A stretch of DNA of 51,151 bases from Pseudoflavonifractor sp. 524-17. Lineage in GTDB: Bacteria > Bacillota > Clostridia > Oscillospirales > Oscillospiraceae. Position numbers and translations under genes: made by a program. Below are positions 1-51,151 of this stretch, piece after piece (the stretch's first letter is position 1; every line of letters begins with the position of its first letter). Location of the stretch: assembly GCF_009935845.1 (NCBI RefSeq), contig NZ_QWEK01000002.1, positions 1 through 51,151 of the forward strand. The letters are read 5' to 3'. The notes below the pieces were generated by a model. The model did not search any database. It had not been told where the DNA came from and saw nothing but the letters and a program-made list of their open reading frames with translations.

Positions 1-10
1 CGGCCAGGCC

Positions 11-379
11 TTATGCCTTCGGGTCCTCCAGCGCGGCCAGACCGCTCTGTACCGCAAGCTCGAAGCCCCGCCGGTCGCCCATGGTAAAGGCCGCGCATAG
101 CTCCTTGTACCGGTCCGCCTCTCTGTGGTCCGGGTCGCCAATGACCAGGGCCCGGTACTCCGCCTTGGCGGCAGGCTTGTCCTCCCCCTCCCACTGCGCC
201 AGCAGGGCGGGCTTGTCCAGCCCGGCCAGGCACCGGTAGGTACAGTCCTTTTTACCAGCCAGCCCAGCCAGGAACAGGTCGTCCGCCACGCTCATGTCGC
301 CCACAAAGCTGTCGCCGTCAGTGCGCTCCTCCCGGGCTACCTCAAAAATGGTCCACAGGTTTTTGGTCAGAAATTTCAT
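11..379 (-). CDS. Hypothetical tail-end protein, 122 aa
   Basis: I do not recognise this family. The protein is soluble, acidic and Ala/Leu/Asp-rich, with no signal peptide or membrane segment. It follows XkdX with a 45-bp gap and is the last late gene inside the window. In related prophages this position, after tail fibres and before holin and endolysin, carries small poorly known proteins. The ATG at 379 is preceded by an AAGGACA ribosome site. The stop lies 10 bp from the window edge, so any following lysis genes would be outside the window. Confidence 0.75.
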   Translation of the reverse strand: MKFLTKNLWTIFEVAREERTDGDSFVGDMSVADDLFLAGLAGKKDCTYRCLAGLDKPALLAQWEGEDKPAAKAEYRALVIGDPDHREADRYKELCAAFTMGDRRGFELAVQSGLAALEDPKA

Positions 380-424
380 GCTGTTGTCCTTCTTTCTATT
401 TAATTCAGGCCTCCGCCCGTTGGG

Positions 425-550
425 TTACTGTGCCGTTCCCTTGATTTCCTCAGCCTGAGCTTGGGTAATAACTCCGAGGCTCACATATCTTGCAAGCTGG
501 TCATCCCTTATGTAGCCCCTTTGGTATCGCTCTCTGATTTTCTCAAACAT
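425..550 (-). CDS. xkdX: XkdX-family small phage protein, 41 aa
   Basis: This short gene starts MFEKIRERYQRGYI and continues with a DDQLARYV...GVITQAQAEEI pattern. That is the XkdX signature: an N-terminal basic helix, a Tyr-x-x-Gly-x-(I/V) turn, then the I-T-x-x-x-A-x-E-I motif. XkdX genes sit between tail fibre and lysis genes in Gram-positive prophages; their role is unknown. Its ATG overlaps the last codons of the upstream gene (stop at 543-545), so translation is probably coupled. It is easily missed because of its length. Confidence 0.88.
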   Translation of the reverse strand: MFEKIRERYQRGYIRDDQLARYVSLGVITQAQAEEIKGTAQ

Positions 551-884
551 TGGCATATCCCTCCAAAATCATCAGCTCCAGGTCTGTTATGGCCTGTCCC
601 TGTTCAATGCCTGATAGCTCTAAGTTCGTTATTTCCTGCCGGATCAGCTGCTCGGTGGTATAACGCGGAAGGGCCTCCCGGACAGCCTCCGGCACTTCTC
701 CCTGCTCCACATCAACGATTTCACCGTCATGGAAAACAAGGTTGATGAAGGGGAGATACCCTATCGCCCTATCCTCTAAATGGGCCGGGATGACAGCCCA
801 GCCTTCCGGTATCTCCGGCAGCGAGTCAATGGTCTGGTTGCTGTGCGCACCGTTGGGCAGCGCTTTGATCTCAACAATAAGCAT
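543..884 (-). CDS. Tail-fibre-associated protein, 113 aa
   Basis: The N-terminal half (residues 1-70) is compact and hydrophobic with Pro/Gly turns. The C-terminal half is a helical stretch rich in Gln, Glu and Leu. A small protein directly after the last tail fibre and before XkdX often acts as a fibre assembly factor or as part of the fibre tip, but no residue here proves this. The gene follows the fibre gene after a 15-bp gap and overlaps the start of xkdX. The role is an inference from position. Confidence 0.7.
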   Translation of the reverse strand: MLIVEIKALPNGAHSNQTIDSLPEIPEGWAVIPAHLEDRAIGYLPFINLVFHDGEIVDVEQGEVPEAVREALPRYTTEQLIRQEITNLELSGIEQGQAITDLELMILEGYANV

Positions 885-899
885 GACAAATCCCCCCGT

Positions 900-1697
900 C
901 TAAATAAGCGCGGCCCAGTAATAGGTTGTGCCGGCAATATTTAAAATCTCTAGGTAAGCGTATGCGCTGCTGCCGTATGACGTCATTGTCAGCCCAGTGC
1001 TCGACCAGGATACCGAAGCGCCGACCCCGTAATCTTTGTTTATTTCTCCGCCAATCGAAAATGACGAGATTCCTCTCACAAAAACCATCATGTCTGAATC
1101 GCCGGACGACCCTGTAGAGCCAAGTTTCGGATTTGGCGCGCTTATCACCACAATCTTGGCAGCTACGCCGAAGGTAACTGTTTTGGAGACAGCTCCATCC
1201 CCGACGTAACTCCCAGTAACAATTCTGCATCCCAAGGAAACCGCGGAATTGATAATCCCATTGATATCATAACCGCCCACGGTGTCCGCATTGCCGCCGC
1301 TGGCCGGGAGCGTGGCGGGACGGTTATAGATTTCCTCCCAGGAATAGGACGGTTTCGCAGCCGCCTTTGCCCAAGGATAGACATCGCTGGCGGGGAGCGC
1401 CCCCGGAAAGTTTGAGATATCGGCGGTGGTATGCCTATGAGATGCCGCTGCCTGGAGCGCAGACGCCACTGTACCGCCTGTAGCGCATGGAATCTGCTCC
1501 GCAGTCACGCCATGGGGGTTTGCCCTGTTGGCGGCATGGGCATCCAACTGGCGCTGTGTCTCCCTGGCGGCCTGGATGGCGGCGTCCATCTCCTCCAGGC
1601 CGTCCACACAGTCCTTTTTGGTCACAGGGTAAAGTAAATGGGTATCCCCGGTTTTGTCCTTGTAGGACAGCACGCCATTGTATTCACGGATTGCCAT
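900..1697 (-). CDS. Tail fibre / receptor-binding protein, 265 aa
   Basis: The N-terminal 60 residues form a helical adaptor. They are followed by a H-x-x-N-x-x-NPHGVTA-x-Q motif (about residues 53-68), typical of trimeric phage fibres in Firmicutes. A second fibre-like segment with SHRHTTADISNFP follows at about residues 86-98. The C-terminal 130 residues are Gly/Ser/Val-rich and predicted beta-structured, as expected for a distal receptor-binding tip. It lies between the upstream fibre-like gene and the small fibre-associated gene in one transcription unit. Receptor specificity cannot be read from the sequence. Confidence 0.85.
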   Translation of the reverse strand: MAIREYNGVLSYKDKTGDTHLLYPVTKKDCVDGLEEMDAAIQAARETQRQLDAHAANRANPHGVTAEQIPCATGGTVASALQAAASHRHTTADISNFPGALPASDVYPWAKAAAKPSYSWEEIYNRPATLPASGGNADTVGGYDINGIINSAVSLGCRIVTGSYVGDGAVSKTVTFGVAAKIVVISAPNPKLGSTGSSGDSDMMVFVRGISSFSIGGEINKDYGVGASVSWSSTGLTMTSYGSSAYAYLEILNIAGTTYYWAALI

Positions 1698-1707
1698 GTC
1701 CGCCTCC

Positions 1708-2286
1708 TTATCCCTCAGTCAGCTGCACCCACAGATCGCCCTCGGCCAGGTCCGCGGGCTCGGCGGCAGCGTAATGGATCTTGCTCTTGCCGTCCCAGGC
1801 GGCGGTCTTCTCCGCGGTGATGCCGTCCAGGACGGTTTTGTTCTCGTGGCTGTGGTTGCCCTGGGCGGCGGCGTTGACCTTGGCCTTGAGGTCGTCGGCC
1901 AGGTCGGCTTCCGCCACCTTCTTGGCCTCCAGGGCGGCGATACGGGCCACGGCGGCGGTGAGGTCCGCGGCGTCTGCCTTACCGCCGATGGCGGCGTTGA
2001 GGGCGTCCGCCGCCTCCTGGTGGGTGGAGATGTAGTCCGCAATCTCCTTCAGAGTGTCATAAGTCTCCGGCGCGCCGTTGATCAGGCCGGAGATGGCCTG
2101 GGAGATGGCGGTGTCCATGTCCTCGCCGGTGGGCCGGGTCTCTACCGCGGCCAACAGCTCCGCCAGCTTGGCGGACAGGGTGGTGCCGTCCACCCGGACG
2201 TTCTCCGCGTTGGTCTGTACCATCAGGTCGGTGAGCACCCCCGCCACCTTGGCCCGCAGGATCGCTTTCTTCGCAATATTCGGCAT
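1708..2286 (-). CDS. Tail fibre-like protein, 192 aa
   Basis: The protein is Ala-rich and helical with heptad-like spacing. It contains an ETYDTLKEIADYI segment (about residues 73-85) and a GNHSHENKTVLDGIT segment (about 143-157), both recurrent in phage tail fibre and collar proteins. The end, 'EPADLAEGDLWVQLTEG', resembles the short tags that close such fibres. It is probably a spacer or proximal fibre subunit between the baseplate-proximal protein (2299-3105) and the distal fibre (900-1697). The ATG follows a GGAGGAAAAC ribosome site. Confidence 0.82.
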   Translation of the reverse strand: MPNIAKKAILRAKVAGVLTDLMVQTNAENVRVDGTTLSAKLAELLAAVETRPTGEDMDTAISQAISGLINGAPETYDTLKEIADYISTHQEAADALNAAIGGKADAADLTAAVARIAALEAKKVAEADLADDLKAKVNAAAQGNHSHENKTVLDGITAEKTAAWDGKSKIHYAAAEPADLAEGDLWVQLTEG

Positions 2287-2298
2287 ACTGTTTTCCTC

Positions 2299-3105
2299 CT
2301 AGTCTGTGATTTCGATCTCGTAGATCTCATCTTCCTCCGCGCCCAAGGGCGCCGCGTTGGTTACCGGGTGGTCCCGCCCGTCAATCTCCGCTGTCACCGG
2401 CGTCTCATCGCCCTCACCTCCCAGCTGTAGTTCAATGATTTCCGACTGCCTCGCCCGGGTGTCAAACCAAAATACCGCCCCCCTTTCCGGCTCGGTTTCT
2501 CCGATGACCAACAGCGGCAGGCCCCCTTCGGCCAGCTCCTTTACCGCCTCCCGGGCCGCCTGCGCCGCCTCCCGGACCTGTTCCACCTCCTCCCGCAGCC
2601 CCAGGTGAGCCCCCTCGTCCGTATTGTGGGCCTCCAGTGTCTCCCGGAGAAATCCCTCCGACACAACGGTACTGGCGTCGATGTTGACCTGGATATCCGC
2701 GGCGTTGTTGATTGCCAGGATGGCGTAGATCTCCAACAAAAACTCCGGGTTCTCCGCCCGGGCGGGGATCTGCACGCCCCTGCTGTCCTGCATCAAGAAC
2801 AGCAGGGAATCCTCCTCCTGATAGTCCAGCCGGGCGAACACCCCGATCTGGTGGAGGATGTAGGTCTCCTCCACATCCCAGTTGGTGATCTGGATTCTCA
2901 CCCGCTTGCCGCCCTCCACATCCTCCACACCGCAGATGGAAAAGGTCTGCTTCGGGTCCGAGAGCGCCGCCGCGTCCTCCAGTTCCGCCGGGTCCAGCAG
3001 CCCCGCGCCCCCGGCCCCGTGCCGGATGGTCAGGGCGTACCCCGCCAAAGATTCGTTGAGCAGGTAGAGCCCGGTCTTGGTTACGACAGAATCAGCCCAG
3101 CCCAT
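2299..3105 (-). CDS. Baseplate-proximal tail fibre protein (gpH N-terminal-like), 268 aa
   Basis: The N-terminus (TKTGLYLLNESLAG...) and the following beta-rich domain with 'QITNWDVEETYILHQIGVFA' (about residues 72-91) match the conserved N-terminal domain of P2 gpH-type fibres that attaches the fibre to the baseplate. After about residue 165 there is a helical, coiled-coil-like Glu/Ala region, then a loose acidic tail. The start overlaps the end of gpI by 14 bp, in the P2 gene order I-H. At 268 aa it is shorter than P2 gpH, which fits a fibre split over several genes here. Confidence 0.83.
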   Translation of the reverse strand: MGWADSVVTKTGLYLLNESLAGYALTIRHGAGGAGLLDPAELEDAAALSDPKQTFSICGVEDVEGGKRVRIQITNWDVEETYILHQIGVFARLDYQEEDSLLFLMQDSRGVQIPARAENPEFLLEIYAILAINNAADIQVNIDASTVVSEGFLRETLEAHNTDEGAHLGLREEVEQVREAAQAAREAVKELAEGGLPLLVIGETEPERGAVFWFDTRARQSEIIELQLGGEGDETPVTAEIDGRDHPVTNAAPLGAEEDEIYEIEITD

Positions 3106-3880
3106 TTACAGTCACCTCCATGGTTATTTTGGTATAGGTCCCGGCCAGGGCCGCCCCCGCGTGTATCGGCAGCGTCCTGTGGGGCCGGGCGATTGTCCCG
3201 TGCAGGTTCACCGGAACGTGGACCTTGGCGTACAGCCCCACGCCTTGCACCCCGGCCCACCCCCGGAGGGGAATGTGGGGCCGGTCCACCCGCCCGTTGA
3301 CTTGGACGCTGACCCCCAGCCGTGTGTAACTGCCAACCGCCGCCGCCCCCACGAACGCTGTTACAGCGCGATCCGGTTTGATGATGTACTTGATGCCGTC
3401 CAGGTGGGAGCGCAGGCTCTTGTACAGGTCCACCCGGCGCAGCACCCGCCGGTGCCGCTCCGAATTGATGTCCTCATGGCTGGCGTCCAGCTGGAGGCGG
3501 AACCGGTAGGGCTCCCCGCCGTACTCAAACCACTCCGTCACCTTGGCGTTCGGATAGATGGCCGACAGCGCCGTCTCCACCGCCGCCTTGGTCCCCAGCG
3601 TCTTATGGACCCGCCAGCTGTCTTTCAGGGTCCGGCGTTTTTCCTCCACGCTATAATCCGCGTCCCACCAGTCCACCTTGAAGTCGCGGGCCAGAATGTC
3701 CAGCACAGCATCCTCCAGTGCGTCAATGTTGGAGATAATGCGCACCCGGTCAATTTCCGCCAGCCGCGCCACCAGGGCCTCGGCGTCCGCCTCCGCCAGC
3801 GCCATAATAGACTTGTCGTGTGTCAGCGCCGGCGGCATGAGAAGCAGCAGATTTTCTTTGGTAATTCCGTAGTTATCCAT
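3092..3880 (-). CDS. Baseplate protein gpI family, 262 aa
   Basis: This is phage tail protein I: an N-terminal helical region, then ILARDFKVDWWDADYS (about residues 80-95) and 'TKAAVETALSAIYPNAKVTEWFEYGG' (about 114-139, paraphrased by its ends), both hallmarks of the P2 gpI family. In P2, gpI joins gpJ and gpW in the baseplate wedge. The C-terminal 90 residues are extra and contain repeats of a V-x-V-N-G/N-L-H-G type sheet. The ATG at 3880 follows a GGGAGCGGATC ribosome site. It lies between gpJ and the gpH-like gene, as in P2. Confidence 0.92.
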   Translation of the reverse strand: MDNYGITKENLLLLMPPALTHDKSIMALAEADAEALVARLAEIDRVRIISNIDALEDAVLDILARDFKVDWWDADYSVEEKRRTLKDSWRVHKTLGTKAAVETALSAIYPNAKVTEWFEYGGEPYRFRLQLDASHEDINSERHRRVLRRVDLYKSLRSHLDGIKYIIKPDRAVTAFVGAAAVGSYTRLGVSVQVNGRVDRPHIPLRGWAGVQGVGLYAKVHVPVNLHGTIARPHRTLPIHAGAALAGTYTKITMEVTVNGLG

Positions 3881-3947
3881 GATCCGCTCCCTTGATCTGA
3901 GCCGTTTTGCTCCCTGCCGCAAGGCGCGTCAACGGCAAGTACACACC

Positions 3948-5087
3948 TTATTCATCCTCGTACCCTCCGTTGATGATTTCGGGGTCCCCTGCCAGCCGCG
4001 CAAGCTGTGGGGCCTCTGTTCCGCTCCCATCTTTCAAATCGGTAAAGGCCGGTTCGAAGAGGTCCACCCGCTTGATTCCCGTCTCCATCAGCATAGAGAT
4101 AAGCCGCGACGGGTTGATATCACGCCCCAGCTTCGCGGATTGCCAGGCCGTGTATTCCCTCACTTTTTCCTTCACCGCCGCATCTAGGGCCTGGGCGCTG
4201 ATTGGATTGTCCTGCCCCATGTAGTAGGTCAGGCGCACATGGTAGTCCACATTTTCCGGGTCCTCCAAGGAAACAAGATCCGTCAATGGCCGCACGTCGT
4301 CTGCACTGCACGCGGCCAAAACCTGCTCCTTCATCTCCGGCGTGGCAGGTGTACCGTCGTTCATCAGGACATACAGCTTAACTACCCCCGGCGTGGGGGA
4401 GGCGGCAATCACGTCCGCAATCTCTGTGCTGACCTGCTTTGCAAAGTAGATGTACCCGCCCCGCGCTCCGGCGCAGCTATAGCCATCCATGCTCAGGCGC
4501 AGCAGCTCATAAAATTCCTCGTCGGTGGCCGCGTCCGCGCCCCCGTCCGATTCGGTCAGGTTCTCGCAGGAGAGGAAGTAGGCAAATGGGTCTATGATGG
4601 AATCAATCTGCCCCTTTACATATCCGTTTCCCTGCTTTCCCGCTGTCTGGCACCGGACCTTACTGTCCGCGTACGTCTCCCCGATGCTTATATACACATC
4701 CTCCAGCGTCTCCCAAACCAGCGTCTTTCCTGTATCCGTGACCCGGATTCCCTTCGGTATCAGCAGGTTAAACCCCTGGGCCTCGGAAATGTTGAAGCGT
4801 ACCGTGCAGGTTGCGGCCTTTGCCTGCGGGCGCGCCTGGGTGTAGAACAGCTCCGCCAGGGCATCCAGATTGTCCCCCACTGCCCGGCTGGGGATGTTCT
4901 GGTTGGCCGCATAATTGGTCAGCACCCGTTCCAGCACGATTGCCTCCGCCATCCAGTGAATAAAGTTCCGTTCCGGACTTGCGGGCTGTACCGTCACGCC
5001 CATGATTTCCTCATAAATATCCGTCAGCCATATGATGATGTCATTGGGATCCGTCGGGATAAATCTGTATTCCGCCCCACGGCTCAC
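3948..5087 (-). CDS. Baseplate assembly protein gpJ family, 379 aa
   Basis: The protein matches the baseplate J-like family (P2 gpJ, Mu gp47): N-terminal wedge domain, the I-P-x-G-x-R-V-x-T segment (LLIPKGIRVTDTGKTLVW, about residues 108-125), a GxxGNGYVKGQID segment (about 150-162), and the conserved GYSCAGARGGYIYFAK (about 196-211) followed by a beta-rich C-terminus. I chose the GTG at 5087 because GGAGG lies 8 bases upstream. An ATG two bases before is out of frame and stops at once. The gene is followed by gpI and preceded by a palindromic element copy. Confidence 0.93.
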   Translation of the reverse strand: MSRGAEYRFIPTDPNDIIIWLTDIYEEIMGVTVQPASPERNFIHWMAEAIVLERVLTNYAANQNIPSRAVGDNLDALAELFYTQARPQAKAATCTVRFNISEAQGFNLLIPKGIRVTDTGKTLVWETLEDVYISIGETYADSKVRCQTAGKQGNGYVKGQIDSIIDPFAYFLSCENLTESDGGADAATDEEFYELLRLSMDGYSCAGARGGYIYFAKQVSTEIADVIAASPTPGVVKLYVLMNDGTPATPEMKEQVLAACSADDVRPLTDLVSLEDPENVDYHVRLTYYMGQDNPISAQALDAAVKEKVREYTAWQSAKLGRDINPSRLISMLMETGIKRVDLFEPAFTDLKDGSGTEAPQLARLAGDPEIINGGYEDE

Positions 5088-5102
5088 ATCGTCGCCTCCT
5101 TC

Positions 5103-5212
5103 TCGTCCTCACAAACTCCATTCCGCTCCGTCCGCCTTACAGCGGACATCCGCTCCATTCCGTTGCTCGTCCTCTCCCCACCGGACCCGCTCGTGCTGGG
5201 CCCCCGTTCATT
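5103..5212 (-). repeat. Palindromic element copy 1, upstream of gpJ
   Basis: Read on the minus strand, this copy has the core hairpin with loop ACGAG (arms CCCAGC and GCGGG), then GAGAGGACGAGCAACGGAA. A second hairpin follows with GTCCGC pairing to GCGGAC, and the copy ends GGAGTTTGTGAGGACGA just before the gpJ ribosome site. It fills the gap between gpW and gpJ. Confidence 0.8.
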
Positions 5213-5531
5213 CCCCTTCCTTGATTTCAATCTGCACCGTGAAGGTCAGCTTCCCAGGATTGGACGGGTCCGGCATCAGCCTCATGTCCTTGTACACTGC
5301 CCGCGGCTCCCATTCCTCGATTGCCTCCCGTACTGGGATGACAGCCCGGTTTTTTGCCACATTTATAGGCTTGTCTAAGAAGCTCATGTCCAGGCCGAAG
5401 CTCCGGTACATGGGTACGCTTCCCTTTGGCGTCGCTAGAATAACCGCCACGTTGCGCAGGATTTCCTTTACCCTGTCCCCCTCGTCCAGCCGGATATTTG
5501 CAAGGTCCGTGGCAGATACGGTGTATTCCAT
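5208..5531 (-). CDS. Baseplate wedge protein gpW / gp25 family, 107 aa
   Basis: This small protein has the GPW/gp25 fold signature: an N-terminal extension, RVKEILRNVAVILATPKGS (about residues 20-38), then RSFGLDMSFLDKP and a C-terminal 'AIEEWEPR...' followed by beta strands. In P2 and T4 this family forms the core of the baseplate wedge with gpJ and gpI, which lie directly downstream here. Length is usual for the family (100-130 aa). The region upstream holds two tandem palindromic element modules instead of another gene. Confidence 0.9.
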   Translation of the reverse strand: MEYTVSATDLANIRLDEGDRVKEILRNVAVILATPKGSVPMYRSFGLDMSFLDKPINVAKNRAVIPVREAIEEWEPRAVYKDMRLMPDPSNPGKLTFTVQIEIKEGE

Positions 5532-5732
5532 CTCGTCGTTGCAAAGTCCGCTAAGCGCCCTTTTCGGCTGTCGCCGAAAATTGTGCCCGCTCCCTTGCTC
5601 CTCCTCTCTCGTCGTCGAAATAAACTTCGCTCCGCTCGTTTCCGGCTTGCGCCGAAAGCTCGCCGTGCTGTGTTATTTCTCCTCTCCCCACCGGACCCGC
5701 TTACGCTGGGCTTCGGTGGGGACCCCTATGGC
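5532..5732 (-). repeat. Palindromic element copy 2, two tandem modules
   Basis: On the minus strand a full hairpin (arms around CCCAGC-GTA-AGCGGG) is followed by a module ending GAAGTTTATTTCGACGA. A second module follows: GAGGAGCAAGGGAGCGGG, a TTTTCGGC/GCCGAAAA hairpin, and the end GCGGACTTTGCAACGACG, just before the ATG of gpW. The rest of the gap up to 5884 holds GC-rich short inverted repeats and no gene that I can support. Confidence 0.75.
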
Positions 5733-5884
5733 CGCTCCGCTTACGTTCCGGCGTAGGCCCCGTTTTTCAGAGATAACGTGCCATGGGCGCGCCGCCGGAA
5801 GTCCGGCGTCACAAACGTTTTGCCGTAGGCAAAACCTTGGCGCAGGGCGGATTCACTCCGCCCGAGCATTCAAATCAAAGGGGG

Positions 5885-5919
5885 CCCCAATGAAGCCCAG
5901 CGCAGCGGGTTCATTGGGG
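5885..5919 (+). repeat. Core hairpin overlapping the stop of the gpU/LysM gene
   Basis: A perfect 10-bp palindrome, CCCCAATGAA with TTCATTGGGG, encloses the family core GCCCAGCGCAGCGGG. The right arm contains the stop codon and last codons of the neighbouring gene. The left arm is therefore a reverse-complement copy of the gene's own end. Confidence 0.8.
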
Positions 5920-6558
5920 TATTTTGAATACCTGCCCCGGATAGATCAGGTTCGGACTTCCCCCTATCACATCCCGGTTCGCCTCATAGATCTTGATGTA
6001 ACCCGCGCCGCTCCCATAAAACTTTTTGGCAATGGTCCAGAGGTTGTCCCCCTTCTTTACGGTGTAGACCGTCCCGCCGGTTCCACCCGCCGCCGAAGCC
6101 GCCGGTGCTTTGGCCTTGGCCGTGTTTCCGGCGTTGTGGGTTTCCCCCTTCATATATTCCAGCAGGTCTACCGATACCTCTACAGCGTACATATCCCCCA
6201 GCCCGTCCATGTACTCCATCTTGGTCTTGTGGTCCGTGATGGTCCACCGGTATTTCCCGTATGCTTTCCCGCCTATGACCAGCCCCAGTGCCTCGCCGCT
6301 GCGCTCAAAGTCCCAAATCTTGACTACTTCTTTTAGCGGATCCACACCCAGCTCCGCCGCCAGCAGAATATCAAAGGAAAACCGGTCCGGGTCCAGCCCG
6401 GTAAACTCTGTCAGCGCGTGGGTGTTGTGCCGCTCATGGGTGGCGTACCGGGCCGAACCGCTCCACTGCATGTTTTTAGGGGTGCGGAATACCTCGCGGG
6501 AGACAATAAACTCAATCCCATCGTCCGCGCTTTTTCCCAGGTAGCCAATCAGCGCCAC
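5911..6558 (-). CDS. Tail protein gpU-like domain fused to LysM, 215 aa
   Basis: Residues 1-130 resemble the P2 gpU tail-tip family: a small beta/alpha domain with '[20 protein letters not shown]' and [20 protein letters not shown]. After an Ala/Gly-rich linker (about residues 145-163) there is a LysM domain, [18 protein letters not shown] to [13 protein letters not shown]. LysM binds peptidoglycan-like glycans; in baseplates it is usually structural. I chose the GTG at 6558 because the conserved domain starts there and the upstream part is palindromic element sequence. It lies between gpV-like and gpW genes. Confidence 0.85.
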
Positions 6559-6584
6559 ATCGTCGTCGCTCCCTTCATATCCTT

Positions 6585-6676
6585 CGCTTCGGCCTTCGGC
6601 CAAAGCTCACTCATTCCGGGGCGCCTCCTCTCCCCACCGGACCCGCCTGTCGGCTGGGCTCCGGCGGGGGCCCCTT
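6585..6676 (-). repeat. Palindromic element copy 3, upstream of gpU/LysM
   Basis: On the minus strand: GGGGCCCCCGCC arm, CCC, A, GCC, loop GACA (GNRA type), GGC, GGG, then the matching arm and GGGGAGAGGA. The loop stem is one pair longer than in most copies, and both sides change together. Confidence 0.8.
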
Positions 6677-6679
6677 TTT

Positions 6680-6904
6680 TCATTTCCACGGGTTTACGCC
6701 CCCCAGTATCACACCGTCTCCGTTGAACACGGGGAAGTACAGCACCAGCACCCGGTCATTCACCTTCGGCATATAACTGCCAGTCATAAGCACTGGCATC
6801 CAGTCCGATTTGATTTCCAGGGCGTCAAACCACACCTTGGCAATCCGCTTGTCGGGATCCACGGCGGTCACTTTCCCTTCCCGTACCATATCCTCTGTAA
6901 GCAT
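6680..6904 (-). CDS. Baseplate spike/assembly protein V-like, 74 aa
   Basis: This is a small beta-rich protein (REGKVTAVDPDKRIAKVWFD, then PVLMTG...PKVNDRVLVLYFP, ending GDGVILGGV). It matches the OB-fold N-terminal domain of P2 gpV/Mu gp45-type spike proteins without the long spike. Small versions like this occur in PBSX-like tails. The ATG at 6904 overlaps the stop of the hub gene (TGATG), so translation is probably coupled; the next in-frame ATG, five codons later, is an alternative start. Confidence 0.8.
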   Translation of the reverse strand: MLTEDMVREGKVTAVDPDKRIAKVWFDALEIKSDWMPVLMTGSYMPKVNDRVLVLYFPVFNGDGVILGGVNPWK

Positions 6905-7947
6905 CAGTAATTCAGAACCTTCCGTATCTTGATTTGCGTGGTGTATCCGCCGCCTCCCACCGTATGGGTTGCCCTGGTGACAATGTATTTCCCGTCCCAG
7001 CCGCCCCATCCTTTGAGCTGGACTGTGACCCCGGCCACAAGTCCCACGTCTCCCGGCAGGGTGAACGTGGCGGTTTTCGCCAGTTTGTTGTGCAGCCGCA
7101 GGCGCTTCTTCGCCAGTGCCTGCGCTTCCCCGGTACTGGCCACCTTGGCTGTTATCTCCAGGCATTGGTCCCCGGAAACGTCTCCGTCCTCCGCCGTCCC
7201 TTCGATACACTTCCCCGTTCCTGGATCCATGTAGCGGACGCGGCACTTGGAATACCTGGTGTCCGCCGAGCCGGAGGAGAGCTTGTATTTGATGTACCCT
7301 CCCTTCTCCCCCTTCTCGATGGCGAGGACCGGGTCCTTCGCTTCGTACTCTGCCTGGTCATACAGCACAATCTTCCCGTCCGTTGCCTTGATGGAGATAC
7401 CGGCGTCCTGACACAGCTTTTTGAGGAAATCAATGTCGCTCTGCTTGGCCTGCTCCATCCGTCTATAGGACGGGTTTGTGCTGGATTCATATAGACTGCC
7501 CATGCCGCCGCCCGCCGCGATTTCCGCCGCGATACCGGACAGGGTGTAATTTTCCCACGTCTTGGATTTCTTGGTCTGCCGCAGGCTCTTGGAAAAGGCG
7601 AGGCTTGCGCCGCTTATCGTTACACTGGCAGGAGGACCGGAGGCGTCCACGCTGTCCAGCTCAAACGCCCCCGTCTTCAGCGCTCCATCCTTTTTCCAGT
7701 GTTCCGGTTTAATAACCGCGCCGATGGACAGCCAGCCCCCGGCGGCGGCTTCCACCGCCGACCTCAGCCACTTTTCCAGCCATACCCCGTCCCGGTCCTG
7801 CACTTCGATTTTCAAGTCGTCGGCCATGTCGTCCGCGTCGTCGGTGTAGGTGATGCTGCGCAGGTACGGCTTGATATCCTGTGTAATATCCGTCCCGTCG
7901 AACGTAACATCAACCGATGTCCGCCGTGCAAGTATGCGTTCTGCTAT
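6904..7947 (-). CDS. Baseplate hub protein gpD (late control) family, 347 aa, apparent ATA start
   Basis: The protein matches the P2 gpD / T4 gp27-like hub: ARRTSVDVTFDGTDITQDI, then SITYTDDADDMADDLKIEVQ, LAFSKSLRQTKKSKTWENYT, and the conserved SDIDFLKKLCQDAGISIK. The hub sits under the tail tube and carries the spike. The family N-terminus begins a few residues before ARRTSV, yet no in-frame ATG, GTG or TTG is found there. A GGGGGAG site lies 6 bases before an ATA at 7947, which I take as the start. Further upstream the frame runs into a palindromic element. Confidence 0.88.
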   Translation of the reverse strand: MAERILARRTSVDVTFDGTDITQDIKPYLRSITYTDDADDMADDLKIEVQDRDGVWLEKWLRSAVEAAAGGWLSIGAVIKPEHWKKDGALKTGAFELDSVDASGPPASVTISGASLAFSKSLRQTKKSKTWENYTLSGIAAEIAAGGGMGSLYESSTNPSYRRMEQAKQSDIDFLKKLCQDAGISIKATDGKIVLYDQAEYEAKDPVLAIEKGEKGGYIKYKLSSGSADTRYSKCRVRYMDPGTGKCIEGTAEDGDVSGDQCLEITAKVASTGEAQALAKKRLRLHNKLAKTATFTLPGDVGLVAGVTVQLKGWGGWDGKYIVTRATHTVGGGGYTTQIKIRKVLNY

Positions 7948-7989
7948 TTCATTCTCCCCCTTTCGCGCTCTCGTCCTATCTGCGCCAGA

Positions 7990-8170
7990 TACCGGCGCAG
8001 CCCAAACCGGAGCCCAGCGCAGCGGGTCCGGTTTGGAGAGGAGGGGCAAAGTAGCGTAGTGCAGTTTCACCCGCAGGGGGTGTGCGGCATCCGTAAGGCG
8101 GCAAAGCCGCCAACGGCTGCCCAATCGGCGTCAGCCGGAAATGGAACGGAGCGGATTTCGCCCCGACGAG
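7990..8170 (+). repeat. Palindromic element copy 4, opposite orientation, with nested module
   Basis: On the plus strand, CCAAACCGGA (8002-8011) and TCCGGTTTGG (8027-8036) enclose the core GCCCAGCGCAGCGGG. Then come GAGAGGAGGGGCAAAG and a GCATCCGTAAGGCGGC hairpin module (about 8089-8125), and the end GGAGCGGATTTCGCCCCGACGAG touches the stop codon of the gpX gene at 8171-8173. Confidence 0.8.
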
Positions 8171-8374
8171 CTATCGCTTCCACGGGGGGAGGTTCGTGTT
8201 TGGCTTTTCCTCGATTTCCGGCAGGCGCAGCGTGACCCCCGCCGGGAACAGGAGCGTCCCGGCGTGCTTCAGATTTGCGCTGACGAGCTGGTCCGTATAG
8301 TCCGTGCTTCCCAGCTTCCGATACGCAATCATGTCCCACGTATCTCCCTGGGCCGTTGCATAGAAACCGCTCAT
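8171..8374 (-). CDS. Tail protein X family (LysM-like), 67 aa
   Basis: The protein has the P2 gpX pattern: TAQGDTWDMIAYRKLGS at the start, a helix, then NLKHAGTLLFPAGVTLRLPEI. The fold is LysM-like, and the protein sits at the tail tip near gpD. Its ATG overlaps the stop of the tape measure gene (ATGGTATGA), so translation is coupled. The order tape measure-X-D is the classic P2-like order. The stop codon abuts a palindromic element. Confidence 0.9.
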   Translation of the reverse strand: MSGFYATAQGDTWDMIAYRKLGSTDYTDQLVSANLKHAGTLLFPAGVTLRLPEIEEKPNTNLPPWKR

Positions 8375-11300
8375 ACCATGGCTCTCCTTCTCATATCTGC
8401 ATCTGTTTCCTCTAGTACGTCCAGTATTACGGTTTTCAGCTCGCCCCGGTTCGCGTAGTCCTGCCAGGCGCTCACTGTCTCCGGCGGCGCTCCGGCGGCG
8501 ATGTGGAAGTGCATTTCCATCTTCGGCCTGCCCTCCGCCGTGCCTGCCGTCCCTATAACCTCCAGGGGCGGCCGGACGGGCTGTACCTCCTGGGCGCAGG
8601 TGTACCGGCTGTATGCGCCGTAATCCTCCGCCACCTGCCGGGATACACGGTTTGGAAGCACCTGCTCCCCACCGTGCATCCGCATCAGCTCCGGCCCGTC
8701 TTCTCCTACCCATGCCCAGCCCGGCGGTGCGTTCTGGGTGCCGGCGGCGTAGCCGCGATTCCGATTCGCGTACCATGCGCTGTCTGCATACCTCGGCGGT
8801 CCAAGGGAAATAGACGCAACCCGTGCAACATTCGTATAGGCGCTTCTTACCTGGGGAAGCATACCTTCCGCCTGGTCGATGTAGGCTTGCACAGTGGCCC
8901 GCCCGCTCTCCCTGGCCTCTTCCGACATATCCAGCGCCCCCAGCTCCTCTTCCATATCGTGGACAAGCTGCTGCGTCTGCTCCAGCAGCCCCGTGGTCCA
9001 CTCTGCCACGTCCTGCGCTGTCTGGTCCCGGCTCTCTTCGATTTCCCCCAGCGTGTTTGCAAGGTCGGTAAGTACCTGGGTGTTGCCGCTTTTGACCGCT
9101 TTTACCATATCCGCCGCTAGTCCCGCCGCCTCCGGCGTCCCGCTCATGACGAACTTCATCAGCGCGTCGTAATTCTCCTGGGTCACTCCCAGGTCTTCTG
9201 CGGATTGCTCTTTCAGAACCGCGATATTCGCGGCGTACCCCTGCCAGTAGGCAAGCTGTGTGTCCAGCGCCTTCTGCGCAGCCTCCACAGTAGCCTGTGC
9301 GTCCGCTTTCGCCTCGTCAAACAGCCCGAACTGACCGGCAAAGCTCTCGGATGCTTCCTCATAGGCTTTCCTGTATGCCTCCCCCAGCGCCTGGACCTTC
9401 TCCATCGTGCCGTCCAGTGCGTCCCGTACCGCGGCTTCTTCCTCGGTCAGGTTCTCTTCTTCTTCCGTATAAAGGCCCATTGCTTTCAGGGTGTCTTTTA
9501 CCGCGTCTTCCAGGAACGCCATTTTTTCTTCCGCCTGTGCGGCGGCTTCCCCGTCCCTCCGGATGGCCTCTTCGTGGTCCTTTATGTCCGCTTCCGCGTT
9601 TGAGATCTCCTCATTCAAATCCTCCAGCTCGTATCCCAGGTCCTCATATTCCTGGGTAAGGAAGGCCGTCGCGTCTGTCAGCACCCCGGTTTCCCTGGTC
9701 TGCTTCTGGGCGGCCCGCTCGGCCTCCTTCCACAGCTCACCCCGCCGCTTCAGGACGTCATTTTGCTTTCTCACCGCCTCGTCCCGCTTATGCTCCGCCA
9801 GGCTCAGTTCCAGTTCGTTTTCCGCAGCCTCCACCAGTACATCGCCGTATTGGTCGTACAAAGAATTCAGGTACTCCTGATAAGCCCTCGCCTGGGCGTT
9901 CTTCTTCCACTCCTCTGTATTGACCCGCAGCGCGGCCGTGTCGGTCTCCAGGACGTAGGTGGAGCGTCCGTACTCGTCCGTGGTGGTGCTGATACAGCTG
10001 GACAGCTCCGGCATGGTCCGCAGCAGCAGGCCCAGCGTATTCTGATACTCCTTGCTCTGCTGCGCGTTCTCTCCCTGGGCGGCCTGGATCTCCTCCAGTT
10101 TTCCGATATAAAGCTCCGCCGTGTTGGCCGCCGCCAGAATCTCCACCGCCGTGCTTTCATATCCGGATTCCGCCTCTTCCATAGCCGCGTTCAGTTCCCG
10201 TGCCGCCTCGGTCAGTTCCCTTACCGCCGGTCCGCCGTCTCGGGTGGCCTCGGTGAATCCCACCACTGCCGCCGTCACACCGGCGATCCCCGCCGCGGCG
10301 CCCAGCATCACCCCTGCCGGGCCTGTAAACAGTGCCGCCAGATTAAGCGCTTTGAACACCTTTATGGCTGCGTTCACCCCCACAACGGCGGTCCCCATTG
10401 CCATAAAAGCGCCCGTCCCGGCCATAATCCCCTTCGTCAGTGCCGGACACTCCTGGATCAATCCGTTGACCCAGTTCAGTATATCGGTTCCTAACTGTGT
10501 CATTCCCCGCAGCTCCGGGTTAAATTGTTCCCCGATGGTGGTTTGCAGCGCCTCCATGGCGGAGTTCAGAATGGTCACGTCGCCGTTGAGGTTGTCCAGC
10601 TTTACCTTCGCCATTCGCTCCGCCGCGCCGGAGCAGTCGTTGATGGAGGCGTACAGGCTTTGGAAGTCCTCGTCCGTGGCGTTCAGGATTGCCAGCAGTC
10701 CGTTGTAGCCCCGCATACCTGCGATTTCCATGGCGTTGTTTACCCGCTCGGCCTCGGTCATCTGGTCAAAGTAGCCCCGCAGGTCCTTCACCGTCTCCAT
10801 CAGGCCCTTCATGGACCCGTCTGAGTTGACGGCGGAGTAGTCTAACTCTCCGAACGCTTCCGCCGTCAGCGTCACGCCGCCCAGCAGTCCGTTGAAGATA
10901 TTGCGCAGCGCGGTCCCGGCCCGGGACCCCTTGACGGCGTTGTTTGCCATGAGGCCCGTCATAACCGCCACGTCCTCAATGCTGTACCCAAGTGCGCCCG
11001 CTACAGAGGACGAATTTTTGAACGTCTCGCCCATGATGGAAATATTGGTGTTGGACTTGGCCGCTGCCGCGGCCAGCACGTCGGCAAAGTGAGCCGTGTC
11101 CGCCGCCGTGAGGCGGAACGCGGACAGGTTGTCCGTCACAATGTCGGACACCTGCGCCAGGTCCTCTCCCGCTGCCGCCGCCAGATTGATGACCCCGCTC
11201 ATGCCGGACAGCATTTCCTGGGCGTCCCATCCGGCCATTGCCATATAGCCCATGGCGTCGGCGCTCTCCCTGGCCGTAAACTTAGTTGTCGCGCCCAGCT

Positions 11301-11979
11301 CCTTTGCCTGCGCTGTCAGCGCTGCCATTTCCGAGATACTGGAATCCGCGATTGCCTCCACGTTGGACATACCCTGCCCGAACGCTTTCGATACGTCCAC
11401 GCACTCCCTGTAGGCGTCCGCGATTGCTTTTGCCCCTTCGGCGATTCCAGCGGCGGCAATGGCCCCGCCTACCGCCTCTATGGCCTGCATACCGGCGCTT
11501 CCAAACCGGCCCGCTTCCTCTGCGGCTTTCTTCTGTTCCTCGGTCAGCGCCCGGATTTGCTCTGTCAGCTCGGCATCCTTCGCGCTTAGGTTATCGGTGG
11601 ACACGCCTGCCGCGTCCAGCCGGTCCCGTGTGCTGTCCAGCTTGGCCCGCTGCTTTTCCAGCGCCGCTTCGGTGTTGGCAATACGCTGCTCCAATTTCAG
11701 CTTTTCCCGCTCCAGGGCTGTTGTGGAGCCGGTTGTTTCAGAGATTTGCCGGTTGATCAGCTCATATTGATGGCGCAGATTTTCCAGTTTCCCGGACGTG
11801 TTCTGCACTGCCGCCGCCTGCTTTTGATAGGCCGCAATGTCCCGCTGGATGGCCTGGAGGTTTTTGATTTCCGTACCCAGCCGTATAAATTCCTGCTGCG
11901 CTTTTGTGAATGTACCGGAAAATCCGCCGTTCAGCACGGCGTTCAGAACAAAATCAAAAGAATACTGCTTTTGCGCCAT
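8371..11979 (-). CDS. Tail tape measure protein, 1202 aa
   Basis: This is the longest gene of the window, as expected for the protein that sets tail length. Residues about 20-140 are coiled coil. A central TP901-type core follows with KAFGQGMSNVEAIADSSISE, TTKFTARESADAMGYMAMAG and the ALRNIFNGLLGG region (to about residue 410). Then there is a hydrophobic stretch (about 510-570, GIMAGTGAFMAMGTAVVGV onward) that should cross the host membrane during infection, and long Glu/Ala coiled coils. I chose the ATG at 11979, with GAGG just upstream, rather than the GTG three codons before. It follows the tail assembly chaperone, as in all such phages. Confidence 0.95.
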   Translation of the reverse strand: MAQKQYSFDFVLNAVLNGGFSGTFTKAQQEFIRLGTEIKNLQAIQRDIAAYQKQAAAVQNTSGKLENLRHQYELINRQISETTGSTTALEREKLKLEQRIANTEAALEKQRAKLDSTRDRLDAAGVSTDNLSAKDAELTEQIRALTEEQKKAAEEAGRFGSAGMQAIEAVGGAIAAAGIAEGAKAIADAYRECVDVSKAFGQGMSNVEAIADSSISEMAALTAQAKELGATTKFTARESADAMGYMAMAGWDAQEMLSGMSGVINLAAAAGEDLAQVSDIVTDNLSAFRLTAADTAHFADVLAAAAAKSNTNISIMGETFKNSSSVAGALGYSIEDVAVMTGLMANNAVKGSRAGTALRNIFNGLLGGVTLTAEAFGELDYSAVNSDGSMKGLMETVKDLRGYFDQMTEAERVNNAMEIAGMRGYNGLLAILNATDEDFQSLYASINDCSGAAERMAKVKLDNLNGDVTILNSAMEALQTTIGEQFNPELRGMTQLGTDILNWVNGLIQECPALTKGIMAGTGAFMAMGTAVVGVNAAIKVFKALNLAALFTGPAGVMLGAAAGIAGVTAAVVGFTEATRDGGPAVRELTEAARELNAAMEEAESGYESTAVEILAAANTAELYIGKLEEIQAAQGENAQQSKEYQNTLGLLLRTMPELSSCISTTTDEYGRSTYVLETDTAALRVNTEEWKKNAQARAYQEYLNSLYDQYGDVLVEAAENELELSLAEHKRDEAVRKQNDVLKRRGELWKEAERAAQKQTRETGVLTDATAFLTQEYEDLGYELEDLNEEISNAEADIKDHEEAIRRDGEAAAQAEEKMAFLEDAVKDTLKAMGLYTEEEENLTEEEAAVRDALDGTMEKVQALGEAYRKAYEEASESFAGQFGLFDEAKADAQATVEAAQKALDTQLAYWQGYAANIAVLKEQSAEDLGVTQENYDALMKFVMSGTPEAAGLAADMVKAVKSGNTQVLTDLANTLGEIEESRDQTAQDVAEWTTGLLEQTQQLVHDMEEELGALDMSEEARESGRATVQAYIDQAEGMLPQVRSAYTNVARVASISLGPPRYADSAWYANRNRGYAAGTQNAPPGWAWVGEDGPELMRMHGGEQVLPNRVSRQVAEDYGAYSRYTCAQEVQPVRPPLEVIGTAGTAEGRPKMEMHFHIAAGAPPETVSAWQDYANRGELKTVILDVLEETDADMRRRAMV

Positions 11980-11988
11980 GCCTCGCAC

Positions 11989-12150
11989 CTACTTTCCGTT
12001 CAATTTATTGGTAGCCTGTATCCACCCACCGAACTGGCACAGGGGTTCTTCCAGGTAGTTCAGTGGGGAACCGCCGTTGTTTCTCGCCAGGAGGATACAT
12101 TGTTTTTGGATCCAAAGCCGTTCGGCTTTCACTCCGCACGCAGCAAAAAA
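11989..12150 (-). CDS. Tail assembly chaperone -1 frameshift extension (E')
   Basis: This segment is open in the -1 frame relative to the chaperone gene and encodes ERLWIQKQCILLARNNGG, then PLNYLEEPLCQFGGWIQ before the stop at 11989-11991. That is the GpE' pattern. A slippery heptamer T-TTT-TTG lies at 12150-12144 in the correct zero frame, five codons before the chaperone stop. Slippage would give a fusion of about 183 aa. A GTG at 12132 could also start it separately, but it has no good ribosome site. Confidence 0.8.
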   Translation of the reverse strand, partial: FFAACGVKAERLWIQKQCILLARNNGGSPLNYLEEPLCQFGGWIQATNKLNGK

Positions 12151-12539
12151 CCCCGGGCTTTCCTCGTAATGGCTTGGAAATCCACCATATCCATCTCCAT
12201 GACGGCCTGGGTATCAATCACGCGCTTTGCCTTCTCGTCCCGCTCTGTGCAGGCCCGCGCCGTCATGCCCGCCAGGAATTCCCCCGTGAAGGCGGGGGAT
12301 ACCAGCGTCCGGCCCTTCATAAGGACTTCCTGTTCGATCTCCAGGTGGTCCCTGCCTTTCAGGGTGGTCCAGTCAAAGGTCAGGCTGTCAAAAGTACGTT
12401 CCTTCCATCGGAACGGCTTTTTGAATGTGTGGGTGTAGCTCCCGGTTTCCTGCTCTTTCTTGGCTTCCTCTTCCGCCCGTTCGGCGTCCGCCGCGTCCTC
12501 GGCCACGCCCGCCATATCCAGTCTCTTTTCCTCTTCCAT
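12129..12539 (-). CDS. Tail assembly chaperone (gpE-type), 136 aa
   Basis: The N-terminal 35 residues are acidic and disordered. The conserved domain, TFDSLTFDWTTLKGRDHLEIE through SPAFTGEFLAGMTARACT (paraphrased ends), matches the gpE/gp41-type chaperones that bind the tape measure protein before tube polymerisation. The gene lies between the tube and tape measure genes and ends with the frameshift site. The ATG at 12539 follows AAGGAGCG. Upstream sequence belongs to a palindromic element. Confidence 0.88.
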   Translation of the reverse strand: MEEEKRLDMAGVAEDAADAERAEEEAKKEQETGSYTHTFKKPFRWKERTFDSLTFDWTTLKGRDHLEIEQEVLMKGRTLVSPAFTGEFLAGMTARACTERDEKAKRVIDTQAVMEMDMVDFQAITRKARGFLLRAE

Positions 12540-12559
12540 GGTAAAATCGCTCCTTTCGT

Positions 12560-12830
12560 CCTCACAAACTCCATTCGGCTCCGCCCGGCTGGTGTCGTCG
12601 CAAAGTCCGCTATACTCGCAACGGCCTTTGGCCGTTCCTCGTTCCGCTCTCTTGCTCCTCCGATTCCCCACAAAAGCATCCGCTTTTGCGGGGATCCCTA
12701 GTTGGGCATCCGCTTCATTCCGTTGCCCCTCCTCTCCCCACGCAACCCGCTCACCCGCAAGGGGTACGCCGCATCCGTAAGGCAGCATAGCTGCCAACGG
12801 TTGCGCAGCCGCTGGGCTTGCGCGGGGACC
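12560..12830 (-). repeat. Palindromic element copy 5, composite with nested module
   Basis: The minus strand carries the core hairpin (CGCTGGG/CCCGCT on the plus strand). Its loop holds a nested module with GCCGCATCCGTAAGGCAGC, and GGCAGC-ATA-GCTGCC forms an inner hairpin. Downstream on the minus strand there is an AAAAGC/GCTTTT hairpin with CCCC/GGGG arms, then modules ending GCGGACTTTGCGACGAC and GGAGTTTGTGAGGACGA, near the chaperone start. Confidence 0.75.
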
Positions 12831-12842
12831 CCATTCTGGAAC

Positions 12843-12880
12843 AAGCCGCCCCTCCCATCACCGGGAGAGGCGGCTTTATT
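12843..12880. terminator. Rho-independent terminator-like hairpin
   Basis: AAGCCGCC pairs with GGCGGCTT, with further CTCCC/GGGAG pairing around an ATCA loop. The T tract (TTTATTC) is on the plus-strand side; the minus-strand side lacks a T run. It lies inside the late operon between tube and chaperone, so it may lower rather than end transcription there, or stop antisense transcripts. Confidence 0.6.
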
Positions 12881-12902
12881 CTTCGTTTCCCCCGTCCTAA
12901 AA

Positions 12903-13010
12903 CAAAACCGCAGCCCAGCGCAGCGGGTGCGGTTTTGATAGGAGAAAGAAACCTGCGAATATGGAGCTTTCGGCGTTAGACGGAAGCGCAATGCAGCAGG
13001 CTTCTTTCGA
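12903..13010 (+). repeat. Palindromic element copy 6, opposite orientation
   Basis: CAAAACCGCA (12903-12912) and TGCGGTTTTG (12928-12937) enclose the core GCCCAGCGCAGCGGG. The copy ends GGCTTCTTTCGA directly at the tube gene stop codon (13011-13013). Confidence 0.8.
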
Positions 13011-13529
13011 CTACATCATGCCAAGGGCACGGCGCACGTCGGCCGCGTTGTCCACGCCGTTGACTTCGTGGACCTGGTTGAACTGGTCAATGTCAATGAC
13101 TTTCTGCCCTGCCTTATATACCGTGTACCGGCACACGCTGTACGTCCCGGATGCGTCGGCGGCGCTGGCCGTCTGGATGGTCCCCTGGTTGATCTCCGTG
13201 GGCCGGATGGACATTTCAAAGCGTACCTGCTCCAGCTCTTCCTTCCGCTTCACGCCATCGAAATACTGGTCCGCCAGGTAGAGGGCGACATCGTGCCACT
13301 CGTTGGTACCCAGCTGCACAATGGCGTCTGCCACGCTGGAGAAGTCAATGCTGATGGTCATGGGTTCAATCATGCTGGCCAGGGGGATTGTCACGTCTCC
13401 CATAAGCGCCGCACCCGTCGCCGTGACAGTTTTGTACTTGATGGGTGGCATTGTCACCTTGGCGACGCCAATCAGTGCCCCGCCGTTCTCATACATCAGG
13501 TAGTCGATATGGCCGTTCGGATAAATCAT
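13011..13529 (-). CDS. Major tail tube protein, 172 aa
   Basis: The protein matches the P2 FII-like tube family: GHIDYLMYENGGALIGVAKV at the start, the central 'MTISIDFSSVADAIVQLG', a beta-rich middle, and VCRYTVYKAGQKVIDIDQF near the end. Tube subunits stack as hexamers inside the sheath. Length (170 aa) is usual. It follows the sheath gene in the order typical of contractile tails. The ATG at 13529 is preceded by GAGGACGAC, the 3' end of a palindromic element, which thus seems to supply the ribosome site. Confidence 0.92.
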   Translation of the reverse strand: MIYPNGHIDYLMYENGGALIGVAKVTMPPIKYKTVTATGAALMGDVTIPLASMIEPMTISIDFSSVADAIVQLGTNEWHDVALYLADQYFDGVKRKEELEQVRFEMSIRPTEINQGTIQTASAADASGTYSVCRYTVYKAGQKVIDIDQFNQVHEVNGVDNAADVRRALGMM

Positions 13530-13531
13530 GT

Positions 13532-13750
13532 CGTCCTCACAAACTCCTTTCCACTGCGTCCGCCTGGCGTTGTCGCAACGTCCGCTAAGTGACCTTTCCG
13601 CCTGCGGCGAAAACCGCGCTCGCTCCCTTGCTCCTCTTTTCCCCACAAAAGCATTCGCTTTTGCGGGGACCCCATTTGGACGTTCGTTCCAATCCGTTGC
13701 TCGTCCACTCCCCGCCGGATCCGCCTGACGGCTGGGCTCCGGCGGTGACC
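13532..13750 (-). repeat. Palindromic element copy 7, two modules between sheath and tube
   Basis: On the minus strand a first core hairpin (CCCAGCC-GTCA-GGCGG) leads to GAGTGGACGAGCAACGG. A second hairpin with GCAAAAGCGAATGC and CCCC/GGGG arms follows, then GAGGAGCAAGGGAGCG and an AACGCC/GGCGGAC region, ending GGAGTTTGTGAGGACGAC at the tube ATG. Confidence 0.75.
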
Positions 13751-13760
13751 CATTTTTTCC

Positions 13761-15218
13761 TTATGCCGAAAGCGCTGTTTCCATATAGGAAACGTCGTAT
13801 TCCAGGATGAAGTCGATTTCCTGCGCGGGAACGGGCGGCGCATTATAAACATGGAGCGTAATGTGTCCATCCAGCAGATTGGCCAGCGGGTTTTCCTCTG
13901 CCAGCAGTTCCGCCCGCGCGCCGTAGAGGTAGCCGCCGCCGGATAGCCCCCCCAGCCAGATATTGCAGGTCTGCAAGATGCTGTCCCGCAGGGCCGTGGT
14001 CATGGGCTTGTCCAGCTTGGACCAGAACGTGCGGATCAGGGTGTTGCCGATAAAGTCAAACATCCGGGACACGGGGATGAACTGGTCCTTGACATCGGTG
14101 TTGCCGGGGTAGCAGGCGGTGTAGTTGCCCTTGGCCACCCAGCCGGAATCCATGAAGTTGACCGCCGTAACGGCGCCCCAGCTTCCCGCTACAAGGTTCA
14201 CCTGTTCCCACGTCAGGTTGACCGGTCTGCCGTCTGCCAGTACGCAGGCGTCCATTTTCAGATTCTTATTGGAGGGGGATTCGTATGGGATTCCCCCGTT
14301 AAGGGCGTCCACCTCCGCCATCAGGCCGCACAGCTGGGTGGACAGGTGAAAGCGGTAGTCCCCCAGCTGCACCATGGGCCAGCACAGAATCTGGTCCGCG
14401 TCTACAAGACTGTTCTTGTTCTTGTAGGCGGGGATCTGGTAGTATTCGGTCACGCCGCTGTCAGTGCTATCCACGTCGATGACGGCCTTGCCCTTGAACA
14501 GTCCGTTGACAGCGGCTGCCTTTGTGGTCATCACAGCGGCCACAGCGGCAATGTGGGACCATCCCGGGGCGCAAATGAGATCCGGCACCACGCCTACCGC
14601 CGTCAGGCAGGCATCCGCCTGGGCCACGCCGTCCACCACGTCGGCCACGGTTGTGGCCTTGGGATCTGCCTGTGTATATGCGATGTTCACCTTTGCGGCG
14701 CTGTAGGCGCTGCCATTCTCCAGCAGCTCCACGATGCACACATAGGTGTCCGTGCCGTCCCGGTCATAGAACACGCTGTAATCCTCGTCCGCCGCAAGCT
14801 CCCGCTGGGTGGGCGTCCCTTCCACATCCTCTGTCACCTTGACCTGGATGGACCCGGCCACAGCCTCGATAGGCAGGGTGATTTTGTGGTCCGCAACATC
14901 ATAGTCCGCCGCCGCCACGTCCTTCTTCATGGCCTCCGGGTCCAGGATGTTGCAGAAAATTACCGGCTGCGCCCCGAAAAGCTGAAAGTGGGAGTACATG
15001 AACTCGCACAGAGAGTAAGCCTCCCAGTCATAAGAGAACCCCAGCTTCTCCACCGCCTCATCCCAGCTGGTGGCCAACACAGGCGTATTGGGCGCGGCGG
15101 GTTTTTCCGCCGTGTGGACAGGTGCCGTTCCCACCACAAAGGGAATGCCAACTGCGGCGACTTTCGGAGTGGAAACGCTTGTGGCTTTTTCAAATACATG
15201 AATTCCTAAATTTGCCAT
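13761..15218 (-). CDS. Tail sheath protein, 485 aa
   Basis: This is a contractile sheath subunit. It shows the N-terminal LGIHVFEKATSVSTPKVAAV and VGIPFVVGTAPVH, a central DLICAPGWSHIAAVAAVM, and the C-terminal conserved core DQFIPVSRMFDFIGNTLIR through 'GGYLYGARAELLAEENP', ending in a beta hairpin. It proves a myovirus-type particle. I chose the ATG at 15218, 9 bases after AAGG, over the GTG two codons earlier that overlaps the previous stop. The tube gene follows downstream. Confidence 0.95.
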   Translation of the reverse strand: MANLGIHVFEKATSVSTPKVAAVGIPFVVGTAPVHTAEKPAAPNTPVLATSWDEAVEKLGFSYDWEAYSLCEFMYSHFQLFGAQPVIFCNILDPEAMKKDVAAADYDVADHKITLPIEAVAGSIQVKVTEDVEGTPTQRELAADEDYSVFYDRDGTDTYVCIVELLENGSAYSAAKVNIAYTQADPKATTVADVVDGVAQADACLTAVGVVPDLICAPGWSHIAAVAAVMTTKAAAVNGLFKGKAVIDVDSTDSGVTEYYQIPAYKNKNSLVDADQILCWPMVQLGDYRFHLSTQLCGLMAEVDALNGGIPYESPSNKNLKMDACVLADGRPVNLTWEQVNLVAGSWGAVTAVNFMDSGWVAKGNYTACYPGNTDVKDQFIPVSRMFDFIGNTLIRTFWSKLDKPMTTALRDSILQTCNIWLGGLSGGGYLYGARAELLAEENPLANLLDGHITLHVYNAPPVPAQEIDFILEYDVSYMETALSA

Positions 15219-15220
15219 GT

Positions 15221-15580
15221 TCACTTACCTTCCTTCCCCGCCAGCTTCTGATAACTCGCGTGCAAGGCATTTCCCGGTGTCTTTACCTTCAACCTGGCTT
15301 CCGGCAGACTGTCCCCAGAGACAATCAGGGTTTTCACAAGCGAATCGGCCTTGATAGCCTTTTCCGCCTTGGCAAGCGCATCCTTCCGGGTTCCCCGGTA
15401 GATGGTCCCGGTCTGAATCAGCCCGTTTAGGTTCGGGCCGATGTAGCAGTAAAAGCCGGATGTATTGCGCTCATCCTTTTGGGGTGTAATCTCATCCGAG
15501 GTATCAGGCTGCTCCACCGCAGCATCCGCCGTCTCCAGAGCACTTTTTCCATTGTCTGCATCCGTCGTTTTTCTCGCCAT
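15221..15580 (-). CDS. Small head-tail module protein, paralogue of 17442-17819, 119 aa
   Basis: I do not recognise the family by name. An acidic, flexible N-terminal 40 residues is followed by a folded part: YCYIGPNLNGLIQTGTIYRG, a Lys-rich helix, then SLVKTLIVSGDSLPEARLK and TPGNALHASYQKL. The same series of motifs occurs in the protein at 17442-17819. It lies directly before the sheath gene, a place often held by tail terminator or connector genes. The ATG follows GGGAGAGGAG. Confidence 0.8.
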   Translation of the reverse strand: MARKTTDADNGKSALETADAAVEQPDTSDEITPQKDERNTSGFYCYIGPNLNGLIQTGTIYRGTRKDALAKAEKAIKADSLVKTLIVSGDSLPEARLKVKTPGNALHASYQKLAGKEGK

Positions 15581-15602
15581 ACGTTTTTTCTCCTCTCCCG
15601 GT

Positions 15603-16211
15603 TCACTGTAATTTGTTGGTATGATACACAGCCTTGGGGTCTACCGGCGGCAGTCCCTGTACCACCCGGGCTGCGTCCAGCCGCTTTATCGCCGGCAGCT
15701 TCCATGTGGTCACCATTTCCCCCAGGTAGAACGGCGCGGTCCCCCGCTCTCCGGTTTCCGGATATACCATCTGGCTGATTCCCTCCTCCAGGTCCAGCTC
15801 AAACAAGTTATCCAGGATAGGAAACAGCAGCAGCGCCGTGCGCATTTCTTCCATCAGGTTCAGAAGCGCCAGCCCCCCTTCCTGCTCGTCCGGGTGGTAG
15901 ACGCAGAAAACAGACCGCACAACGCAGATGCTTTGCAGCTCCCGGCGTATTTGCTGGCCTGTTCCCTTGTTCGCGTTCTTCATTGCGTCGTCGCCCGTCA
16001 CTGCCTGATGGAGAATGAACGGGGCTTTTTTCTGGTATGACGCCATATCCGGCAGGCGGGCCTTGTATACGTTGGCGGGCCTGGGCTTCGGCTCCCGCTC
16101 GTCCCGGCTCTGCCGCTTTACCGGCAGCAGCAGTTCTCCCGTCGCCAGCTTTGTGAAGTCCTCCAGGGCGTACAGCAGTCCCACCTTGGTTTCGTTGCGC
16201 AGATTAACCAT
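15603..16211 (-). CDS. Tail completion-type protein, 202 aa
   Basis: There is no named family that I can assign with certainty. The protein has an N-terminal helix (TKVGLLYALEDFTKL), a central segment ICVVRSVFCVYHPDEQEGGL, a leucine-rich helix LLNLMEEMRTALLLFPILDN, and a C-terminal PFYLGEMVTTWKLPAI. Size and place between gpZ-like and pre-sheath genes fit a tail terminator (lambda U role). The start lies just after the stop of the gpZ-like gene. Confidence 0.8.
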   Translation of the reverse strand: MVNLRNETKVGLLYALEDFTKLATGELLLPVKRQSRDEREPKPRPANVYKARLPDMASYQKKAPFILHQAVTGDDAMKNANKGTGQQIRRELQSICVVRSVFCVYHPDEQEGGLALLNLMEEMRTALLLFPILDNLFELDLEEGISQMVYPETGERGTAPFYLGEMVTTWKLPAIKRLDAARVVQGLPPVDPKAVYHTNKLQ

Positions 16212-16212
16212 T

Positions 16213-16902
16213 TCACCGCCACCCCGTCAAAACCCGGTACACCGCCTTGTCCAGCTCCGTTTCAAACGTCTGGTAGGATTCCTCTGTCAGCCGCTGCGCG
16301 ACCTCCGGCTTTCCTACCATCTGTGCCACAGAGCTGCCCATGATCTCCCGGATGGCGTCGCTTCCTTCGCTGGTCATTCCGCCGGTCCGCTCAAAGATTC
16401 CGATATGGCCGGACTTCATGCGCGCCACAAAGGCGTCCATAAACTGTGTTGGGCCGGTATCCTTGAACTGGTGGCCCTTGGCCGGTACGCCCTGGTATTG
16501 CATGGTCCATGCGCCCTTTCTCATCACCGGCTTTCTTCCCGCCGCGATGTCCTGCGTCGGGACCGCTGGCGACGCGCCGCCGAAACGGTACAGCGGTATC
16601 TTCCGCCCGGAAAATGTGATGGTGGCCTGTACGCCGTTCTGGTAGCTGTAGCTGACCCGTACATGCTTTTCCGTGCGGATGCCTGCATCCGAAATGTCGT
16701 ACTTCTCCTGGATTGCCCTGCTGCTCTCGCTTCGCAGTCTGCGGACAGTCCGGCTCATGGCGGCTTTCACGGCCTTGTCCAAGCCGCCGGGAATGCTGGC
16801 AAGCAGCGCCTTTGCCCGCTCGATAGCTTCCTGCCCCGCCGCTTCGTTGACCGTGACGGTGATGGACCCGGTGATTGCGTTGGTTCTCGCTTGCGTGTTC
16901 AT
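16213..16902 (-). CDS. Minor tail protein Z-like, 229 aa
   Basis: The protein resembles lambda gpZ and P2-like tail completion proteins. A helical N-terminus (ALLASIPGGLDKAVKAAMSR) carries conserved basic residues, a beta-rich centre has 'GVQATITFSGRKIPLYRFG', and a segment GHQFKDTGPTQFMDAFVARM is followed by GHIGIFERTGG, a strongly conserved gpZ feature. gpZ acts at the head-proximal end of the tail. The ATG at 16902 immediately follows the GTGAGGACG end of a palindromic element; the upstream open frame is element sequence, not protein. Confidence 0.88.
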   Translation of the reverse strand: MNTQARTNAITGSITVTVNEAAGQEAIERAKALLASIPGGLDKAVKAAMSRTVRRLRSESSRAIQEKYDISDAGIRTEKHVRVSYSYQNGVQATITFSGRKIPLYRFGGASPAVPTQDIAAGRKPVMRKGAWTMQYQGVPAKGHQFKDTGPTQFMDAFVARMKSGHIGIFERTGGMTSEGSDAIREIMGSSVAQMVGKPEVAQRLTEESYQTFETELDKAVYRVLTGWR

Positions 16903-17015
16903 CGTCCTCACAAACTCCATTCCGCTCCGTCCGCCTTGCGGCAGACATCTGCTCCATTTCGTTGCTCGTCCTCTCCCCACGCGGCCCGCTCCGCTGGGCT
17001 CGCGCGGGGACCCCG
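16903..17015 (-). repeat. Palindromic element copy 8, type example
   Basis: On the minus strand: GGGGTCCCCGCGCGAG, CCC, A, GC, loop GGA, GC, GGG, then CCGCGTGGGG and GAGAGGACGAGCAACG. A perfect second hairpin, GTCTGCC-GCAA-GGCGGAC, has a GNRA tetraloop. The end GGAGTTTGTGAGGACG is followed by the ATG of the gpZ-like gene. Confidence 0.85.
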
Positions 17016-17019
17016 TTTG

Positions 17020-17445
17020 TCACTCATCAACTTCCTCCAGCTTCAGGCGGTACATCCCCATTTCTGTTGTGGATTCCGCCACACGGAATTTGTGGAAGAA
17101 CGTGCCGCCCCTTTTCTCGTTCATGGACAGGCGCGTATTTTGCTCCGGCTTGATGCCGCCCATATCCTTTTCTGCGCAGTACAAGGTAATGGATCGCTTA
17201 TACAGCCCCTGCCCGAAATCATGCTGCATCTGTACTACCGAGGACCGTTTGCCCTCCTTCGGCCCAATCTCTATCACGGCGATGTCCTCATAGGTCACGC
17301 CGTCGTAAATAACCGTGCGCACCTGCGCGTGTTCATCTGGGTTCAGGAAAGCCTTTTCTACCTCTACCGCCGCGCAGTCCTTAAAAGTTGGGGAGCGCAC
17401 CTCCTCCGGTCCACTCCCCGTCCCATAGTCGAACAGTACTTTCAT
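17020..17445 (-). CDS. Head-tail connector-region protein, 141 aa
   Basis: I cannot name the family. The protein is beta-rich: VLFDYGTGSG at the start, 'AQVRTVIYDGVTYEDIAVIE' in the middle (about residues 41-60), and a C-terminal 'EMGMYRLKLEEVDE'. It has the size and position of a head-tail joining protein of the lambda FII type. The ATG at 17445 overlaps the previous stop (ATGA), and that stop is itself supplied by a palindromic element. Confidence 0.8.
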   Translation of the reverse strand: MKVLFDYGTGSGPEEVRSPTFKDCAAVEVEKAFLNPDEHAQVRTVIYDGVTYEDIAVIEIGPKEGKRSSVVQMQHDFGQGLYKRSITLYCAEKDMGGIKPEQNTRLSMNEKRGGTFFHKFRVAESTTEMGMYRLKLEEVDE

Positions 17446-17819
17446 TGCGTCGCCGCAAAGTCCGCTTCGCTGGGCTTTCGCGGGGATCCCGCCATCTGCT
17501 CCTTGACCCGCTTGTAGAGCTTCGCCTCCGCAGTCCCCGGTGTTTCCAGCCTGCGGCGCATAGCCGGGAACTGTGCCGTGGAGACAATGAGCTGCCGGGC
17601 CGGCCGGTGTTCTTCAATAAACTTCCGCAATGTGTCAGGGATTCCGCCCTGATAGGTGGTGTACTGCCTTGCCACGCCCCGCACGCTCGGCCCGCAGTAC
17701 ACGCACGGATTTGGAAAATCTGCGGACACATCCGCCTCCTGCTCCGGCGTCTCCGGTTTCCGCGCGGGGTTCTCGTCCTGCTCCGGCGTCTCTTGGTCCG
17801 CTTTCTTTGTTCTTGCCAT
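17442..17819 (-). CDS. Small head-tail module protein ending in element sequence, 125 aa
   Basis: The protein is a paralogue of the one at 15221-15580: acidic N-terminus with Glu/Pro repeats, then CVYCGPSVRGVARQYTTYQG, a helix, RQLIVSTAQFPAMRRRL and TPGTAEAKLYKRV. Its position after the major capsid gene matches lambda FI. The last 15 residues, GSPRKPSEADFAATQ, are the in-frame translation of a palindromic element. I chose the ATG at 17819 (MARTKK), which aligns with the paralogue's MARKTT start and follows AGGAGGAACA. Confidence 0.82.
   Translation of the reverse strand: MARTKKADQETPEQDENPARKPETPEQEADVSADFPNPCVYCGPSVRGVARQYTTYQGGIPDTLRKFIEEHRPARQLIVSTAQFPAMRRRLETPGTAEAKLYKRVKEQMAGSPRKPSEADFAATQ
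17446..17492 (-). repeat. Palindromic element copy 9, short form inside a reading frame
   Basis: This is a single fold-back: GGGATCCCCGCGAAAG, CC, A, GC, GAA loop, GC, GG, then ACTTTGCGGCGACG. The 3' strand of the hairpin equals the GCGGACTTTGC-type end of longer copies. It is read in frame as the C-terminus of the gene above and supplies the stop overlapping the next ATG. Confidence 0.8.
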
Positions 17820-17896
17820 AGCTTGTTCCTCCTGATAAAATCCCTCGTCCACCCCGTAGGGCAGGGGGGTATCGCGCCGTAGGCGGCGATATGCGC

Positions 17897-18946
17897 CTAG
17901 CACACGGTCGCAACCAGCCAGCTATCCACCTTGTCGGGAATGGGCAGCGGGCGGGTGCAGGCCTCCAGCACCTTCCGCTCCGGCTTGTGTGCGATGTATG
18001 CGTGGAGCAGCCGCGCGGTCTCGGCGGTGATAAGCTGCTTGGCCTCGTTGTAGTAGGAGCACAGGCCGTAGGCTCGCATAAAGCCCACGTCCGGGGAAAT
18101 CATCACGATCATGTTGTCGGGAATCAGCCTGCGAAGTGTCGGGTGCGCCGGGTCCGTAACCCGGTCCATGTAGACTTCTTTGTAGGAGTAGACTTCCAGC
18201 CCGGAATCCGTCAGGTATCCGTGGTAGCGGACGCCGTTTGGCAGGTCCCGCGCATTGAACTCCCCCGCCTGGTAGCGCCGGTTGTCCATCTTCTCCAGGA
18301 TTCCCTTGTCGTTTTTCAGGAGTTTAAGGGCCTGCCGCCCGCAGATGATACGGTCCACGTTGGCAAACCCGTTGGTGTAGACCGTATCCGTCCAATCCTC
18401 CAGGTTCCCCAGCACGTCCGCGCCGCTCTGCCCCCAGCGCTCCGTCCCCGTCAGGACCACCTTATTTGTGAAGCCAAAGTCGATTACTTCATTGACGCCC
18501 TTTCCCACAACATGAATTTCCCCGGTGGTCAGCGCCTGGGCGCACATCCATTCCTCCCGGCGGCTGATTGCGTCGTCAAGCCGCTTGTACTCCCGCACAA
18601 GCTGTTCCGCCGCGCGCTGCTCGGGTGTCCTCCCGCTGTAGAGGATTTCCCCCGGCGCTCTGTGCATATAGCTCTCCGCCGTCGTCACCAGGTCCGGGTT
18701 GACCATGGGGGGCTTGTAGCTCTTGGTCTCGTAGCCCTCCGGTTCCATCGTCTCCGCGCCCAGCTTCGGGTGGACAAACGCCGCCATCTCGCGGTCGCCT
18801 TTCAGCAAGTCAATGTCAACCTGTTCCTCGGTGAAGGTCTTGACATTGGTGAAAAACGTGTCCCGCAGGAACGTATGTACCGGCGGCGCAGACCGTACCA
18901 CTTCGGCAAGGTATCGCGGCTGGTAGATGTCAATTTCATTCGGCAT
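17897..18946 (-). CDS. Major capsid protein, lambda gpE family, 349 aa
   Basis: This is a gpE-type capsid protein: N-terminal IDIYQPRYLAEVVRSAPPV, TFLRDTFFTNVKTFTEEQVD with the conserved F-x-x-x-x-x-F and P-loop region, 'YETKSYKPPMVNPDLVTTAE', and late motifs NGFANVDRIICGRQAL and PDNMIVMISPD. Length is close to lambda E (341 aa). The ATG at 18946 has GGGAGGAAAAC upstream. It lies between the decoration gene and the FI-like gene, as in lambda. The 150 bp upstream up to the decoration gene shows no gene. Confidence 0.95.
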   Translation of the reverse strand: MPNEIDIYQPRYLAEVVRSAPPVHTFLRDTFFTNVKTFTEEQVDIDLLKGDREMAAFVHPKLGAETMEPEGYETKSYKPPMVNPDLVTTAESYMHRAPGEILYSGRTPEQRAAEQLVREYKRLDDAISRREEWMCAQALTTGEIHVVGKGVNEVIDFGFTNKVVLTGTERWGQSGADVLGNLEDWTDTVYTNGFANVDRIICGRQALKLLKNDKGILEKMDNRRYQAGEFNARDLPNGVRYHGYLTDSGLEVYSYKEVYMDRVTDPAHPTLRRLIPDNMIVMISPDVGFMRAYGLCSYYNEAKQLITAETARLLHAYIAHKPERKVLEACTRPLPIPDKVDSWLVATVC

Positions 18947-19100
18947 AATGTTTTCCTCCCTTTCTTTGTTGTCACGCCCGGATTGGACGCGCTCTTCCCG
19001 CCGGTTTCCCTCTGTCTCAGGCTGGTCTCCGGGCCGCTGCGCGGCCCTGCGCTCGCCCTCGCTTCGGTCCATCCGGCAGGGCGCGTCTATCCTCGCGTTT

Positions 19101-19469
19101 CTATTTCAAGAAAATCCCGATGTTCCGCAAGGGAACTTCCACGTCCACCACGGTCACGCCCTCCGGCAGCGCCAGGCTGTCTGCAAAGTATTCCCCAGTG
19201 AGCCACACCGGCCCTTCCTCGTCCGCCCGGATGCTGTCCGGGACCACACCATAGATACCCGTGGTGGTCACGGTCGTCTTGGCACTGTCGCCCTCCCCAG
19301 TCGTAGTCGCCGCAATCAGTGCCAGCTTTCCGTCGCTGTTCAACACCACGGGCGCGTGTGCCGGGATATCCACTGCCGCCACCTTCACAGCCTTGGCTAC
19401 AGGTCCGATCCCTGCTTCAAAGTAGTGCGGGTCATAGCGGTACGTTTTCACCGCAAGGTCCATGCTCAT
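19101..19469 (-). CDS. Head decoration protein, gpD(lambda)-like, 122 aa
   Basis: The protein is short and beta-rich, with AVDIPAHAPVVLNSDGKLAL (about residues 33-52), a Thr-rich TTTGIYGVVPDSIRADE, and a terminal GVTVVDVEVPLRNIGIFLK. This fits the lambda gpD decoration family, whose trimers stabilise the expanded capsid. It lies between protease/scaffold and major capsid genes, in lambda order. The start ATG at 19469 follows GAGGACGAT from a palindromic element; the ATG two codons later is an alternative. Confidence 0.9.
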   Translation of the reverse strand: MSMDLAVKTYRYDPHYFEAGIGPVAKAVKVAAVDIPAHAPVVLNSDGKLALIAATTTGEGDSAKTTVTTTGIYGVVPDSIRADEEGPVWLTGEYFADSLALPEGVTVVDVEVPLRNIGIFLK

Positions 19470-19695
19470 ATCGTCCTCATTCCTTTCATATCCTTCGCCG
19501 CGTCGTTGCAAAGTCCGCTCTGCTCAAAACGGCCCTTCAGCCATTCTTCGCGTCGCTCCCTTGCTCCTCCTTTCCCCAACGGGCCTTTTGGCCCGCTGTG
19601 ACCCCTTGAAATCAAGCCGAAAGCTCACTCATTTCAGGATTCTTCCTCTCCCCACCGAACCCGACTATCGGCTGGGCTCCGGCGGGGGCCCTGGA
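19470..19695 (-). repeat. Palindromic element copy 10, two modules
   Basis: On the minus strand the first module has CCCAGCC-GATA-GTCGGG as core, inside CGGAG/CGG arms. The second has a GGGCC-AAAA-GGCCC hairpin, GAGGAGCAAGGGAGCGACG, then GCGGACTTTGCAACGACG and the terminal GAGGACGAT before the decoration gene ATG. Confidence 0.75.
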
Positions 19696-19704
19696 TTCGT
19701 CCCC

Positions 19705-20076
19705 TTACTGATTCATGCCCCGGATTGCATCCAGGAACGTGTCGCCGCCGGTCCTGTCAGCGGGCGGGGCGTTGTGTATGCCGTCCATGCCGCTGTCCCT
19801 CGCGTCCTTCTCCACCTGCGCCAGATAGGACGCCCCCTGGGTCTTGGCGTTCTTCACCATTTCCTTGGCAAAGTCCTCCGCGCTCACGGGCTTTGTAAAC
19901 TTGGCTTCCGCCGCCAGCGCCTCGCTGCCTGGCAGGGCCATGTCCTCAATGCTCTGGATACGCGAGCGCTCGGCGCTGGTTGCGGCGGCGGCCGCTGCCT
20001 GCTCAATTTGGTCAACGAGTTCCTGGTATTCCTTGCGGAGATCGTCCGCGGTCTTGATGCTGTCTTTCGCTTCCAT
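19705..20076 (-). CDS. Nested scaffold protein within the protease gene, 123 aa
   Basis: Inside the protease frame, an ATG at 20076 has a textbook AGGAGG at 20085-20090, 8 bases upstream. The product, MEAKDSIKTADDLRKEYQ to the shared C-terminus, is highly helical and charged. This is the lambda C/Nu3 layout: the scaffold is the independently translated C-terminal part of the protease. The strong internal ribosome site is seen in the sequence; the role is inferred from family knowledge. Confidence 0.75.
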   Translation of the reverse strand: MEAKDSIKTADDLRKEYQELVDQIEQAAAAAATSAERSRIQSIEDMALPGSEALAAEAKFTKPVSAEDFAKEMVKNAKTQGASYLAQVEKDARDSGMDGIHNAPPADRTGGDTFLDAIRGMNQ

Positions 20077-20805
20077 GTCCTGTACCTCCTGTTGTTTCTC
20101 TGGCTGTCCCGCCGGTTTTTTATTTGCAAGCCGTCCGGCGGCGCTGGCCGTCAGGCTATCTTGTACAAATTTAGGGGCCTGCGCAAAGGGGAGGTTCATG
20201 CTGACGCTATTGACAAAGAGGACGCCGTTGCGGTTCTCCACAACTGCGTCCTGTTCATCGTCTGTCAGCTCGTCTACAAACCCGTTCTCCTTGGCCTGGG
20301 CCGCCGTCCACCAGCTCGTCACGTCCATCCATGCCGTCACTTCATCCTTGGTGTGCCTGGTCTTTTTTGCGTAAAGGCTGATGATGTTTTCCTTGATTAC
20401 AGCCAGGGCGTTGAGATATTCCTGTAACTCCACCGCTCCCGCATAGCCACGGATTCCCAGCTTAACCGGGTGGACCATGTAAGAGCTGTCGTTCGCGGCT
20501 ATAACCTTGTTACAGTGGCTACTTACGACAGTCGCCGCCGACGCACACAATCCGTCGATGCGGGCGGTCACATAGGCCGGGTGCTGCTCCAGTAAATTGC
20601 CAATGGTCTGCGCGGCGAACACGTCACCGCCGCCGCTGTTGATTCGCACGGTGATCTCCGAAACAGCCCCCAATGCGTTCAGCTCTTCGGCAAACTGCTT
20701 TGGGGTCACTTCGTCTCCCCACCAGCTTTTGTCTGCAATGTCTCCGTAAAGCAGCAGCTCCGCACTCCCATCTGACACATTACAGAACTGCCAGAATTTA
20801 GGCAC
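19705..20805 (-). CDS. Prohead protease, ClpP/S49-like, with C-terminal scaffold, 366 aa
   Basis: Residues 15-190 form a ClpP-like serine protease: LLLYGDIADKSWWGDEVTP, the oxyanion-type ITVRINSGGGDVFAAQTI, GLCASAATVVSS with the probable catalytic Ser at about residue 89, and a His in SYMVHPVK at about 112. It should cut scaffold and itself during capsid maturation. Residues 244-366 are helical and scaffold-like. The GTG at 20805, preceded by GGAGGAGAGAGC, overlaps the portal stop by 8 bp, which fixes the start. Confidence 0.93.
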   Translation of the reverse strand: MPKFWQFCNVSDGSAELLLYGDIADKSWWGDEVTPKQFAEELNALGAVSEITVRINSGGGDVFAAQTIGNLLEQHPAYVTARIDGLCASAATVVSSHCNKVIAANDSSYMVHPVKLGIRGYAGAVELQEYLNALAVIKENIISLYAKKTRHTKDEVTAWMDVTSWWTAAQAKENGFVDELTDDEQDAVVENRNGVLFVNSVSMNLPFAQAPKFVQDSLTASAAGRLANKKPAGQPEKQQEVQDMEAKDSIKTADDLRKEYQELVDQIEQAAAAAATSAERSRIQSIEDMALPGSEALAAEAKFTKPVSAEDFAKEMVKNAKTQGASYLAQVEKDARDSGMDGIHNAPPADRTGGDTFLDAIRGMNQ

Positions 20806-22414
20806 CGCTCTCTCCTCCTTTTTCTTGTCCGGCCCCGCCAGGCGTCTTGGACTGGTTTGCGATCTCGTCCACCTCCCGTTTTCGTTTGGCCTCAACCACA
20901 CGCTTGCGAATGTTCCGGTTATAGTCCCCTCCGGTGAGCTTTGCCGTCTCTTCCTCCGCTGTGGAGAAACCGGCGTCCACCCGCTTTGCAGCGGCCTCTA
21001 CCTCCTGGGACGGATTCAGCGCCGTCCTGCTCGGCCCATTCCACTTGCAGTCCGTATACGCTTTGCGGATGGCCGGGTCACTGAAAAAGCCCGGTGCCTG
21101 GATGCGCCTTCTTGCTACAGCCTCGGCAAACCAGGTTTCATAGACCGGCTGGCAGAAGTCGTCCGAAAACCAATCCCGCTGCATTTCGCAGGTCCGCCAA
21201 AACTCGTTGAGGGACCCACGCGCCGAGCTGAAATTTTTGGTGAATTGCTTTTCCAGCACCTCCGGGGGAATCTCCAGTGCTGAGCTGATTTCTTTTACCA
21301 TGGCGTCAAAGAAAGCATCGTATGCGCTGTTAGGGTGTGTCGGGTCCGCAAACTTCACCGTCTCCCCCGGATTCAGGGAAAGGATAGCCCCCGGAGCCAG
21401 TTCAATACTCCCCTGGTCTTGGGTGTCAACCAGCATCTCCGGCGGTAGCATTTCCCCGATTGGCGTTCCGTTCTGCACGGTGGCGTTCTCCACGAACACC
21501 GTAAACATAGCACTGATCACCGCCGCCGTAATTTCCGCGTCGGTATACCGGCCCAACTGTTTCAGCGCCTCCAGGACCGGGGCCAGGATAGGCACGCCCC
21601 GTCGCTGGCCCGCCCGCTCCCGGTTCATAATGTGCAGTACGTTCGGCCTGCCGCTGCTCCCGTATGCCTCCACCCGCACCCATTCCATCGGCCCCGTCTG
21701 GTTTGCAAGGCTGGACAGCGGATGCTGGTTGCATATCCAATAGGCAATCACCATGCCGTCCTCGTCCGTCTCGATGCCCTGGACGATGCTGTAAACCTTC
21801 CTGCCCTTCACCTCGCACGGCACGAGGCGGTCATATCCGTCCGGCGAACACACCCGGTCCGCTTCTATCAGGCGCACCCGCAGGCTGTACGGCTGGCCCG
21901 GCTGCTCCTTCATTGGCAGCAGGGCAAAAGCGTCCCCGTTCATCAGATAGCTGAGAAAAGCGAGCTGCTGGAGCTTGTAGAAGTTGTCCACCCGATCCGC
22001 GTCGCATACCGGCGTGTCCGCCCATAGGGCGAACTCCCGCAGAATCTGTGCCTGCATAGCCTCTGCCTGCTCGTTGGTCAGCTTCAGATACTCCGCATCG
22101 ATTTGCGGAGACGGCATAAGCCCGCCCGCCACCACGTTCGTCCGCAGGGTTTTCAGCGCGGCGGAGGCCGTCGGGATTCCCATGTAGGCGTCCCTGGACC
22201 GCTGGCGCAGCACGTCAAGGTTGTCCTCAATGTCCTCCTTTGGGCTTCCACCGAAAAACATCCAGCCTCGCATACTCTTCTTGGTCAGGTTTGCCCCATA
22301 GTTCCCGTATCCGCTGTTTGCAAATTCCAGGGCCGTTCTTGCGGCTACTCTCCGTACCGCCCGCACGGGGGAGACTGCTGCAATGCACTTGTCCAGAAAA
22401 TTTTGCTTTGCCAT
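20798..22414 (-). CDS. Portal protein, lambda gpB family, 538 aa
   Basis: This is a lambda-type portal: N-terminal VRRVAARTALEFANSGYGNYG, the conserved LTKKSMRGW, RQRSRDAYMGIPTASAALKT, then VRLIEADRVCSP, a 'MNRERAGQRRGVPILAPVLE' segment (H-x-x-x-x-x-x-Q-x-RG-x-P core), and EVLEKQFTKNFSSARGSLNE. Portals form the dodecameric DNA channel. Length matches lambda B (533 aa). It lies between the gpW-like connector and the protease. The C-terminal 40 residues are charged and flexible. Confidence 0.95.
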   Translation of the reverse strand: MAKQNFLDKCIAAVSPVRAVRRVAARTALEFANSGYGNYGANLTKKSMRGWMFFGGSPKEDIEDNLDVLRQRSRDAYMGIPTASAALKTLRTNVVAGGLMPSPQIDAEYLKLTNEQAEAMQAQILREFALWADTPVCDADRVDNFYKLQQLAFLSYLMNGDAFALLPMKEQPGQPYSLRVRLIEADRVCSPDGYDRLVPCEVKGRKVYSIVQGIETDEDGMVIAYWICNQHPLSSLANQTGPMEWVRVEAYGSSGRPNVLHIMNRERAGQRRGVPILAPVLEALKQLGRYTDAEITAAVISAMFTVFVENATVQNGTPIGEMLPPEMLVDTQDQGSIELAPGAILSLNPGETVKFADPTHPNSAYDAFFDAMVKEISSALEIPPEVLEKQFTKNFSSARGSLNEFWRTCEMQRDWFSDDFCQPVYETWFAEAVARRRIQAPGFFSDPAIRKAYTDCKWNGPSRTALNPSQEVEAAAKRVDAGFSTAEEETAKLTGGDYNRNIRKRVVEAKRKREVDEIANQSKTPGGAGQEKGGESGA

Positions 22415-22425
22415 ATCCGCCCTCC

Positions 22426-22662
22426 CTACAGGTCACGCGGCACAAAGCGAAACGCCCGGATACGTCCCCCGTGCTGTTCCTCATTTTCGCACTCTGCCAG
22501 GCGGGCGGCCCAAAACTCGATCTCCTTCCGCACGTCGTACAGGTCCGCTCTGGTGAGACTGCGGTCGTCTATTTGATACCGCTGGCCCGTGGCGATTGCA
22601 TCCTCCGCCGCTAGCCAGGTCCTTAATTTCTGCGTACACAGTTCTTTGCTGAATATCGCCAT
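22426..22662 (-). CDS. gpW-like head-tail joining protein, 78 aa
   Basis: The small helical protein reads AIFSKELCTQKLRTWLAAED, then GQRYQIDDRSLTRADLYDVR and KEIEFWAARLAECENEEQ. This is the gpW pattern: two helices around a beta hairpin with the conserved G-R-x-Y-x-I-x-D-R-x-L-T-R-A-D. Its place between TerL and portal is the lambda order A-W-B. I chose the ATG at 22662 because of GGAGGAAACGC upstream; the longer open frame upstream is hairpin-rich non-coding DNA. Confidence 0.93.
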   Translation of the reverse strand: MAIFSKELCTQKLRTWLAAEDAIATGQRYQIDDRSLTRADLYDVRKEIEFWAARLAECENEEQHGGRIRAFRFVPRDL

Positions 22663-22791
22663 TGCGTTTCCTCCTCCGTTCTTAAAATCCCCTCGGAGAG
22701 CGGAAGGGGACCTCCGGGGGAAACCGGTTTCCCCCGGAAATCGTGCCGGGCGCAAGCCCGGTTTTGTCATTTCGGCAGAAATGACCGCGAT
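22663..22791 (-). repeat. Hairpin-rich spacer between TerL and gpW
   Basis: The minus strand carries GTCATTTC/GAAATGAC, CCGGGC-TTGC-GCCCGG, and a long near-perfect TCCGGGGGAAACC/GGTTTCCCCCGGA palindrome (about 22711-22736), followed by CCCCTTCC and GAGGGG. None is followed by a clear T run. The spacer is clearly structured in RNA form. It may tune gpW/portal expression or process the late mRNA; this is an inference. Confidence 0.6.
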
Positions 22792-24756
22792 TTAGATACC
22801 TCCACTCAGTTGCCGCCTGGACACACGGCGCGGTGCTGCGGCCCCCGGCTCTGGCTTCCGGAGCGGCGGGTTATAGATTTCCAGCGCGGCGGTGGCGTAG
22901 TTACGCAGGTCCAGCGGCTCGTTTCGCTTGTAATTCTTGTCCCGGAAGTCCCACGCCACAATCATTTTCCCCCGGCGGAACCGAGTGATCTTCATTTCAC
23001 ATGTCAGGCCCTTGAAGTACGTCTCATCGTACCCGGCCTCCGGATTCAACGGGAAGTGGCAGTAGTTCGGCCCGCTGGTGATAGACGGGTCCCGTACCGT
23101 GTGCTGTAGCCGCTGGTATAGCAGGTCCTTCCCCTCGTCAACGCCGATGGTGAACAGCGGGGTTTTGACCCGGTTATCCGTACTCGGATTCTTGAAGTAG
23201 GGGATTCCCTGCCCGCCCTTGCCCTTGATGGCGAATATGTGCCGGTCAAACTTGTCCACCGTGAATCGGTAGACGCTTACAGAGCGGTAGCCGCTGTCGA
23301 TGCAGCAGGCGGCGATTCCCAGGGCCGTCCCGTCCTTTTTGTGGAAGGAGACTTGCAGAAAAGCGTCCAGGTCCTCCCAGACCTTTTCTTCCTTCGTGTC
23401 TCCGTATATCTTTTGATACCGGATGCCCCAGCTCTCCTTTCCAACGCCCCAGCCTACAACCTCTACCTCAAAACGGTCCTTCTGAACGTCCACGGCGGCG
23501 GTCAGCACCAGCACGCCGTCCGGCACCTCCGCGTCGTACAGCTCCCGGCGGCTGACCAGCTTGCTTTCGTCGATGTGTTCTCCCGGCTCTTCCCAGGTCT
23601 GCCCCAGTTCCGTGTTGGTCCAGGTTTTCATTTCCTCGATGTTGCCGACAGCCAACTGCTCGTTGGCAGAAATGAATTTATCCACCACGTCCTTCCAGCC
23701 GCAGAAATTGGACGCCAGCGTATTGAGGTGGAAGCCCCGCGTTTCGGCGGTGGGATTCTCCGCCCGGAAGCGCCCCAGCCGCCCCTGCGCTTTCCACTCG
23801 TATTCCCCGAACAGCTTCCCGCACCGCTCGCATTGATACAGGATTGGCTTCGCCGGGTCCGCGCGGTATGCCTCAAAGTTGAGACTGCTCCACGCCAGCG
23901 GTTGGTAATGGTTGCACCCGGGGCATGGCACGGTCCATTCCTCCCGTGTGCTTTCCATAAATTCCTTTTCAATTTTGCTGTGGCCCTTGATGGTTGGCGT
24001 GGAGACAATGACGGTTTTCTTGTCCCAAAAAACAGTTTGCCGCTTCTGCGCCAGCAGGAGAGGATCGCCCTCTGTTCCGGCGCTGTCTGGGTATCCGTCC
24101 ACCTCGTCACACAGCAGCACCTTGATCGGCCGCATACGCAGGCCCACGGGGCTGTTGGCTCCCACGATGGTCACATGACCGCCGGGAAAATTCTTTTTCA
24201 GGATGGTGTTTCCGCTGTACCGGCTCTTCGTGTCCACCAGGCAGCGCAGCTCCGGTGTGTCCCGTATCATAGGTGCAAGGTTGTCCTTCGACAAAGCCTG
24301 TGCCATATCAAGGGTTGGCTCCATCACCATCACCGGGGCGGGGTAGTAGTGCATGTAGTAGCCCAGCACATTCATCAGCATGGCGGTCTTGCCGATCTGC
24401 GCGGCAGTCATAATGACTACCTTCCGCACATGGGGCTCCCCGATGGCATCCATGATTTCCCGCTGATAGGGTGCGTTGTCTGTGTTCCAGTGTCCAGGCG
24501 CCGGGCTGCTCTCCGCCGACAGCATCCGGTACTTGTCCGCCCACTGGGAGAGCGTCAGCGCCGGGGGCGGGCGCAGGTTGGCAACACACCTGGCGAACAT
24601 TTCTCTTGTCTGCGGCGCGATTCGAAAGAAATTCCGCTCCGTTTCGCTTCCGGCTTCGCCGAAAGCTCCACCCGCTCCATTCCTTTCTTCTCTCCCCATG
24701 CGACCCGCTTCGCTGGGCTCGCGCGGGAGCCCCGTATCATCCCTCTTCTTGTCCAT
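22792..24756 (-). CDS. Terminase large subunit, GpA family, 654 aa, with in-frame element
   Basis: This is a GpA-type packaging ATPase/nuclease. The Walker A-like MTAAQIGKTAML lies near residue 120, Walker B-like IKVLLCDEVDGYP near 200, VIVSTPTIKGHSKIE follows, then a zinc knuckle CPGCNHYQPLAW...YQCERCGKLF, and a C-terminal nuclease part with VLTAAVDVQKDRFEVEVVGW. The family N-terminus (LTLSQWADKYRMLSAESS) begins near residue 68. Residues about 8-45 are the translation of a palindromic element. I chose the ATG at 24756; an ATG at residue 53 is the alternative, with only a weak ribosome site. Confidence 0.93.
   Translation of the reverse strand: MDKKRDDTGLPREPSEAGRMGREERNGAGGAFGEAGSETERNFFRIAPQTREMFARCVANLRPPPALTLSQWADKYRMLSAESSPAPGHWNTDNAPYQREIMDAIGEPHVRKVVIMTAAQIGKTAMLMNVLGYYMHYYPAPVMVMEPTLDMAQALSKDNLAPMIRDTPELRCLVDTKSRYSGNTILKKNFPGGHVTIVGANSPVGLRMRPIKVLLCDEVDGYPDSAGTEGDPLLLAQKRQTVFWDKKTVIVSTPTIKGHSKIEKEFMESTREEWTVPCPGCNHYQPLAWSSLNFEAYRADPAKPILYQCERCGKLFGEYEWKAQGRLGRFRAENPTAETRGFHLNTLASNFCGWKDVVDKFISANEQLAVGNIEEMKTWTNTELGQTWEEPGEHIDESKLVSRRELYDAEVPDGVLVLTAAVDVQKDRFEVEVVGWGVGKESWGIRYQKIYGDTKEEKVWEDLDAFLQVSFHKKDGTALGIAACCIDSGYRSVSVYRFTVDKFDRHIFAIKGKGGQGIPYFKNPSTDNRVKTPLFTIGVDEGKDLLYQRLQHTVRDPSITSGPNYCHFPLNPEAGYDETYFKGLTCEMKITRFRRGKMIVAWDFRDKNYKRNEPLDLRNYATAALEIYNPPLRKPEPGAAAPRRVSRRQLSGGI
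24622..24737 (-). repeat. Palindromic element copy 11, inside the TerL reading frame
   Basis: On the minus strand: GGGGCTCCCGCGCGAG, CCC, A, GC, GAA loop, GC, GGG, then TCGCATGGGGAGAG, GGAATGGAGCGGGTGG, AGCTTTCGGC/GCCGG pairing, and the end CGGAGCGGAATTTCTTTCG. It is open in the TerL frame and ends with the peptide ERNFFR, shared with copy 15. Confidence 0.8.
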
Positions 24757-24796
24757 TGGGCTTTTCCCGCCCCTTTCCGCTCTGCCTGGTTGGCTC

Positions 24797-24908
24797 GTCC
24801 TCACAAAGTCCGTTTGTCTCCGCTTCCACCTGCGGCAAAAACTCCACCCGCTCCCTTGCTCGTCCTCTCCTACCTGGCCCGCTTGCGCTTGGCTCCAGCG
24901 GTTACCCC
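24797..24908 (-). repeat. Palindromic element copy 12, between Nu1-like gene and TerL
   Basis: On the minus strand a degenerate core hairpin (CCAAGCG-CAA-GCGGG) is followed by GAGAGGACGAGCAAGGGAGC, a pairing TTTTGCCGC region, and the end GGACTTTGTGAGGACGAGC. The GTG in this end opens the longest possible TerL frame but lacks a separate ribosome site. Confidence 0.7.
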
Positions 24909-24911
24909 GTG

Positions 24912-25397
24912 CTATTCGTCCTCTTCTTCATCGTCTCCACCCTTTACCGCAAAAGCCACATGGAAGCGTGACAGCTCCTCCAGCGTCTCGTCTATGGCCG
25001 TTTTGAGCTTATCGTGTATGCCTGCCTGGTTGCCGCCCATCTGCGACAGCTCCCCGGACAGCTTCGCAGGCAGACTGGAGAACCGCCCCCGCATATTCAG
25101 GCACAGAGCGGCCAACCCTTTTTCGATGTCCGCCGTGCTGTGCAGGTTTCCCCGGCGCACCTCGTTCTCCATGTCCGCCGCCTTGCGCTTGGCCCGCGTA
25201 AGCTTGGCCCGCTCGTCGTTCAAGTTGGTGTTCCCGCTCCCATGGCGCAGATAGGAAATATACCGGACCACCGACGATTGCAGGTCATAAAGCCCCGAAG
25301 CCTTTTCGACAAGCACGCCCTCATCCCGGAGCTGCCGCACCCGGCGCGGTGTCACCGCCAGCCAGTCGGCCACCACATTACTTGTGTACAGCTTCAC
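24912..25397 (-). CDS. Terminase small subunit, Nu1-like, 161 aa
   Basis: The N-terminal winged-helix domain SNVVADWLAVTPRRVRQLRD, then EGVLVEKASGLYDLQSSVVR, is the Nu1 DNA-binding pattern. The 'RAKLTRAKRKAADMENEVRRG' helix and the C-terminal 'SSLPAKLSGELSQMGG' also match. Nu1 recognises cos sites and recruits GpA. The GTG at 25397 overlaps the stop of the upstream gene. An acidic tail (DDEEEDE) closes the protein. Nu1 next to GpA points to lambda-type cos packaging. Confidence 0.9.
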   Translation of the reverse strand: MKLYTSNVVADWLAVTPRRVRQLRDEGVLVEKASGLYDLQSSVVRYISYLRHGSGNTNLNDERAKLTRAKRKAADMENEVRRGNLHSTADIEKGLAALCLNMRGRFSSLPAKLSGELSQMGGNQAGIHDKLKTAIDETLEELSRFHVAFAVKGGDDEEEDE

Positions 25398-26128
25398 TTT
25401 TCGTCCTCCCGTTCCGTCCCGGTCAGGTCGTCCGGTTCTGCTCCTTCCACATCCGCGCTGCCAGACGCCCGCATACGTAGGATGTCAAGCCGCTGCCGCT
25501 CCAGTTCAAGACGCGCTGCGCTTTCCTCCAACGCCCGCAGGCTGTCCGTGATTTTTGCGATACGGCCCTGTACTTTATAAAGCGCCTCCTGCAAACTCTG
25601 GACCCGCTTAAAGGCGCTGTCGCTGAAACACATGGTTGTATTGTTCTTCCCCCGTATCTCCGTCATGGCACTTAGATACATGGCTCCCTTTTCCGCTTTC
25701 TCGTAGTCCGCGATTTTGGAGAGAATTTTGTTTTCCCGGAATTTCAGCACCTTCATTTCATGCTCCAGCGCTTCCCGGACCTTCAGCGGTGTTTCCGCCA
25801 CCAGTTTCTTTTCTTCCTCGGTCAAGGAATCAAGAAAGACCGCGCTGTAAGCTCCGTCCTTTTCCGCGTTCTTATTTCCCGGCGGCGCGCCCTTATGGCT
25901 CCCGGCGGCATTCCGCTTTCCCTTGCTGTTCTTGTTGCCCTTCTGCCCGCCCCTCTTTTTAGGCGGCACGGCCTCGTCCCATTTTTCATCCCGCTTTCTG
26001 TTTCGCACATAGGAATAGGACAAGCCCATCTGCTCCGCCAGTTCCCGGAGGTTTACCTTTTCCCCATCGGTCCGGCGGCGGACATATTCTGCCTTTGCGG
26101 CGTCAATCTTCCTGCCCCCCGACCGCAC
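25394..26128 (-). CDS. Second terminase small subunit-like protein, 244 aa
   Basis: The N-terminal 60 residues hold an HTH: ELAEQMGLSYSYVRNRKRDE. A basic linker, 'KKRGGQKGNKNSKGKRNAAG', and GAPPGNKNAEKDGAYSAVF follow, as in PBSX XtmA/YqaS small terminase subunits. The rest is long helices with RVQSLQEALYKVQGRIAKI. I start at the GTG 26128, with GGAGGTG 7 bases upstream, not at the earlier TTG. It lies directly before Nu1, so the phage carries two DNA-binding packaging-type proteins. Which one binds the packaging site is open. Confidence 0.85.
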   Translation of the reverse strand: MRSGGRKIDAAKAEYVRRRTDGEKVNLRELAEQMGLSYSYVRNRKRDEKWDEAVPPKKRGGQKGNKNSKGKRNAAGSHKGAPPGNKNAEKDGAYSAVFLDSLTEEEKKLVAETPLKVREALEHEMKVLKFRENKILSKIADYEKAEKGAMYLSAMTEIRGKNNTTMCFSDSAFKRVQSLQEALYKVQGRIAKITDSLRALEESAARLELERQRLDILRMRASGSADVEGAEPDDLTGTEREDEK

Positions 26129-26189
26129 AGTCTCCACCTCCAGACAAAGCAAAAGCCCGCGACGTTTCCGCCGCAGGCTGACTATTCAC

Positions 26190-26225
26190 GCTACCATTAT
26201 ATCTTAAAAAAGTGACATTAGTTGG
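26190..26225 (-). promoter_or_regulatory. Candidate late promoter before the terminase genes
   Basis: The minus strand has GATATAATGG (-10 TATAAT at 26201-26196) about 70 bp before the terminase start, in a short AT-rich patch. There is no good -35 at 17 bp, so activation by a phage regulator (for example the ArpU-like protein at 32232-32714) is plausible. This is an inference. Confidence 0.45.
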
Positions 26226-26553
26226 CAACTCCAAAAACTTTTTTGGTTTTGCCGCCGGACCCGCCCCCGATTTTTCCACCCCCTCTTTTTTGCCCCCCTA
26301 CTTTTTCCCGGACCATCATGGGGAAGCCGAAAAAAATCCCTCATACCTAAAAAAATCCTGCGCTCACGGACCCGCAGACCTTACAATCCCCTCCGGGAGT
26401 ACCTACGGCCCTCCGGGCGGGTCCGGTTGTGGCCGTCGGGCTGGTCGCTGTCGTCGTCGCGCCGGTCTGCCTGTTCTGGTGTGGTGTGGGCTGTCTGGTG
26501 GTGCTGGCTGTGGATTTCGCAGAGATGGCGGGCGGCTCTTGCATGGGGCCTGA

Positions 26554-26611
26554 GGGGACTATAGGGGGTCGTAAATAGACCTGGTATAGACCTGATACCG
26601 CGCGCATAAAA
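26554..26611 (-). repeat. 58-bp inverted repeat, left copy
   Basis: Read on the minus strand it starts TTTTATGCGCGCGGT and ends CCCCCTATAGTCCCC. These 15-bp ends are identical to those of the copy at 27028-27085; the inner 28 bp differ, although CC(A/T)GGT and TT(T/A)ACG are kept. Both copies are exactly 58 bp. Confidence 0.85.
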
Positions 26612-27027
26612 CCCCTCGGCGCGGCCATTCTGCAAGCCGTCGCCGCCCTGCATAATTCTGGCCATTGGTGCCGGTCCTGCTGCTGGCGTATGCCCCCGGC
26701 GATTCTCTCCCGCTCCCGCTGGAGTTTTTCGCCGGGCTTTTCCTGTGGGGCTTTGCCGGTGGTGCCTGCTGGCTGGTGTCTGACTGGTCTGCTGTCTCTG
26801 CACGGATTTTTTCACGAGAATTTTTCACGAAAAAAGCGCCGGAAAATTTCGGCCCTCTTTGGGCTGTCGTTTTCCGGCGCTGTTGTTTTCATCGACGCGG
26901 CGAGCTGGCCGCAGGCGGTCCGGCTCCTGGGCCATTGCCGCGCCGGTCTGCGTTCTTCCACGGCGATCGGGCCGAATACCGCCCGCACTTTGCCGCGAAA
27001 ATTTCCAGCGATTTTTCCGGCGAGGTA

Positions 27028-27085
27028 TTTTATGCGCGCGGTCAAGGGCTTGTTTCCTGGTACATTAACGCCCCCTATAGTCCCC
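27028..27085 (+). repeat. 58-bp inverted repeat, right copy
   Basis: On the plus strand it starts TTTTATGCGCGCGGT and ends CCCCCTATAGTCCCC, in inverted orientation to 26554-26611, with 416 bp between the two. Confidence 0.85.
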
Positions 27086-27340
27086 CACGGCTGGAAAAAA
27101 TTCACTGGAAATTCTGGAGGCAACCCCGCCGCAAAAATTCCCGCTTTCGCCGTTTTTGCCAAAAACCGCCCGGAAATTTTGGCTAAAAATAATTCCCCAG
27201 TCCCCCCTAAAGGGGGACGTGGGGAACGGTTTCGGGGGGATTGACGGCGCAAAAATCCGCCGCTATGATGCGAGGCAAGCCCAGGCCAAACGGCCCAGGC
27301 CTAGCGAACCGGCGCAAGCCGTCCAGGAAGGAGGGAGGGC

Positions 27341-27484
27341 ATGACCACGCCGACGCAAACCGAGCTGCTGGTGAAAGAAGCCAAGAGCGCGGAGCGGCTG
27401 GAAATTATGCGAATGGCCGACCAGGCCGAGGATTTCCAGGCGTTCAAAAAAGCGCTTGAAGAGCGGCACAACGCCAGCAAGTAA
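27341..27484 (+). CDS. Small helical protein, 47 aa
   Basis: The start ATG follows GGAAGGAGGGAGGGC, a very strong ribosome site. The product begins MTTPTQTELLVKEAK and is almost all helix: SAERLEIMRMADQAEDFQAF, then KKALEERHNASK. I do not recognise it. It is the first plus-strand gene after the inverted-repeat region and is followed by a hairpin, AAGCG-CGGG with CCCG-CGCTT, at about 27488-27523, that may end its transcript. Confidence 0.6.
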   Translation: MTTPTQTELLVKEAKSAERLEIMRMADQAEDFQAFKKALEERHNASK

Positions 27485-27609
27485 GAAAAGCGCCGGGCCT
27501 CCCCTGCAAGGCTGACCCGACGCTTCCCCATAGGGCCACGGGCGGCGAGTTCGCCGCCGCCCCGGTCCGCGCTTAGAATACCATCCACGACGGCAAAAGT
27601 CAAGCGGAC

Positions 27610-27751
27610 GCACTCAACCATGCAATCTGCACAACGTGAAACGCATTCAACCGTGCAAATTGCGCAAACCGAAAATTTTTTGGAAAAATCGCTTGACAGC
27701 CGCATTCAACCGTGCTATGATGCAACCATCCCGGGCGGCACGGTTGAATGC
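27610..27751 (+). promoter_or_regulatory. Promoter with four operators, drives the ArdC-like operon
   Basis: TTGACA (27693-27698), a 17-bp spacer and TATGAT (27716-27721) form a near-consensus sigma-A promoter. The 14-bp motif GCATTCAACCGTGC fills the spacer exactly (27702-27715). Further copies lie at 27610-27623 (two changes) and 27643-27656, and inverted at 27738-27751. The same motif is in the spacer of the promoter at 31323-31351 before a ribbon-helix-helix gene, the likely repressor. Confidence 0.82.
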
Positions 27752-28009
27752 AAACCGCCGAACCTGAACCTTGAAAACCGAACGTATAGCCACCGGGCAG
27801 GTGAGAAGTTGCCCGGCAAAGTTGAACGCACAACAGCGACCGCAAGCGGCTAAAGACTTGCGGACCTCCCAAACCCCCGCAAGGCCGACGGCATCCGCCG
27901 CCGCTGGTGTAAGTCCAGCCGCCGGAGCAATCCGGCGGGCGCTCATGGGGGAACCCCCGGATAACATGAAAACCATTTGACAGGCGAAAGCCGGAAGGGA
28001 GATAAAACC
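27752..28009 (+). promoter_or_regulatory. Leader of the ArdC-like operon with structured element copy 1
   Basis: A leader of about 280 nt precedes the first gene. The repeated RNA-like element spans about 27876-27950: GCTGG/CCAGC hairpin, GCCGGA-GCAA-TCCGGC hairpin with GNRA loop, then GCTCATGGGGGAACCCCC with a GGGGG/CCCCC pair, and a GGAAGGGAG ribosome site before the ATG at 28010. Confidence 0.75.
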
Positions 28010-28459
28010 ATGAAAGAGCAAGTTTTCACCTACAAGCCGGAAATCCTGGTGGAAATGGCCCAGGAGTATTTGAACGCCGAGAACGACGCCCGCATTTTCT
28101 ACCGGCGGCATCGTCCATTCCCTGGTGCAACGCTAGACCTGGGGACCGTCGAGGACCGTGCCTGCTACGAGCGCCACGACAAAGAATCTTCCTGCACCTG
28201 GAGCGCCTTTGTCAGCGCTTGCAGACTGGTGAACGCGGACCCCGACACCGTTATGGCAACGGTCAAGGCTATGAACCGCTACGAAAAGCGGGAGCGCTGG
28301 CAAGTCTGCGCACACCTTCCCAGCGGTTACGACTGGCACAACCACGAGGACCGAAAAGACACCCTGCGCCGCTTTTGGTCCACTCCCGACGAGGGCACGA
28401 AATATTTTCAATCCAGCGGACGCCGGAAGCCCTGGACCGTCGAAAAGAAATCCGCCTAA
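28010..28459 (+). CDS. Hypothetical accessory protein, 149 aa
   Basis: I do not recognise a family. The protein is soluble, with an N-terminal YKPEILVEMAQEYLNAENDA helix and a middle rich in Cys, Trp and Arg (DRACYERHDKESSCTWSAFV). The C-terminus is Trp/His-rich (HLPSGYDWHNHEDRKDTLRR). It is the first gene of the plus-strand operon controlled by the operator-bearing promoter. The small-gene style and ArdC-like neighbour suggest an anti-restriction or early-entry function, as a guess. Confidence 0.78.
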   Translation: MKEQVFTYKPEILVEMAQEYLNAENDARIFYRRHRPFPGATLDLGTVEDRACYERHDKESSCTWSAFVSACRLVNADPDTVMATVKAMNRYEKRERWQVCAHLPSGYDWHNHEDRKDTLRRFWSTPDEGTKYFQSSGRRKPWTVEKKSA

Positions 28460-28463
28460 CATC

Positions 28464-28540
28464 CCCGCAAGGCCGACGGCATCCCGCCGCCGCTGGTGCA
28501 AGCCCAGCCGCCGGACAACCCCGGCGGGCGCTCATGGGGA
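28464..28540 (+). promoter_or_regulatory. Structured leader element copy 2
   Basis: The copy starts 4 bp after the previous stop. The constant part CCCGCAAGGCCGACGGCATC is followed by GCTGG/CCCAGC, a GCCGG/CCGGC hairpin (changed on both sides relative to copy 1), and CTCATGGGGAACAATCCCC with GGGG/CCCC pairing, 54 bp before the ArdC-like ATG. Confidence 0.8.
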
Positions 28541-28593
28541 ACAATCCCCGGAACACATCAACCCAACCCCAAAATTTACAGGAGGTTTTTACC

Positions 28594-29595
28594 ATGACAA
28601 ACACCGAAATCATCACCAACACCCTGAAATCCCGCGGCATGACTGACGACCAGCTTTCCCAGCTCCTGGACGCCTACAAGGGGGATTTGCCCTTCCACAC
28701 CATCCCGGAATGGTCCCGCCGTGGCTACCACGTCAAGGCCGACGCGGCCCCGCTCTTCACCTGCGACCTGTGGAAGCACACCAACAAGCCCAGCCGCGCC
28801 GCCATTGAGGCCGCGACGGAAGCGGGCGAGGATGTCCCGGAGCAGTCCCCGCACTTCTACAAGAAGCTGTCCTATATTTACAGCTTCGCCCAGGTAGAGA
28901 AGAACGCCGACGCGCCGGACCTGGACACCATCAAGGCCCGCTTTAGCGGCCTGCCTGGCCTGACGTTGACCGTCAAGGGCGAAAAAACCGGCGCGCCTAA
29001 CGTCTGGTTTACCGGCGACGTGGAGAAGTACGCCGACGAAATCAAAGCGGCGGGCGGCATCTGGAGCAAGAAAAAGTCCGCCTACTGGGTGAAGCCCAGC
29101 ACGGCCCCGGCCCCCTCCATCATGGAGGACGCCCCCAGCATCCCGGCCCCAATGCAGGCCCGCCCCGCGTTCACCCTTCCCCCGGTCCGTCTGGCACTCC
29201 CCGCCCCGGCGCGGCTCCTGGCGCTTCCCGCTCCCAAGGCTGACCCGGAACCGGCCCCCGCGCCGGTCCCCGGCCCCTGGAAGAAATGCAGCTTCTACAC
29301 TATCCGCCGCGACAAGGGCGACGAGAAGCAGAAGCCGCACAAGGTAGACGGCTACACCGACGGCGTTTATAACTACTACGCCATCGGCGACAAGCGCGGC
29401 AAGCTCTGGCACGCCATCCACCCGGTTTATGGTCTTTCCGTCGCCTACGCTGACAGCCGCAAGGACGCCCAGGAGAAAGCGCAGAAATGCGCCGAGCAGG
29501 TCCAACGCTACGAGGCCCAAAAAGACGCCCGGCTGCAATCCTACGCCGACATGATGAAAGCGGCCCAGGACGGCGGCAACCTGTCCCTGTTCTGA
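28594..29595 (+). CDS. ArdC-like ssDNA-binding / anti-restriction protein, 333 aa
   Basis: The N-terminal part FHTIPEWSRRGYHVKADAAP resembles the ArdC N-terminal ssDNA-binding domain (W-x-x-x-G-x-x-V-x-x-G/D-x-x-x-x-x-x-x-W). Residues about 110-170 form a second domain, GLTLTVKGEKTGAPNVWFTG, then AAGGIWSKKKSAYWVK, a motif also present in the next gene. An Ala/Pro-rich linker (about 171-228) leads to a C-terminal domain with CSFYTIRRDKGDEKQKPH. No metalloprotease HExxH is seen. The ATG has AGGAGGTTTTTACC upstream. The assignment is moderate. Confidence 0.72.
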   Translation: MTNTEIITNTLKSRGMTDDQLSQLLDAYKGDLPFHTIPEWSRRGYHVKADAAPLFTCDLWKHTNKPSRAAIEAATEAGEDVPEQSPHFYKKLSYIYSFAQVEKNADAPDLDTIKARFSGLPGLTLTVKGEKTGAPNVWFTGDVEKYADEIKAAGGIWSKKKSAYWVKPSTAPAPSIMEDAPSIPAPMQARPAFTLPPVRLALPAPARLLALPAPKADPEPAPAPVPGPWKKCSFYTIRRDKGDEKQKPHKVDGYTDGVYNYYAIGDKRGKLWHAIHPVYGLSVAYADSRKDAQEKAQKCAEQVQRYEAQKDARLQSYADMMKAAQDGGNLSLF

Positions 29596-29608
29596 TCCAT
29601 GGTCATGT

Positions 29609-29647
29609 GGCATCCGTAAGGCGTCAAAGCTGCCAACGGCTGCCCAA
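29609..29647 (+). repeat. GCATCCGTAAGGC module, free-standing copy
   Basis: GGCATCCGTAAGGCGTC, AAAGCTGCC and AACGGCTGCCCA match the module nested in palindromic elements at about 8089, 12770 and 41605. Here it stands alone between a stop codon and leader element copy 3. Confidence 0.7.
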
Positions 29648-29655
29648 TAATCAAG

Positions 29656-29729
29656 CCCGCAAGGCCGACGGCATCCGCCGCCGCTGGTGCAAGCCCAGCC
29701 GCCCGGCATCCGGGCGGGCGCTCATGGGC
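29656..29729 (+). promoter_or_regulatory. Structured leader element copy 3
   Basis: The same constant 5' part is followed by a GCCCGG-CAT-CCGGGC hairpin (one pair longer, changed on both sides), GCTCATGGG, and GGG/CCC pairing. It ends 36 bp before the ATG at 29765, which has CGGAGGTACGCAAA upstream. Confidence 0.8.
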
Positions 29730-29764
29730 CGAAAACCCAAAACCACAAAACGGAGGTACGCAAA

Positions 29765-30793
29765 ATGTACTATGAAATCAACGAGGAATCCGCCCGCCGC
29801 GCAAATGATATGAACTCCATGCGCGACTACAGGCCCGGCAGCGCCACCGCCGAATACCGCAGCGAGGTTGACAAAGCCGCCGCCCTGGTGGAGCGCCAGA
29901 AGCAGAAGGTCAGCCCCTTCTATCATGACAAGCTGGACGCGCTTCTGGACCGCTACGCCCGCCGCCTTGCCGCCTACTACAACGACTACTACCGCAACGA
30001 GGCCGCTTGTCCCTCCATCCTCATTTCCGGCGGCAGTAACTTCCCCGTCCGCAAGAAGGAGAAACAGAACTCCCGCCGTGAAACGCTTATGCACGAGTAT
30101 AACGAAATCCAAGGAATCCTGTCCAAAATCAAAAGCGTCGGCACCGGCCCCATCGCCCCCACGGACCCCCACGCCCGCGAAATGCTTACCGACCGTCTCC
30201 AGCGCCTCCAGTCCACACTTGACCGTGGCAAGGCAATGAACGCCCACTATCGCAAGCACAAAACCATGAAGGGCTTTCCCGGCATGACCGACGAAACCGC
30301 CGCCGAAATGGACGAGGCAATCAGCTGCGCCCCTGCCTTTGCACAAACCCCATTCCCCGACTTTGAGCTTGCCAGTCTGCGCGGCAAAATCAAGCGGACG
30401 CAAGAAAACCTTTCCAAGCTGGACGGCCTGGAGCAGCACAAGGACGACGCCAAAAACACCCTGGAATTTGACGGCGGCAAGCTCTTCCTGAACATGGAGC
30501 AAAACCGCCTGCAAATCCTCTTCGACGAAATCCCCGGCGACGAAATCCGCTTCGCCCTGAAATCCCACGGCTTCAAATGGTCCCGCAGAAATGAAGCGTG
30601 GCAGCGCCAGCTTACCCGAAATGCCATCTACGACGCCAAGCACATTTTAGGAATCACCGACACAAAACCGGCCACCGCCGCCGAGGGCGACGCCGCCCAG
30701 CAGGCCGCGCCCCTTGCAACCCCCAGCGCCGAGGACAAAACCGCCGAAATCCGAACCGCCCCCGATGGTCAAGCCCTCATGCCCCTGGCATAA
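29765..30793 (+). CDS. Accessory protein with C-terminal DNA-interaction-like motif, 342 aa
   Basis: The family is often found in gut phages and conjugative elements but has no clear function. Residues 20-250 are long charged helices (KAAALVERQKQKVSPFYHDK; MLTDRLQRLQSTLDRGKAMN). The C-terminal domain has 'LEFDGGKLFLNMEQNRLQIL', then ALKSHGFKWSRRNEAWQRQL, followed by TRNAIYDAKHILG. The FKWS(R/P)xxxAWQRQLT motif is a recognisable signature of anti-restriction-associated proteins. It follows the ArdC-like gene in the same transcript. Confidence 0.8.
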   Translation: MYYEINEESARRANDMNSMRDYRPGSATAEYRSEVDKAAALVERQKQKVSPFYHDKLDALLDRYARRLAAYYNDYYRNEAACPSILISGGSNFPVRKKEKQNSRRETLMHEYNEIQGILSKIKSVGTGPIAPTDPHAREMLTDRLQRLQSTLDRGKAMNAHYRKHKTMKGFPGMTDETAAEMDEAISCAPAFAQTPFPDFELASLRGKIKRTQENLSKLDGLEQHKDDAKNTLEFDGGKLFLNMEQNRLQILFDEIPGDEIRFALKSHGFKWSRRNEAWQRQLTRNAIYDAKHILGITDTKPATAAEGDAAQQAAPLATPSAEDKTAEIRTAPDGQALMPLA

Positions 30794-30798
30794 CAAGA

Positions 30799-30870
30799 CC
30801 CGCAAGGCCGACGGCATCCGCCGCCGCTGGTGCAAGCCCAGCCGCCCGGCAACGGGCGGGTGCTCATGGG
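30799..30870 (+). promoter_or_regulatory. Structured leader element copy 4
   Basis: The copy starts 5 bp after the stop of the previous gene. GCCCG-GCAA-CGGGC gives a GNRA-capped hairpin; TGCTCATGGGTAAACCC gives the GGG/CCC pair. The ATG at 30910 follows AAAGGGAGGACCACAAC. Confidence 0.8.
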
Positions 30871-30909
30871 TAAACCCCAGCACCCAAAACCAAAAGGGAG
30901 GACCACAAC

Positions 30910-31296
30910 ATGGAGTATCACGGCTTCCGCTCCATCAAGGAGTACGAAATCGAGTGTGCCCGCGTCGGCTTCACGACCCGCCGCGTACCCTTCCGCAAGA
31001 ACGACGAGAAGTATTTTGCCCTTATCACCACGCCGCCCGGCCACCCGACCGGAACAAGCGTGGAGTCCTGGACCCTCTTCACCGCCGACGAATCCGCCCA
31101 AGTGCTGGACGGCATCATCAGCGGCGGCATGATGGACCCGGCAAAGTATATGCGCGACGGCCTGGACGTGAACGATTTAGGCAAGCTGGCCGCACACGGC
31201 TACCGCCCGGATGAACCCCAGGACACCCCGGCTCCTGCTTCCGCTGCGCTGGAATACCCCGTAGGGGAAGGAGGGCAAATATACTTCCTGCTCTAA
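30910..31296 (+). CDS. Hypothetical accessory protein, 128 aa
   Basis: No family is recognised. It starts EYHGFRSIKEYEIECARVGF, then TTRRVPFRKNDEKYFALITT, a beta-strand rich core, and a helical SAQVLDGIISGGMMDPAKYM. The last 30 residues are Pro/Ala-rich. It is the fourth and last gene with the shared leader element. The downstream gap holds the second operator-bearing promoter, so the transcript probably continues into the ribbon-helix-helix gene. Confidence 0.78.
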   Translation: MEYHGFRSIKEYEIECARVGFTTRRVPFRKNDEKYFALITTPPGHPTGTSVESWTLFTADESAQVLDGIISGGMMDPAKYMRDGLDVNDLGKLAAHGYRPDEPQDTPAPASAALEYPVGEGGQIYFLL

Positions 31297-31316
31297 CCAC
31301 AACGCAAGCAGGCAAA

Positions 31317-31351
31317 ACACGGTTGAATACCGCATTAAACCGTGCTATAAT
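31317..31351 (+). promoter_or_regulatory. Promoter with operators before the ribbon-helix-helix gene
   Basis: TTGAAT (31323-31328), 17 bp, TATAAT (31346-31351). The spacer holds GCATTAAACCGTGC (31332-31345), and an inverted copy ACACGGTTGAATAC overlaps the -35 (31317-31330). The layout is the same as at 27693-27721, which suggests autoregulation and joint control. Confidence 0.85.
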
Positions 31352-31381
31352 GCCCATACAACGCGAAAAGGAGGTCTTGGA

Positions 31382-31582
31382 ATGCCAATCAGTGAGAACA
31401 AGAAAGCGTCCAACGCCCGGTACACTGAAAAGTGCGACTATATCAACGTCCGCCCTTTGAAAGCGCAAGGGCAAAAAATCCGTGCCGCCGCCGCCGCCGC
31501 TGGTCAAAGTCTGCAAGGCTACATTCTCCAGGCCGTAGAAGAGCGCATGGCCCGCGAGGCGCAGAAGGGAGGCTCAGAATGA
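31382..31582 (+). CDS. Arc/CopG-type ribbon-helix-helix repressor, 66 aa
   Basis: The layout fits a ribbon-helix-helix DNA-binding protein: a polar N-terminus, a beta strand DYINVRPLK, helix A (AQGQKIRAAAAAAGQ) and helix B (SLQGYILQAVEERMAREAQ). Such proteins dimerise through the strand and insert it into the major groove. AAAAGGAGG lies 8 bases before the ATG. Operators sit in its own promoter and in the promoter of the ArdC-like operon, so it probably represses both. It overlaps the next gene (ATGA). Confidence 0.85.
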   Translation: MPISENKKASNARYTEKCDYINVRPLKAQGQKIRAAAAAAGQSLQGYILQAVEERMAREAQKGGSE

Positions 31583-31899
31583 CGGACGAAACGCAAGTCT
31601 TTGCTCCCTACCGCTGTGTCGCCGCCTTTGCCGACGGCTCCCGGCTCCTGTTCGACGGCCTGACCCGCGAACAAGCCCGCTCGACAATGGATGCCGCAAT
31701 GGAGCAGCACGGGGATATAGGCTGGTGGAACTGGGTAACAGACGAAAACTACCGCAACGGGGAGTATTACAAGCTGATACCCCCACCGCCGCATTTCCCG
31801 TTCCCCATCCTGGACCTGTCCGACTGCCAGGCCGAGGAAGAGCGCCAGAAAGCCCTCCAGGACCCCTTTGAAGAGGACGGCGAACCCGCGTCGGAATAA
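31579..31899 (+). CDS. Hypothetical protein co-translated with the repressor, 106 aa
   Basis: The start overlaps the repressor stop (ATGA) and has AAGGGAGGCTC upstream. The protein begins VFAPYRCVAAFADGSRLLFD, has GLTREQARSTMDAAMEQHGD, a Trp-rich GWWNWVTDENYRNGEYY, and a Pro-rich tail. The family is unknown. It may be a partner of the repressor, but it lacks toxin features. Its stop codon TAA lies inside the end of a minus-strand palindromic element (copy 13). Confidence 0.78.
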   Translation: MTDETQVFAPYRCVAAFADGSRLLFDGLTREQARSTMDAAMEQHGDIGWWNWVTDENYRNGEYYKLIPPPPHFPFPILDLSDCQAEEERQKALQDPFEEDGEPASE

Positions 31900-32002
31900 A
31901 CTCCGCTCCACTCGCTTCCGGCTCTGCCGAAAGCTCGCACCGCTCTGTTATTCCTCCTTCTCCTCACGCAGCCCGCTTCGCTGGGTCTTGCGTGGGGTCC
32001 CC
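31890..32002 (-). repeat. Palindromic element copy 13, at the end of the plus-strand operon
   Basis: On the minus strand: GGGGACCCCACGCAAG, CCC, A, GC, GAA loop, GC, GGG, then CTGCGTGAGGAG, a GAGCTTTCGGC/GCCGGAAGC region, and the end GGAGCGGAGTTTATTCCGACG, which overlaps the plus-strand stop. No minus gene follows, so this copy is not a leader. Confidence 0.8.
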
Positions 32003-32005
32003 AAC

Positions 32006-32049
32006 AAAAGCCCTCCAGAGGCCGCATAAGCGGCTCCCGGAGGGCTTTT
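32006..32049. terminator. Bidirectional terminator between convergent operons
   Basis: AAAAGCCCTCC pairs with GGAGGGCTTTT; an inner GCCGC/GCGGC hairpin fills the loop. A runs on one side and T runs on the other allow termination in both directions, between the plus operon (ends 31899) and the early minus operon (ends 32232). The 180 bp from 32050 to 32231 shows nothing further. Confidence 0.85.
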
Positions 32050-32231
32050 CTTTGCCTATTCGCAAATTGTTTTTCCAGCGCGGTTTTTGTGCCTGGGGAA
32101 GCTATCGCATTACGCGCATATTGACCTCGGACCAAAACTTGAAGATCCCAGTCCCTTTTCGCCCATATCCACCGCTGGTCTCGGCCCGTCCAGATCGCAG
32201 GAAGCGCCCAGCAATCTGTCCCCAAAATCTT

Positions 32232-32714
32232 CTATACGCGCGCACGCGAAGCACGCCCCAAAATTTCGTCTACCATCGGCACTTCTTCCAGGGCTTCCCC
32301 CAGCCGGTCCACGGCCTTGTCGTGCCACCAGCGTACCGTCCTGTCCGGCACCCCGTTTGCGACTGCAATCTGCACCCAACTGTACTTATCCCGGTACTTG
32401 AAAAAAATCAGCCTTTTGTACTCACCTTTTATCGCGTCCAAACAGCTCTGAATCATATCCCGGTCCATGGTCAGAACGCGGTCTTTTACAGAAATTTCCT
32501 CCATCCTGTTCCACACGTTCCGGGCGTCCGCCTGCAAGGCCAGCACTTCGGTTGGTTTTCCCGGCGTGGAGTTGTGCGGCATCCCGTCATAGGCGATACC
32601 GCGCAATCCGTCGTATTCTCCCTCCAGCTCAGCCCGCTCGTCGGCCAGCATCCGCCTCATAGCTGGAATCCCGAAATAGTAGGCTATTACTGTTTTCACG
32701 TCCTTACGCCGCAT
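32232..32714 (-). CDS. ArpU/sigma-like phage late regulator, 160 aa
   Basis: The C-terminal part, FFKYRDKYSWVQIAVANGVP, then DRTVRWWHDKAVDRLGEAL, is a sigma region 4-like HTH as in ArpU/RinA-type late transcription regulators. The N-terminal 70 residues are helical (MRRMLADERAELEGEYDGLR). It is the last gene of the early operon, the usual place for such regulators. The target is probably the late promoter before the terminase genes; that is inferred. Confidence 0.82.
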   Translation of the reverse strand: MRRKDVKTVIAYYFGIPAMRRMLADERAELEGEYDGLRGIAYDGMPHNSTPGKPTEVLALQADARNVWNRMEEISVKDRVLTMDRDMIQSCLDAIKGEYKRLIFFKYRDKYSWVQIAVANGVPDRTVRWWHDKAVDRLGEALEEVPMVDEILGRASRARV

Positions 32715-32729
32715 AGCTCCACCTCCGCG

Positions 32730-33533
32730 TCAGTTCGTTCTTTTGGCTTCTCTCCACGACCCGCGCCATTCCCGTTTGCGCTGGCCAATCCGCTTCCGCG
32801 CGGCCCATGCGCTTTCTCTGGCTTTTCTCTGTCGGAATCGGGAGGCAGTTTCCCGCTCTACGGCCCGCAGCTTCTCCCGTGCCTCTTTCTGGTCCCAGGC
32901 AGTCGTGGGGTCCAGAAACTCCCTGTTTTTCGCCATCTGTCTGCTGTCTGCATCAAGCAAACTGTTCAGTTCTTCCAAACATTCCCGCAGTCCACCCGCG
33001 TCCCGTTGCAACACATTCAGGATCATTCCCTCCGCCGCCTCCATGGAAACGCCCGTTCGTTCCGCAATCATGCAGGCGACCTCTTCAATTTCCTGTGTTT
33101 CTCGCTCCATGCAGTCCGCCAAATATTTTATCGCGCGCGCTGGCGCCCCTACGCCGTTCCCGTCTAATTCATCCGCAATCAAAACTTTGGTCTGCTTTTT
33201 AGGCTCTTTTTTCGCTTCCCCGGCCGGAAAAGTTGGCACTCCACAATCCCTATTTCCCACGTTTGCAAAATAGCTGTACCCATCCGGCAGCGGCACATAC
33301 CTGCCGCCCGGTACCTTCTGAATCCCGGACACATCCATTGCCCATCCGCCGCAGTATGGGCAGGCGATTGTAAACGGCGACGGTTTGTGATTTTCCCCGA
33401 ACTCTTCAACGCCCTTTTCCAGATACATAGGCCAGCTCTTCCCGCATTGTTCACAGCAATAAATCATTCTTCCATGAATCAACGGCGGGCGCGTGCGTCT
33501 TTCAATATTTCTCTCCACCGCTCCGCCCCTCAT
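32730..33533 (-). CDS. Zinc-ribbon protein, 267 aa
   Basis: Two CxxC knuckles, CCEQCGKSW and ACPYCGGW (about residues 26-65), form a zinc ribbon at the N-terminus. A PLPDGYSYFANVGNRDCG stretch follows. The rest is helical and very basic at the C-terminus (RKARESAWAARKRIGQRKRE), as expected for a nucleic acid binding protein. I chose the ATG at 33533, overlapping the ParB-like stop (ATGA); a GTG six codons later has a better ribosome site. The role is unknown. Confidence 0.8.
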   Translation of the reverse strand: MRGGAVERNIERRTRPPLIHGRMIYCCEQCGKSWPMYLEKGVEEFGENHKPSPFTIACPYCGGWAMDVSGIQKVPGGRYVPLPDGYSYFANVGNRDCGVPTFPAGEAKKEPKKQTKVLIADELDGNGVGAPARAIKYLADCMERETQEIEEVACMIAERTGVSMEAAEGMILNVLQRDAGGLRECLEELNSLLDADSRQMAKNREFLDPTTAWDQKEAREKLRAVERETASRFRQRKARESAWAARKRIGQRKREWRGSWREAKRTN

Positions 33534-34702
33534 TTCCGCAGGGCGGCGATTGCCACGGCCAGCGCGTCGGCCCGCTCCATCCATGTGTCCGCCAGCCCGG
33601 CTTCAATGCCAAGCATTTCCTCGCAGTACATTTGCAGGTCTTCCAGGATGTTTGCGGCCATCCGCTTGTGCATCGGCTCCTTTTCCGGCCTCGGCGTATC
33701 TTCCGCAGGTGGGGGAGAGGGCAGCGTGGGGAAGTCCACGATTTTCCCGGTATCCCCTGTGTATGCCTCCGGTGTCCAATCCACCTTCGGCGCTCCCGCT
33801 TCATCCTCCAGCCTTGCCGGGAGAACAGCCGCGCCGCTGGCCGAACGGTCCTTCGCCCGCTCCAAAATTTCCTCCATCTGCTCCGGCGTCGGCGCTGGCC
33901 CCGTCTCGTCCGCTATGACCATCGTGACCCCGCCCGCCGGTATCGGCGGCTCCGGTGTCCGCAGTTCTTCCCGCAGGCGCTTCACTTCGTCGATGGACGG
34001 CCCGCGCTTCATGGCTCTTGCCCGGTCCAGCGCCGTCAACTGCTCCCGCTCGGACATGGTGGACAGCTCATAGGCCACGGAGATATTGATTTTCCCCTCT
34101 TCCAGCCAAGTCTTGAACGCCGCTATCAGGTGTTTTGCAATGCTGTCATACCGGCCCACTTGTGCGGGCGTGGTGCCCAACTGCTCCGCAATGATTTTCC
34201 GCGTCTCGCCAGGGATTTTCTCAAACCGGCGCTTTTTCTCCAAAAGTGCGCGTAAGCGCGTTGCCTCCTGCACCTTAACCCAGTCTGTTTTTTCCCTATG
34301 ACCGTTTGTGGTGATAATCAAAATTTCCTCGTCAATGGCCCGCAGCTCTTCCGCCTCCGGCCCCGTCTCCCGCTCGGTGTCCTCCACCATGCACGGCATC
34401 TTCCGGTAGGCTTCCTTGCCCTGCTTCACAAGCTGGAGAGAAGCCAGCCGCCGACGGTGGCCGGAAAGAAGTTTGTACTTCCCGCCGCCCAGCGGCACCA
34501 CAAGCCCCGGCTGCTTCACGCCGCCGGACAGTTCGATCAGCCCGGCCAGTTCGTCGATTGCCGACATGGGATAAAAATTATCTTCCGACGGCAAAAGGTC
34601 GTCCACGTCTATGTATTTCAGCACGGCGCGGCCCTCGTCCGCCTTGCTCCGTGCCTGGACCTGCCCCCGGCCCTTTTGCAAGCTCATAATATCGAACCCC
34701 AC
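33530..34702 (-). CDS. ParB-like nuclease-domain protein, 390 aa
   Basis: The N-terminal 190 residues are a ParB/Sulfiredoxin-like domain: IDVDDLLPSEDNFYPMSAID, GGVKQPGLVVPLGGGKYKLL, SGHRRRLASLQLVKQG (the GHRR box), then an HTH PGETRKIIAEQLGTTPAQVG. The C-terminal half is a Pro-rich linker followed by a short helix. It may act with the ParA-like protein two genes upstream, or as a phage ParB-type regulator. The GTG at 34702 has GGAGGGATAAACC upstream. Confidence 0.88.
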   Translation of the reverse strand: MGFDIMSLQKGRGQVQARSKADEGRAVLKYIDVDDLLPSEDNFYPMSAIDELAGLIELSGGVKQPGLVVPLGGGKYKLLSGHRRRLASLQLVKQGKEAYRKMPCMVEDTERETGPEAEELRAIDEEILIITTNGHREKTDWVKVQEATRLRALLEKKRRFEKIPGETRKIIAEQLGTTPAQVGRYDSIAKHLIAAFKTWLEEGKINISVAYELSTMSEREQLTALDRARAMKRGPSIDEVKRLREELRTPEPPIPAGGVTMVIADETGPAPTPEQMEEILERAKDRSASGAAVLPARLEDEAGAPKVDWTPEAYTGDTGKIVDFPTLPSPPPAEDTPRPEKEPMHKRMAANILEDLQMYCEEMLGIEAGLADTWMERADALAVAIAALRK

Positions 34703-34716
34703 GGTTTATCCCTCCT

Positions 34717-34959
34717 TCACGCTTCCGGCATTTCATACATCTGCCTGCCCGGTATCCGGTATTCCTCCATGATTTCCCGTAAAACTTCCTGCACTTGTGC
34801 CTCGTTCTCATACCGGCCCAACGTCACGCTCTTTCCGCTTGCTCCCCGCGCAAAAACATTCCATTCGGCGTTAAAGCGCGCAGTTTCCGGCTCCCCGAAA
34901 ATTGCTTCCGCGCTGTCGAGATTGACAACCTCGCTCTTCCTCTGCGTCAGAATCAGCAT
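34717..34959 (-). CDS. Small conserved phage protein, 80 aa
   Basis: MLILTQRKSEVVNLDSAEAI opens the protein; a beta strand pair and GKSVTLGRYENEAQVQEVLR, then EIMEEYRIPGRQMYE follow. The start resembles CsrA (MLxLTRK) but the rest does not. Proteins with this 'GxYxxExxAxxVLxEI' end are common in Gram-positive phages, without known role. It lies between the ParA-like and ParB-like genes. Confidence 0.78.
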   Translation of the reverse strand: MLILTQRKSEVVNLDSAEAIFGEPETARFNAEWNVFARGASGKSVTLGRYENEAQVQEVLREIMEEYRIPGRQMYEMPEA

Positions 34960-34962
34960 TGC

Positions 34963-35757
34963 TTACCCCTCCTTCCCCTTGCTCAAATCGGTCAAGGCCA
35001 GATATTCCGCCGTCAGCTTCTTGTACTGGATAGCGGCCCAGGAGCGGGGCGCGAACGCGCACAGCGGCATTTCCTCCAGCGTGCTTTCCGGCACCTTCGG
35101 ATTGTAGCTTATGGCCGTCTGGAACACAGGGCAGATACCGCTATCCTCCAGCGATTGCCGCGCCTGCTTGAACGGCTCCCGGTTCTGCCAATGGGTGAAG
35201 AACGCGCCCCGTAGCGTCAGCCCCGGATTGACGCTCTCCCGCACAGCGTCCACCTGTTCCACCAGGTCCAACAGACCGGAAAAAGAAAACTCGTCTGGGC
35301 GGATAGGGATAAGCACGTCGTCCGCCGCCGTCAGCACGTTCAGCGTCACCGTGTCCGCCGCCGGGCCGTTGTCGATGATGCAGAAATCGTAGTCATTGCG
35401 CACCAAGTCCAAGGCTCCAAACAGCACCCGGGCCGTGTCCATGTCGTCCCGGTCGAACAGCGCCCGGTCCGCCGCGTACAGCTCCATGTTGGACGTGATG
35501 ATGTCCAGCCCCTTGCACCCGGTCCGGTAAATGACCCGCTCCACGCCCTCGGCGTCCAGCGTGTCATCCAGCAGAAGCGCCGCCGTCCCGTCCTGCTCCC
35601 CGTACACCCCGAAATACCGGGAGGCGCTGCCCTGCTTGTCCCCATCTACCAGCAGCACTTTCTTGTGGTGGTACACGGCCAGGATGTGGGCGATATTTGC
35701 CGCCGAAACGGTCTTGCCCACCCCACCCTTCAGATTGACGACTGCCAGCGTTCTCAC
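34963..35757 (-). CDS. ParA-family ATPase, 264 aa
   Basis: The deviant Walker A LKGGVGKTVSAANIA lies at residues 9-23, with VLLVDGDKQGSASRYFG (A' motif) near 34-50 and Walker B-like YDFCIIDNGPAAD near 123-135. Such ATPases segregate plasmids and low-copy phages. With the ParB-like gene close by, plasmid-like maintenance of a non-integrated prophage form is possible, but an integrase is also present. The GTG at 35757 follows GGGGGAGACAAAAC. Confidence 0.9.
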   Translation of the reverse strand: MRTLAVVNLKGGVGKTVSAANIAHILAVYHHKKVLLVDGDKQGSASRYFGVYGEQDGTAALLLDDTLDAEGVERVIYRTGCKGLDIITSNMELYAADRALFDRDDMDTARVLFGALDLVRNDYDFCIIDNGPAADTVTLNVLTAADDVLIPIRPDEFSFSGLLDLVEQVDAVRESVNPGLTLRGAFFTHWQNREPFKQARQSLEDSGICPVFQTAISYNPKVPESTLEEMPLCAFAPRSWAAIQYKKLTAEYLALTDLSKGKEG

Positions 35758-36149
35758 GTTTTGTCTCCCCCTTCCCAGTTCCACCAGCCCTGTTTCCCGC
35801 GTGCGTAAGCTGGCATACGGAACATGACCGGGTTTTTCAGGACCCATGCCCAGCGCCCCGGCGAGTAGTCCCCCAGCGCCCTTTCCTTGGGCGTGAGCCC
35901 CTCCGCAACTTCCTCTACGGGGACGCAATCGACAATTTCCACGGTCCCAACAACCGCACCCATTGCAAGGATGGTCCCTTGTGGGATGTACGTTTCACAA
36001 ATTTTCACCTCGTTTCCTGTTATGTCTCGCAATCCAGCATGGACGGCCACGCGGCCCCTGATGCTTGTCCGCCTTGGACGCGTCTCATATCCTTTTAACC
36101 CCGCCACAATCGCGTATGCGTATGGCTGATGCGCAGTAAAGGCTTTCAT
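35754..36149 (-). CDS. ASCH-domain protein, 131 aa
   Basis: FTAHQPYAYAIVAGLKGYET, then RPRRTSIRGRVAVHAG, AMGAVVGTVEIVDCVPVEE and GRWAWVLKNP show the ASCH (PUA-like) fold, with the conserved QPYA, G-x-K-x-x-E-x-R and H-A/S-x residues. ASCH proteins bind RNA or modified nucleosides. The ATG overlaps the stop of the upstream gene (ATGA), and the end overlaps the ParA start. It is part of the tightly packed early operon. Confidence 0.88.
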   Translation of the reverse strand: MKAFTAHQPYAYAIVAGLKGYETRPRRTSIRGRVAVHAGLRDITGNEVKICETYIPQGTILAMGAVVGTVEIVDCVPVEEVAEGLTPKERALGDYSPGRWAWVLKNPVMFRMPAYARGKQGWWNWEGGDKT

Positions 36150-36787
36150 TCTCCCCCTCCTTCTCCGGCGTCTCCGCCCTCCCGAAACAGTGGCCCTGGC
36201 TCCCGCTCCAAGGCTTTCAGATACTCCTGCTGCTTTTTCGCCTCCAGCGTTTGGCGGCACTTGTAGGCTAGGCTCTCCAGCTCTTCCACAAAGCCCGCGC
36301 TGATGATGTCATACGGCATAATGATAGCGGCAATCTCCATCCCGTTTTTCGCTACGATGTATTTGCCCCAGTTGGTGTCCGCCCGCTCGAACAGCCGCAG
36401 GTAGTCGGCTATGTCCTCCAGCGGGGCCAGATACTTGTCCTGGACGAACGTCATACCGTCGCTTGTACTAAGCGGCTTCACAATACGCCCGTCATACTCC
36501 ACCGTGGGCCACTCGTCGTTAATCGCCCGCTCGCCCCGCTCCCAGTCCTCCAGACTGTAGACCTTCGGCACCGGCTGGCGCTTGGTCCGGCACTTTTTCC
36601 GCTTTTTCTCCGGGATATCAAACATAGCGCACACGTTGTTCTCGTCCAGGATAGGAAGGCCGGACAGCAGGTACATGGAATACCCGTCCCCCAGCCACTG
36701 GCGGATTTCCCCGCCCTCACGGTTTTCATCGAACAGGAAGAACGCCTTGTTGGCGTTGCACAGCGCCGCGACCTTTTTCAGCTTCAC
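36146..36787 (-). CDS. Hypothetical early protein, 213 aa
   Basis: No family is recognised. It has LCNANKAFFLFDENREGGEI, RQWLGDGYSMYLLSGLPILD, a basic KKRKKCRTKRQPVPKVYS segment and a helical C-terminal part, ELESLAYKCRQTLEAKKQQE. Similar proteins with a start of this kind (small 'ANK..FL' proteins) occur in the replication modules of Clostridia phages. The GTG at 36787 follows GGAGGTGTAATGC. Confidence 0.75.
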   Translation of the reverse strand: MKLKKVAALCNANKAFFLFDENREGGEIRQWLGDGYSMYLLSGLPILDENNVCAMFDIPEKKRKKCRTKRQPVPKVYSLEDWERGERAINDEWPTVEYDGRIVKPLSTSDGMTFVQDKYLAPLEDIADYLRLFERADTNWGKYIVAKNGMEIAAIIMPYDIISAGFVEELESLAYKCRQTLEAKKQQEYLKALEREPGPLFREGGDAGEGGGE

Positions 36788-36790
36788 GCA

Positions 36791-37372
36791 TTACACCTCC
36801 TGAATGTCGATATTGAAGCGCTCCTTCATCAGTTTGCGCTTCATGAGATACTCCTTCGTACGGGTTGCGCGGCTCTTCACGTCCTCCACCTCGCGCTCCC
36901 AAGCTCCATATCCCTCACTTCCGCCTCGCGGCGAAAGTTCGCTTATTTCGCTGCTCGCGCTCTCCCCACAAAGCCCGCTGTGCTGGGCCTTTGCGGGGGC
37001 CCCGTTTTTTCTTTTCCAATACACAAAATCCGCCCTATACCGGATAGCCCGCACCCGTCGGCCCTCGCTATCGGTATAGGCTTCCTGCAAAGTGAAGTCC
37101 ACCTGTATACGCAGTTCCCGGATTTCCCCGGCCCGCTCCAGCGCGGCCAGCTCGTCATACCGGCGGGCTTCCTTCTGGCTGTCAAACCGCAGGACGGCCC
37201 CGGCTGGCGTCACCCGCTCGGTTGGTTTGTTGTGGTACTTGGCGGGCTTCCCCGGTTCTGCATCAACAGGGGAGGGGAGAGGCGGACACTTCTTCCGCCG
37301 CTCCTGCTCCGCCCACTTCCGCAAAGCCTGGGCCTGATAGGCAGGCGGCAGGTCCTTCACGTCAATTCCCAT
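36791..37372 (-). CDS. DUF1064-like nuclease interrupted in frame by a palindromic element, 193 aa
   Basis: The family features are KYHNKPTERVTPAGAVLRFD, SQKEARRYDELAALERAGEI, LQVDFTLQ-type strands, YRADFVYW (acidic active-site strand) and EVEDVKSRATRTKEYLMKRK. In DUF1064 nucleases the strands D-F-x-Y and V-E-D-V-K are normally separated by about ten residues. Here about 37 extra residues (about 123-159, APAKAQHSGLCGESASSEIS onward) lie between them and correspond exactly to a palindromic element. The reading frame is kept. The protein may still fold with a surface loop. Confidence 0.88.
   Translation of the reverse strand: MGIDVKDLPPAYQAQALRKWAEQERRKKCPPLPSPVDAEPGKPAKYHNKPTERVTPAGAVLRFDSQKEARRYDELAALERAGEIRELRIQVDFTLQEAYTDSEGRRVRAIRYRADFVYWKRKNGAPAKAQHSGLCGESASSEISELSPRGGSEGYGAWEREVEDVKSRATRTKEYLMKRKLMKERFNIDIQEV
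36900..37010 (-). repeat. Palindromic element copy 14, inside the DUF1064 reading frame
   Basis: On the minus strand: GGGGCCCCCGCAAAGG, CCC, A, GC, ACA loop, GC, GGG, then CTTTGTGGGGAGAGCG, GAGCAGCGAAATAAGC, a CGCCGC-GAG-GCGG hairpin and a GGAGCTTGGGA-type end. It has no in-frame stop in the host gene's frame. Confidence 0.85.
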
Positions 37373-37375
37373 GGC

Positions 37376-37723
37376 TCACTCCACCCATCGGAAACGCGGT
37401 GTCAGGTCGTTCGCGTTCACCACGCGCAGCGTCGCCCGCACATTTACCTTTTGCATTATTTCGTCGTTCTGGCTTTCCCACAGAATAAAGCCAGATTGAT
37501 ACAGTTCCCGCATAAGTATGTATAGCACTTGTTCCTCGCAGTATTGCCTAAAGTCAATCGCGCTGTCCGGACTTGGCATTGCAACGCTGATTTGCGCCTG
37601 TACCTTCTGTGGTTTTTCCGTCTCCGTCCATTCAATTTGCCGCTGTATCGGGGTGAATTGTTCGGTGTATTCGCCCAGCTTCTTAATCAGCCACCGGCGC
37701 AGGCGGTCGAAAAACTTTTTCAT
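37376..37723 (-). CDS. Hypothetical early protein, 115 aa
   Basis: The basic start MKKFFDRLRRWLIKKLGEY is an amphipathic helix. The rest (PIQRQIEWTETEKPQKVQAQ; QYCEEQVLYILMRELYQSGF; 'MQKVNVRATLRVVNAND') is a mixed fold. I do not recognise it. The ATG at 37723 has a GGGAGGAGGAACGGG ribosome site. It lies between the small gene after Rep and the DUF1064-like gene. Confidence 0.75.
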   Translation of the reverse strand: MKKFFDRLRRWLIKKLGEYTEQFTPIQRQIEWTETEKPQKVQAQISVAMPSPDSAIDFRQYCEEQVLYILMRELYQSGFILWESQNDEIMQKVNVRATLRVVNANDLTPRFRWVE

Positions 37724-37914
37724 TTCCCGTTCCTCCTCCCTTTCCGCCTCTTCTCCGCACAGTAGTCCCGGATGATTTCGGTCCGGTCCCGCTCGGTTGT
37801 GCTGGCTACCAGGTGCCCGTAACTGACGCCCCGCCGCTTGCTTTCCCGCACCAGGGCAGAAATCGCCTCCGATTCCGTAGCGCACCCGCCGCCCGGCAAC
37901 TCAACCATGCTCAT
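37720..37914 (-). CDS. Small basic protein, 64 aa
   Basis: SEAISALVRESKRRGVSYGH, LVASTTERDRTEIIRDYCAE and a Lys/Arg-rich end (KRRKGRRNGK) describe a small, positively charged, helical protein, possibly binding nucleic acid. The ATG overlaps the Rep stop (ATGA) and its end overlaps the next start. The family is unknown. Confidence 0.72.
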   Translation of the reverse strand: MSMVELPGGGCATESEAISALVRESKRRGVSYGHLVASTTERDRTEIIRDYCAEKRRKGRRNGK

Positions 37915-38720
37915 GTGTGTTTCCTCCCTTCTTGATTACACCGCTTCTGTTTCGGTTTCTTCGGTTTGATAAATTTCCCGTCCTTCCTGTATAGGCGTAT
38001 AGAGAGATAGGTCCCTCCGTTCACGTCGTTGTGAAACGCCTCCGCCGGGCCGGACGCCAGATAGTCTGGATACAGCTTTTCAAACCGCGTGCTGTCCTGC
38101 TTGTGTTCGGCCAGCTCCTTTGCTTTCGCCCCGGATATGCGCCCATCCCTTGTCCTTGGCTCCGGGTCCACCAGGTTTTTAGAGGCGGACCACGCCTTGC
38201 CCCCGACGGGGGACTTCACGACGTAATTTGCCAGCCCGGCCAGCCCGTTTTCATCGAATTGCAGGCGTCTGGAGTTTGCGCGTCCATATTCCCACATACC
38301 TTCCAGGGTGTCCCGGTCTATCCCCCCGTTGACAGTGATGTGGTGGTGATAGCGCCCGCCCCGCTTCCCCCGCTCTGTGACGGCTATGTATTTCAGCGGG
38401 GGCAGGCCCATCTTTTTCCGCAGGCGCTGAACCCGCCGGATATAGTTACGCAGGTTGCGGGCCGCTTCCTCGTCGCTCCCCGGCTGCTCCCCCCTGTAGG
38501 TCATGTGGATTTCCAGGTCCTCCGGCGTGAAATTCGCGTGGAAGAGGCGTGTCAGCTTTTCTTCCCGGTGCTTTTGGTTGAGCTTCTTTTGGGCCTGCGT
38601 GGAGGGCCTTCTTTTGGCCCGCTTCCCGCCGCTGTGCTTCCCCGTCTCAAAGACGGGATAGATAAACACGTCCAGGTATTCCCCGCAGACATACTTCTTT
38701 TCCCGGTACACGGTGCGCAT
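37911..38720 (-). CDS. HUH rolling-circle replication initiator, 269 aa
   Basis: Motif I is LEIHMTYRG (about residues 69-77), the HUH motif is GGRYHHHITVNG (His at about 125-127), and motif III is GLANYVVKSP with the probable catalytic Tyr at about 166 and a Lys three residues on. These are the motifs of HUH endonucleases that nick an origin and stay bound by the Tyr. No helicase domain is present, so host helicase is needed. P2-type phages also use a rolling-circle initiator, which fits the tail type. Confidence 0.88.
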   Translation of the reverse strand: MRTVYREKKYVCGEYLDVFIYPVFETGKHSGGKRAKRRPSTQAQKKLNQKHREEKLTRLFHANFTPEDLEIHMTYRGEQPGSDEEAARNLRNYIRRVQRLRKKMGLPPLKYIAVTERGKRGGRYHHHITVNGGIDRDTLEGMWEYGRANSRRLQFDENGLAGLANYVVKSPVGGKAWSASKNLVDPEPRTRDGRISGAKAKELAEHKQDSTRFEKLYPDYLASGPAEAFHNDVNGGTYLSIRLYRKDGKFIKPKKPKQKRCNQEGRKHT

Positions 38721-38799
38721 ACCGATAGCACCCCCTCCGTGGTCGTTAAGTTACTATTCCATACAAGCCCGAAACGCGCCTGCGCGCGTACTTTTCCCC

Positions 38800-38828
38800 T
38801 TGTATATGTCCCCGGAGTGTGGTACAAT
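38800..38828 (+). promoter_or_regulatory. Plus-strand promoter for a small RNA
   Basis: TTGTAT (38800-38805), 17-bp spacer, TACAAT (38823-38828), directed against the early operon. Confidence 0.7.
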
Positions 38829-38834
38829 ATGTTG

Positions 38835-38914
38835 TGTACTTGATTGTCATGGGCACCCTCCGGGGTGTCCGCCCTGCGCAAGCTGTAGGAAGCTCGCGCA
38901 GGGCGTTTTCTTTT
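38835..38914 (+). ncRNA. Candidate small RNA between Rep and the next early gene
   Basis: Downstream of the promoter at 38800-38828 there is a GGGCACCC-TCC-GGGGTGTCC hairpin, then a strong terminator: GCCCTGCGC (38871-38879) with GCGCAGGGC (38896-38904) and TTTTCTTTT. The transcript would be about 80 nt and antisense to the leader of the Rep gene and to the 3' end of the upstream gene. It also holds a short open frame starting at an ATG at about 38849. Confidence 0.65.
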
Positions 38915-39485
38915 ATCCGAACCGCTCGCGCGGCACCCTCCCGGTTGGCCACCCAAACGGCATTTCCATTGTCCTGAACGGCGGCGCAAACGGTCCACCC
39001 ATCATCAGCGGCGCGGACGCTGCGGACATTCCTCCCATCGGCCCTAGCGCCATTTTCAGCGTCATGCAGGCGACGGCAAAGCAGGGAGGCGGAAGCTCCT
39101 TCAATATGTCCAGGATTTTGTGAACGGCCTCCTCCGTCATTTCCGCCTGCTCTTCCAAGGACGGCTCCTTCTTCTCTTCGTCCGCGTTCCCGGCGGCGTT
39201 TTCTCCGCCCTCCCGCTCTACCCGGACGGAATCGACGGCCCGCTGCGCGGCCCCCTCGCCACAGTCCCGGTCGTACAGGCGCTCGTCGAACTCATCCTCG
39301 GACAGCTCCACTTTCAGCACCCGCCCATACAGGTAATCGAAATAGGTCTGCTTCTCCAGCAGCCCGGCGCAATGCTCAACCGTGATAGGCCCGCTGGCCT
39401 GCATGAACCCCATCCCCTGGAGGTGGCTGTTTTCATACAGCGCTTTCAGGACCCGCGCCTTGTCCATCCCTTTGATGTCAACCAT
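38913..39485 (-). CDS. Phage early protein with Gly/Pro-rich tail, 190 aa
   Basis: The N-terminal 75 residues, HLQGMGFMQASGPITVEHCA, then YFDYLYGRVLKVELSEDEFD and ERLYDRDCG, match a small conserved phage protein with the Y-x-Y-G-R-x-L-K-V-x-L motif (function unknown). An acidic linker, then helices and a Met/Pro/Gly-rich C-terminus follow. The start overlaps the previous gene by 40 bp. The ATG has GAGGCAAAGAGA upstream. Confidence 0.78.
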   Translation of the reverse strand: MVDIKGMDKARVLKALYENSHLQGMGFMQASGPITVEHCAGLLEKQTYFDYLYGRVLKVELSEDEFDERLYDRDCGEGAAQRAVDSVRVEREGGENAAGNADEEKKEPSLEEQAEMTEEAVHKILDILKELPPPCFAVACMTLKMALGPMGGMSAASAPLMMGGPFAPPFRTMEMPFGWPTGRVPRERFG

Positions 39486-39697
39486 TCTCTTTGCCTCACG
39501 TTCATTGATTTGGACCCGTTTACCGGGTGTCCATCGTTTTTCTGCCCTTTGTCATTCAACCAATGCAGGTGTTTACACCGCCGCATCACGCACCCCCGCC
39601 GCCGTATGTAAACGTCGTTCATCAGCCGTTCATGCAGAGCGCACCAGGCCGTGGCGTTGGCAGGTGTCTTGCGTGGCTTCCGCTTTTTCCTTGCCAT
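39446..39697 (-). CDS. Small basic Cys/His protein, 83 aa
   Basis: KKRKPRKTPANATAWCALHE, then RRRGCVMRRCKHLHWLNDKG suggest a small zinc-binding, nucleic acid-binding protein (one Cys, then C-x4-C-x-H). It follows the methyltransferase stop by 1 bp and overlaps the next gene by 40 bp. The family is unknown. The ATG at 39697 is the only start consistent with the preceding stop. Confidence 0.68.
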   Translation of the reverse strand: MARKKRKPRKTPANATAWCALHERLMNDVYIRRRGCVMRRCKHLHWLNDKGQKNDGHPVNGSKSMNVRQREWLTSKGWTRRGS

Positions 39698-39698
39698 G

Positions 39699-41294
39699 TC
39701 ACGCCGACACCACTCTTTCCAGCTCCTCCATCGTCCGCAGTTTCTTCCCGCACCACTCCGGGAGGTTGGCCCGCACCACGGCCTCGGCCATCGGCGGACA
39801 TACCGCGTTCCCACAGCGTGCCACCTGTTTGCTTTTCCTGTAGGCCCGGCCCGTGTAGTCCCGGTCGATGATGTAGTCAGGCGGGAATCCCATGGCGTTG
39901 TAAAGCTCCCTCGGCGTCAGCATCCGCAGGCCGATGTCGGCCATGAAATAATGTGCCCCATTCACATTCAGCAGGAGGGCTTCATTGTCTTTCAGGTCGT
40001 ACCCGCAGAATCGGTTAAGCAACGTCCGTATCTCCGGCCAGTGCTTCATATCCGCATCCGGCCCATAGGCCCGTATCTCCGTGCGGATTTCCGCAAATTC
40101 CCCGGCGCTGGCCGTAATGGTCCGCAGGGGCTTCCTTTCGTCCTGGCCTATGTCCTGCCCTTTGAACTCGCATATATGCGTCAGTGTCAGGGCTTCCCGG
40201 TCGTGTGAAGTCACGGTCCGCATCGGCTGGGAAATGTCCAGCGGGTTTCCGTTCCCGTAATACTCCACCAGGTTTGCCGCCACCAGTCCGTAGCGGTTGG
40301 AGGCGTCCACCGTTCGCAGCGGCTCCGCGACGCCCTGCCCCCGTACATTCTCGCTCTGCTCTGTGTGATACTGAATCAGTGCGGGAGACAGCAACATTTG
40401 ATTTCCCGCCGTGGTGATGGTATGTATCGGGTCCGTTACTGGCTCGCCTACCGAATTTGTGGTGTTCGTCACGATCCACGGCACGATGTACGGCGTCTTG
40501 GTCTTTATCACGAACTTGTCCACCCCACGAATCACGCGCCGCATTGTGTTGTCTGCAAGCGGCCTTACCGCATTGACGCCGTACCGGCTTTTGATTTCCT
40601 CCTTTGTTGCAAATATGGAATAGCACGGCTGGCCCCAGTCGATAACCTCCGCCGCCGCCCTCCACTTCGGCAGGCCGTCGGCCCCGTCCCTGTCGTGGGT
40701 CCGCTCCGGCCACACGATAGGCCGTCCGTCACACCGCGCCACCAGGACAAAGCGCTTTCGTGTTGTGGGCGCTCCGTAGTCCGCCGCCACCAGCTCCCGG
40801 TGTTCGATGGTGTACCCCAGGTCTGATAACTGTTTCTTCCACCGCTGGAAGGTCTGGCCCGCCTTTTTCTTGACCGGCTTTCCCCGGCGGACCGGCCCCC
40901 AGGTCTGAAATTCCTCCACGTTCTCCAGGATAATCACGCGGGGCCTGACAGTCCCGGCCCAGCGCAGGACAATCCACGCAAGGCCCCGGATATTCCGGTC
41001 CACCAGGGCCGCGCCCTTCGCCTTGGAAAAGTGCTTGCAATCCGGGGAGAACCACGCCAGCCCTACCGGACAGCCGCCGCACTCCTTCACCGGGTCCACG
41101 TCCCACAGGTCGGCTTGTAGGTGCCGGGTGTGCGGGTGGTTGGTCTTGTGCATCAGAATAGCGTCCGGGTCGTGGTTGATTGCTGTTTTCACAATGCGCC
41201 CAGTCGCCAGCTCCATCCCGGTTGAAGCACCGCCGCCGCCCGCGAAATTGTCCACGATGATTTCATCCGGCGCACTAAATCGAATCCTGCTCAA
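39699..41294 (-). CDS. C5-cytosine DNA methyltransferase, 531 aa
   Basis: Motif I is VDNFAGGGGASTGMELA (about residues 14-30). Motif IV carries SPDCKHFS, with P-D-C where most enzymes have P-C. The ENV of motif VI is in IILENVEEFQTW, and motif VIII reads AADYGAPTTRKRFVLVA. The C-terminal GMxPRELYNAMGFPPDY-like motif IX/X is present (LTPRELYNAMGFPPDYI). The enzyme transfers a methyl group from SAM to C5 of cytosine. No restriction partner is close by, so it probably protects phage DNA. It is longer than usual, with a long target recognition region. Confidence 0.93.
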   Translation of the reverse strand: MSRIRFSAPDEIIVDNFAGGGGASTGMELATGRIVKTAINHDPDAILMHKTNHPHTRHLQADLWDVDPVKECGGCPVGLAWFSPDCKHFSKAKGAALVDRNIRGLAWIVLRWAGTVRPRVIILENVEEFQTWGPVRRGKPVKKKAGQTFQRWKKQLSDLGYTIEHRELVAADYGAPTTRKRFVLVARCDGRPIVWPERTHDRDGADGLPKWRAAAEVIDWGQPCYSIFATKEEIKSRYGVNAVRPLADNTMRRVIRGVDKFVIKTKTPYIVPWIVTNTTNSVGEPVTDPIHTITTAGNQMLLSPALIQYHTEQSENVRGQGVAEPLRTVDASNRYGLVAANLVEYYGNGNPLDISQPMRTVTSHDREALTLTHICEFKGQDIGQDERKPLRTITASAGEFAEIRTEIRAYGPDADMKHWPEIRTLLNRFCGYDLKDNEALLLNVNGAHYFMADIGLRMLTPRELYNAMGFPPDYIIDRDYTGRAYRKSKQVARCGNAVCPPMAEAVVRANLPEWCGKKLRTMEELERVVSA

Positions 41295-41710
41295 CGTCTC
41301 TCTCTCCAGTCCTTGATGATGTCCCGGACGGTCGCCGCCGCGCAGTAGTACAGCACAGGCAGAAGCAGCGCCAGCGCTTCGCCGCCGACGGCGAAATACC
41401 CCCGCTCCTGCATAGCGTAGGCCGCGCCCAGCTTATACAGCAGGACCCCGGCCACCGTCAGGAACACATACCACGCCACGGTCCAGCCGTTGCATCGAAA
41501 GAAATTCCGCTCCGTTCTGCTTCTGGCTTCCGCCGAAAGCTCCACCCGCTCCATTCCTTTCTCCTTTCCCCACGAAACCCGCTTACCTGCAAGGGGTACG
41601 CCGCATCCGTAAGGCGGCTTTACCGTCAACGGCTGCTCAGTCGCTGGGCTTTCGTTGGGACCCCTTTTGTCTTGTCCCGCTCGGATTTTGATGTACTTGA
41701 CCTTTTCCAC
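41291..41710 (-). CDS. Small membrane protein with in-frame palindromic element, 139 aa
   Basis: The GTG start (41710) follows GGGAGGTGAAACC. Residues 1-15 are basic (EKVKYIKIRAGQDK). Residues about 16-72 are the translation of a palindromic element with a nested module, ending TERNFFR. The rest holds two membrane segments (about 76-98, WTVAWYVFLTVAGVLLYKLG; and about 107-127) and a basic end. It overlaps the methyltransferase start. Without the element the protein would be about 82 aa, a normal size for small phage membrane proteins. Confidence 0.75.
   Translation of the reverse strand: MEKVKYIKIRAGQDKRGPNESPATEQPLTVKPPYGCGVPLAGKRVSWGKEKGMERVELSAEARSRTERNFFRCNGWTVAWYVFLTVAGVLLYKLGAAYAMQERGYFAVGGEALALLLPVLYYCAAATVRDIIKDWRERR
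41495..41667 (-). repeat. Palindromic element copy 15, composite, inside a reading frame
   Basis: The core hairpin arms (CGAAA..CCCGCT and CGCTGGG..TTTCG on the plus strand) enclose a nested module with GCCGCATCCGTAAGGCGGC. The minus-strand 3' part, GGAATGGAGCGGGTGGAGC to CGGAGCGGAATTTCTTTCG, is nearly identical to copy 11 in TerL. Confidence 0.82.
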
Positions 41711-41726
41711 GGTTTCACCTCCCATT

Positions 41727-42065
41727 TCACAGCTTTTTCCAGATGTATTCCCTCCACGCTTCCCTGTATGGCATCCAGCCCCGCACAAAGTCCGCCATCC
41801 ATTCCGCGTGGTTTCGTCCTATCCCCTCTGACATCATCAGCTTAATAAACCGCTTCCGGCTCTGGCACCGCCAGCGCTTCGGCGTTTTGACCGTCATCGT
41901 AAATTCCACACACCGGAACACGTCTAAGCCCTTCGGCGGTTCAGTCGCTTCATCCGGCACCGTGATTTCCGCCAGCGCGATTTCTCCCCGCGCAATCGGT
42001 GTGTCGCCCAGGAATAGCGTAAATGCGTTCGGATCAAACTTGTTTTCCGGTCCCATCGTCCCCAT
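41727..42065 (-). CDS. Hypothetical early protein, 112 aa
   Basis: The protein starts NKFDPNAFTLFLGDTPIARG, then a beta-rich VFRCVEFTMTVKTPKRWRCQ and a helical 'SRKRFIKLMMSEGIGRNHAE' and WMADFVRGWMPYREAWREYI. I do not recognise the family, though DNA-packaging-adjacent phages carry similar small 'ARGxIxLAxI' proteins. I chose the ATG at 42065 with GGGGAAAGG upstream; the ATG at 42056 is an alternative. The gene overlaps the end of the upstream gene. Confidence 0.72.
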   Translation of the reverse strand: MGTMGPENKFDPNAFTLFLGDTPIARGEIALAEITVPDEATEPPKGLDVFRCVEFTMTVKTPKRWRCQSRKRFIKLMMSEGIGRNHAEWMADFVRGWMPYREAWREYIWKKL

Positions 42066-42267
42066 CCTTTCCCCGTATCTTTGGACACCACGCTGGGACA
42101 TATGGGAAAAACCGTTCCGTGCCCATGTGATATCCCCGGTACGGCCCCGACGCAAAGCAACGAAACGCCGTGAACGTTTCTTTGTAGCTTCCCTTTACCG
42201 TCCACGGCGATCCCCGTATGTACTCACAGCCCTCGCAGGTCCGGGAGAAGTCCGCGCCCACGCTCAC
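42034..42267 (-). CDS. Small cysteine-rich protein, 77 aa
   Basis: A CEGCEY knuckle near residue 11, one further Cys (FRCFASGPYRGY) and a final PAWCPK pattern match the small phage proteins that carry C-x-x-C ... C ... P-x-W-C-P, probably zinc-binding. The GTG start overlaps the stop of the radical SAM gene (GTGA), and the 3' end overlaps the next gene by about 30 bp. The function is unknown. Confidence 0.75.
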   Translation of the reverse strand: MSVGADFSRTCEGCEYIRGSPWTVKGSYKETFTAFRCFASGPYRGYHMGTERFFPYVPAWCPKIRGKDGDDGTGKQV

Positions 42268-42956
42268 GGCTTGTCCATTTCCGCCCGCAGGCTATCCTTT
42301 ATGTAGTAGTCCAGTCCTCGCGTTCGGCAAATCCTTTCGGCTTCCCGGCCAAACTGCGCCCAGTTGATGTCCGACTGGTGGTAGTTCAGCTTCCCGATTT
42401 TCACCCGCACACCCACGCCAATCAAGGAAAGCATGGTCAAAACAAAGTCCTGGTGTATGACCGGCTCAAAGGAAACCCACTTTCTGCACGGGGCGTTCTG
42501 CATAATCCCCAGCCTTTGCCCCTCCGGTATTGCCCCCGGTTCTTGGCTTTCGTGGTCCGCTCCGCTGATAGTCACGCCGTACCAATCGCCGCCATCCAGC
42601 AGGTCAAAGTCCCGGCTCCCGTCGCCCTTGGTCAAAATCTGGACGTGGTTGCCGTACTCCTTCAACGTCTGAATGACCTCCCGCGTGGCCGTCGTGTCGT
42701 GGCCGGTGGGATACGGGTCACAGGTGAAGCACAGGTGGACCAGCTTCCCAGTGATTTTCTCTCGCTCCAACTTCCGCCGCAGCTCGGTCACGATGTCCTT
42801 GCGCGGTCCCACGCAGGAGTGAAACGCCTCCCGGTCCCGATGCAGTACGCCGGGCGCAAAACAGTAATAGCAGCGGTGGGGGCATCCGGTATAGATGTTC
42901 ACGGCGTAGTCGCCGTACTCCGCCGCCGCGCCCCTCGGTTTGTAGATAGTGTTCAT
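42264..42956 (-). CDS. Radical SAM protein, SPL-like, 230 aa
   Basis: The radical SAM cluster motif is present in NIYTGCPHRCYYCFAPGVLH (C-x3-C-x2-C, about residues 25-33). LVHLCFTCDPYPTGHDTTAT and VQILTKGDGSRDFDLLDGGD follow, as in spore photoproduct lyase-like and related phage proteins. It should cleave SAM to make a 5'-deoxyadenosyl radical. The substrate is unknown. It lies between the PP-loop gene and the cysteine-rich gene; with the methyltransferase this may form a nucleic acid modification set. Confidence 0.88.
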   Translation of the reverse strand: MNTIYKPRGAAAEYGDYAVNIYTGCPHRCYYCFAPGVLHRDREAFHSCVGPRKDIVTELRRKLEREKITGKLVHLCFTCDPYPTGHDTTATREVIQTLKEYGNHVQILTKGDGSRDFDLLDGGDWYGVTISGADHESQEPGAIPEGQRLGIMQNAPCRKWVSFEPVIHQDFVLTMLSLIGVGVRVKIGKLNYHQSDINWAQFGREAERICRTRGLDYYIKDSLRAEMDKP

Positions 42957-42971
42957 ATCTGGCCTTCTCCT

Positions 42972-43787
42972 CTAAAAGCTACAGTCACACGGTATCTCTA
43001 ATTGTTCCTCCGGTATTGCCTCCCGGACTTCCTTCCAGAATAGGGCGCTTTTTGTCTTATCCGTTGGAATAATGTGGAGGATATCGCGCATTTCCTGGAA
43101 CTTCGGTTCAAGTTCTTTCAGGTAAGCGCCCTTGATGATGCTGTATCCGATTTCCGCCTCCGCCGCCTTTGCCTCTTCCCAAATATCCGGGCGCAGGCAG
43201 TACACGCAATACCAGTGCTGTTTCCCGGCTTTCAAACACCCGATGCAGTTTGCGTGCTTATAGGTCGCATAGGTGCTGGGCCTCTCTATTCCCACTTCCT
43301 CTGTCGCCCAAATCGTCCTCGCCCAGTCTGCCAGCGGGAACACAGCTTTGTATCCCATGGCGTTCATAATGTCGCTTCTTCGGTTCATTCTGTTGGTTTC
43401 ATCTGCGTCAAATCCGTATATTACCCAGTCTCCGCGCTCTCCGTTTTCCTCCAGCCACTTATAAAACGGCTCTGTTTTTAGCCTGCTGGTGCAGAACGCC
43501 GGTCTGTTGTACGCCTTAAACGCCTTATTTGCCACGGCAACAGCCAGCGGCGGGGTCGTCTCCCACCCCGGCATATTGGCATAGGTGATAGGCAGTCCGA
43601 TATACTCCGCCACTTCCAGTTTGAACCGCTTGATGTCCTCATGCTCAACGTGTGGCGAAATGTCGTGGTTAAGAAGCACCATTCCATCTTTCCCGCATTT
43701 CCTCGCTGTCTCAATCGCTGCCAACGCAGAGGAATGTCCACCGCTGAAACATACGATTTTCTTTCCCGGCTTGCAGGTTTCCGCCAT
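42972..43787 (-). CDS. PP-loop PAPS reductase/DndC-like protein, 271 aa
   Basis: The PP-loop CFSGGHSSALAAIE (about residues 13-26) marks an ATP-pyrophosphatase of the PAPS reductase/DndC type. A conserved FCTSRLKTEPFYKWLEE and a YGFDADETNRMNRRSDIM segment follow, then a cysteine group CIGCLKAGKQHWYCVYCL that could hold an iron-sulphur cluster. Such phage proteins activate a substrate by adenylation; sulfur transfer to DNA or RNA is possible. I chose the ATG at 43787 with AGGGGCGG upstream. Confidence 0.87.
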   Translation of the reverse strand: MAETCKPGKKIVCFSGGHSSALAAIETARKCGKDGMVLLNHDISPHVEHEDIKRFKLEVAEYIGLPITYANMPGWETTPPLAVAVANKAFKAYNRPAFCTSRLKTEPFYKWLEENGERGDWVIYGFDADETNRMNRRSDIMNAMGYKAVFPLADWARTIWATEEVGIERPSTYATYKHANCIGCLKAGKQHWYCVYCLRPDIWEEAKAAEAEIGYSIIKGAYLKELEPKFQEMRDILHIIPTDKTKSALFWKEVREAIPEEQLEIPCDCSF

Positions 43788-43789
43788 GC

Positions 43790-44179
43790 TTACCGCCCCT
43801 TCTCCCACACTTCGTCAATGAGCTTGTGGCACGGCTCCGGCCCTCCGCCGGACACCCATTGCTCCAGCGCCTCGCGCTTCTCTTGGCGCTCGTACTTTTC
43901 CATCACGTCGTAGTCCGGCTCCAGCGTCTCCCGGTTGAAATAGCCGATGCAGGTATGGCTTGCCGTACACAGCGCCACATGGGCCTCAATACACCCACTC
44001 ATTCTCATATCTGGCCGAATGGAGACGACAAGGTTTTCTAGCTCCATCCTGAAAAACCCTTCCAGGCACGTCCCCCGGTCCGGCTCCAGGCCCTTTGCCG
44101 TCCCGAACTCCTGGACGGCCAGCTTCCTGGCCGTCGCCAGCGTCAGTCGAAAGCCTCCGGGATAGATCTTTTTAGGCAT
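43790..44179 (-). CDS. Hypothetical early protein, 129 aa
   Basis: No family is recognised. It begins IYPGGFRLTLATARKLAVQE, has a beta-rich LENLVVSIRPDMRMSGCIEA and two Cys in HVALCTASHTCIGYFNRE, and ends in a charged helix. It lies between the excisionase-like gene and the PP-loop gene. The ATG at 44179 has GGGAGGCA upstream. Confidence 0.75.
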   Translation of the reverse strand: MPKKIYPGGFRLTLATARKLAVQEFGTAKGLEPDRGTCLEGFFRMELENLVVSIRPDMRMSGCIEAHVALCTASHTCIGYFNRETLEPDYDVMEKYERQEKREALEQWVSGGGPEPCHKLIDEVWEKGR

Positions 44180-44224
44180 TGCCTCCCGCTCCTTCCTGTT
44201 CAATGTCCCTCTGCAAGCGGGATA

Positions 44225-44437
44225 TCAAGCCCATCTGCACCGATAGGGCTTCATCTCCGGTCTTGCCTTATGGGTGGCACGCGCCAGATATTCGGCAATG
44301 GCCTCCTCGGTAATCCACACTTTGCTTCCCGGCTTTCTTTGTATGTAGGCAAGCCTCCCGGTGGTCCGCTCCAGGTCCAGCGTGGGCAGCGACATACCCA
44401 GCCGCTCCGCCGCCTCTTTTCGGGTCAAAAGCTTCAT
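44225..44437 (-). CDS. Excisionase-like HTH protein, 70 aa
   Basis: The protein begins LLTRKEAAERLGMSLPTLDL, then ERTTGRLAYIQRKPGSKVWI and TEEAIAEYLARATH. This is the MerR/Xis-type HTH (helix domain family 17) used by phage excisionases and small regulators. It is the first gene of the early operon after Cro. GGAGGAAAAACTT lies before the ATG. It may direct integrase to excision, or regulate early genes. Confidence 0.85.
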   Translation of the reverse strand: MKLLTRKEAAERLGMSLPTLDLERTTGRLAYIQRKPGSKVWITEEAIAEYLARATHKARPEMKPYRCRWA

Positions 44438-44450
44438 AAGTTTTTCCTCC

Positions 44451-44480
44451 TTGTCAGTCCACAGAAGGATGTGATATAAT
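44451..44480 (+). promoter_or_regulatory. Plus-strand promoter for a small RNA
   Basis: TTGTCA (44451-44456), 18-bp spacer, TATAAT (44475-44480), just upstream of the candidate RNA at 44487-44556. Confidence 0.75.
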
Positions 44481-44486
44481 CCAACA

Positions 44487-44556
44487 GTGGCCTTTTGTTG
44501 GTTTTCGTTAGGCCGCTTGCCCTGTCAGGTGCCCCCGCACCTGACAGGGCATTTTT
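44487..44556 (+). ncRNA. Candidate oop-like antisense small RNA
   Basis: The promoter at 44451-44480 would start a transcript near 44487. It contains CCAACA/TGTTGG at its 5' end and then a perfect 14-bp terminator hairpin, GCCCTGTCAGGTGC (44519-44532) with GCACCTGACAGGGC (44537-44550), followed by ATTTTTG. The T run is only on the plus side, so it does not terminate the early operon. It is antisense to the cro-xis intergenic mRNA, similar in layout to lambda oop RNA. Confidence 0.72.
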
Positions 44557-44609
44557 GCTGTCCATGCCGCCGTAGCCTGCCCTCCCTTCTGCCGCCTGGG
44601 GCAGTTTTT

Positions 44610-44819
44610 TTATGCGCTCGCCTCTTCCTGGTTGACAATGTACTCTAACGAGACGCCAAAAACCCCTGACATCTTCACAGCAAGAGCAATGTCCAGTTTT
44701 TGCTGGCGCTCCCCGCGCTCAATCATGGAATAGTAGCTTTCCGAAATGCCAAGTTGAGTCGCAGCCGCCTTCATGGTGAGTCCACAGCATTTTCTCGCCT
44801 TTTCCATCCAACTCCGCAT
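44610..44819 (-). CDS. Cro-like XRE regulator, 69 aa
   Basis: An XRE HTH is clear in AAATQLGISESYYSMIERGE, with the conserved S-x-x-Y-S-x-I-E-x-G-x-R. The rest, KLDIALAVKMSGVFGVSLEY, is usual for this family. It is the first gene of the minus-strand early transcript and faces the plus-strand repressor, the layout of Cro. The promoter and operators lie at 44834-44950. Confidence 0.88.
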   Translation of the reverse strand: MRSWMEKARKCCGLTMKAAATQLGISESYYSMIERGERQQKLDIALAVKMSGVFGVSLEYIVNQEEASA

Positions 44820-44833
44820 CTTCTCACCTCATA

Positions 44834-44957
44834 ACTTCACGTTTTGTTAAGTACAAGTCCATACTACAATAAACTTCACGTATTGTCAAGCTATTTCTGC
44901 TCGTTTTGTTAAGTTTTGTTTTTGATGGTTTACTTCACAGTTTGTAAAGTCTATAAT
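44834..44957. promoter_or_regulatory. Divergent lysogeny switch with four operator repeats
   Basis: A 19-bp palindrome ACTTCACGTTTTGTTAAGT occurs at 44834-44852, with variants at 44873-44891, 44896-44914 (half site) and 44932-44950. The minus promoter is TTGACA (44889-44884), 17 bp, TAGTAT (44866-44861), overlapping the second operator. The plus promoter is TTTACT (44929-44934), 17 bp, TATAAT (44952-44957), overlapping the fourth. Repressor and Cro should compete here. Confidence 0.85.
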
Positions 44958-44982
44958 TCTAACATAAAGGAGAGGTGTTGAT

Positions 44983-45315
44983 ATGAAAATGCTTCGCGCA
45001 ACAAGAAAGTCGAAAGGGCTGACCATGAAAGAGCTCGGGGAGAAGGTCGGCGTTTCCGAAAGTGCTATCTCGCAGTACGAAACAGGAAAGCGAGAGGCCG
45101 ACTTTGAAACGCTCCTAAAAATCGGGGAAGTTCTTGACTGCTCAATAGACTACCTCCTTCGGGGTGAAGAACAAAAAAAGAAGCCCGCCCCCACGGACGG
45201 GGACGGGCTGGACGATATGGACAGATGCTTACTGGGGTTTATTCAGGCAATGACGCCAGATCAGAAGCAGCTTCTTCTTGCCCAGATGCAAGTATTGTTT
45301 GAGCAAGGCAAATGA
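44983..45315 (+). CDS. CI-like XRE repressor, 110 aa
   Basis: The N-terminal XRE domain, SKGLTMKELGEKVGVSESAI, then SQYETGKREADFETLLKIGE and VLDCSIDYLL, is followed by a polar linker and a short helical tail, LLGFIQAMTPDQKQLLLAQM. There is no LexA-type protease domain, so induction is not by RecA-driven self-cleavage of this protein. AAAGGAGAGGTG lies before the ATG. It is the only clear plus-strand gene of the switch and should maintain lysogeny. Confidence 0.9.
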   Translation: MKMLRATRKSKGLTMKELGEKVGVSESAISQYETGKREADFETLLKIGEVLDCSIDYLLRGEEQKKKPAPTDGDGLDDMDRCLLGFIQAMTPDQKQLLLAQMQVLFEQGK

Positions 45316-45382
45316 CCTCTGCTTTCTGCTTTTGGGACAGGCTCTGAAATAGAGCCAGAATTACTTCATCTATTTCTTCCAT
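45239..45382 (-). CDS. Possible small antisense protein, 47 aa
   Basis: An open frame on the minus strand (start ATG 45382, AAGGAAAGACT upstream) encodes MEEIDEVILALFQSLSQKQK, then AEVICLAQTILASGQEE. It overlaps the repressor's 3' end by 77 bp. Its helical pattern resembles the repressor's own C-terminal helix (MDRCLLGFIQAMTPDQKQLL). It could be a genuine small protein; the overlap makes this uncertain. Confidence 0.45.
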   Translation of the reverse strand: MEEIDEVILALFQSLSQKQKAEVICLAQTILASGQEEAASDLASLPE

Positions 45383-46191
45383 AGTCTTTCCTTTCCGCCC
45401 CGGCGCCTAGGCTGTGTATTTGCGCAGTTGAATCATAGCATAGGCCGAGCTTTGATTTCCAGCGCATTTCCAGGGTATTTTCGTAATTTATAAGGAAATC
45501 TGGCATCTTCGTTTATCATTCTGTGACTGGCATATCCTTAATCTTTATTAAAACGTACAATAATCTGCGCAAAAAGTTGTAGCATAGTGTCTTTCAGACG
45601 CTTATTGTGGCTTGTCCCTCTAGAATACCCCGCTCAGTTATTATGATAGGCTCATTGGTATTGGCACCCTGGCTTCTGAGATTTGTCCAGCTTTTAGGTG
45701 CCTGGAAGATGCGGATAATAGTTACGATAGTAGCCTAAACACCGCTATATCTGCGTAGATTTCCTTGATAACACTCACGTTTGTCATTTCTACATAACCC
45801 TCCTTGTTGGCATCCGGATGGGAGGTGGTATTATCGTTCTTCTATTGGTCTATTGCGCATTTTTAGAGATTCGGAGGGGACTTACCATCCCGGTTCGGTG
45901 ATGATGACACGGAATGGCCGGTCATGCAGACCTCTGCGCACTTGCCGATGACGCATTCAACCATGCCGATTTCTTGATGGCACAGATTATCTAAGGGCTA
46001 TTTTGATACAGAACTTCGACAACTCGATCAGGAGGGGCAGGAACTATTGGTCGACCAATCTGATACCATGGTCAGCCCTGGGAAATATATAAAGAGTGAC
46101 AAGAATCAGTTGGGCAACGCGCAAGATGGATAGCAAAAAATAACCCCAGCGGAGCGTGGGACCCGGCTGTGGTAAGGAAAGGGCTGTAATT
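45383..46191. other. About 0.8 kb without a supported gene
   Basis: Base composition falls here toward AT-rich. I see short frames only. One stretch, about 45996-46133 on the plus strand, stays open and reads YFDTELRQLDQEGQELLVDQ, then SDTMVSPGKYIKSD, possibly the end of a decayed gene. A copy of the GCATTCAACC(A/G)TGC operator lies at about 45953-45966. A piece resembling the palindromic core, CCCCAGCGGAGCGTGGG, occurs near 46143. Confidence 0.5.
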
Positions 46192-47310
46192 ATGTTTAGT
46201 CTTCTTATTATGATGTTTGCTTTCCCTCTAATACTTGTGACTGTTTTTGTGTTACAATTCCGCCAATTTATATCTCCCGAAGGCTTTGCACAGCGCAAAT
46301 ACAAAACTCTGCATCAATATCAACTTCAAATATCAAGACTATCCTCGGAATTAAACAATCCCAAGACGGACATCCGCAAAAAACTGAACTGTGCGCAAGA
46401 GATTGTTGATGGTTATTCGAGATTGCAATCATTTTGCTCTCAATCGCGGGGCGGTGTGGAATGGTTTCGCAATACCTGTATTTTTCCGAGCAGTCAGGCA
46501 AAAGAGGCTGTTTCCGATTATACAACGCTACTTTCCGAATTACAGGTATTTCATACTGATTTTTTCCCCACTGTCTCCCCAGACCAGAAGATTCAGTCTG
46601 ACTGGAATGTCCTCTCGTGTGATCACGATTCCTACGAGCAGCTTATCCGACAGAAACGCTCCATCAGGACGTTTCCAGTTTACATTGACCATAAAATGCG
46701 TAACGGCTTTTTCCTTTCCCATGATATGAATTCAATTTATTCTGTCTCCCTCTTTGATTGTACCTGTCCTGACCATGAAAGCCGTGTCCTTCCATGTAAA
46801 CATATGTACCGTCTTTTTTATGAGCTGACAGTCGGCACCGACTACTCTCTGGATATTAATGTCACTGACTTGTACGAAGCGACCGGGTTTATAGAATTAT
46901 CAGACTCAGATAAAGTGTCCTATATTAATATCGTCCGTTCCCTCTACAACAGAGGGAATCTTCCATGGACTACACATAAATCCTCCTGTGTCAACAAATC
47001 GCTTGAACTTGGATTGCTGTTGCAGTCTGATGCTGTCGATTACATTTCCCTTCTGAATCATCATACAAAGGATAAAATCATAACATCTATAAGAAAATTC
47101 GGCATAACAGACTGCTACCCAAGTTGGACAAAAACCAGGATTATTGATTATATCATAGAACACCATGAGCAATATTTGAAGAAAGAATACGCGGATTTTG
47201 TTGCGGTTGTGATTCCACCCGCTTTGGAACGTTGGTGCTCTGGTATAACTTCCGTAGTCAATTCCGAATTTCTACAGGAATGGGATCATAGATTTGAGAA
47301 ATTTTTATAG
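46192..47310 (+). CDS. SWIM-zinc-finger protein with N-terminal membrane helix, 372 aa
   Basis: An N-terminal hydrophobic helix (SLLIMMFAFPLILVTVFVLQ) is followed by a long soluble part. A SWIM motif is present: FDCTCPDHESRVLPCKHMYR (C-x-C-x8-C-x-H, about residues 189-205). SWIM domains bind DNA or protein partners. The gene is distinctly AT-richer than its neighbours, lies between the switch and the integrase on the plus strand, and looks like a late-acquired cargo gene expressed in the lysogen. The ATG at 46192 has GGAAAGGG upstream. Confidence 0.8.
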   Translation: MFSLLIMMFAFPLILVTVFVLQFRQFISPEGFAQRKYKTLHQYQLQISRLSSELNNPKTDIRKKLNCAQEIVDGYSRLQSFCSQSRGGVEWFRNTCIFPSSQAKEAVSDYTTLLSELQVFHTDFFPTVSPDQKIQSDWNVLSCDHDSYEQLIRQKRSIRTFPVYIDHKMRNGFFLSHDMNSIYSVSLFDCTCPDHESRVLPCKHMYRLFYELTVGTDYSLDINVTDLYEATGFIELSDSDKVSYINIVRSLYNRGNLPWTTHKSSCVNKSLELGLLLQSDAVDYISLLNHHTKDKIITSIRKFGITDCYPSWTKTRIIDYIIEHHEQYLKKEYADFVAVVIPPALERWCSGITSVVNSEFLQEWDHRFEKFL

Positions 47311-47431
47311 CCTAGTGTGCAATAAAAATTTCCGTTCCAGCGGAACGCACAGCCCAACCGTGGGTAGAAAAAGCGGTCCGCTGCGGTGTTCAGGAATACT
47401 GGGCGGAACGCGCCGCAGAGGAGTGAAGAGG

Positions 47432-48628
47432 ATGCCCCGCCGAAAAAAGCCCATCTATGAATTTATAGCCAGTCGAAACGAGTATAGAAAGCGGCTCAAA
47501 GGGCCCAGCGGGAATCGTATCTCCGTCTATGCTAAGACCCCTGAAGAGCTGACAGCTAAAATTGCCATCGTCCAACGGGAAATCGAGGAGGAGGTCTACC
47601 ACCGGGAGAACCCAACCGTGAAGGAATACGCTGAGAAATGGCTTGCCATGCACGGCTCCCATGTCCGCACCACCACCCTGACGGACTATACCTCCAAGGT
47701 GAAAATCTATATCATCGAACCGCTGGGGGACAAGTACATGGCCGAGGTCACCCCGGACGATGTGAAAATGGCCATCGGCAAGGCCGCCCAGCAGTCCGCT
47801 TCTATCTACCGCAGCGTCCAGATGCTCTACAAGATGATCTTCGGCTCTGCTCTGGAGAGCCGCATCATTGATGAGTCGCCCTGCAAGAACCTAAACCCCC
47901 GCGGCGGCAAAACGCCGAAGGAGAAGAAGGCCCTCACCGATGAGCAGGTCGCCACTCTCCTGGACGCGGTCCGCGACCTACCCCCGTACCCCTTCATCAT
48001 GCTCTGCCTCTACTCCGGCCTGCGCCGGGAGGAGGCTCTCGCCCTCCAGTGGGACAGCGTCTTCCTGGAGGGGGATGCGCCGCATATCGTTGTCTGCCGG
48101 GCCTGGCACACGGAGCACAACCGGCCGGTGATTCTGACTGACCTTAAGACGAAGGCTGCCAAGCGGACGATCCCCATCCCGCCCCAGCTGGTGGAATGCT
48201 TGAAGGAGGTCAAGGAGAATTCGGCCTCGGACTTCGTGATTGCCAACCGGGATGGGGGAGCCCTCTCGGAAACACAATGGCGCCGGGTGTGGGGCTATGT
48301 GCGAACCCGCACCGTCAGGGAGCGGACTTATTACCGCTATGTCAACGGCCAGAAGATCCCGCATACCGTAACCCCCGTCCTGGGGGAACGGGCCGCCCAC
48401 AACAGCGATGTGGTGTATAGTATCGACTTCGAGGTGACACCCCATCAGCTCAGGCACACCTACATCACGAACCTGCTCCTAGCCGGCGTCGACGTCAAAA
48501 CAGTGCAGGTGCTGGCGGGCCATGAGCACGCCAAGATCACGCTGGACATCTACACACACCTGACCTATAACCAGCCGAAGGATCTGATCTCGAAGGTCAA
48601 CCAGGCATTTGCGAACAATCCAAAATAG
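47432..48628 (+). CDS. int: Tyrosine-type phage integrase, 398 aa
   Basis: The N-terminal arm-binding part (residues 1-60) is followed by a SAM-like core-binding domain (TVKEYAEKWLAMHGSHVRTT) and the catalytic domain. Catalytic residues are R in CLYSGLRREEALAL, the beta-hairpin Lys in DLKTKAAKRTIPI, H-x-x-R in PHQLRHTYITNLL, then HEHAKITLDIYTH with the nucleophile Tyr. It catalyses integration and, with an excisionase, excision. The ATG at 47432 has GAGGAGTGAAGAGG upstream. The attachment site is probably close to this gene but cannot be fixed. Confidence 0.95.
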   Translation: MPRRKKPIYEFIASRNEYRKRLKGPSGNRISVYAKTPEELTAKIAIVQREIEEEVYHRENPTVKEYAEKWLAMHGSHVRTTTLTDYTSKVKIYIIEPLGDKYMAEVTPDDVKMAIGKAAQQSASIYRSVQMLYKMIFGSALESRIIDESPCKNLNPRGGKTPKEKKALTDEQVATLLDAVRDLPPYPFIMLCLYSGLRREEALALQWDSVFLEGDAPHIVVCRAWHTEHNRPVILTDLKTKAAKRTIPIPPQLVECLKEVKENSASDFVIANRDGGALSETQWRRVWGYVRTRTVRERTYYRYVNGQKIPHTVTPVLGERAAHNSDVVYSIDFEVTPHQLRHTYITNLLLAGVDVKTVQVLAGHEHAKITLDIYTHLTYNQPKDLISKVNQAFANNPK

Positions 48629-48774
48629 TATTTTTGGGGTGCATATAAGGGTGCATTAAAAATTAAAAACTGTACAGCCGTTGAAAATACAGGACTTTTC
48701 TAGATAGGATGTAAGAAATATGGCCTCAAAGCCGCCCGCCGCGCGCCTCAGTTCTCCAAGCGCTGATATTGCTG

Positions 48775-48815
48775 CAAAACCCCGGAGCCACAACGGTTCC
48801 GGGGTTTTTCCGTGT
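48775..48815 (+). terminator. Terminator after integrase
   Basis: AAAACCCCGGA pairs with TTCCGGGGTTTT, followed by a T run. It ends the plus-strand integrase transcript. The 150 bp before it hold no gene. Confidence 0.85.
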
Positions 48816-48916
48816 AGTAAAGTCTGACAAAACAGAAGAAAGAAAAACAAGAAAGGTTGGGGTTAAAATGAGGTTAAAACGAGAGTTTGAGGTTAAGGAT
48901 ACTGCCCACTTCTCCC

Positions 48917-49075
48917 CTATTTTTTTGTCCTCTGTGTCATTTTTGTGTCCAACATTTCTCTGCCCCCAGGCTGTTCCAGAATTCGTTTCATGAATTCTAA
49001 AGTTGCTGCAGCGAGATCGTTCCTTACATAGTTCGGAATTAAGCCCACATCAATTTTGATAGTGTCCTTTTGCAT
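48917..49075 (-). CDS. Small conserved protein, 52 aa
   Basis: The protein reads QKDTIKIDVGLIPNYVRNDL, then AAATLEFMKRILEQPGGREM. The ATG at 49075 is 8 bases after GAGGAG. The pattern 'TIKIDVGLIPxxVRxxLAxATLEF' is that of a small, widely distributed Clostridia mobile-element protein of unknown role, as I remember it. It has no partner gene on the same strand nearby. Confidence 0.7.
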   Translation of the reverse strand: MQKDTIKIDVGLIPNYVRNDLAAATLEFMKRILEQPGGREMLDTKMTQRTKK

Positions 49076-49341
49076 AACAGTTCTCCTCAAATCTTGATTC
49101 GGCAAAGCCGGTAAGTCATTGTACCATGAATCAGTTCAATTTTTAATCCGTTGTGGCCCTTGAAATTCAGGGCTTTGCTGAATTTTTGGAACCGCTCAAA
49201 ACCGGGGGAAACGGGGCCGGTAGTAACACGCAGGTAACACACCCCCGCTGCATAATTTGTGTATCGGTTTTCGATATTCTGTACCAAAATCAAGCGATGC
49301 GGTATGAATATCGCTATACTGTATCGCAAAGGAGCATGGCT

Positions 49342-49602
49342 ATGGTTAGGATTTTACTGTCAACCCGACTTGGCGAACGACGGTTGACCCAGGCGGACCT
49401 CGCCTGAATGACGGGGATACGCAAAAACACAATAAGCGAGCTTTACAACGAGATCGCAACCCGGATCAGCCTGGACCACATCGACCTGATCTGTGAGGCG
49501 CTGGGCTGCGGTCTGACGGACCTGTTGGAGATCACGCCCAACCCGGAGCCGAGAGTAAAGACACACACCAGCGCATCCCTGCCCGATAAGGGCCGAAAAT
49601 AA
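49342..49602 (+). pseudogene. XRE-type regulator split by an in-frame TGA
   Basis: VRILLSTRLGERRLTQADLA is followed by TGA at 49405-49407 and then, in the same frame, MTGIRKNTISELYNEIATRI, DLICEALGCGLTDLLEI. Together these are a complete small Cro/CI-type HTH protein. In relatives the interrupted position is Arg (L-A-R-M-T-G-I-R); CGA to TGA is a single C-to-T change. A ribosome site AGGAG precedes the ATG. The downstream ATG after the stop has no site of its own. Confidence 0.8.
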
Positions 49603-49617
49603 CCAGGCTGGACCTTT

Positions 49618-49655
49618 GGCCCAGACGCTTTAGGCGTCCGGGCTTTTCGTTTTGT
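49618..49655 (+). terminator. Terminator after the HTH pseudogene
   Basis: GCCCAGACGC and GGCGTCCGGGC pair around a TTTA loop, followed by TTTTCGTTTT. Confidence 0.85.
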
Positions 49656-49851
49656 GACGCTTGTGACACTGGGAACACTCGCATATTACGCGCATACGGA
49701 TTAGGCGCGTTATGCGGGTGTTCTCTCTTTAATTCGTTTAGTTCTTATTACCTACTGTCACAAGTGTCACAAACCCCCGAAAGCTATACAGCCATGCGTG
49801 TTTAGCCTGTGACAGTAGCAAAGTCACAAGCGTCACAGAAATGTGACTTTG
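49653..49851. repeat. GTGACA-type inverted repeats
   Basis: TGTGACGCTTGTGACA (49653-49668), TGTCACAAGTGTCACA (49756-49771), and GTCACAAGCGTCACAG (49823-49838) are related in direct and inverted order. The last is inside a 10-bp perfect hairpin, CAAAGTCACA with TGTGACTTTG (49819-49851). I see no gene in this 200-bp stretch; regulator binding or a replication site is possible. Confidence 0.6.
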
Positions 49852-49894
49852 CGCCCGCCTACCGGCCCGCCAAAAGCCCAAACGTTTGGGATTT

Positions 49895-50107
49895 TCAATC
49901 GGCGGGGTCCTCCACATACTCCATAATGTCCCCTGGCTGACAAGATAGCGCATGGCACAGGCTGGCAAGGGAGTCCGTTGTCACATTTCGCCCCTCCCGC
50001 AGTTTCTGGAGCGTCGTTTCGGTAATTATGTGATCCTGGCGTATGCGATAGGTAGTCAGCCCTTTTTCTTTCATTAGTGCAAAGAGCTTGTCGTATTTCA
50101 TTGGCAC
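49895..50107 (-). CDS. XRE-type HTH regulator, 70 aa
   Basis: The protein reads YDKLFALMKEKGLTTYRIRQ, DHIITETTLQKLREGRNVTT, DSLASLCHALSCQPGDIMEY. This is a compact Cro/CI-like HTH family typical of Firmicute mobile elements. A GTG (50107) with GGGAGG 9 bases upstream is the best start; the ATG two codons later is possible. AAGTAGTAT repeats around its promoter suggest autoregulation and control of the divergent gene at 50386. Confidence 0.85.
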   Translation of the reverse strand: MPMKYDKLFALMKEKGLTTYRIRQDHIITETTLQKLREGRNVTTDSLASLCHALSCQPGDIMEYVEDPAD

Positions 50108-50129
50108 AGCGTACCACCTCCCGCCGCTA

Positions 50130-50235
50130 ATTATAACCGTCAACATACTACTTGCAAAGTGTTCATTTTATACATTTTTTAAGTAGTATATTGTATGGTT
50201 TACCTCTTGTGTATGCTTTCTATAAGTAGTATAAT
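50130..50235. promoter_or_regulatory. Divergent promoters with AAGTAGTAT operators
   Basis: For the HTH gene: TTGCAA (50157-50152), 16 bp, TATAAT (50135-50130). For the plus gene: TTGTGT (50207-50212), 17 bp, TATAAT (50230-50235). The motif AAGTAGTAT lies at 50181-50189 and 50224-50232, and inverted at 50145-50153. Confidence 0.75.
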
Positions 50236-50385
50236 TCGTAATGCCGGGAGGGAAAGCCGAACGGCAAAAGGAGCGGCGGCCCCCGACCAAGGCAAACCGC
50301 CGCCCCGCCCCAAAAGAGGCACCGGGAAAGCCCGGCACCTCCAGAATAACAGAACGGACCCCAAAATTCAAGGAGGTACACAAAA

Positions 50386-50652
50386 ATGATGATATCCGAG
50401 TTTATCGAGCGCACCGGGTTTCGGCCCCTCCCCTTCGAGTACGAGAAGATTGAAGAAGCCTACTATAACTTCGACGGCGACAAGGACGCTTTCTGCAAGG
50501 CTTTTGTCCAGGCCGACGGCGAGAAGAAGGTCTACCAGGCCAGGGCTGCCGAGATTGACCGGCTGAACGGCAAAATCCTGGAGATGGACCGGGCCAGCAA
50601 GCGGGACGGAGAGGAATACGAGAAGCGGATCGCCGCTCCCTGTCACCGGTAA
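50386..50652 (+). CDS. Small mobile-element protein, 88 aa
   Basis: ISEFIERTGFRPLPFEYEKI, then EEAYYNFDGDKDAFCKAFVQ, followed by a coiled helix 'EIDRLNGKILEMDRASKRDG'. The pattern (I-S-E-F-I-E-R-T-G-F ... E-Y-x-x-I-E-x-x-Y-Y-x-F) is common in conjugative elements and plasmids of gut Clostridia. Its function is unknown. CAAGGAGGTACACAAA lies before the ATG. A leader of about 145 nt with several GC hairpins precedes it. Confidence 0.82.
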   Translation: MMISEFIERTGFRPLPFEYEKIEEAYYNFDGDKDAFCKAFVQADGEKKVYQARAAEIDRLNGKILEMDRASKRDGEEYEKRIAAPCHR

Positions 50653-50758
50653 CAGAGAGCCCCTGCGGTGGTGGAGGGATAACCACCCACCCGGAGAACG
50701 CGCCCCAGGGGGGCGCAAACGGCAAACAGGGCCTTACGGCCCTCTGCGGCAACCCAGT

Positions 50759-50814
50759 CCTAAAATAAAAAACAGCCCTCTCCAGGAGAATATTATATCT
50801 CCCGAAAAGGGCTG
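50759..50814 (-). terminator. Terminator after the XhlA-like gene
   Basis: On the minus strand CAGCCCT and AGGGCTG pair, with GGGAGA/TCTCC above them, followed by TTTTTTATTTTA. It marks the end of a minus-strand transcription unit coming from the right. Confidence 0.88.
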
Positions 50815-50847
50815 GTTCCTGTTTCTGTATTCCTCTGTCTACGCCGT

Positions 50848-51151
50848 CTATTGCTGCGCCGCCCGCAGGAGGTACAGCAAGCCAGTGCCCAGGGCCGCAG
50901 CCAGGACGCCCGCCACTCCATACAGGAGCTTTTCCACCATGCCGTCCCAGCGTTTGGCGGGCTTCTTCTCTATGGCGTCCACCTTCCGCCCCAGATTGGT
51001 CACGTCGGTTTTAATCTCCTCCATAGTGCTGCTCTGGTGCTTCTGCTCCGCGGCCATGACCTCCACGGCGGAGGTCAGGCGCTGGAGCGTGTCCACCTTT
51101 TCGCCCATCTCATCCAGCCGGTGGGTGTTGGATTTGCTCCGGGCGTCCACC
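50848..51151 (-). CDS. XhlA-like holin-associated membrane protein, cut by the window edge
   Basis: The visible part begins DARSKSNTHRLDEMGEKVDT, has a helical 'RLTSAVEVMAAEQKHQSSTM' and 'KADVTNLG'-type coiled coil, then KPAKRWDGMVEKLLYGVAGV followed by a membrane helix (LAAALGTGLLYLL). This is the hemolysin XhlA pattern, with a single C-terminal membrane segment, which acts with a holin in lysis. A GTG at 51150-51148 could start it, but the pattern suggests residues before it outside the window. The gene faces left and ends at the terminator above. Confidence 0.82.
   Translation of the reverse strand, partial: VDARSKSNTHRLDEMGEKVDTLQRLTSAVEVMAAEQKHQSSTMEEIKTDVTNLGRKVDAIEKKPAKRWDGMVEKLLYGVAGVLAAALGTGLLYLLRAAQQ

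What the first reader, a model, noticed from the sequence alone, without database searches (positions are those of the whole stretch)
5103..41667. A family of palindromic, RNA-like elements with covarying arms, spread through the phage
At least 14 copies share a core (CCC, unpaired A, GC or GCC, loop of 3-5 nt often GNA/GNRA, GC or GGC, GGG). The outer arms differ in each copy yet remain complementary: CCAAACCGGA/TCCGGTTTGG at 8002, CAAAACCGCA/TGCGGTTTTG at 12903, CCCCAATGAA/TTCATTGGGG at 5885, CGCGCGAG/CCGCGTGG at about 16990. A second hairpin follows in several copies (GTCTGCC-GCAA-GGCGGAC at about 16935). The 3' ends fall into a few types (GGAGTTTGTGAGGACGA, GCGGACTTTGCAACGACG, GGAATTTCTTTCG). 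Changes on both sides of stems are direct evidence for selection on, or copying through, a folded form. Copies lie in both orientations, between stops and starts, mainly in the late module.
Basis: partly seen in the sequence, partly recalled or inferred. Interest (0 to 1): 0.88.

Follow-up and report, generated by a model that had tools for sequence, protein, structure and literature searches.

The report
Mobile hairpin elements in gut phages
A prophage of a gut bacterium carries about twenty whole or partial copies of a roughly 113-letter DNA element that folds into two hairpins, has spread through related phages and bacterial chromosomes, and is kept foldable by matched mutations on both sides of its stems, but no enzyme that moves it has been found.

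Summary
A covariance model built from 29 copies finds 20 matches in the window. A full copy is about 113 nt: hairpin 1 (variable arms, often with core CCC-A-GC…GCGGG) plus one long hairpin 2. In 75 copies not used to build the model (though found with it), 97.2% of pair cells pair, 25 of 27 pairs show double changes, and there are 505 double-change cells against 136 in shuffles. Tandem G·A steps are exchanged for Watson-Crick pairs.

It has been mobile: related phages hold empty sites; copies nest in tips of other palindromes; one lies in frame in a DUF1064 gene and is absent from 13 of 13 homologues aligned. It occurs in 32 of 60 genomes (own plus relatives), up to 48 copies each. It reaches no Rfam gathering score, is not a terminator (0 of 201 with a T run), and has no consistent transposase.

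Best reading: a non-autonomous palindromic element moved as a folded strand by an unidentified trans-acting process. Structure and past mobility are shown; the mover is inferred. REP-like, but it fails defining features of the CGTC family.

The parts
5102..5208 (-). Copy A1; 5' arm of hairpin 1 missing; tail GGAGTTTGTGAGGACGA; site empty in L022
5535..5607 (-). Copy B4, 3' part only (hairpin 2 with tail GCGGACTTTGCAACGACG), directly followed by an ATG
5611..5729 (-). Copy D2, complete, adjoining B4
5877..5928 (+). Hairpin 1 only (CCCCAATGAAG-CCCAGCGCAGCGGG-TTCATTGGGG)
6559..6677 (-). Copy C1, complete
7994..8170 (+). Copy D6, opposite orientation, with the 57-nt repeat 8067-8123 nested in hairpin 2; site empty in L019, L022, L029
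12556..12835 (-). Composite copy A3: hairpin 1 (12719-12835) with the 57-nt repeat 12751-12807 in its loop; hairpin 2 split by nested copy B1
12591..12701 (-). Nested copy B1 inside the apex of hairpin 2 of A3
   Evidence: L113 shows an unfilled apex
12900..13014 (+). Copy D5, opposite orientation; orthologous copies in L018 and L019, absent in L022
13530..13755 (-). Composite copy A4 between sheath and tube genes, hairpin 2 split by B2; 16 relatives have a 29-87 nt junction here
13566..13676 (-). Nested copy B2 inside the apex of hairpin 2 of A4
   Evidence: L121 shows an unfilled apex
16901..17017 (-). Copy A2, complete; its last base and the target make the ATG of the next gene; site empty in L016, L018, L019
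17440..17493 (-). Deletion derivative: 5' half of hairpin 1 joined to a B-type tail (weak model match 17398-17493, 27.8 bits)
19465..19695 (-). Composite copy C2 (left part 19616-19695), split by nested copy B3
19499..19608 (-). Nested copy B3 in hairpin 2 of C2
24618..24736 (-). Copy D1, complete, upstream of the terminase large subunit gene
24794..24911 (-). Copy B5, complete
31887..32005 (-). Copy D3, complete
36890..37006 (-). Copy E1, in frame inside a DUF1064 gene (36791-37372 -)
41491..41667 (-). Copy D4 with the 57-nt repeat (41583-41639) in the loop of hairpin 1

Best explanation
A family of non-autonomous mobile palindromic elements of about 113 nt. One strand, from the 5' foot GGGG to the 3' end GACGA, folds into hairpin 1 and a long hairpin 2 built of short Watson-Crick steps separated by G·A/A·G and GNA/GNA internal loops. 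SHOWN: the fold is selected in this family; copies have inserted at many sites, including the tips of other palindromes and one open reading frame; they are dispersed over phages and non-phage loci of many related genomes. INFERRED: they are moved in trans, as the folded single strand, by an enzyme or replication process not yet identified, and land where an insertion is harmless (gene junctions) or where DNA exposes a single-stranded tip (hairpins). In the phage late operon the purine-rich right end (GGAG…GAGGACGA, then ATG) can serve as the ribosome-binding site of the next gene, which would explain why co-oriented copies accumulate there.
For: Covariation on copies outside the model set: 97.2% of cells paired, 25 of 27 pairs with double changes, 0 of 500 shuffles as high; a ranking of column pairs that ignores the structure gives the same helices. 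Tandem G·A at 51-52/109-110: GA/GA in 68 of 113, else mostly Watson-Crick (GA/TC 9, GG/CC 8, AA/TT 6). Empty sites: sheath/tube junction 248 nt in the window against 29-87 nt in 16 relatives; eight further phage sites, e.g. L019:8905 against L018 and L022 with flanks 89-94% identical; DUF1064 insert absent in 13 of 13 aligned homologues. Nesting: B in A-type twice, B in C-type once; copies in the tips of a GGGACGGTT…AACCGTCCC palindrome in G029 with different leftover tips and of another palindrome in G005. Dispersal: 27 matches in the own genome, 32 of 60 genomes; 111 ORFs around 29 loci outside the window hit 83 Pfam families, none in more than 3 ORFs, among them PGK, TIM, IMPDH and MobL; one copy lies between tRNA-Lys and tRNA-Glu genes (L221). 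Phage copies: start codon within 35 nt of the right end in 27 of 42, of the left end on the other strand in 8 of 42.
Against: No mobilising gene was found. No consistent target-site duplication was seen; the left junction (weak AAC before GGGG) is poorly defined. Palindrome-tip insertion is a minority: 14 of 201 copies have flank complementarity of 8 or more against 1.4% in mismatched flanks, 12 of the 14 from two genomes, and phage copies show 2 of 51. The apparent empty site for L025:9002 may be a deletion remnant. Several empty sites differ from the occupied ones in neighbouring bases, so precise insertion is shown at few sites; the G004/G020 against G008 comparison rests on about 66% identity on one side. 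Copies inside amplified compound repeats (G005) are not independent. DNA energy parameters give the long hairpin 2 in only two of four copies. The 75 test copies were found with the model, which favours it. That phage copies supply a working ribosome-binding site is untested.
Confidence: 0.66

Rival explanations
1. A cis-acting RNA regulator (translation control or antitermination) of phage late genes, copied between operons by recombination and kept for its function; mobility is incidental.
For: Phage copies mostly lie just before a start codon in the gene's orientation, 27 of 42 against 8 of 42; the strand held foldable is the coding strand there; the ribosome-binding purines lie in the foot of hairpin 2.
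Against: Copies outside phage loci show much weaker bias (20 of 60 against 14 of 60) and neighbour unrelated genes. Three of 20 window matches face the other way, one copy lies inside a coding frame, and nested copies split each other. Sixteen relatives do without the element at the sheath/tube junction.
Confidence: 0.18
2. A member of the REP/REPIN or IS200/IS605-derived class, moved by a RAYT-type Y1 (HUH) transposase that recognises the hairpins.
For: Hairpins, dispersed copies and a conserved end; Y1_Tnp (PF01797) matches occur in 16 of 37 and 4 of 8 genomes searched; in G029 one palindrome of the kind that hosts the elements lies inside a RAYT-like gene and another about 170 nt from it; the end GACGA is TCGTC on the other strand, like the CGTC tag.
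Against: G004, G007, G012, G014 and G042 (95-100% complete, 2-5 matches each) have no Y1_Tnp match. The published GTAG and CGTC repeats are 20-40 bp palindromes with an unpaired tag (abstract; section 6), whereas here the end is paired. No Y1 gene was seen with the element as its terminus.
Confidence: 0.16
3. Intrinsic terminators or bidirectional terminator debris.
For: GC-rich hairpins between genes; an A run precedes some copies (AAAAA within 14 nt in 12 of 201), which would be a T run on the other strand.
Against: TTTTT after the right end in 0 of 201; A-rich left flank in 22 of 201 against 8 of 201 for control positions. Long-range pairing of the tail with the linker and G·A steps are not terminator features.
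Confidence: 0.02

Closest known systems
CGTC-tagged REP families (Di Nocera et al. 2013, PMC3733652; abstract, section 6, section 8 and part 1 of section 17 read)
   Same: Dispersed, structure-conserved palindromes with a CGTC-like end (GACGA = TCGTC), without a dedicated transposase, sometimes inside genes
   Different: Those are 20-40 bp with one 8-9 bp stem, 4-5 nt loop, unpaired CGTC and mostly CCA tail, mostly alpha-Proteobacteria; here about 113 nt, two hairpins, paired end, Clostridia and their phages
GTAG REPs / REPINs with RAYTs (PMC3116915, PMC2817692; search listings only)
   Same: Palindromic miniature mobile DNA
   Different: No GTAG tag, and no consistent Y1 transposase
Rickettsia palindromic elements (in-frame insertion recalled; the text read links RPE-4 and RPE-6 to CGTC REPs)
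   Same: Palindrome inserted in frame in a coding gene and read through
   Different: Only one coding-frame case examined here; different fold, size and hosts
IS200/IS605-derived MITEs (recalled)
   Same: Two hairpins, no obvious target duplication, insertion into single-stranded DNA plausible
   Different: No family member with a transposase gene found; foot tetrad covaries with the stem base, which I do not recall for these
Candidate structured RNAs of human microbiomes (PMC8040213; passages seen)
   Same: 250 of 3161 candidates there are palindromic; this family could be among them
   Different: The tables could not be looked up here, so identity was not checked; no mobility analysis in the passages seen

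Membership tests
CGTC-tagged REP | CGTC motif at one end, not base-paired | tested here: not met
   End motif GACGA is conserved (G 96%, A 95%, C 93%, G 91%, A 78% of 112), but the C of GAC pairs (47-114, 105 of 113 Watson-Crick)
CGTC-tagged REP | One stem of 8-9 bp, loop 4-5 nt, short tail mostly CCA | tested here: not met
   Two hairpins over about 113 nt
CGTC-tagged REP | No association with a transposase gene | tested here: met
   (sampled genomes and flanks only)
GTAG REP / RAYT system | GTAG tag at one end of the hairpin | tested here: not met
   5' foot is GGGG, preceded weakly by AAC; 3' end is GACGA
GTAG REP / RAYT system | Cognate Y1 transposase in carrier genomes | tested here: inconclusive
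   Present in 16 of 37 and 4 of 8 genomes; absent from several near-complete carriers; copies there could be fossils
IS200/IS605-derived MITE | Termini shared with a full-length transposase-bearing element | tested here: inconclusive
   No family in more than 3 of 111 flanking ORFs (25 of 83 families listed; one TnpV); no search for hairpin 1 - gene - hairpin 2 was run
Intrinsic terminator | T run directly after the hairpin | tested here: not met
   0 of 201
Any Rfam 15 family | Match at the gathering score | tested here: not met
   Whole window: only four Twister-sister matches at 27872-30876; lax search of 12500-13800 gave three matches, all below gathering score
Mobile element (general) | Occupied and empty homologous sites | tested here: met
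   less clearly

The most novel reading that the evidence does not exclude
A mobile element that spreads as a folded single strand (RNA or DNA) into exposed hairpin tips and gene junctions, using a housekeeping or phage process rather than its own transposase. Its recognition code would be structural: tandem G·A and GNA/GNA steps that can be exchanged for Watson-Crick pairs, and a foot tetrad that tracks the base of the stem.
Probability: 0.28. Interest if true: 0.86.

Novelty: new variant of a known kind. Interest (0 to 1): 0.66.

Why it matters
It would be a dispersed mobile palindrome family in gut Clostridia and their phages with very strong covariation, which turns an old open question (how transposase-less palindromic repeats spread) into a testable one: the stems, the G·A steps and the ends can be changed and compensated one by one in a laboratory assay. 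It also suggests that short phage gene junctions can be rewritten by elements that bring their own ribosome-binding purines.

Tried and rejected
Y1_Tnp as mover: not consistently present. The prophage HUH Rep (37911-38720 -) as mover: 8 viral loci found, one of them the window; the other seven gave no model match within the stretches held, but the phage of L299 carries two copies elsewhere (L022), so this is no evidence for or against. Shared neighbour gene: no family in more than 3 of 111 ORFs. Terminator reading. Rfam. Palindrome tips as the general target: only a minority. Target-site duplication: looked for by eye in the pairs; a short ACG on both sides in several phage copies did not hold generally. 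A leader peptide read from the hairpin 2 region was considered by eye, but its frame differs between copy types, so I dropped it; no call tested it. Phage DNA records gave one partial hit (52% of the query) and no near match to 12500-20500. Two genus-wide DNA searches for empty sites mostly returned other copies; one gave the G008 site. Paper searches for an earlier description showed none of this family in the listings; the library holds only part of the literature, my terms were few, and only three papers were opened (PMC3733652, PMC12306157, PMC8040213). The pattern-matched contigs L117, L118, L137 and L139 (Myxococcales, Alistipes, Bacteroidetes, Saprospiraceae; 4 of 24) were not tested with the model and may be chance; the other 20 were tested and each gave a match.
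Full report
WHAT WAS CHECKED. The window is a prophage: terminase, portal, major head protein, sheath and tape measure are on the - strand and an integrase is at 47294-48628 +. On the element strand (17 of 20 matches are on -, like the late genes) a full copy runs GGGG-N-CCCC-arm-CCCAGC-loop-GCGGG-arm'-TGGGG-AGAGGACGAGCAACGGAATG…hairpin apex…GGAGTTTGTGAGGACGA. MAFFT alignment of 29 copies from the window and relatives and RNAalifold gave hairpin 1 plus a second, long-range helix joining the linker to the tail. With that structure 93.9% of cells pair (shuffles 77.8%) and 126 cells have changes on both sides (shuffles 32.9; slid partners at most 37).

FURTHER COPIES. Model R1 gave 141 matches over 99 sources and 75 over 66 further loci. 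The 75 share no locus and no sequence with the 29, but were found with the model: 97.2% of 1899 cells pair, 25 of 27 pairs show double changes, 505 double-change cells (shuffles 135.6, slid at most 113), covariation score 0.694 against 0.214. On the 141 (130 distinct) the figures are 95.3%, 25 of 27 and 658 against 185. These alignments are fitted to the model, and shuffles do not remove relatedness. A ranking of all column pairs by APC-corrected G statistic, without using the structure, on 113 rows (141 minus rows with under 85 letters or at least 90% identical to a kept one) puts stem pairs in the first nine places; the alignment itself was still model-guided.

FOLD DETAILS. In the 113 rows, G·U pairs outnumber A·C 130 to 46 among 2340 stem cells, so the element strand is the one held foldable. 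Columns 48-49/112-113 read GA/GA in 100 of 113. Columns 51-52/109-110 read GA/GA in 68 and otherwise mostly Watson-Crick (GA/TC 9, GG/CC 8, AA/TT 6, GC/GC 3). Columns 58-60/100-102 read GNA/GNA in at least 93 of 113. That such steps form sheared G·A pairs is recalled, not tested. As RNA, seven copies fold with z from -3.16 to -7.03; the opposite strand of one gave -2.21. As DNA the element strand of four gave z -1.18 to -3.84, with the long hairpin 2 predicted in two of the four, and the opposite strand of one -1.87. The 5' foot tetrad tracks the base of hairpin 1: A in the foot opposite A/T stem pairs in 18 of 31 in parallel register (shuffled 3.5, maximum 11 in 2000 shuffles) and 8 of 31 in antiparallel register (shuffled 3.2, maximum 9); a full G-for-G/C, A-for-A/T rule fits only 20 of 61 informative positions. 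Relatedness was not controlled there and I have no mechanism for it.

MOBILITY. At the sheath/tube junction the window has about 248 nt (two nested copies); the 16 relatives that passed the script's filter, of 79 other loci fetched, have 29-87 nt, 15 of them 29-36. Other occupied/empty pairs: L019:8905 against L018 and L022; L022:3098 against L019, L016 and the window; window 16901 against L016, L018 and L019; window 5102 against L022; window 7994 against L019, L022 and L029; the 12900 copy, seen through its L018 and L019 orthologues, against L022; L098:6902 against L108 and L120; the truncated 17440 copy against L018, L019 and L022. L025:9002 against L041 is ambiguous, because L041 may hold a remnant. 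G004 and G020 carry a copy beside a gene cluster (a relaxase-like frame by eye) where G008 has none; that comparison is less close. Copy E1 lies in frame in DUF1064. I aligned 13 of the 36 other loci found: 13 of 13 lack it, and it sits in a variable segment between RADFxY and VEDVKS; a model search of most of these loci gave three matches, none at this place.

NESTING AND TIPS. B-type copies sit in the apex of hairpin 2 of two A-type copies and one C-type copy. An unrelated 57-nt repeat sits in hairpin 1 loops at 12751 and 41583. Of 48 matches in G029, nine were looked at; seven are of one subtype, and six of these seven sit within GGGACGGTT…AACCGTCCC-like palindromes with different leftover tips (the seventh, L200, does not). 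In G005 eleven copies match the two sides of another palindrome whose unfilled copy is in L213; these are probably one insertion, later amplified. Over 201 copies, flank complementarity of 8 or more occurs in 14, twelve of them from G005 and G029, against 1.4% for mismatched flanks. So tips are a repeated but minor target.

DISTRIBUTION. The own genome has 27 matches: 18 in this 51-kb window and 9 elsewhere in 3.7 Mb. Of 60 genomes (own plus relatives), 32 have matches: 28 of 37 in the same family and 4 of 23 outside it; the highest counts are 48 (G029), 34 (G020), 27 (G000) and 23 (G034) (stricter filters). An exact pattern with 19 fixed bases finds 24 stretches in the genome collection, 20 with Clostridia or Bacillota names such as Flavonifractor, Pseudoflavonifractor, Oscillibacter and Intestinimonas. 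111 ORFs around 29 loci outside the window hit 83 Pfam families, none in more than 3 ORFs (only 25 families are listed, one of them a single TnpV; ORFs overlapping a copy by 60 bases or more were excluded). One copy in the own genome fills the space between tRNA-Lys and tRNA-Glu genes (L221).

ENDS AND GENE CONTEXT. The right end GACGA is sharply conserved (G 96%, A 95%, C 93%, G 91%, A 78%) and conservation drops after it; the left flank AAC is weak (112 copies). In phage loci a start codon of a frame of 60 or more codons lies within 35 nt of the right end in 27 of 42, and of the left end on the other strand in 8 of 42; in other loci 20 of 60 and 14 of 60 (11 of 113 copies too near a locus end were left out). 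Many phage loci were fetched with a pattern from the right end, which could inflate one tail type.

WHAT IT IS NOT. Not a terminator family, no Rfam 15 gathering-score match, not a CGTC REP by that paper's own features, and not tied to Y1 transposases: G004, G007, G012, G014 and G042, 95-100% complete with 2-5 matches, have none, though G029 has one, with a host-type palindrome inside the gene and another about 170 nt away.

CONCLUSION. A family of two-hairpin mobile palindromes that I could not place in a described one. Structure and past mobility are shown. The mover, whether the folded strand is RNA or DNA, and any benefit to the phage are inferred or unknown.

Noticed in passing
window 27872-27955, 28460-28544, 29652-29734, 30795-30876 (+): Four Twister-sister ribozymes (Rfam, 79-85 bits) on the + strand, lying, by eye, between successive + strand reading frames, opposite to the late genes.
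   Followed up: no
window 8067-8123, 12751-12807, 29590-29646, 41583-41639: A separate 57-nt repeat, strongly folded in the two copies tested, nests inside three of the elements and lies directly before a Twister-sister ribozyme in the fourth place; one further partial copy on G000:C117.
   Followed up: partly
model positions 4-7 against 9-12/40-43: The 5' foot tetrad covaries in parallel register with the base of hairpin 1 (AGGG-TCCC-GGGA, GGGA-CCCA-TGGG), reminiscent of purine triplex codes (recalled).
   Followed up: partly
L041, counterpart of L025:9002-9111: TAACGGAGAGACGCAAGGACGATG where L025 has a copy: possibly a remnant with both hairpins deleted.
   Followed up: no
L370 (G029:C45:18191-19031): A RAYT-like gene of 280 codons carries a GGGGACGGTT…AACCGTCCCC palindrome in frame, with another about 170 nt away.
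   Followed up: partly
L236 (G042), 2003-2119 and 2124-2241: Two element copies in direct tandem.
   Followed up: no
L221 (G000:C51), copy at 2001-2117 (-): The copy lies between tRNA-Lys (2153-2228 -) and tRNA-Glu (1926-2000 -), abutting the latter.
   Followed up: yes
window 37911-38720 (-): A rolling-circle type Rep protein (PF23343) in a tailed prophage; seven other viral loci.
   Followed up: partly
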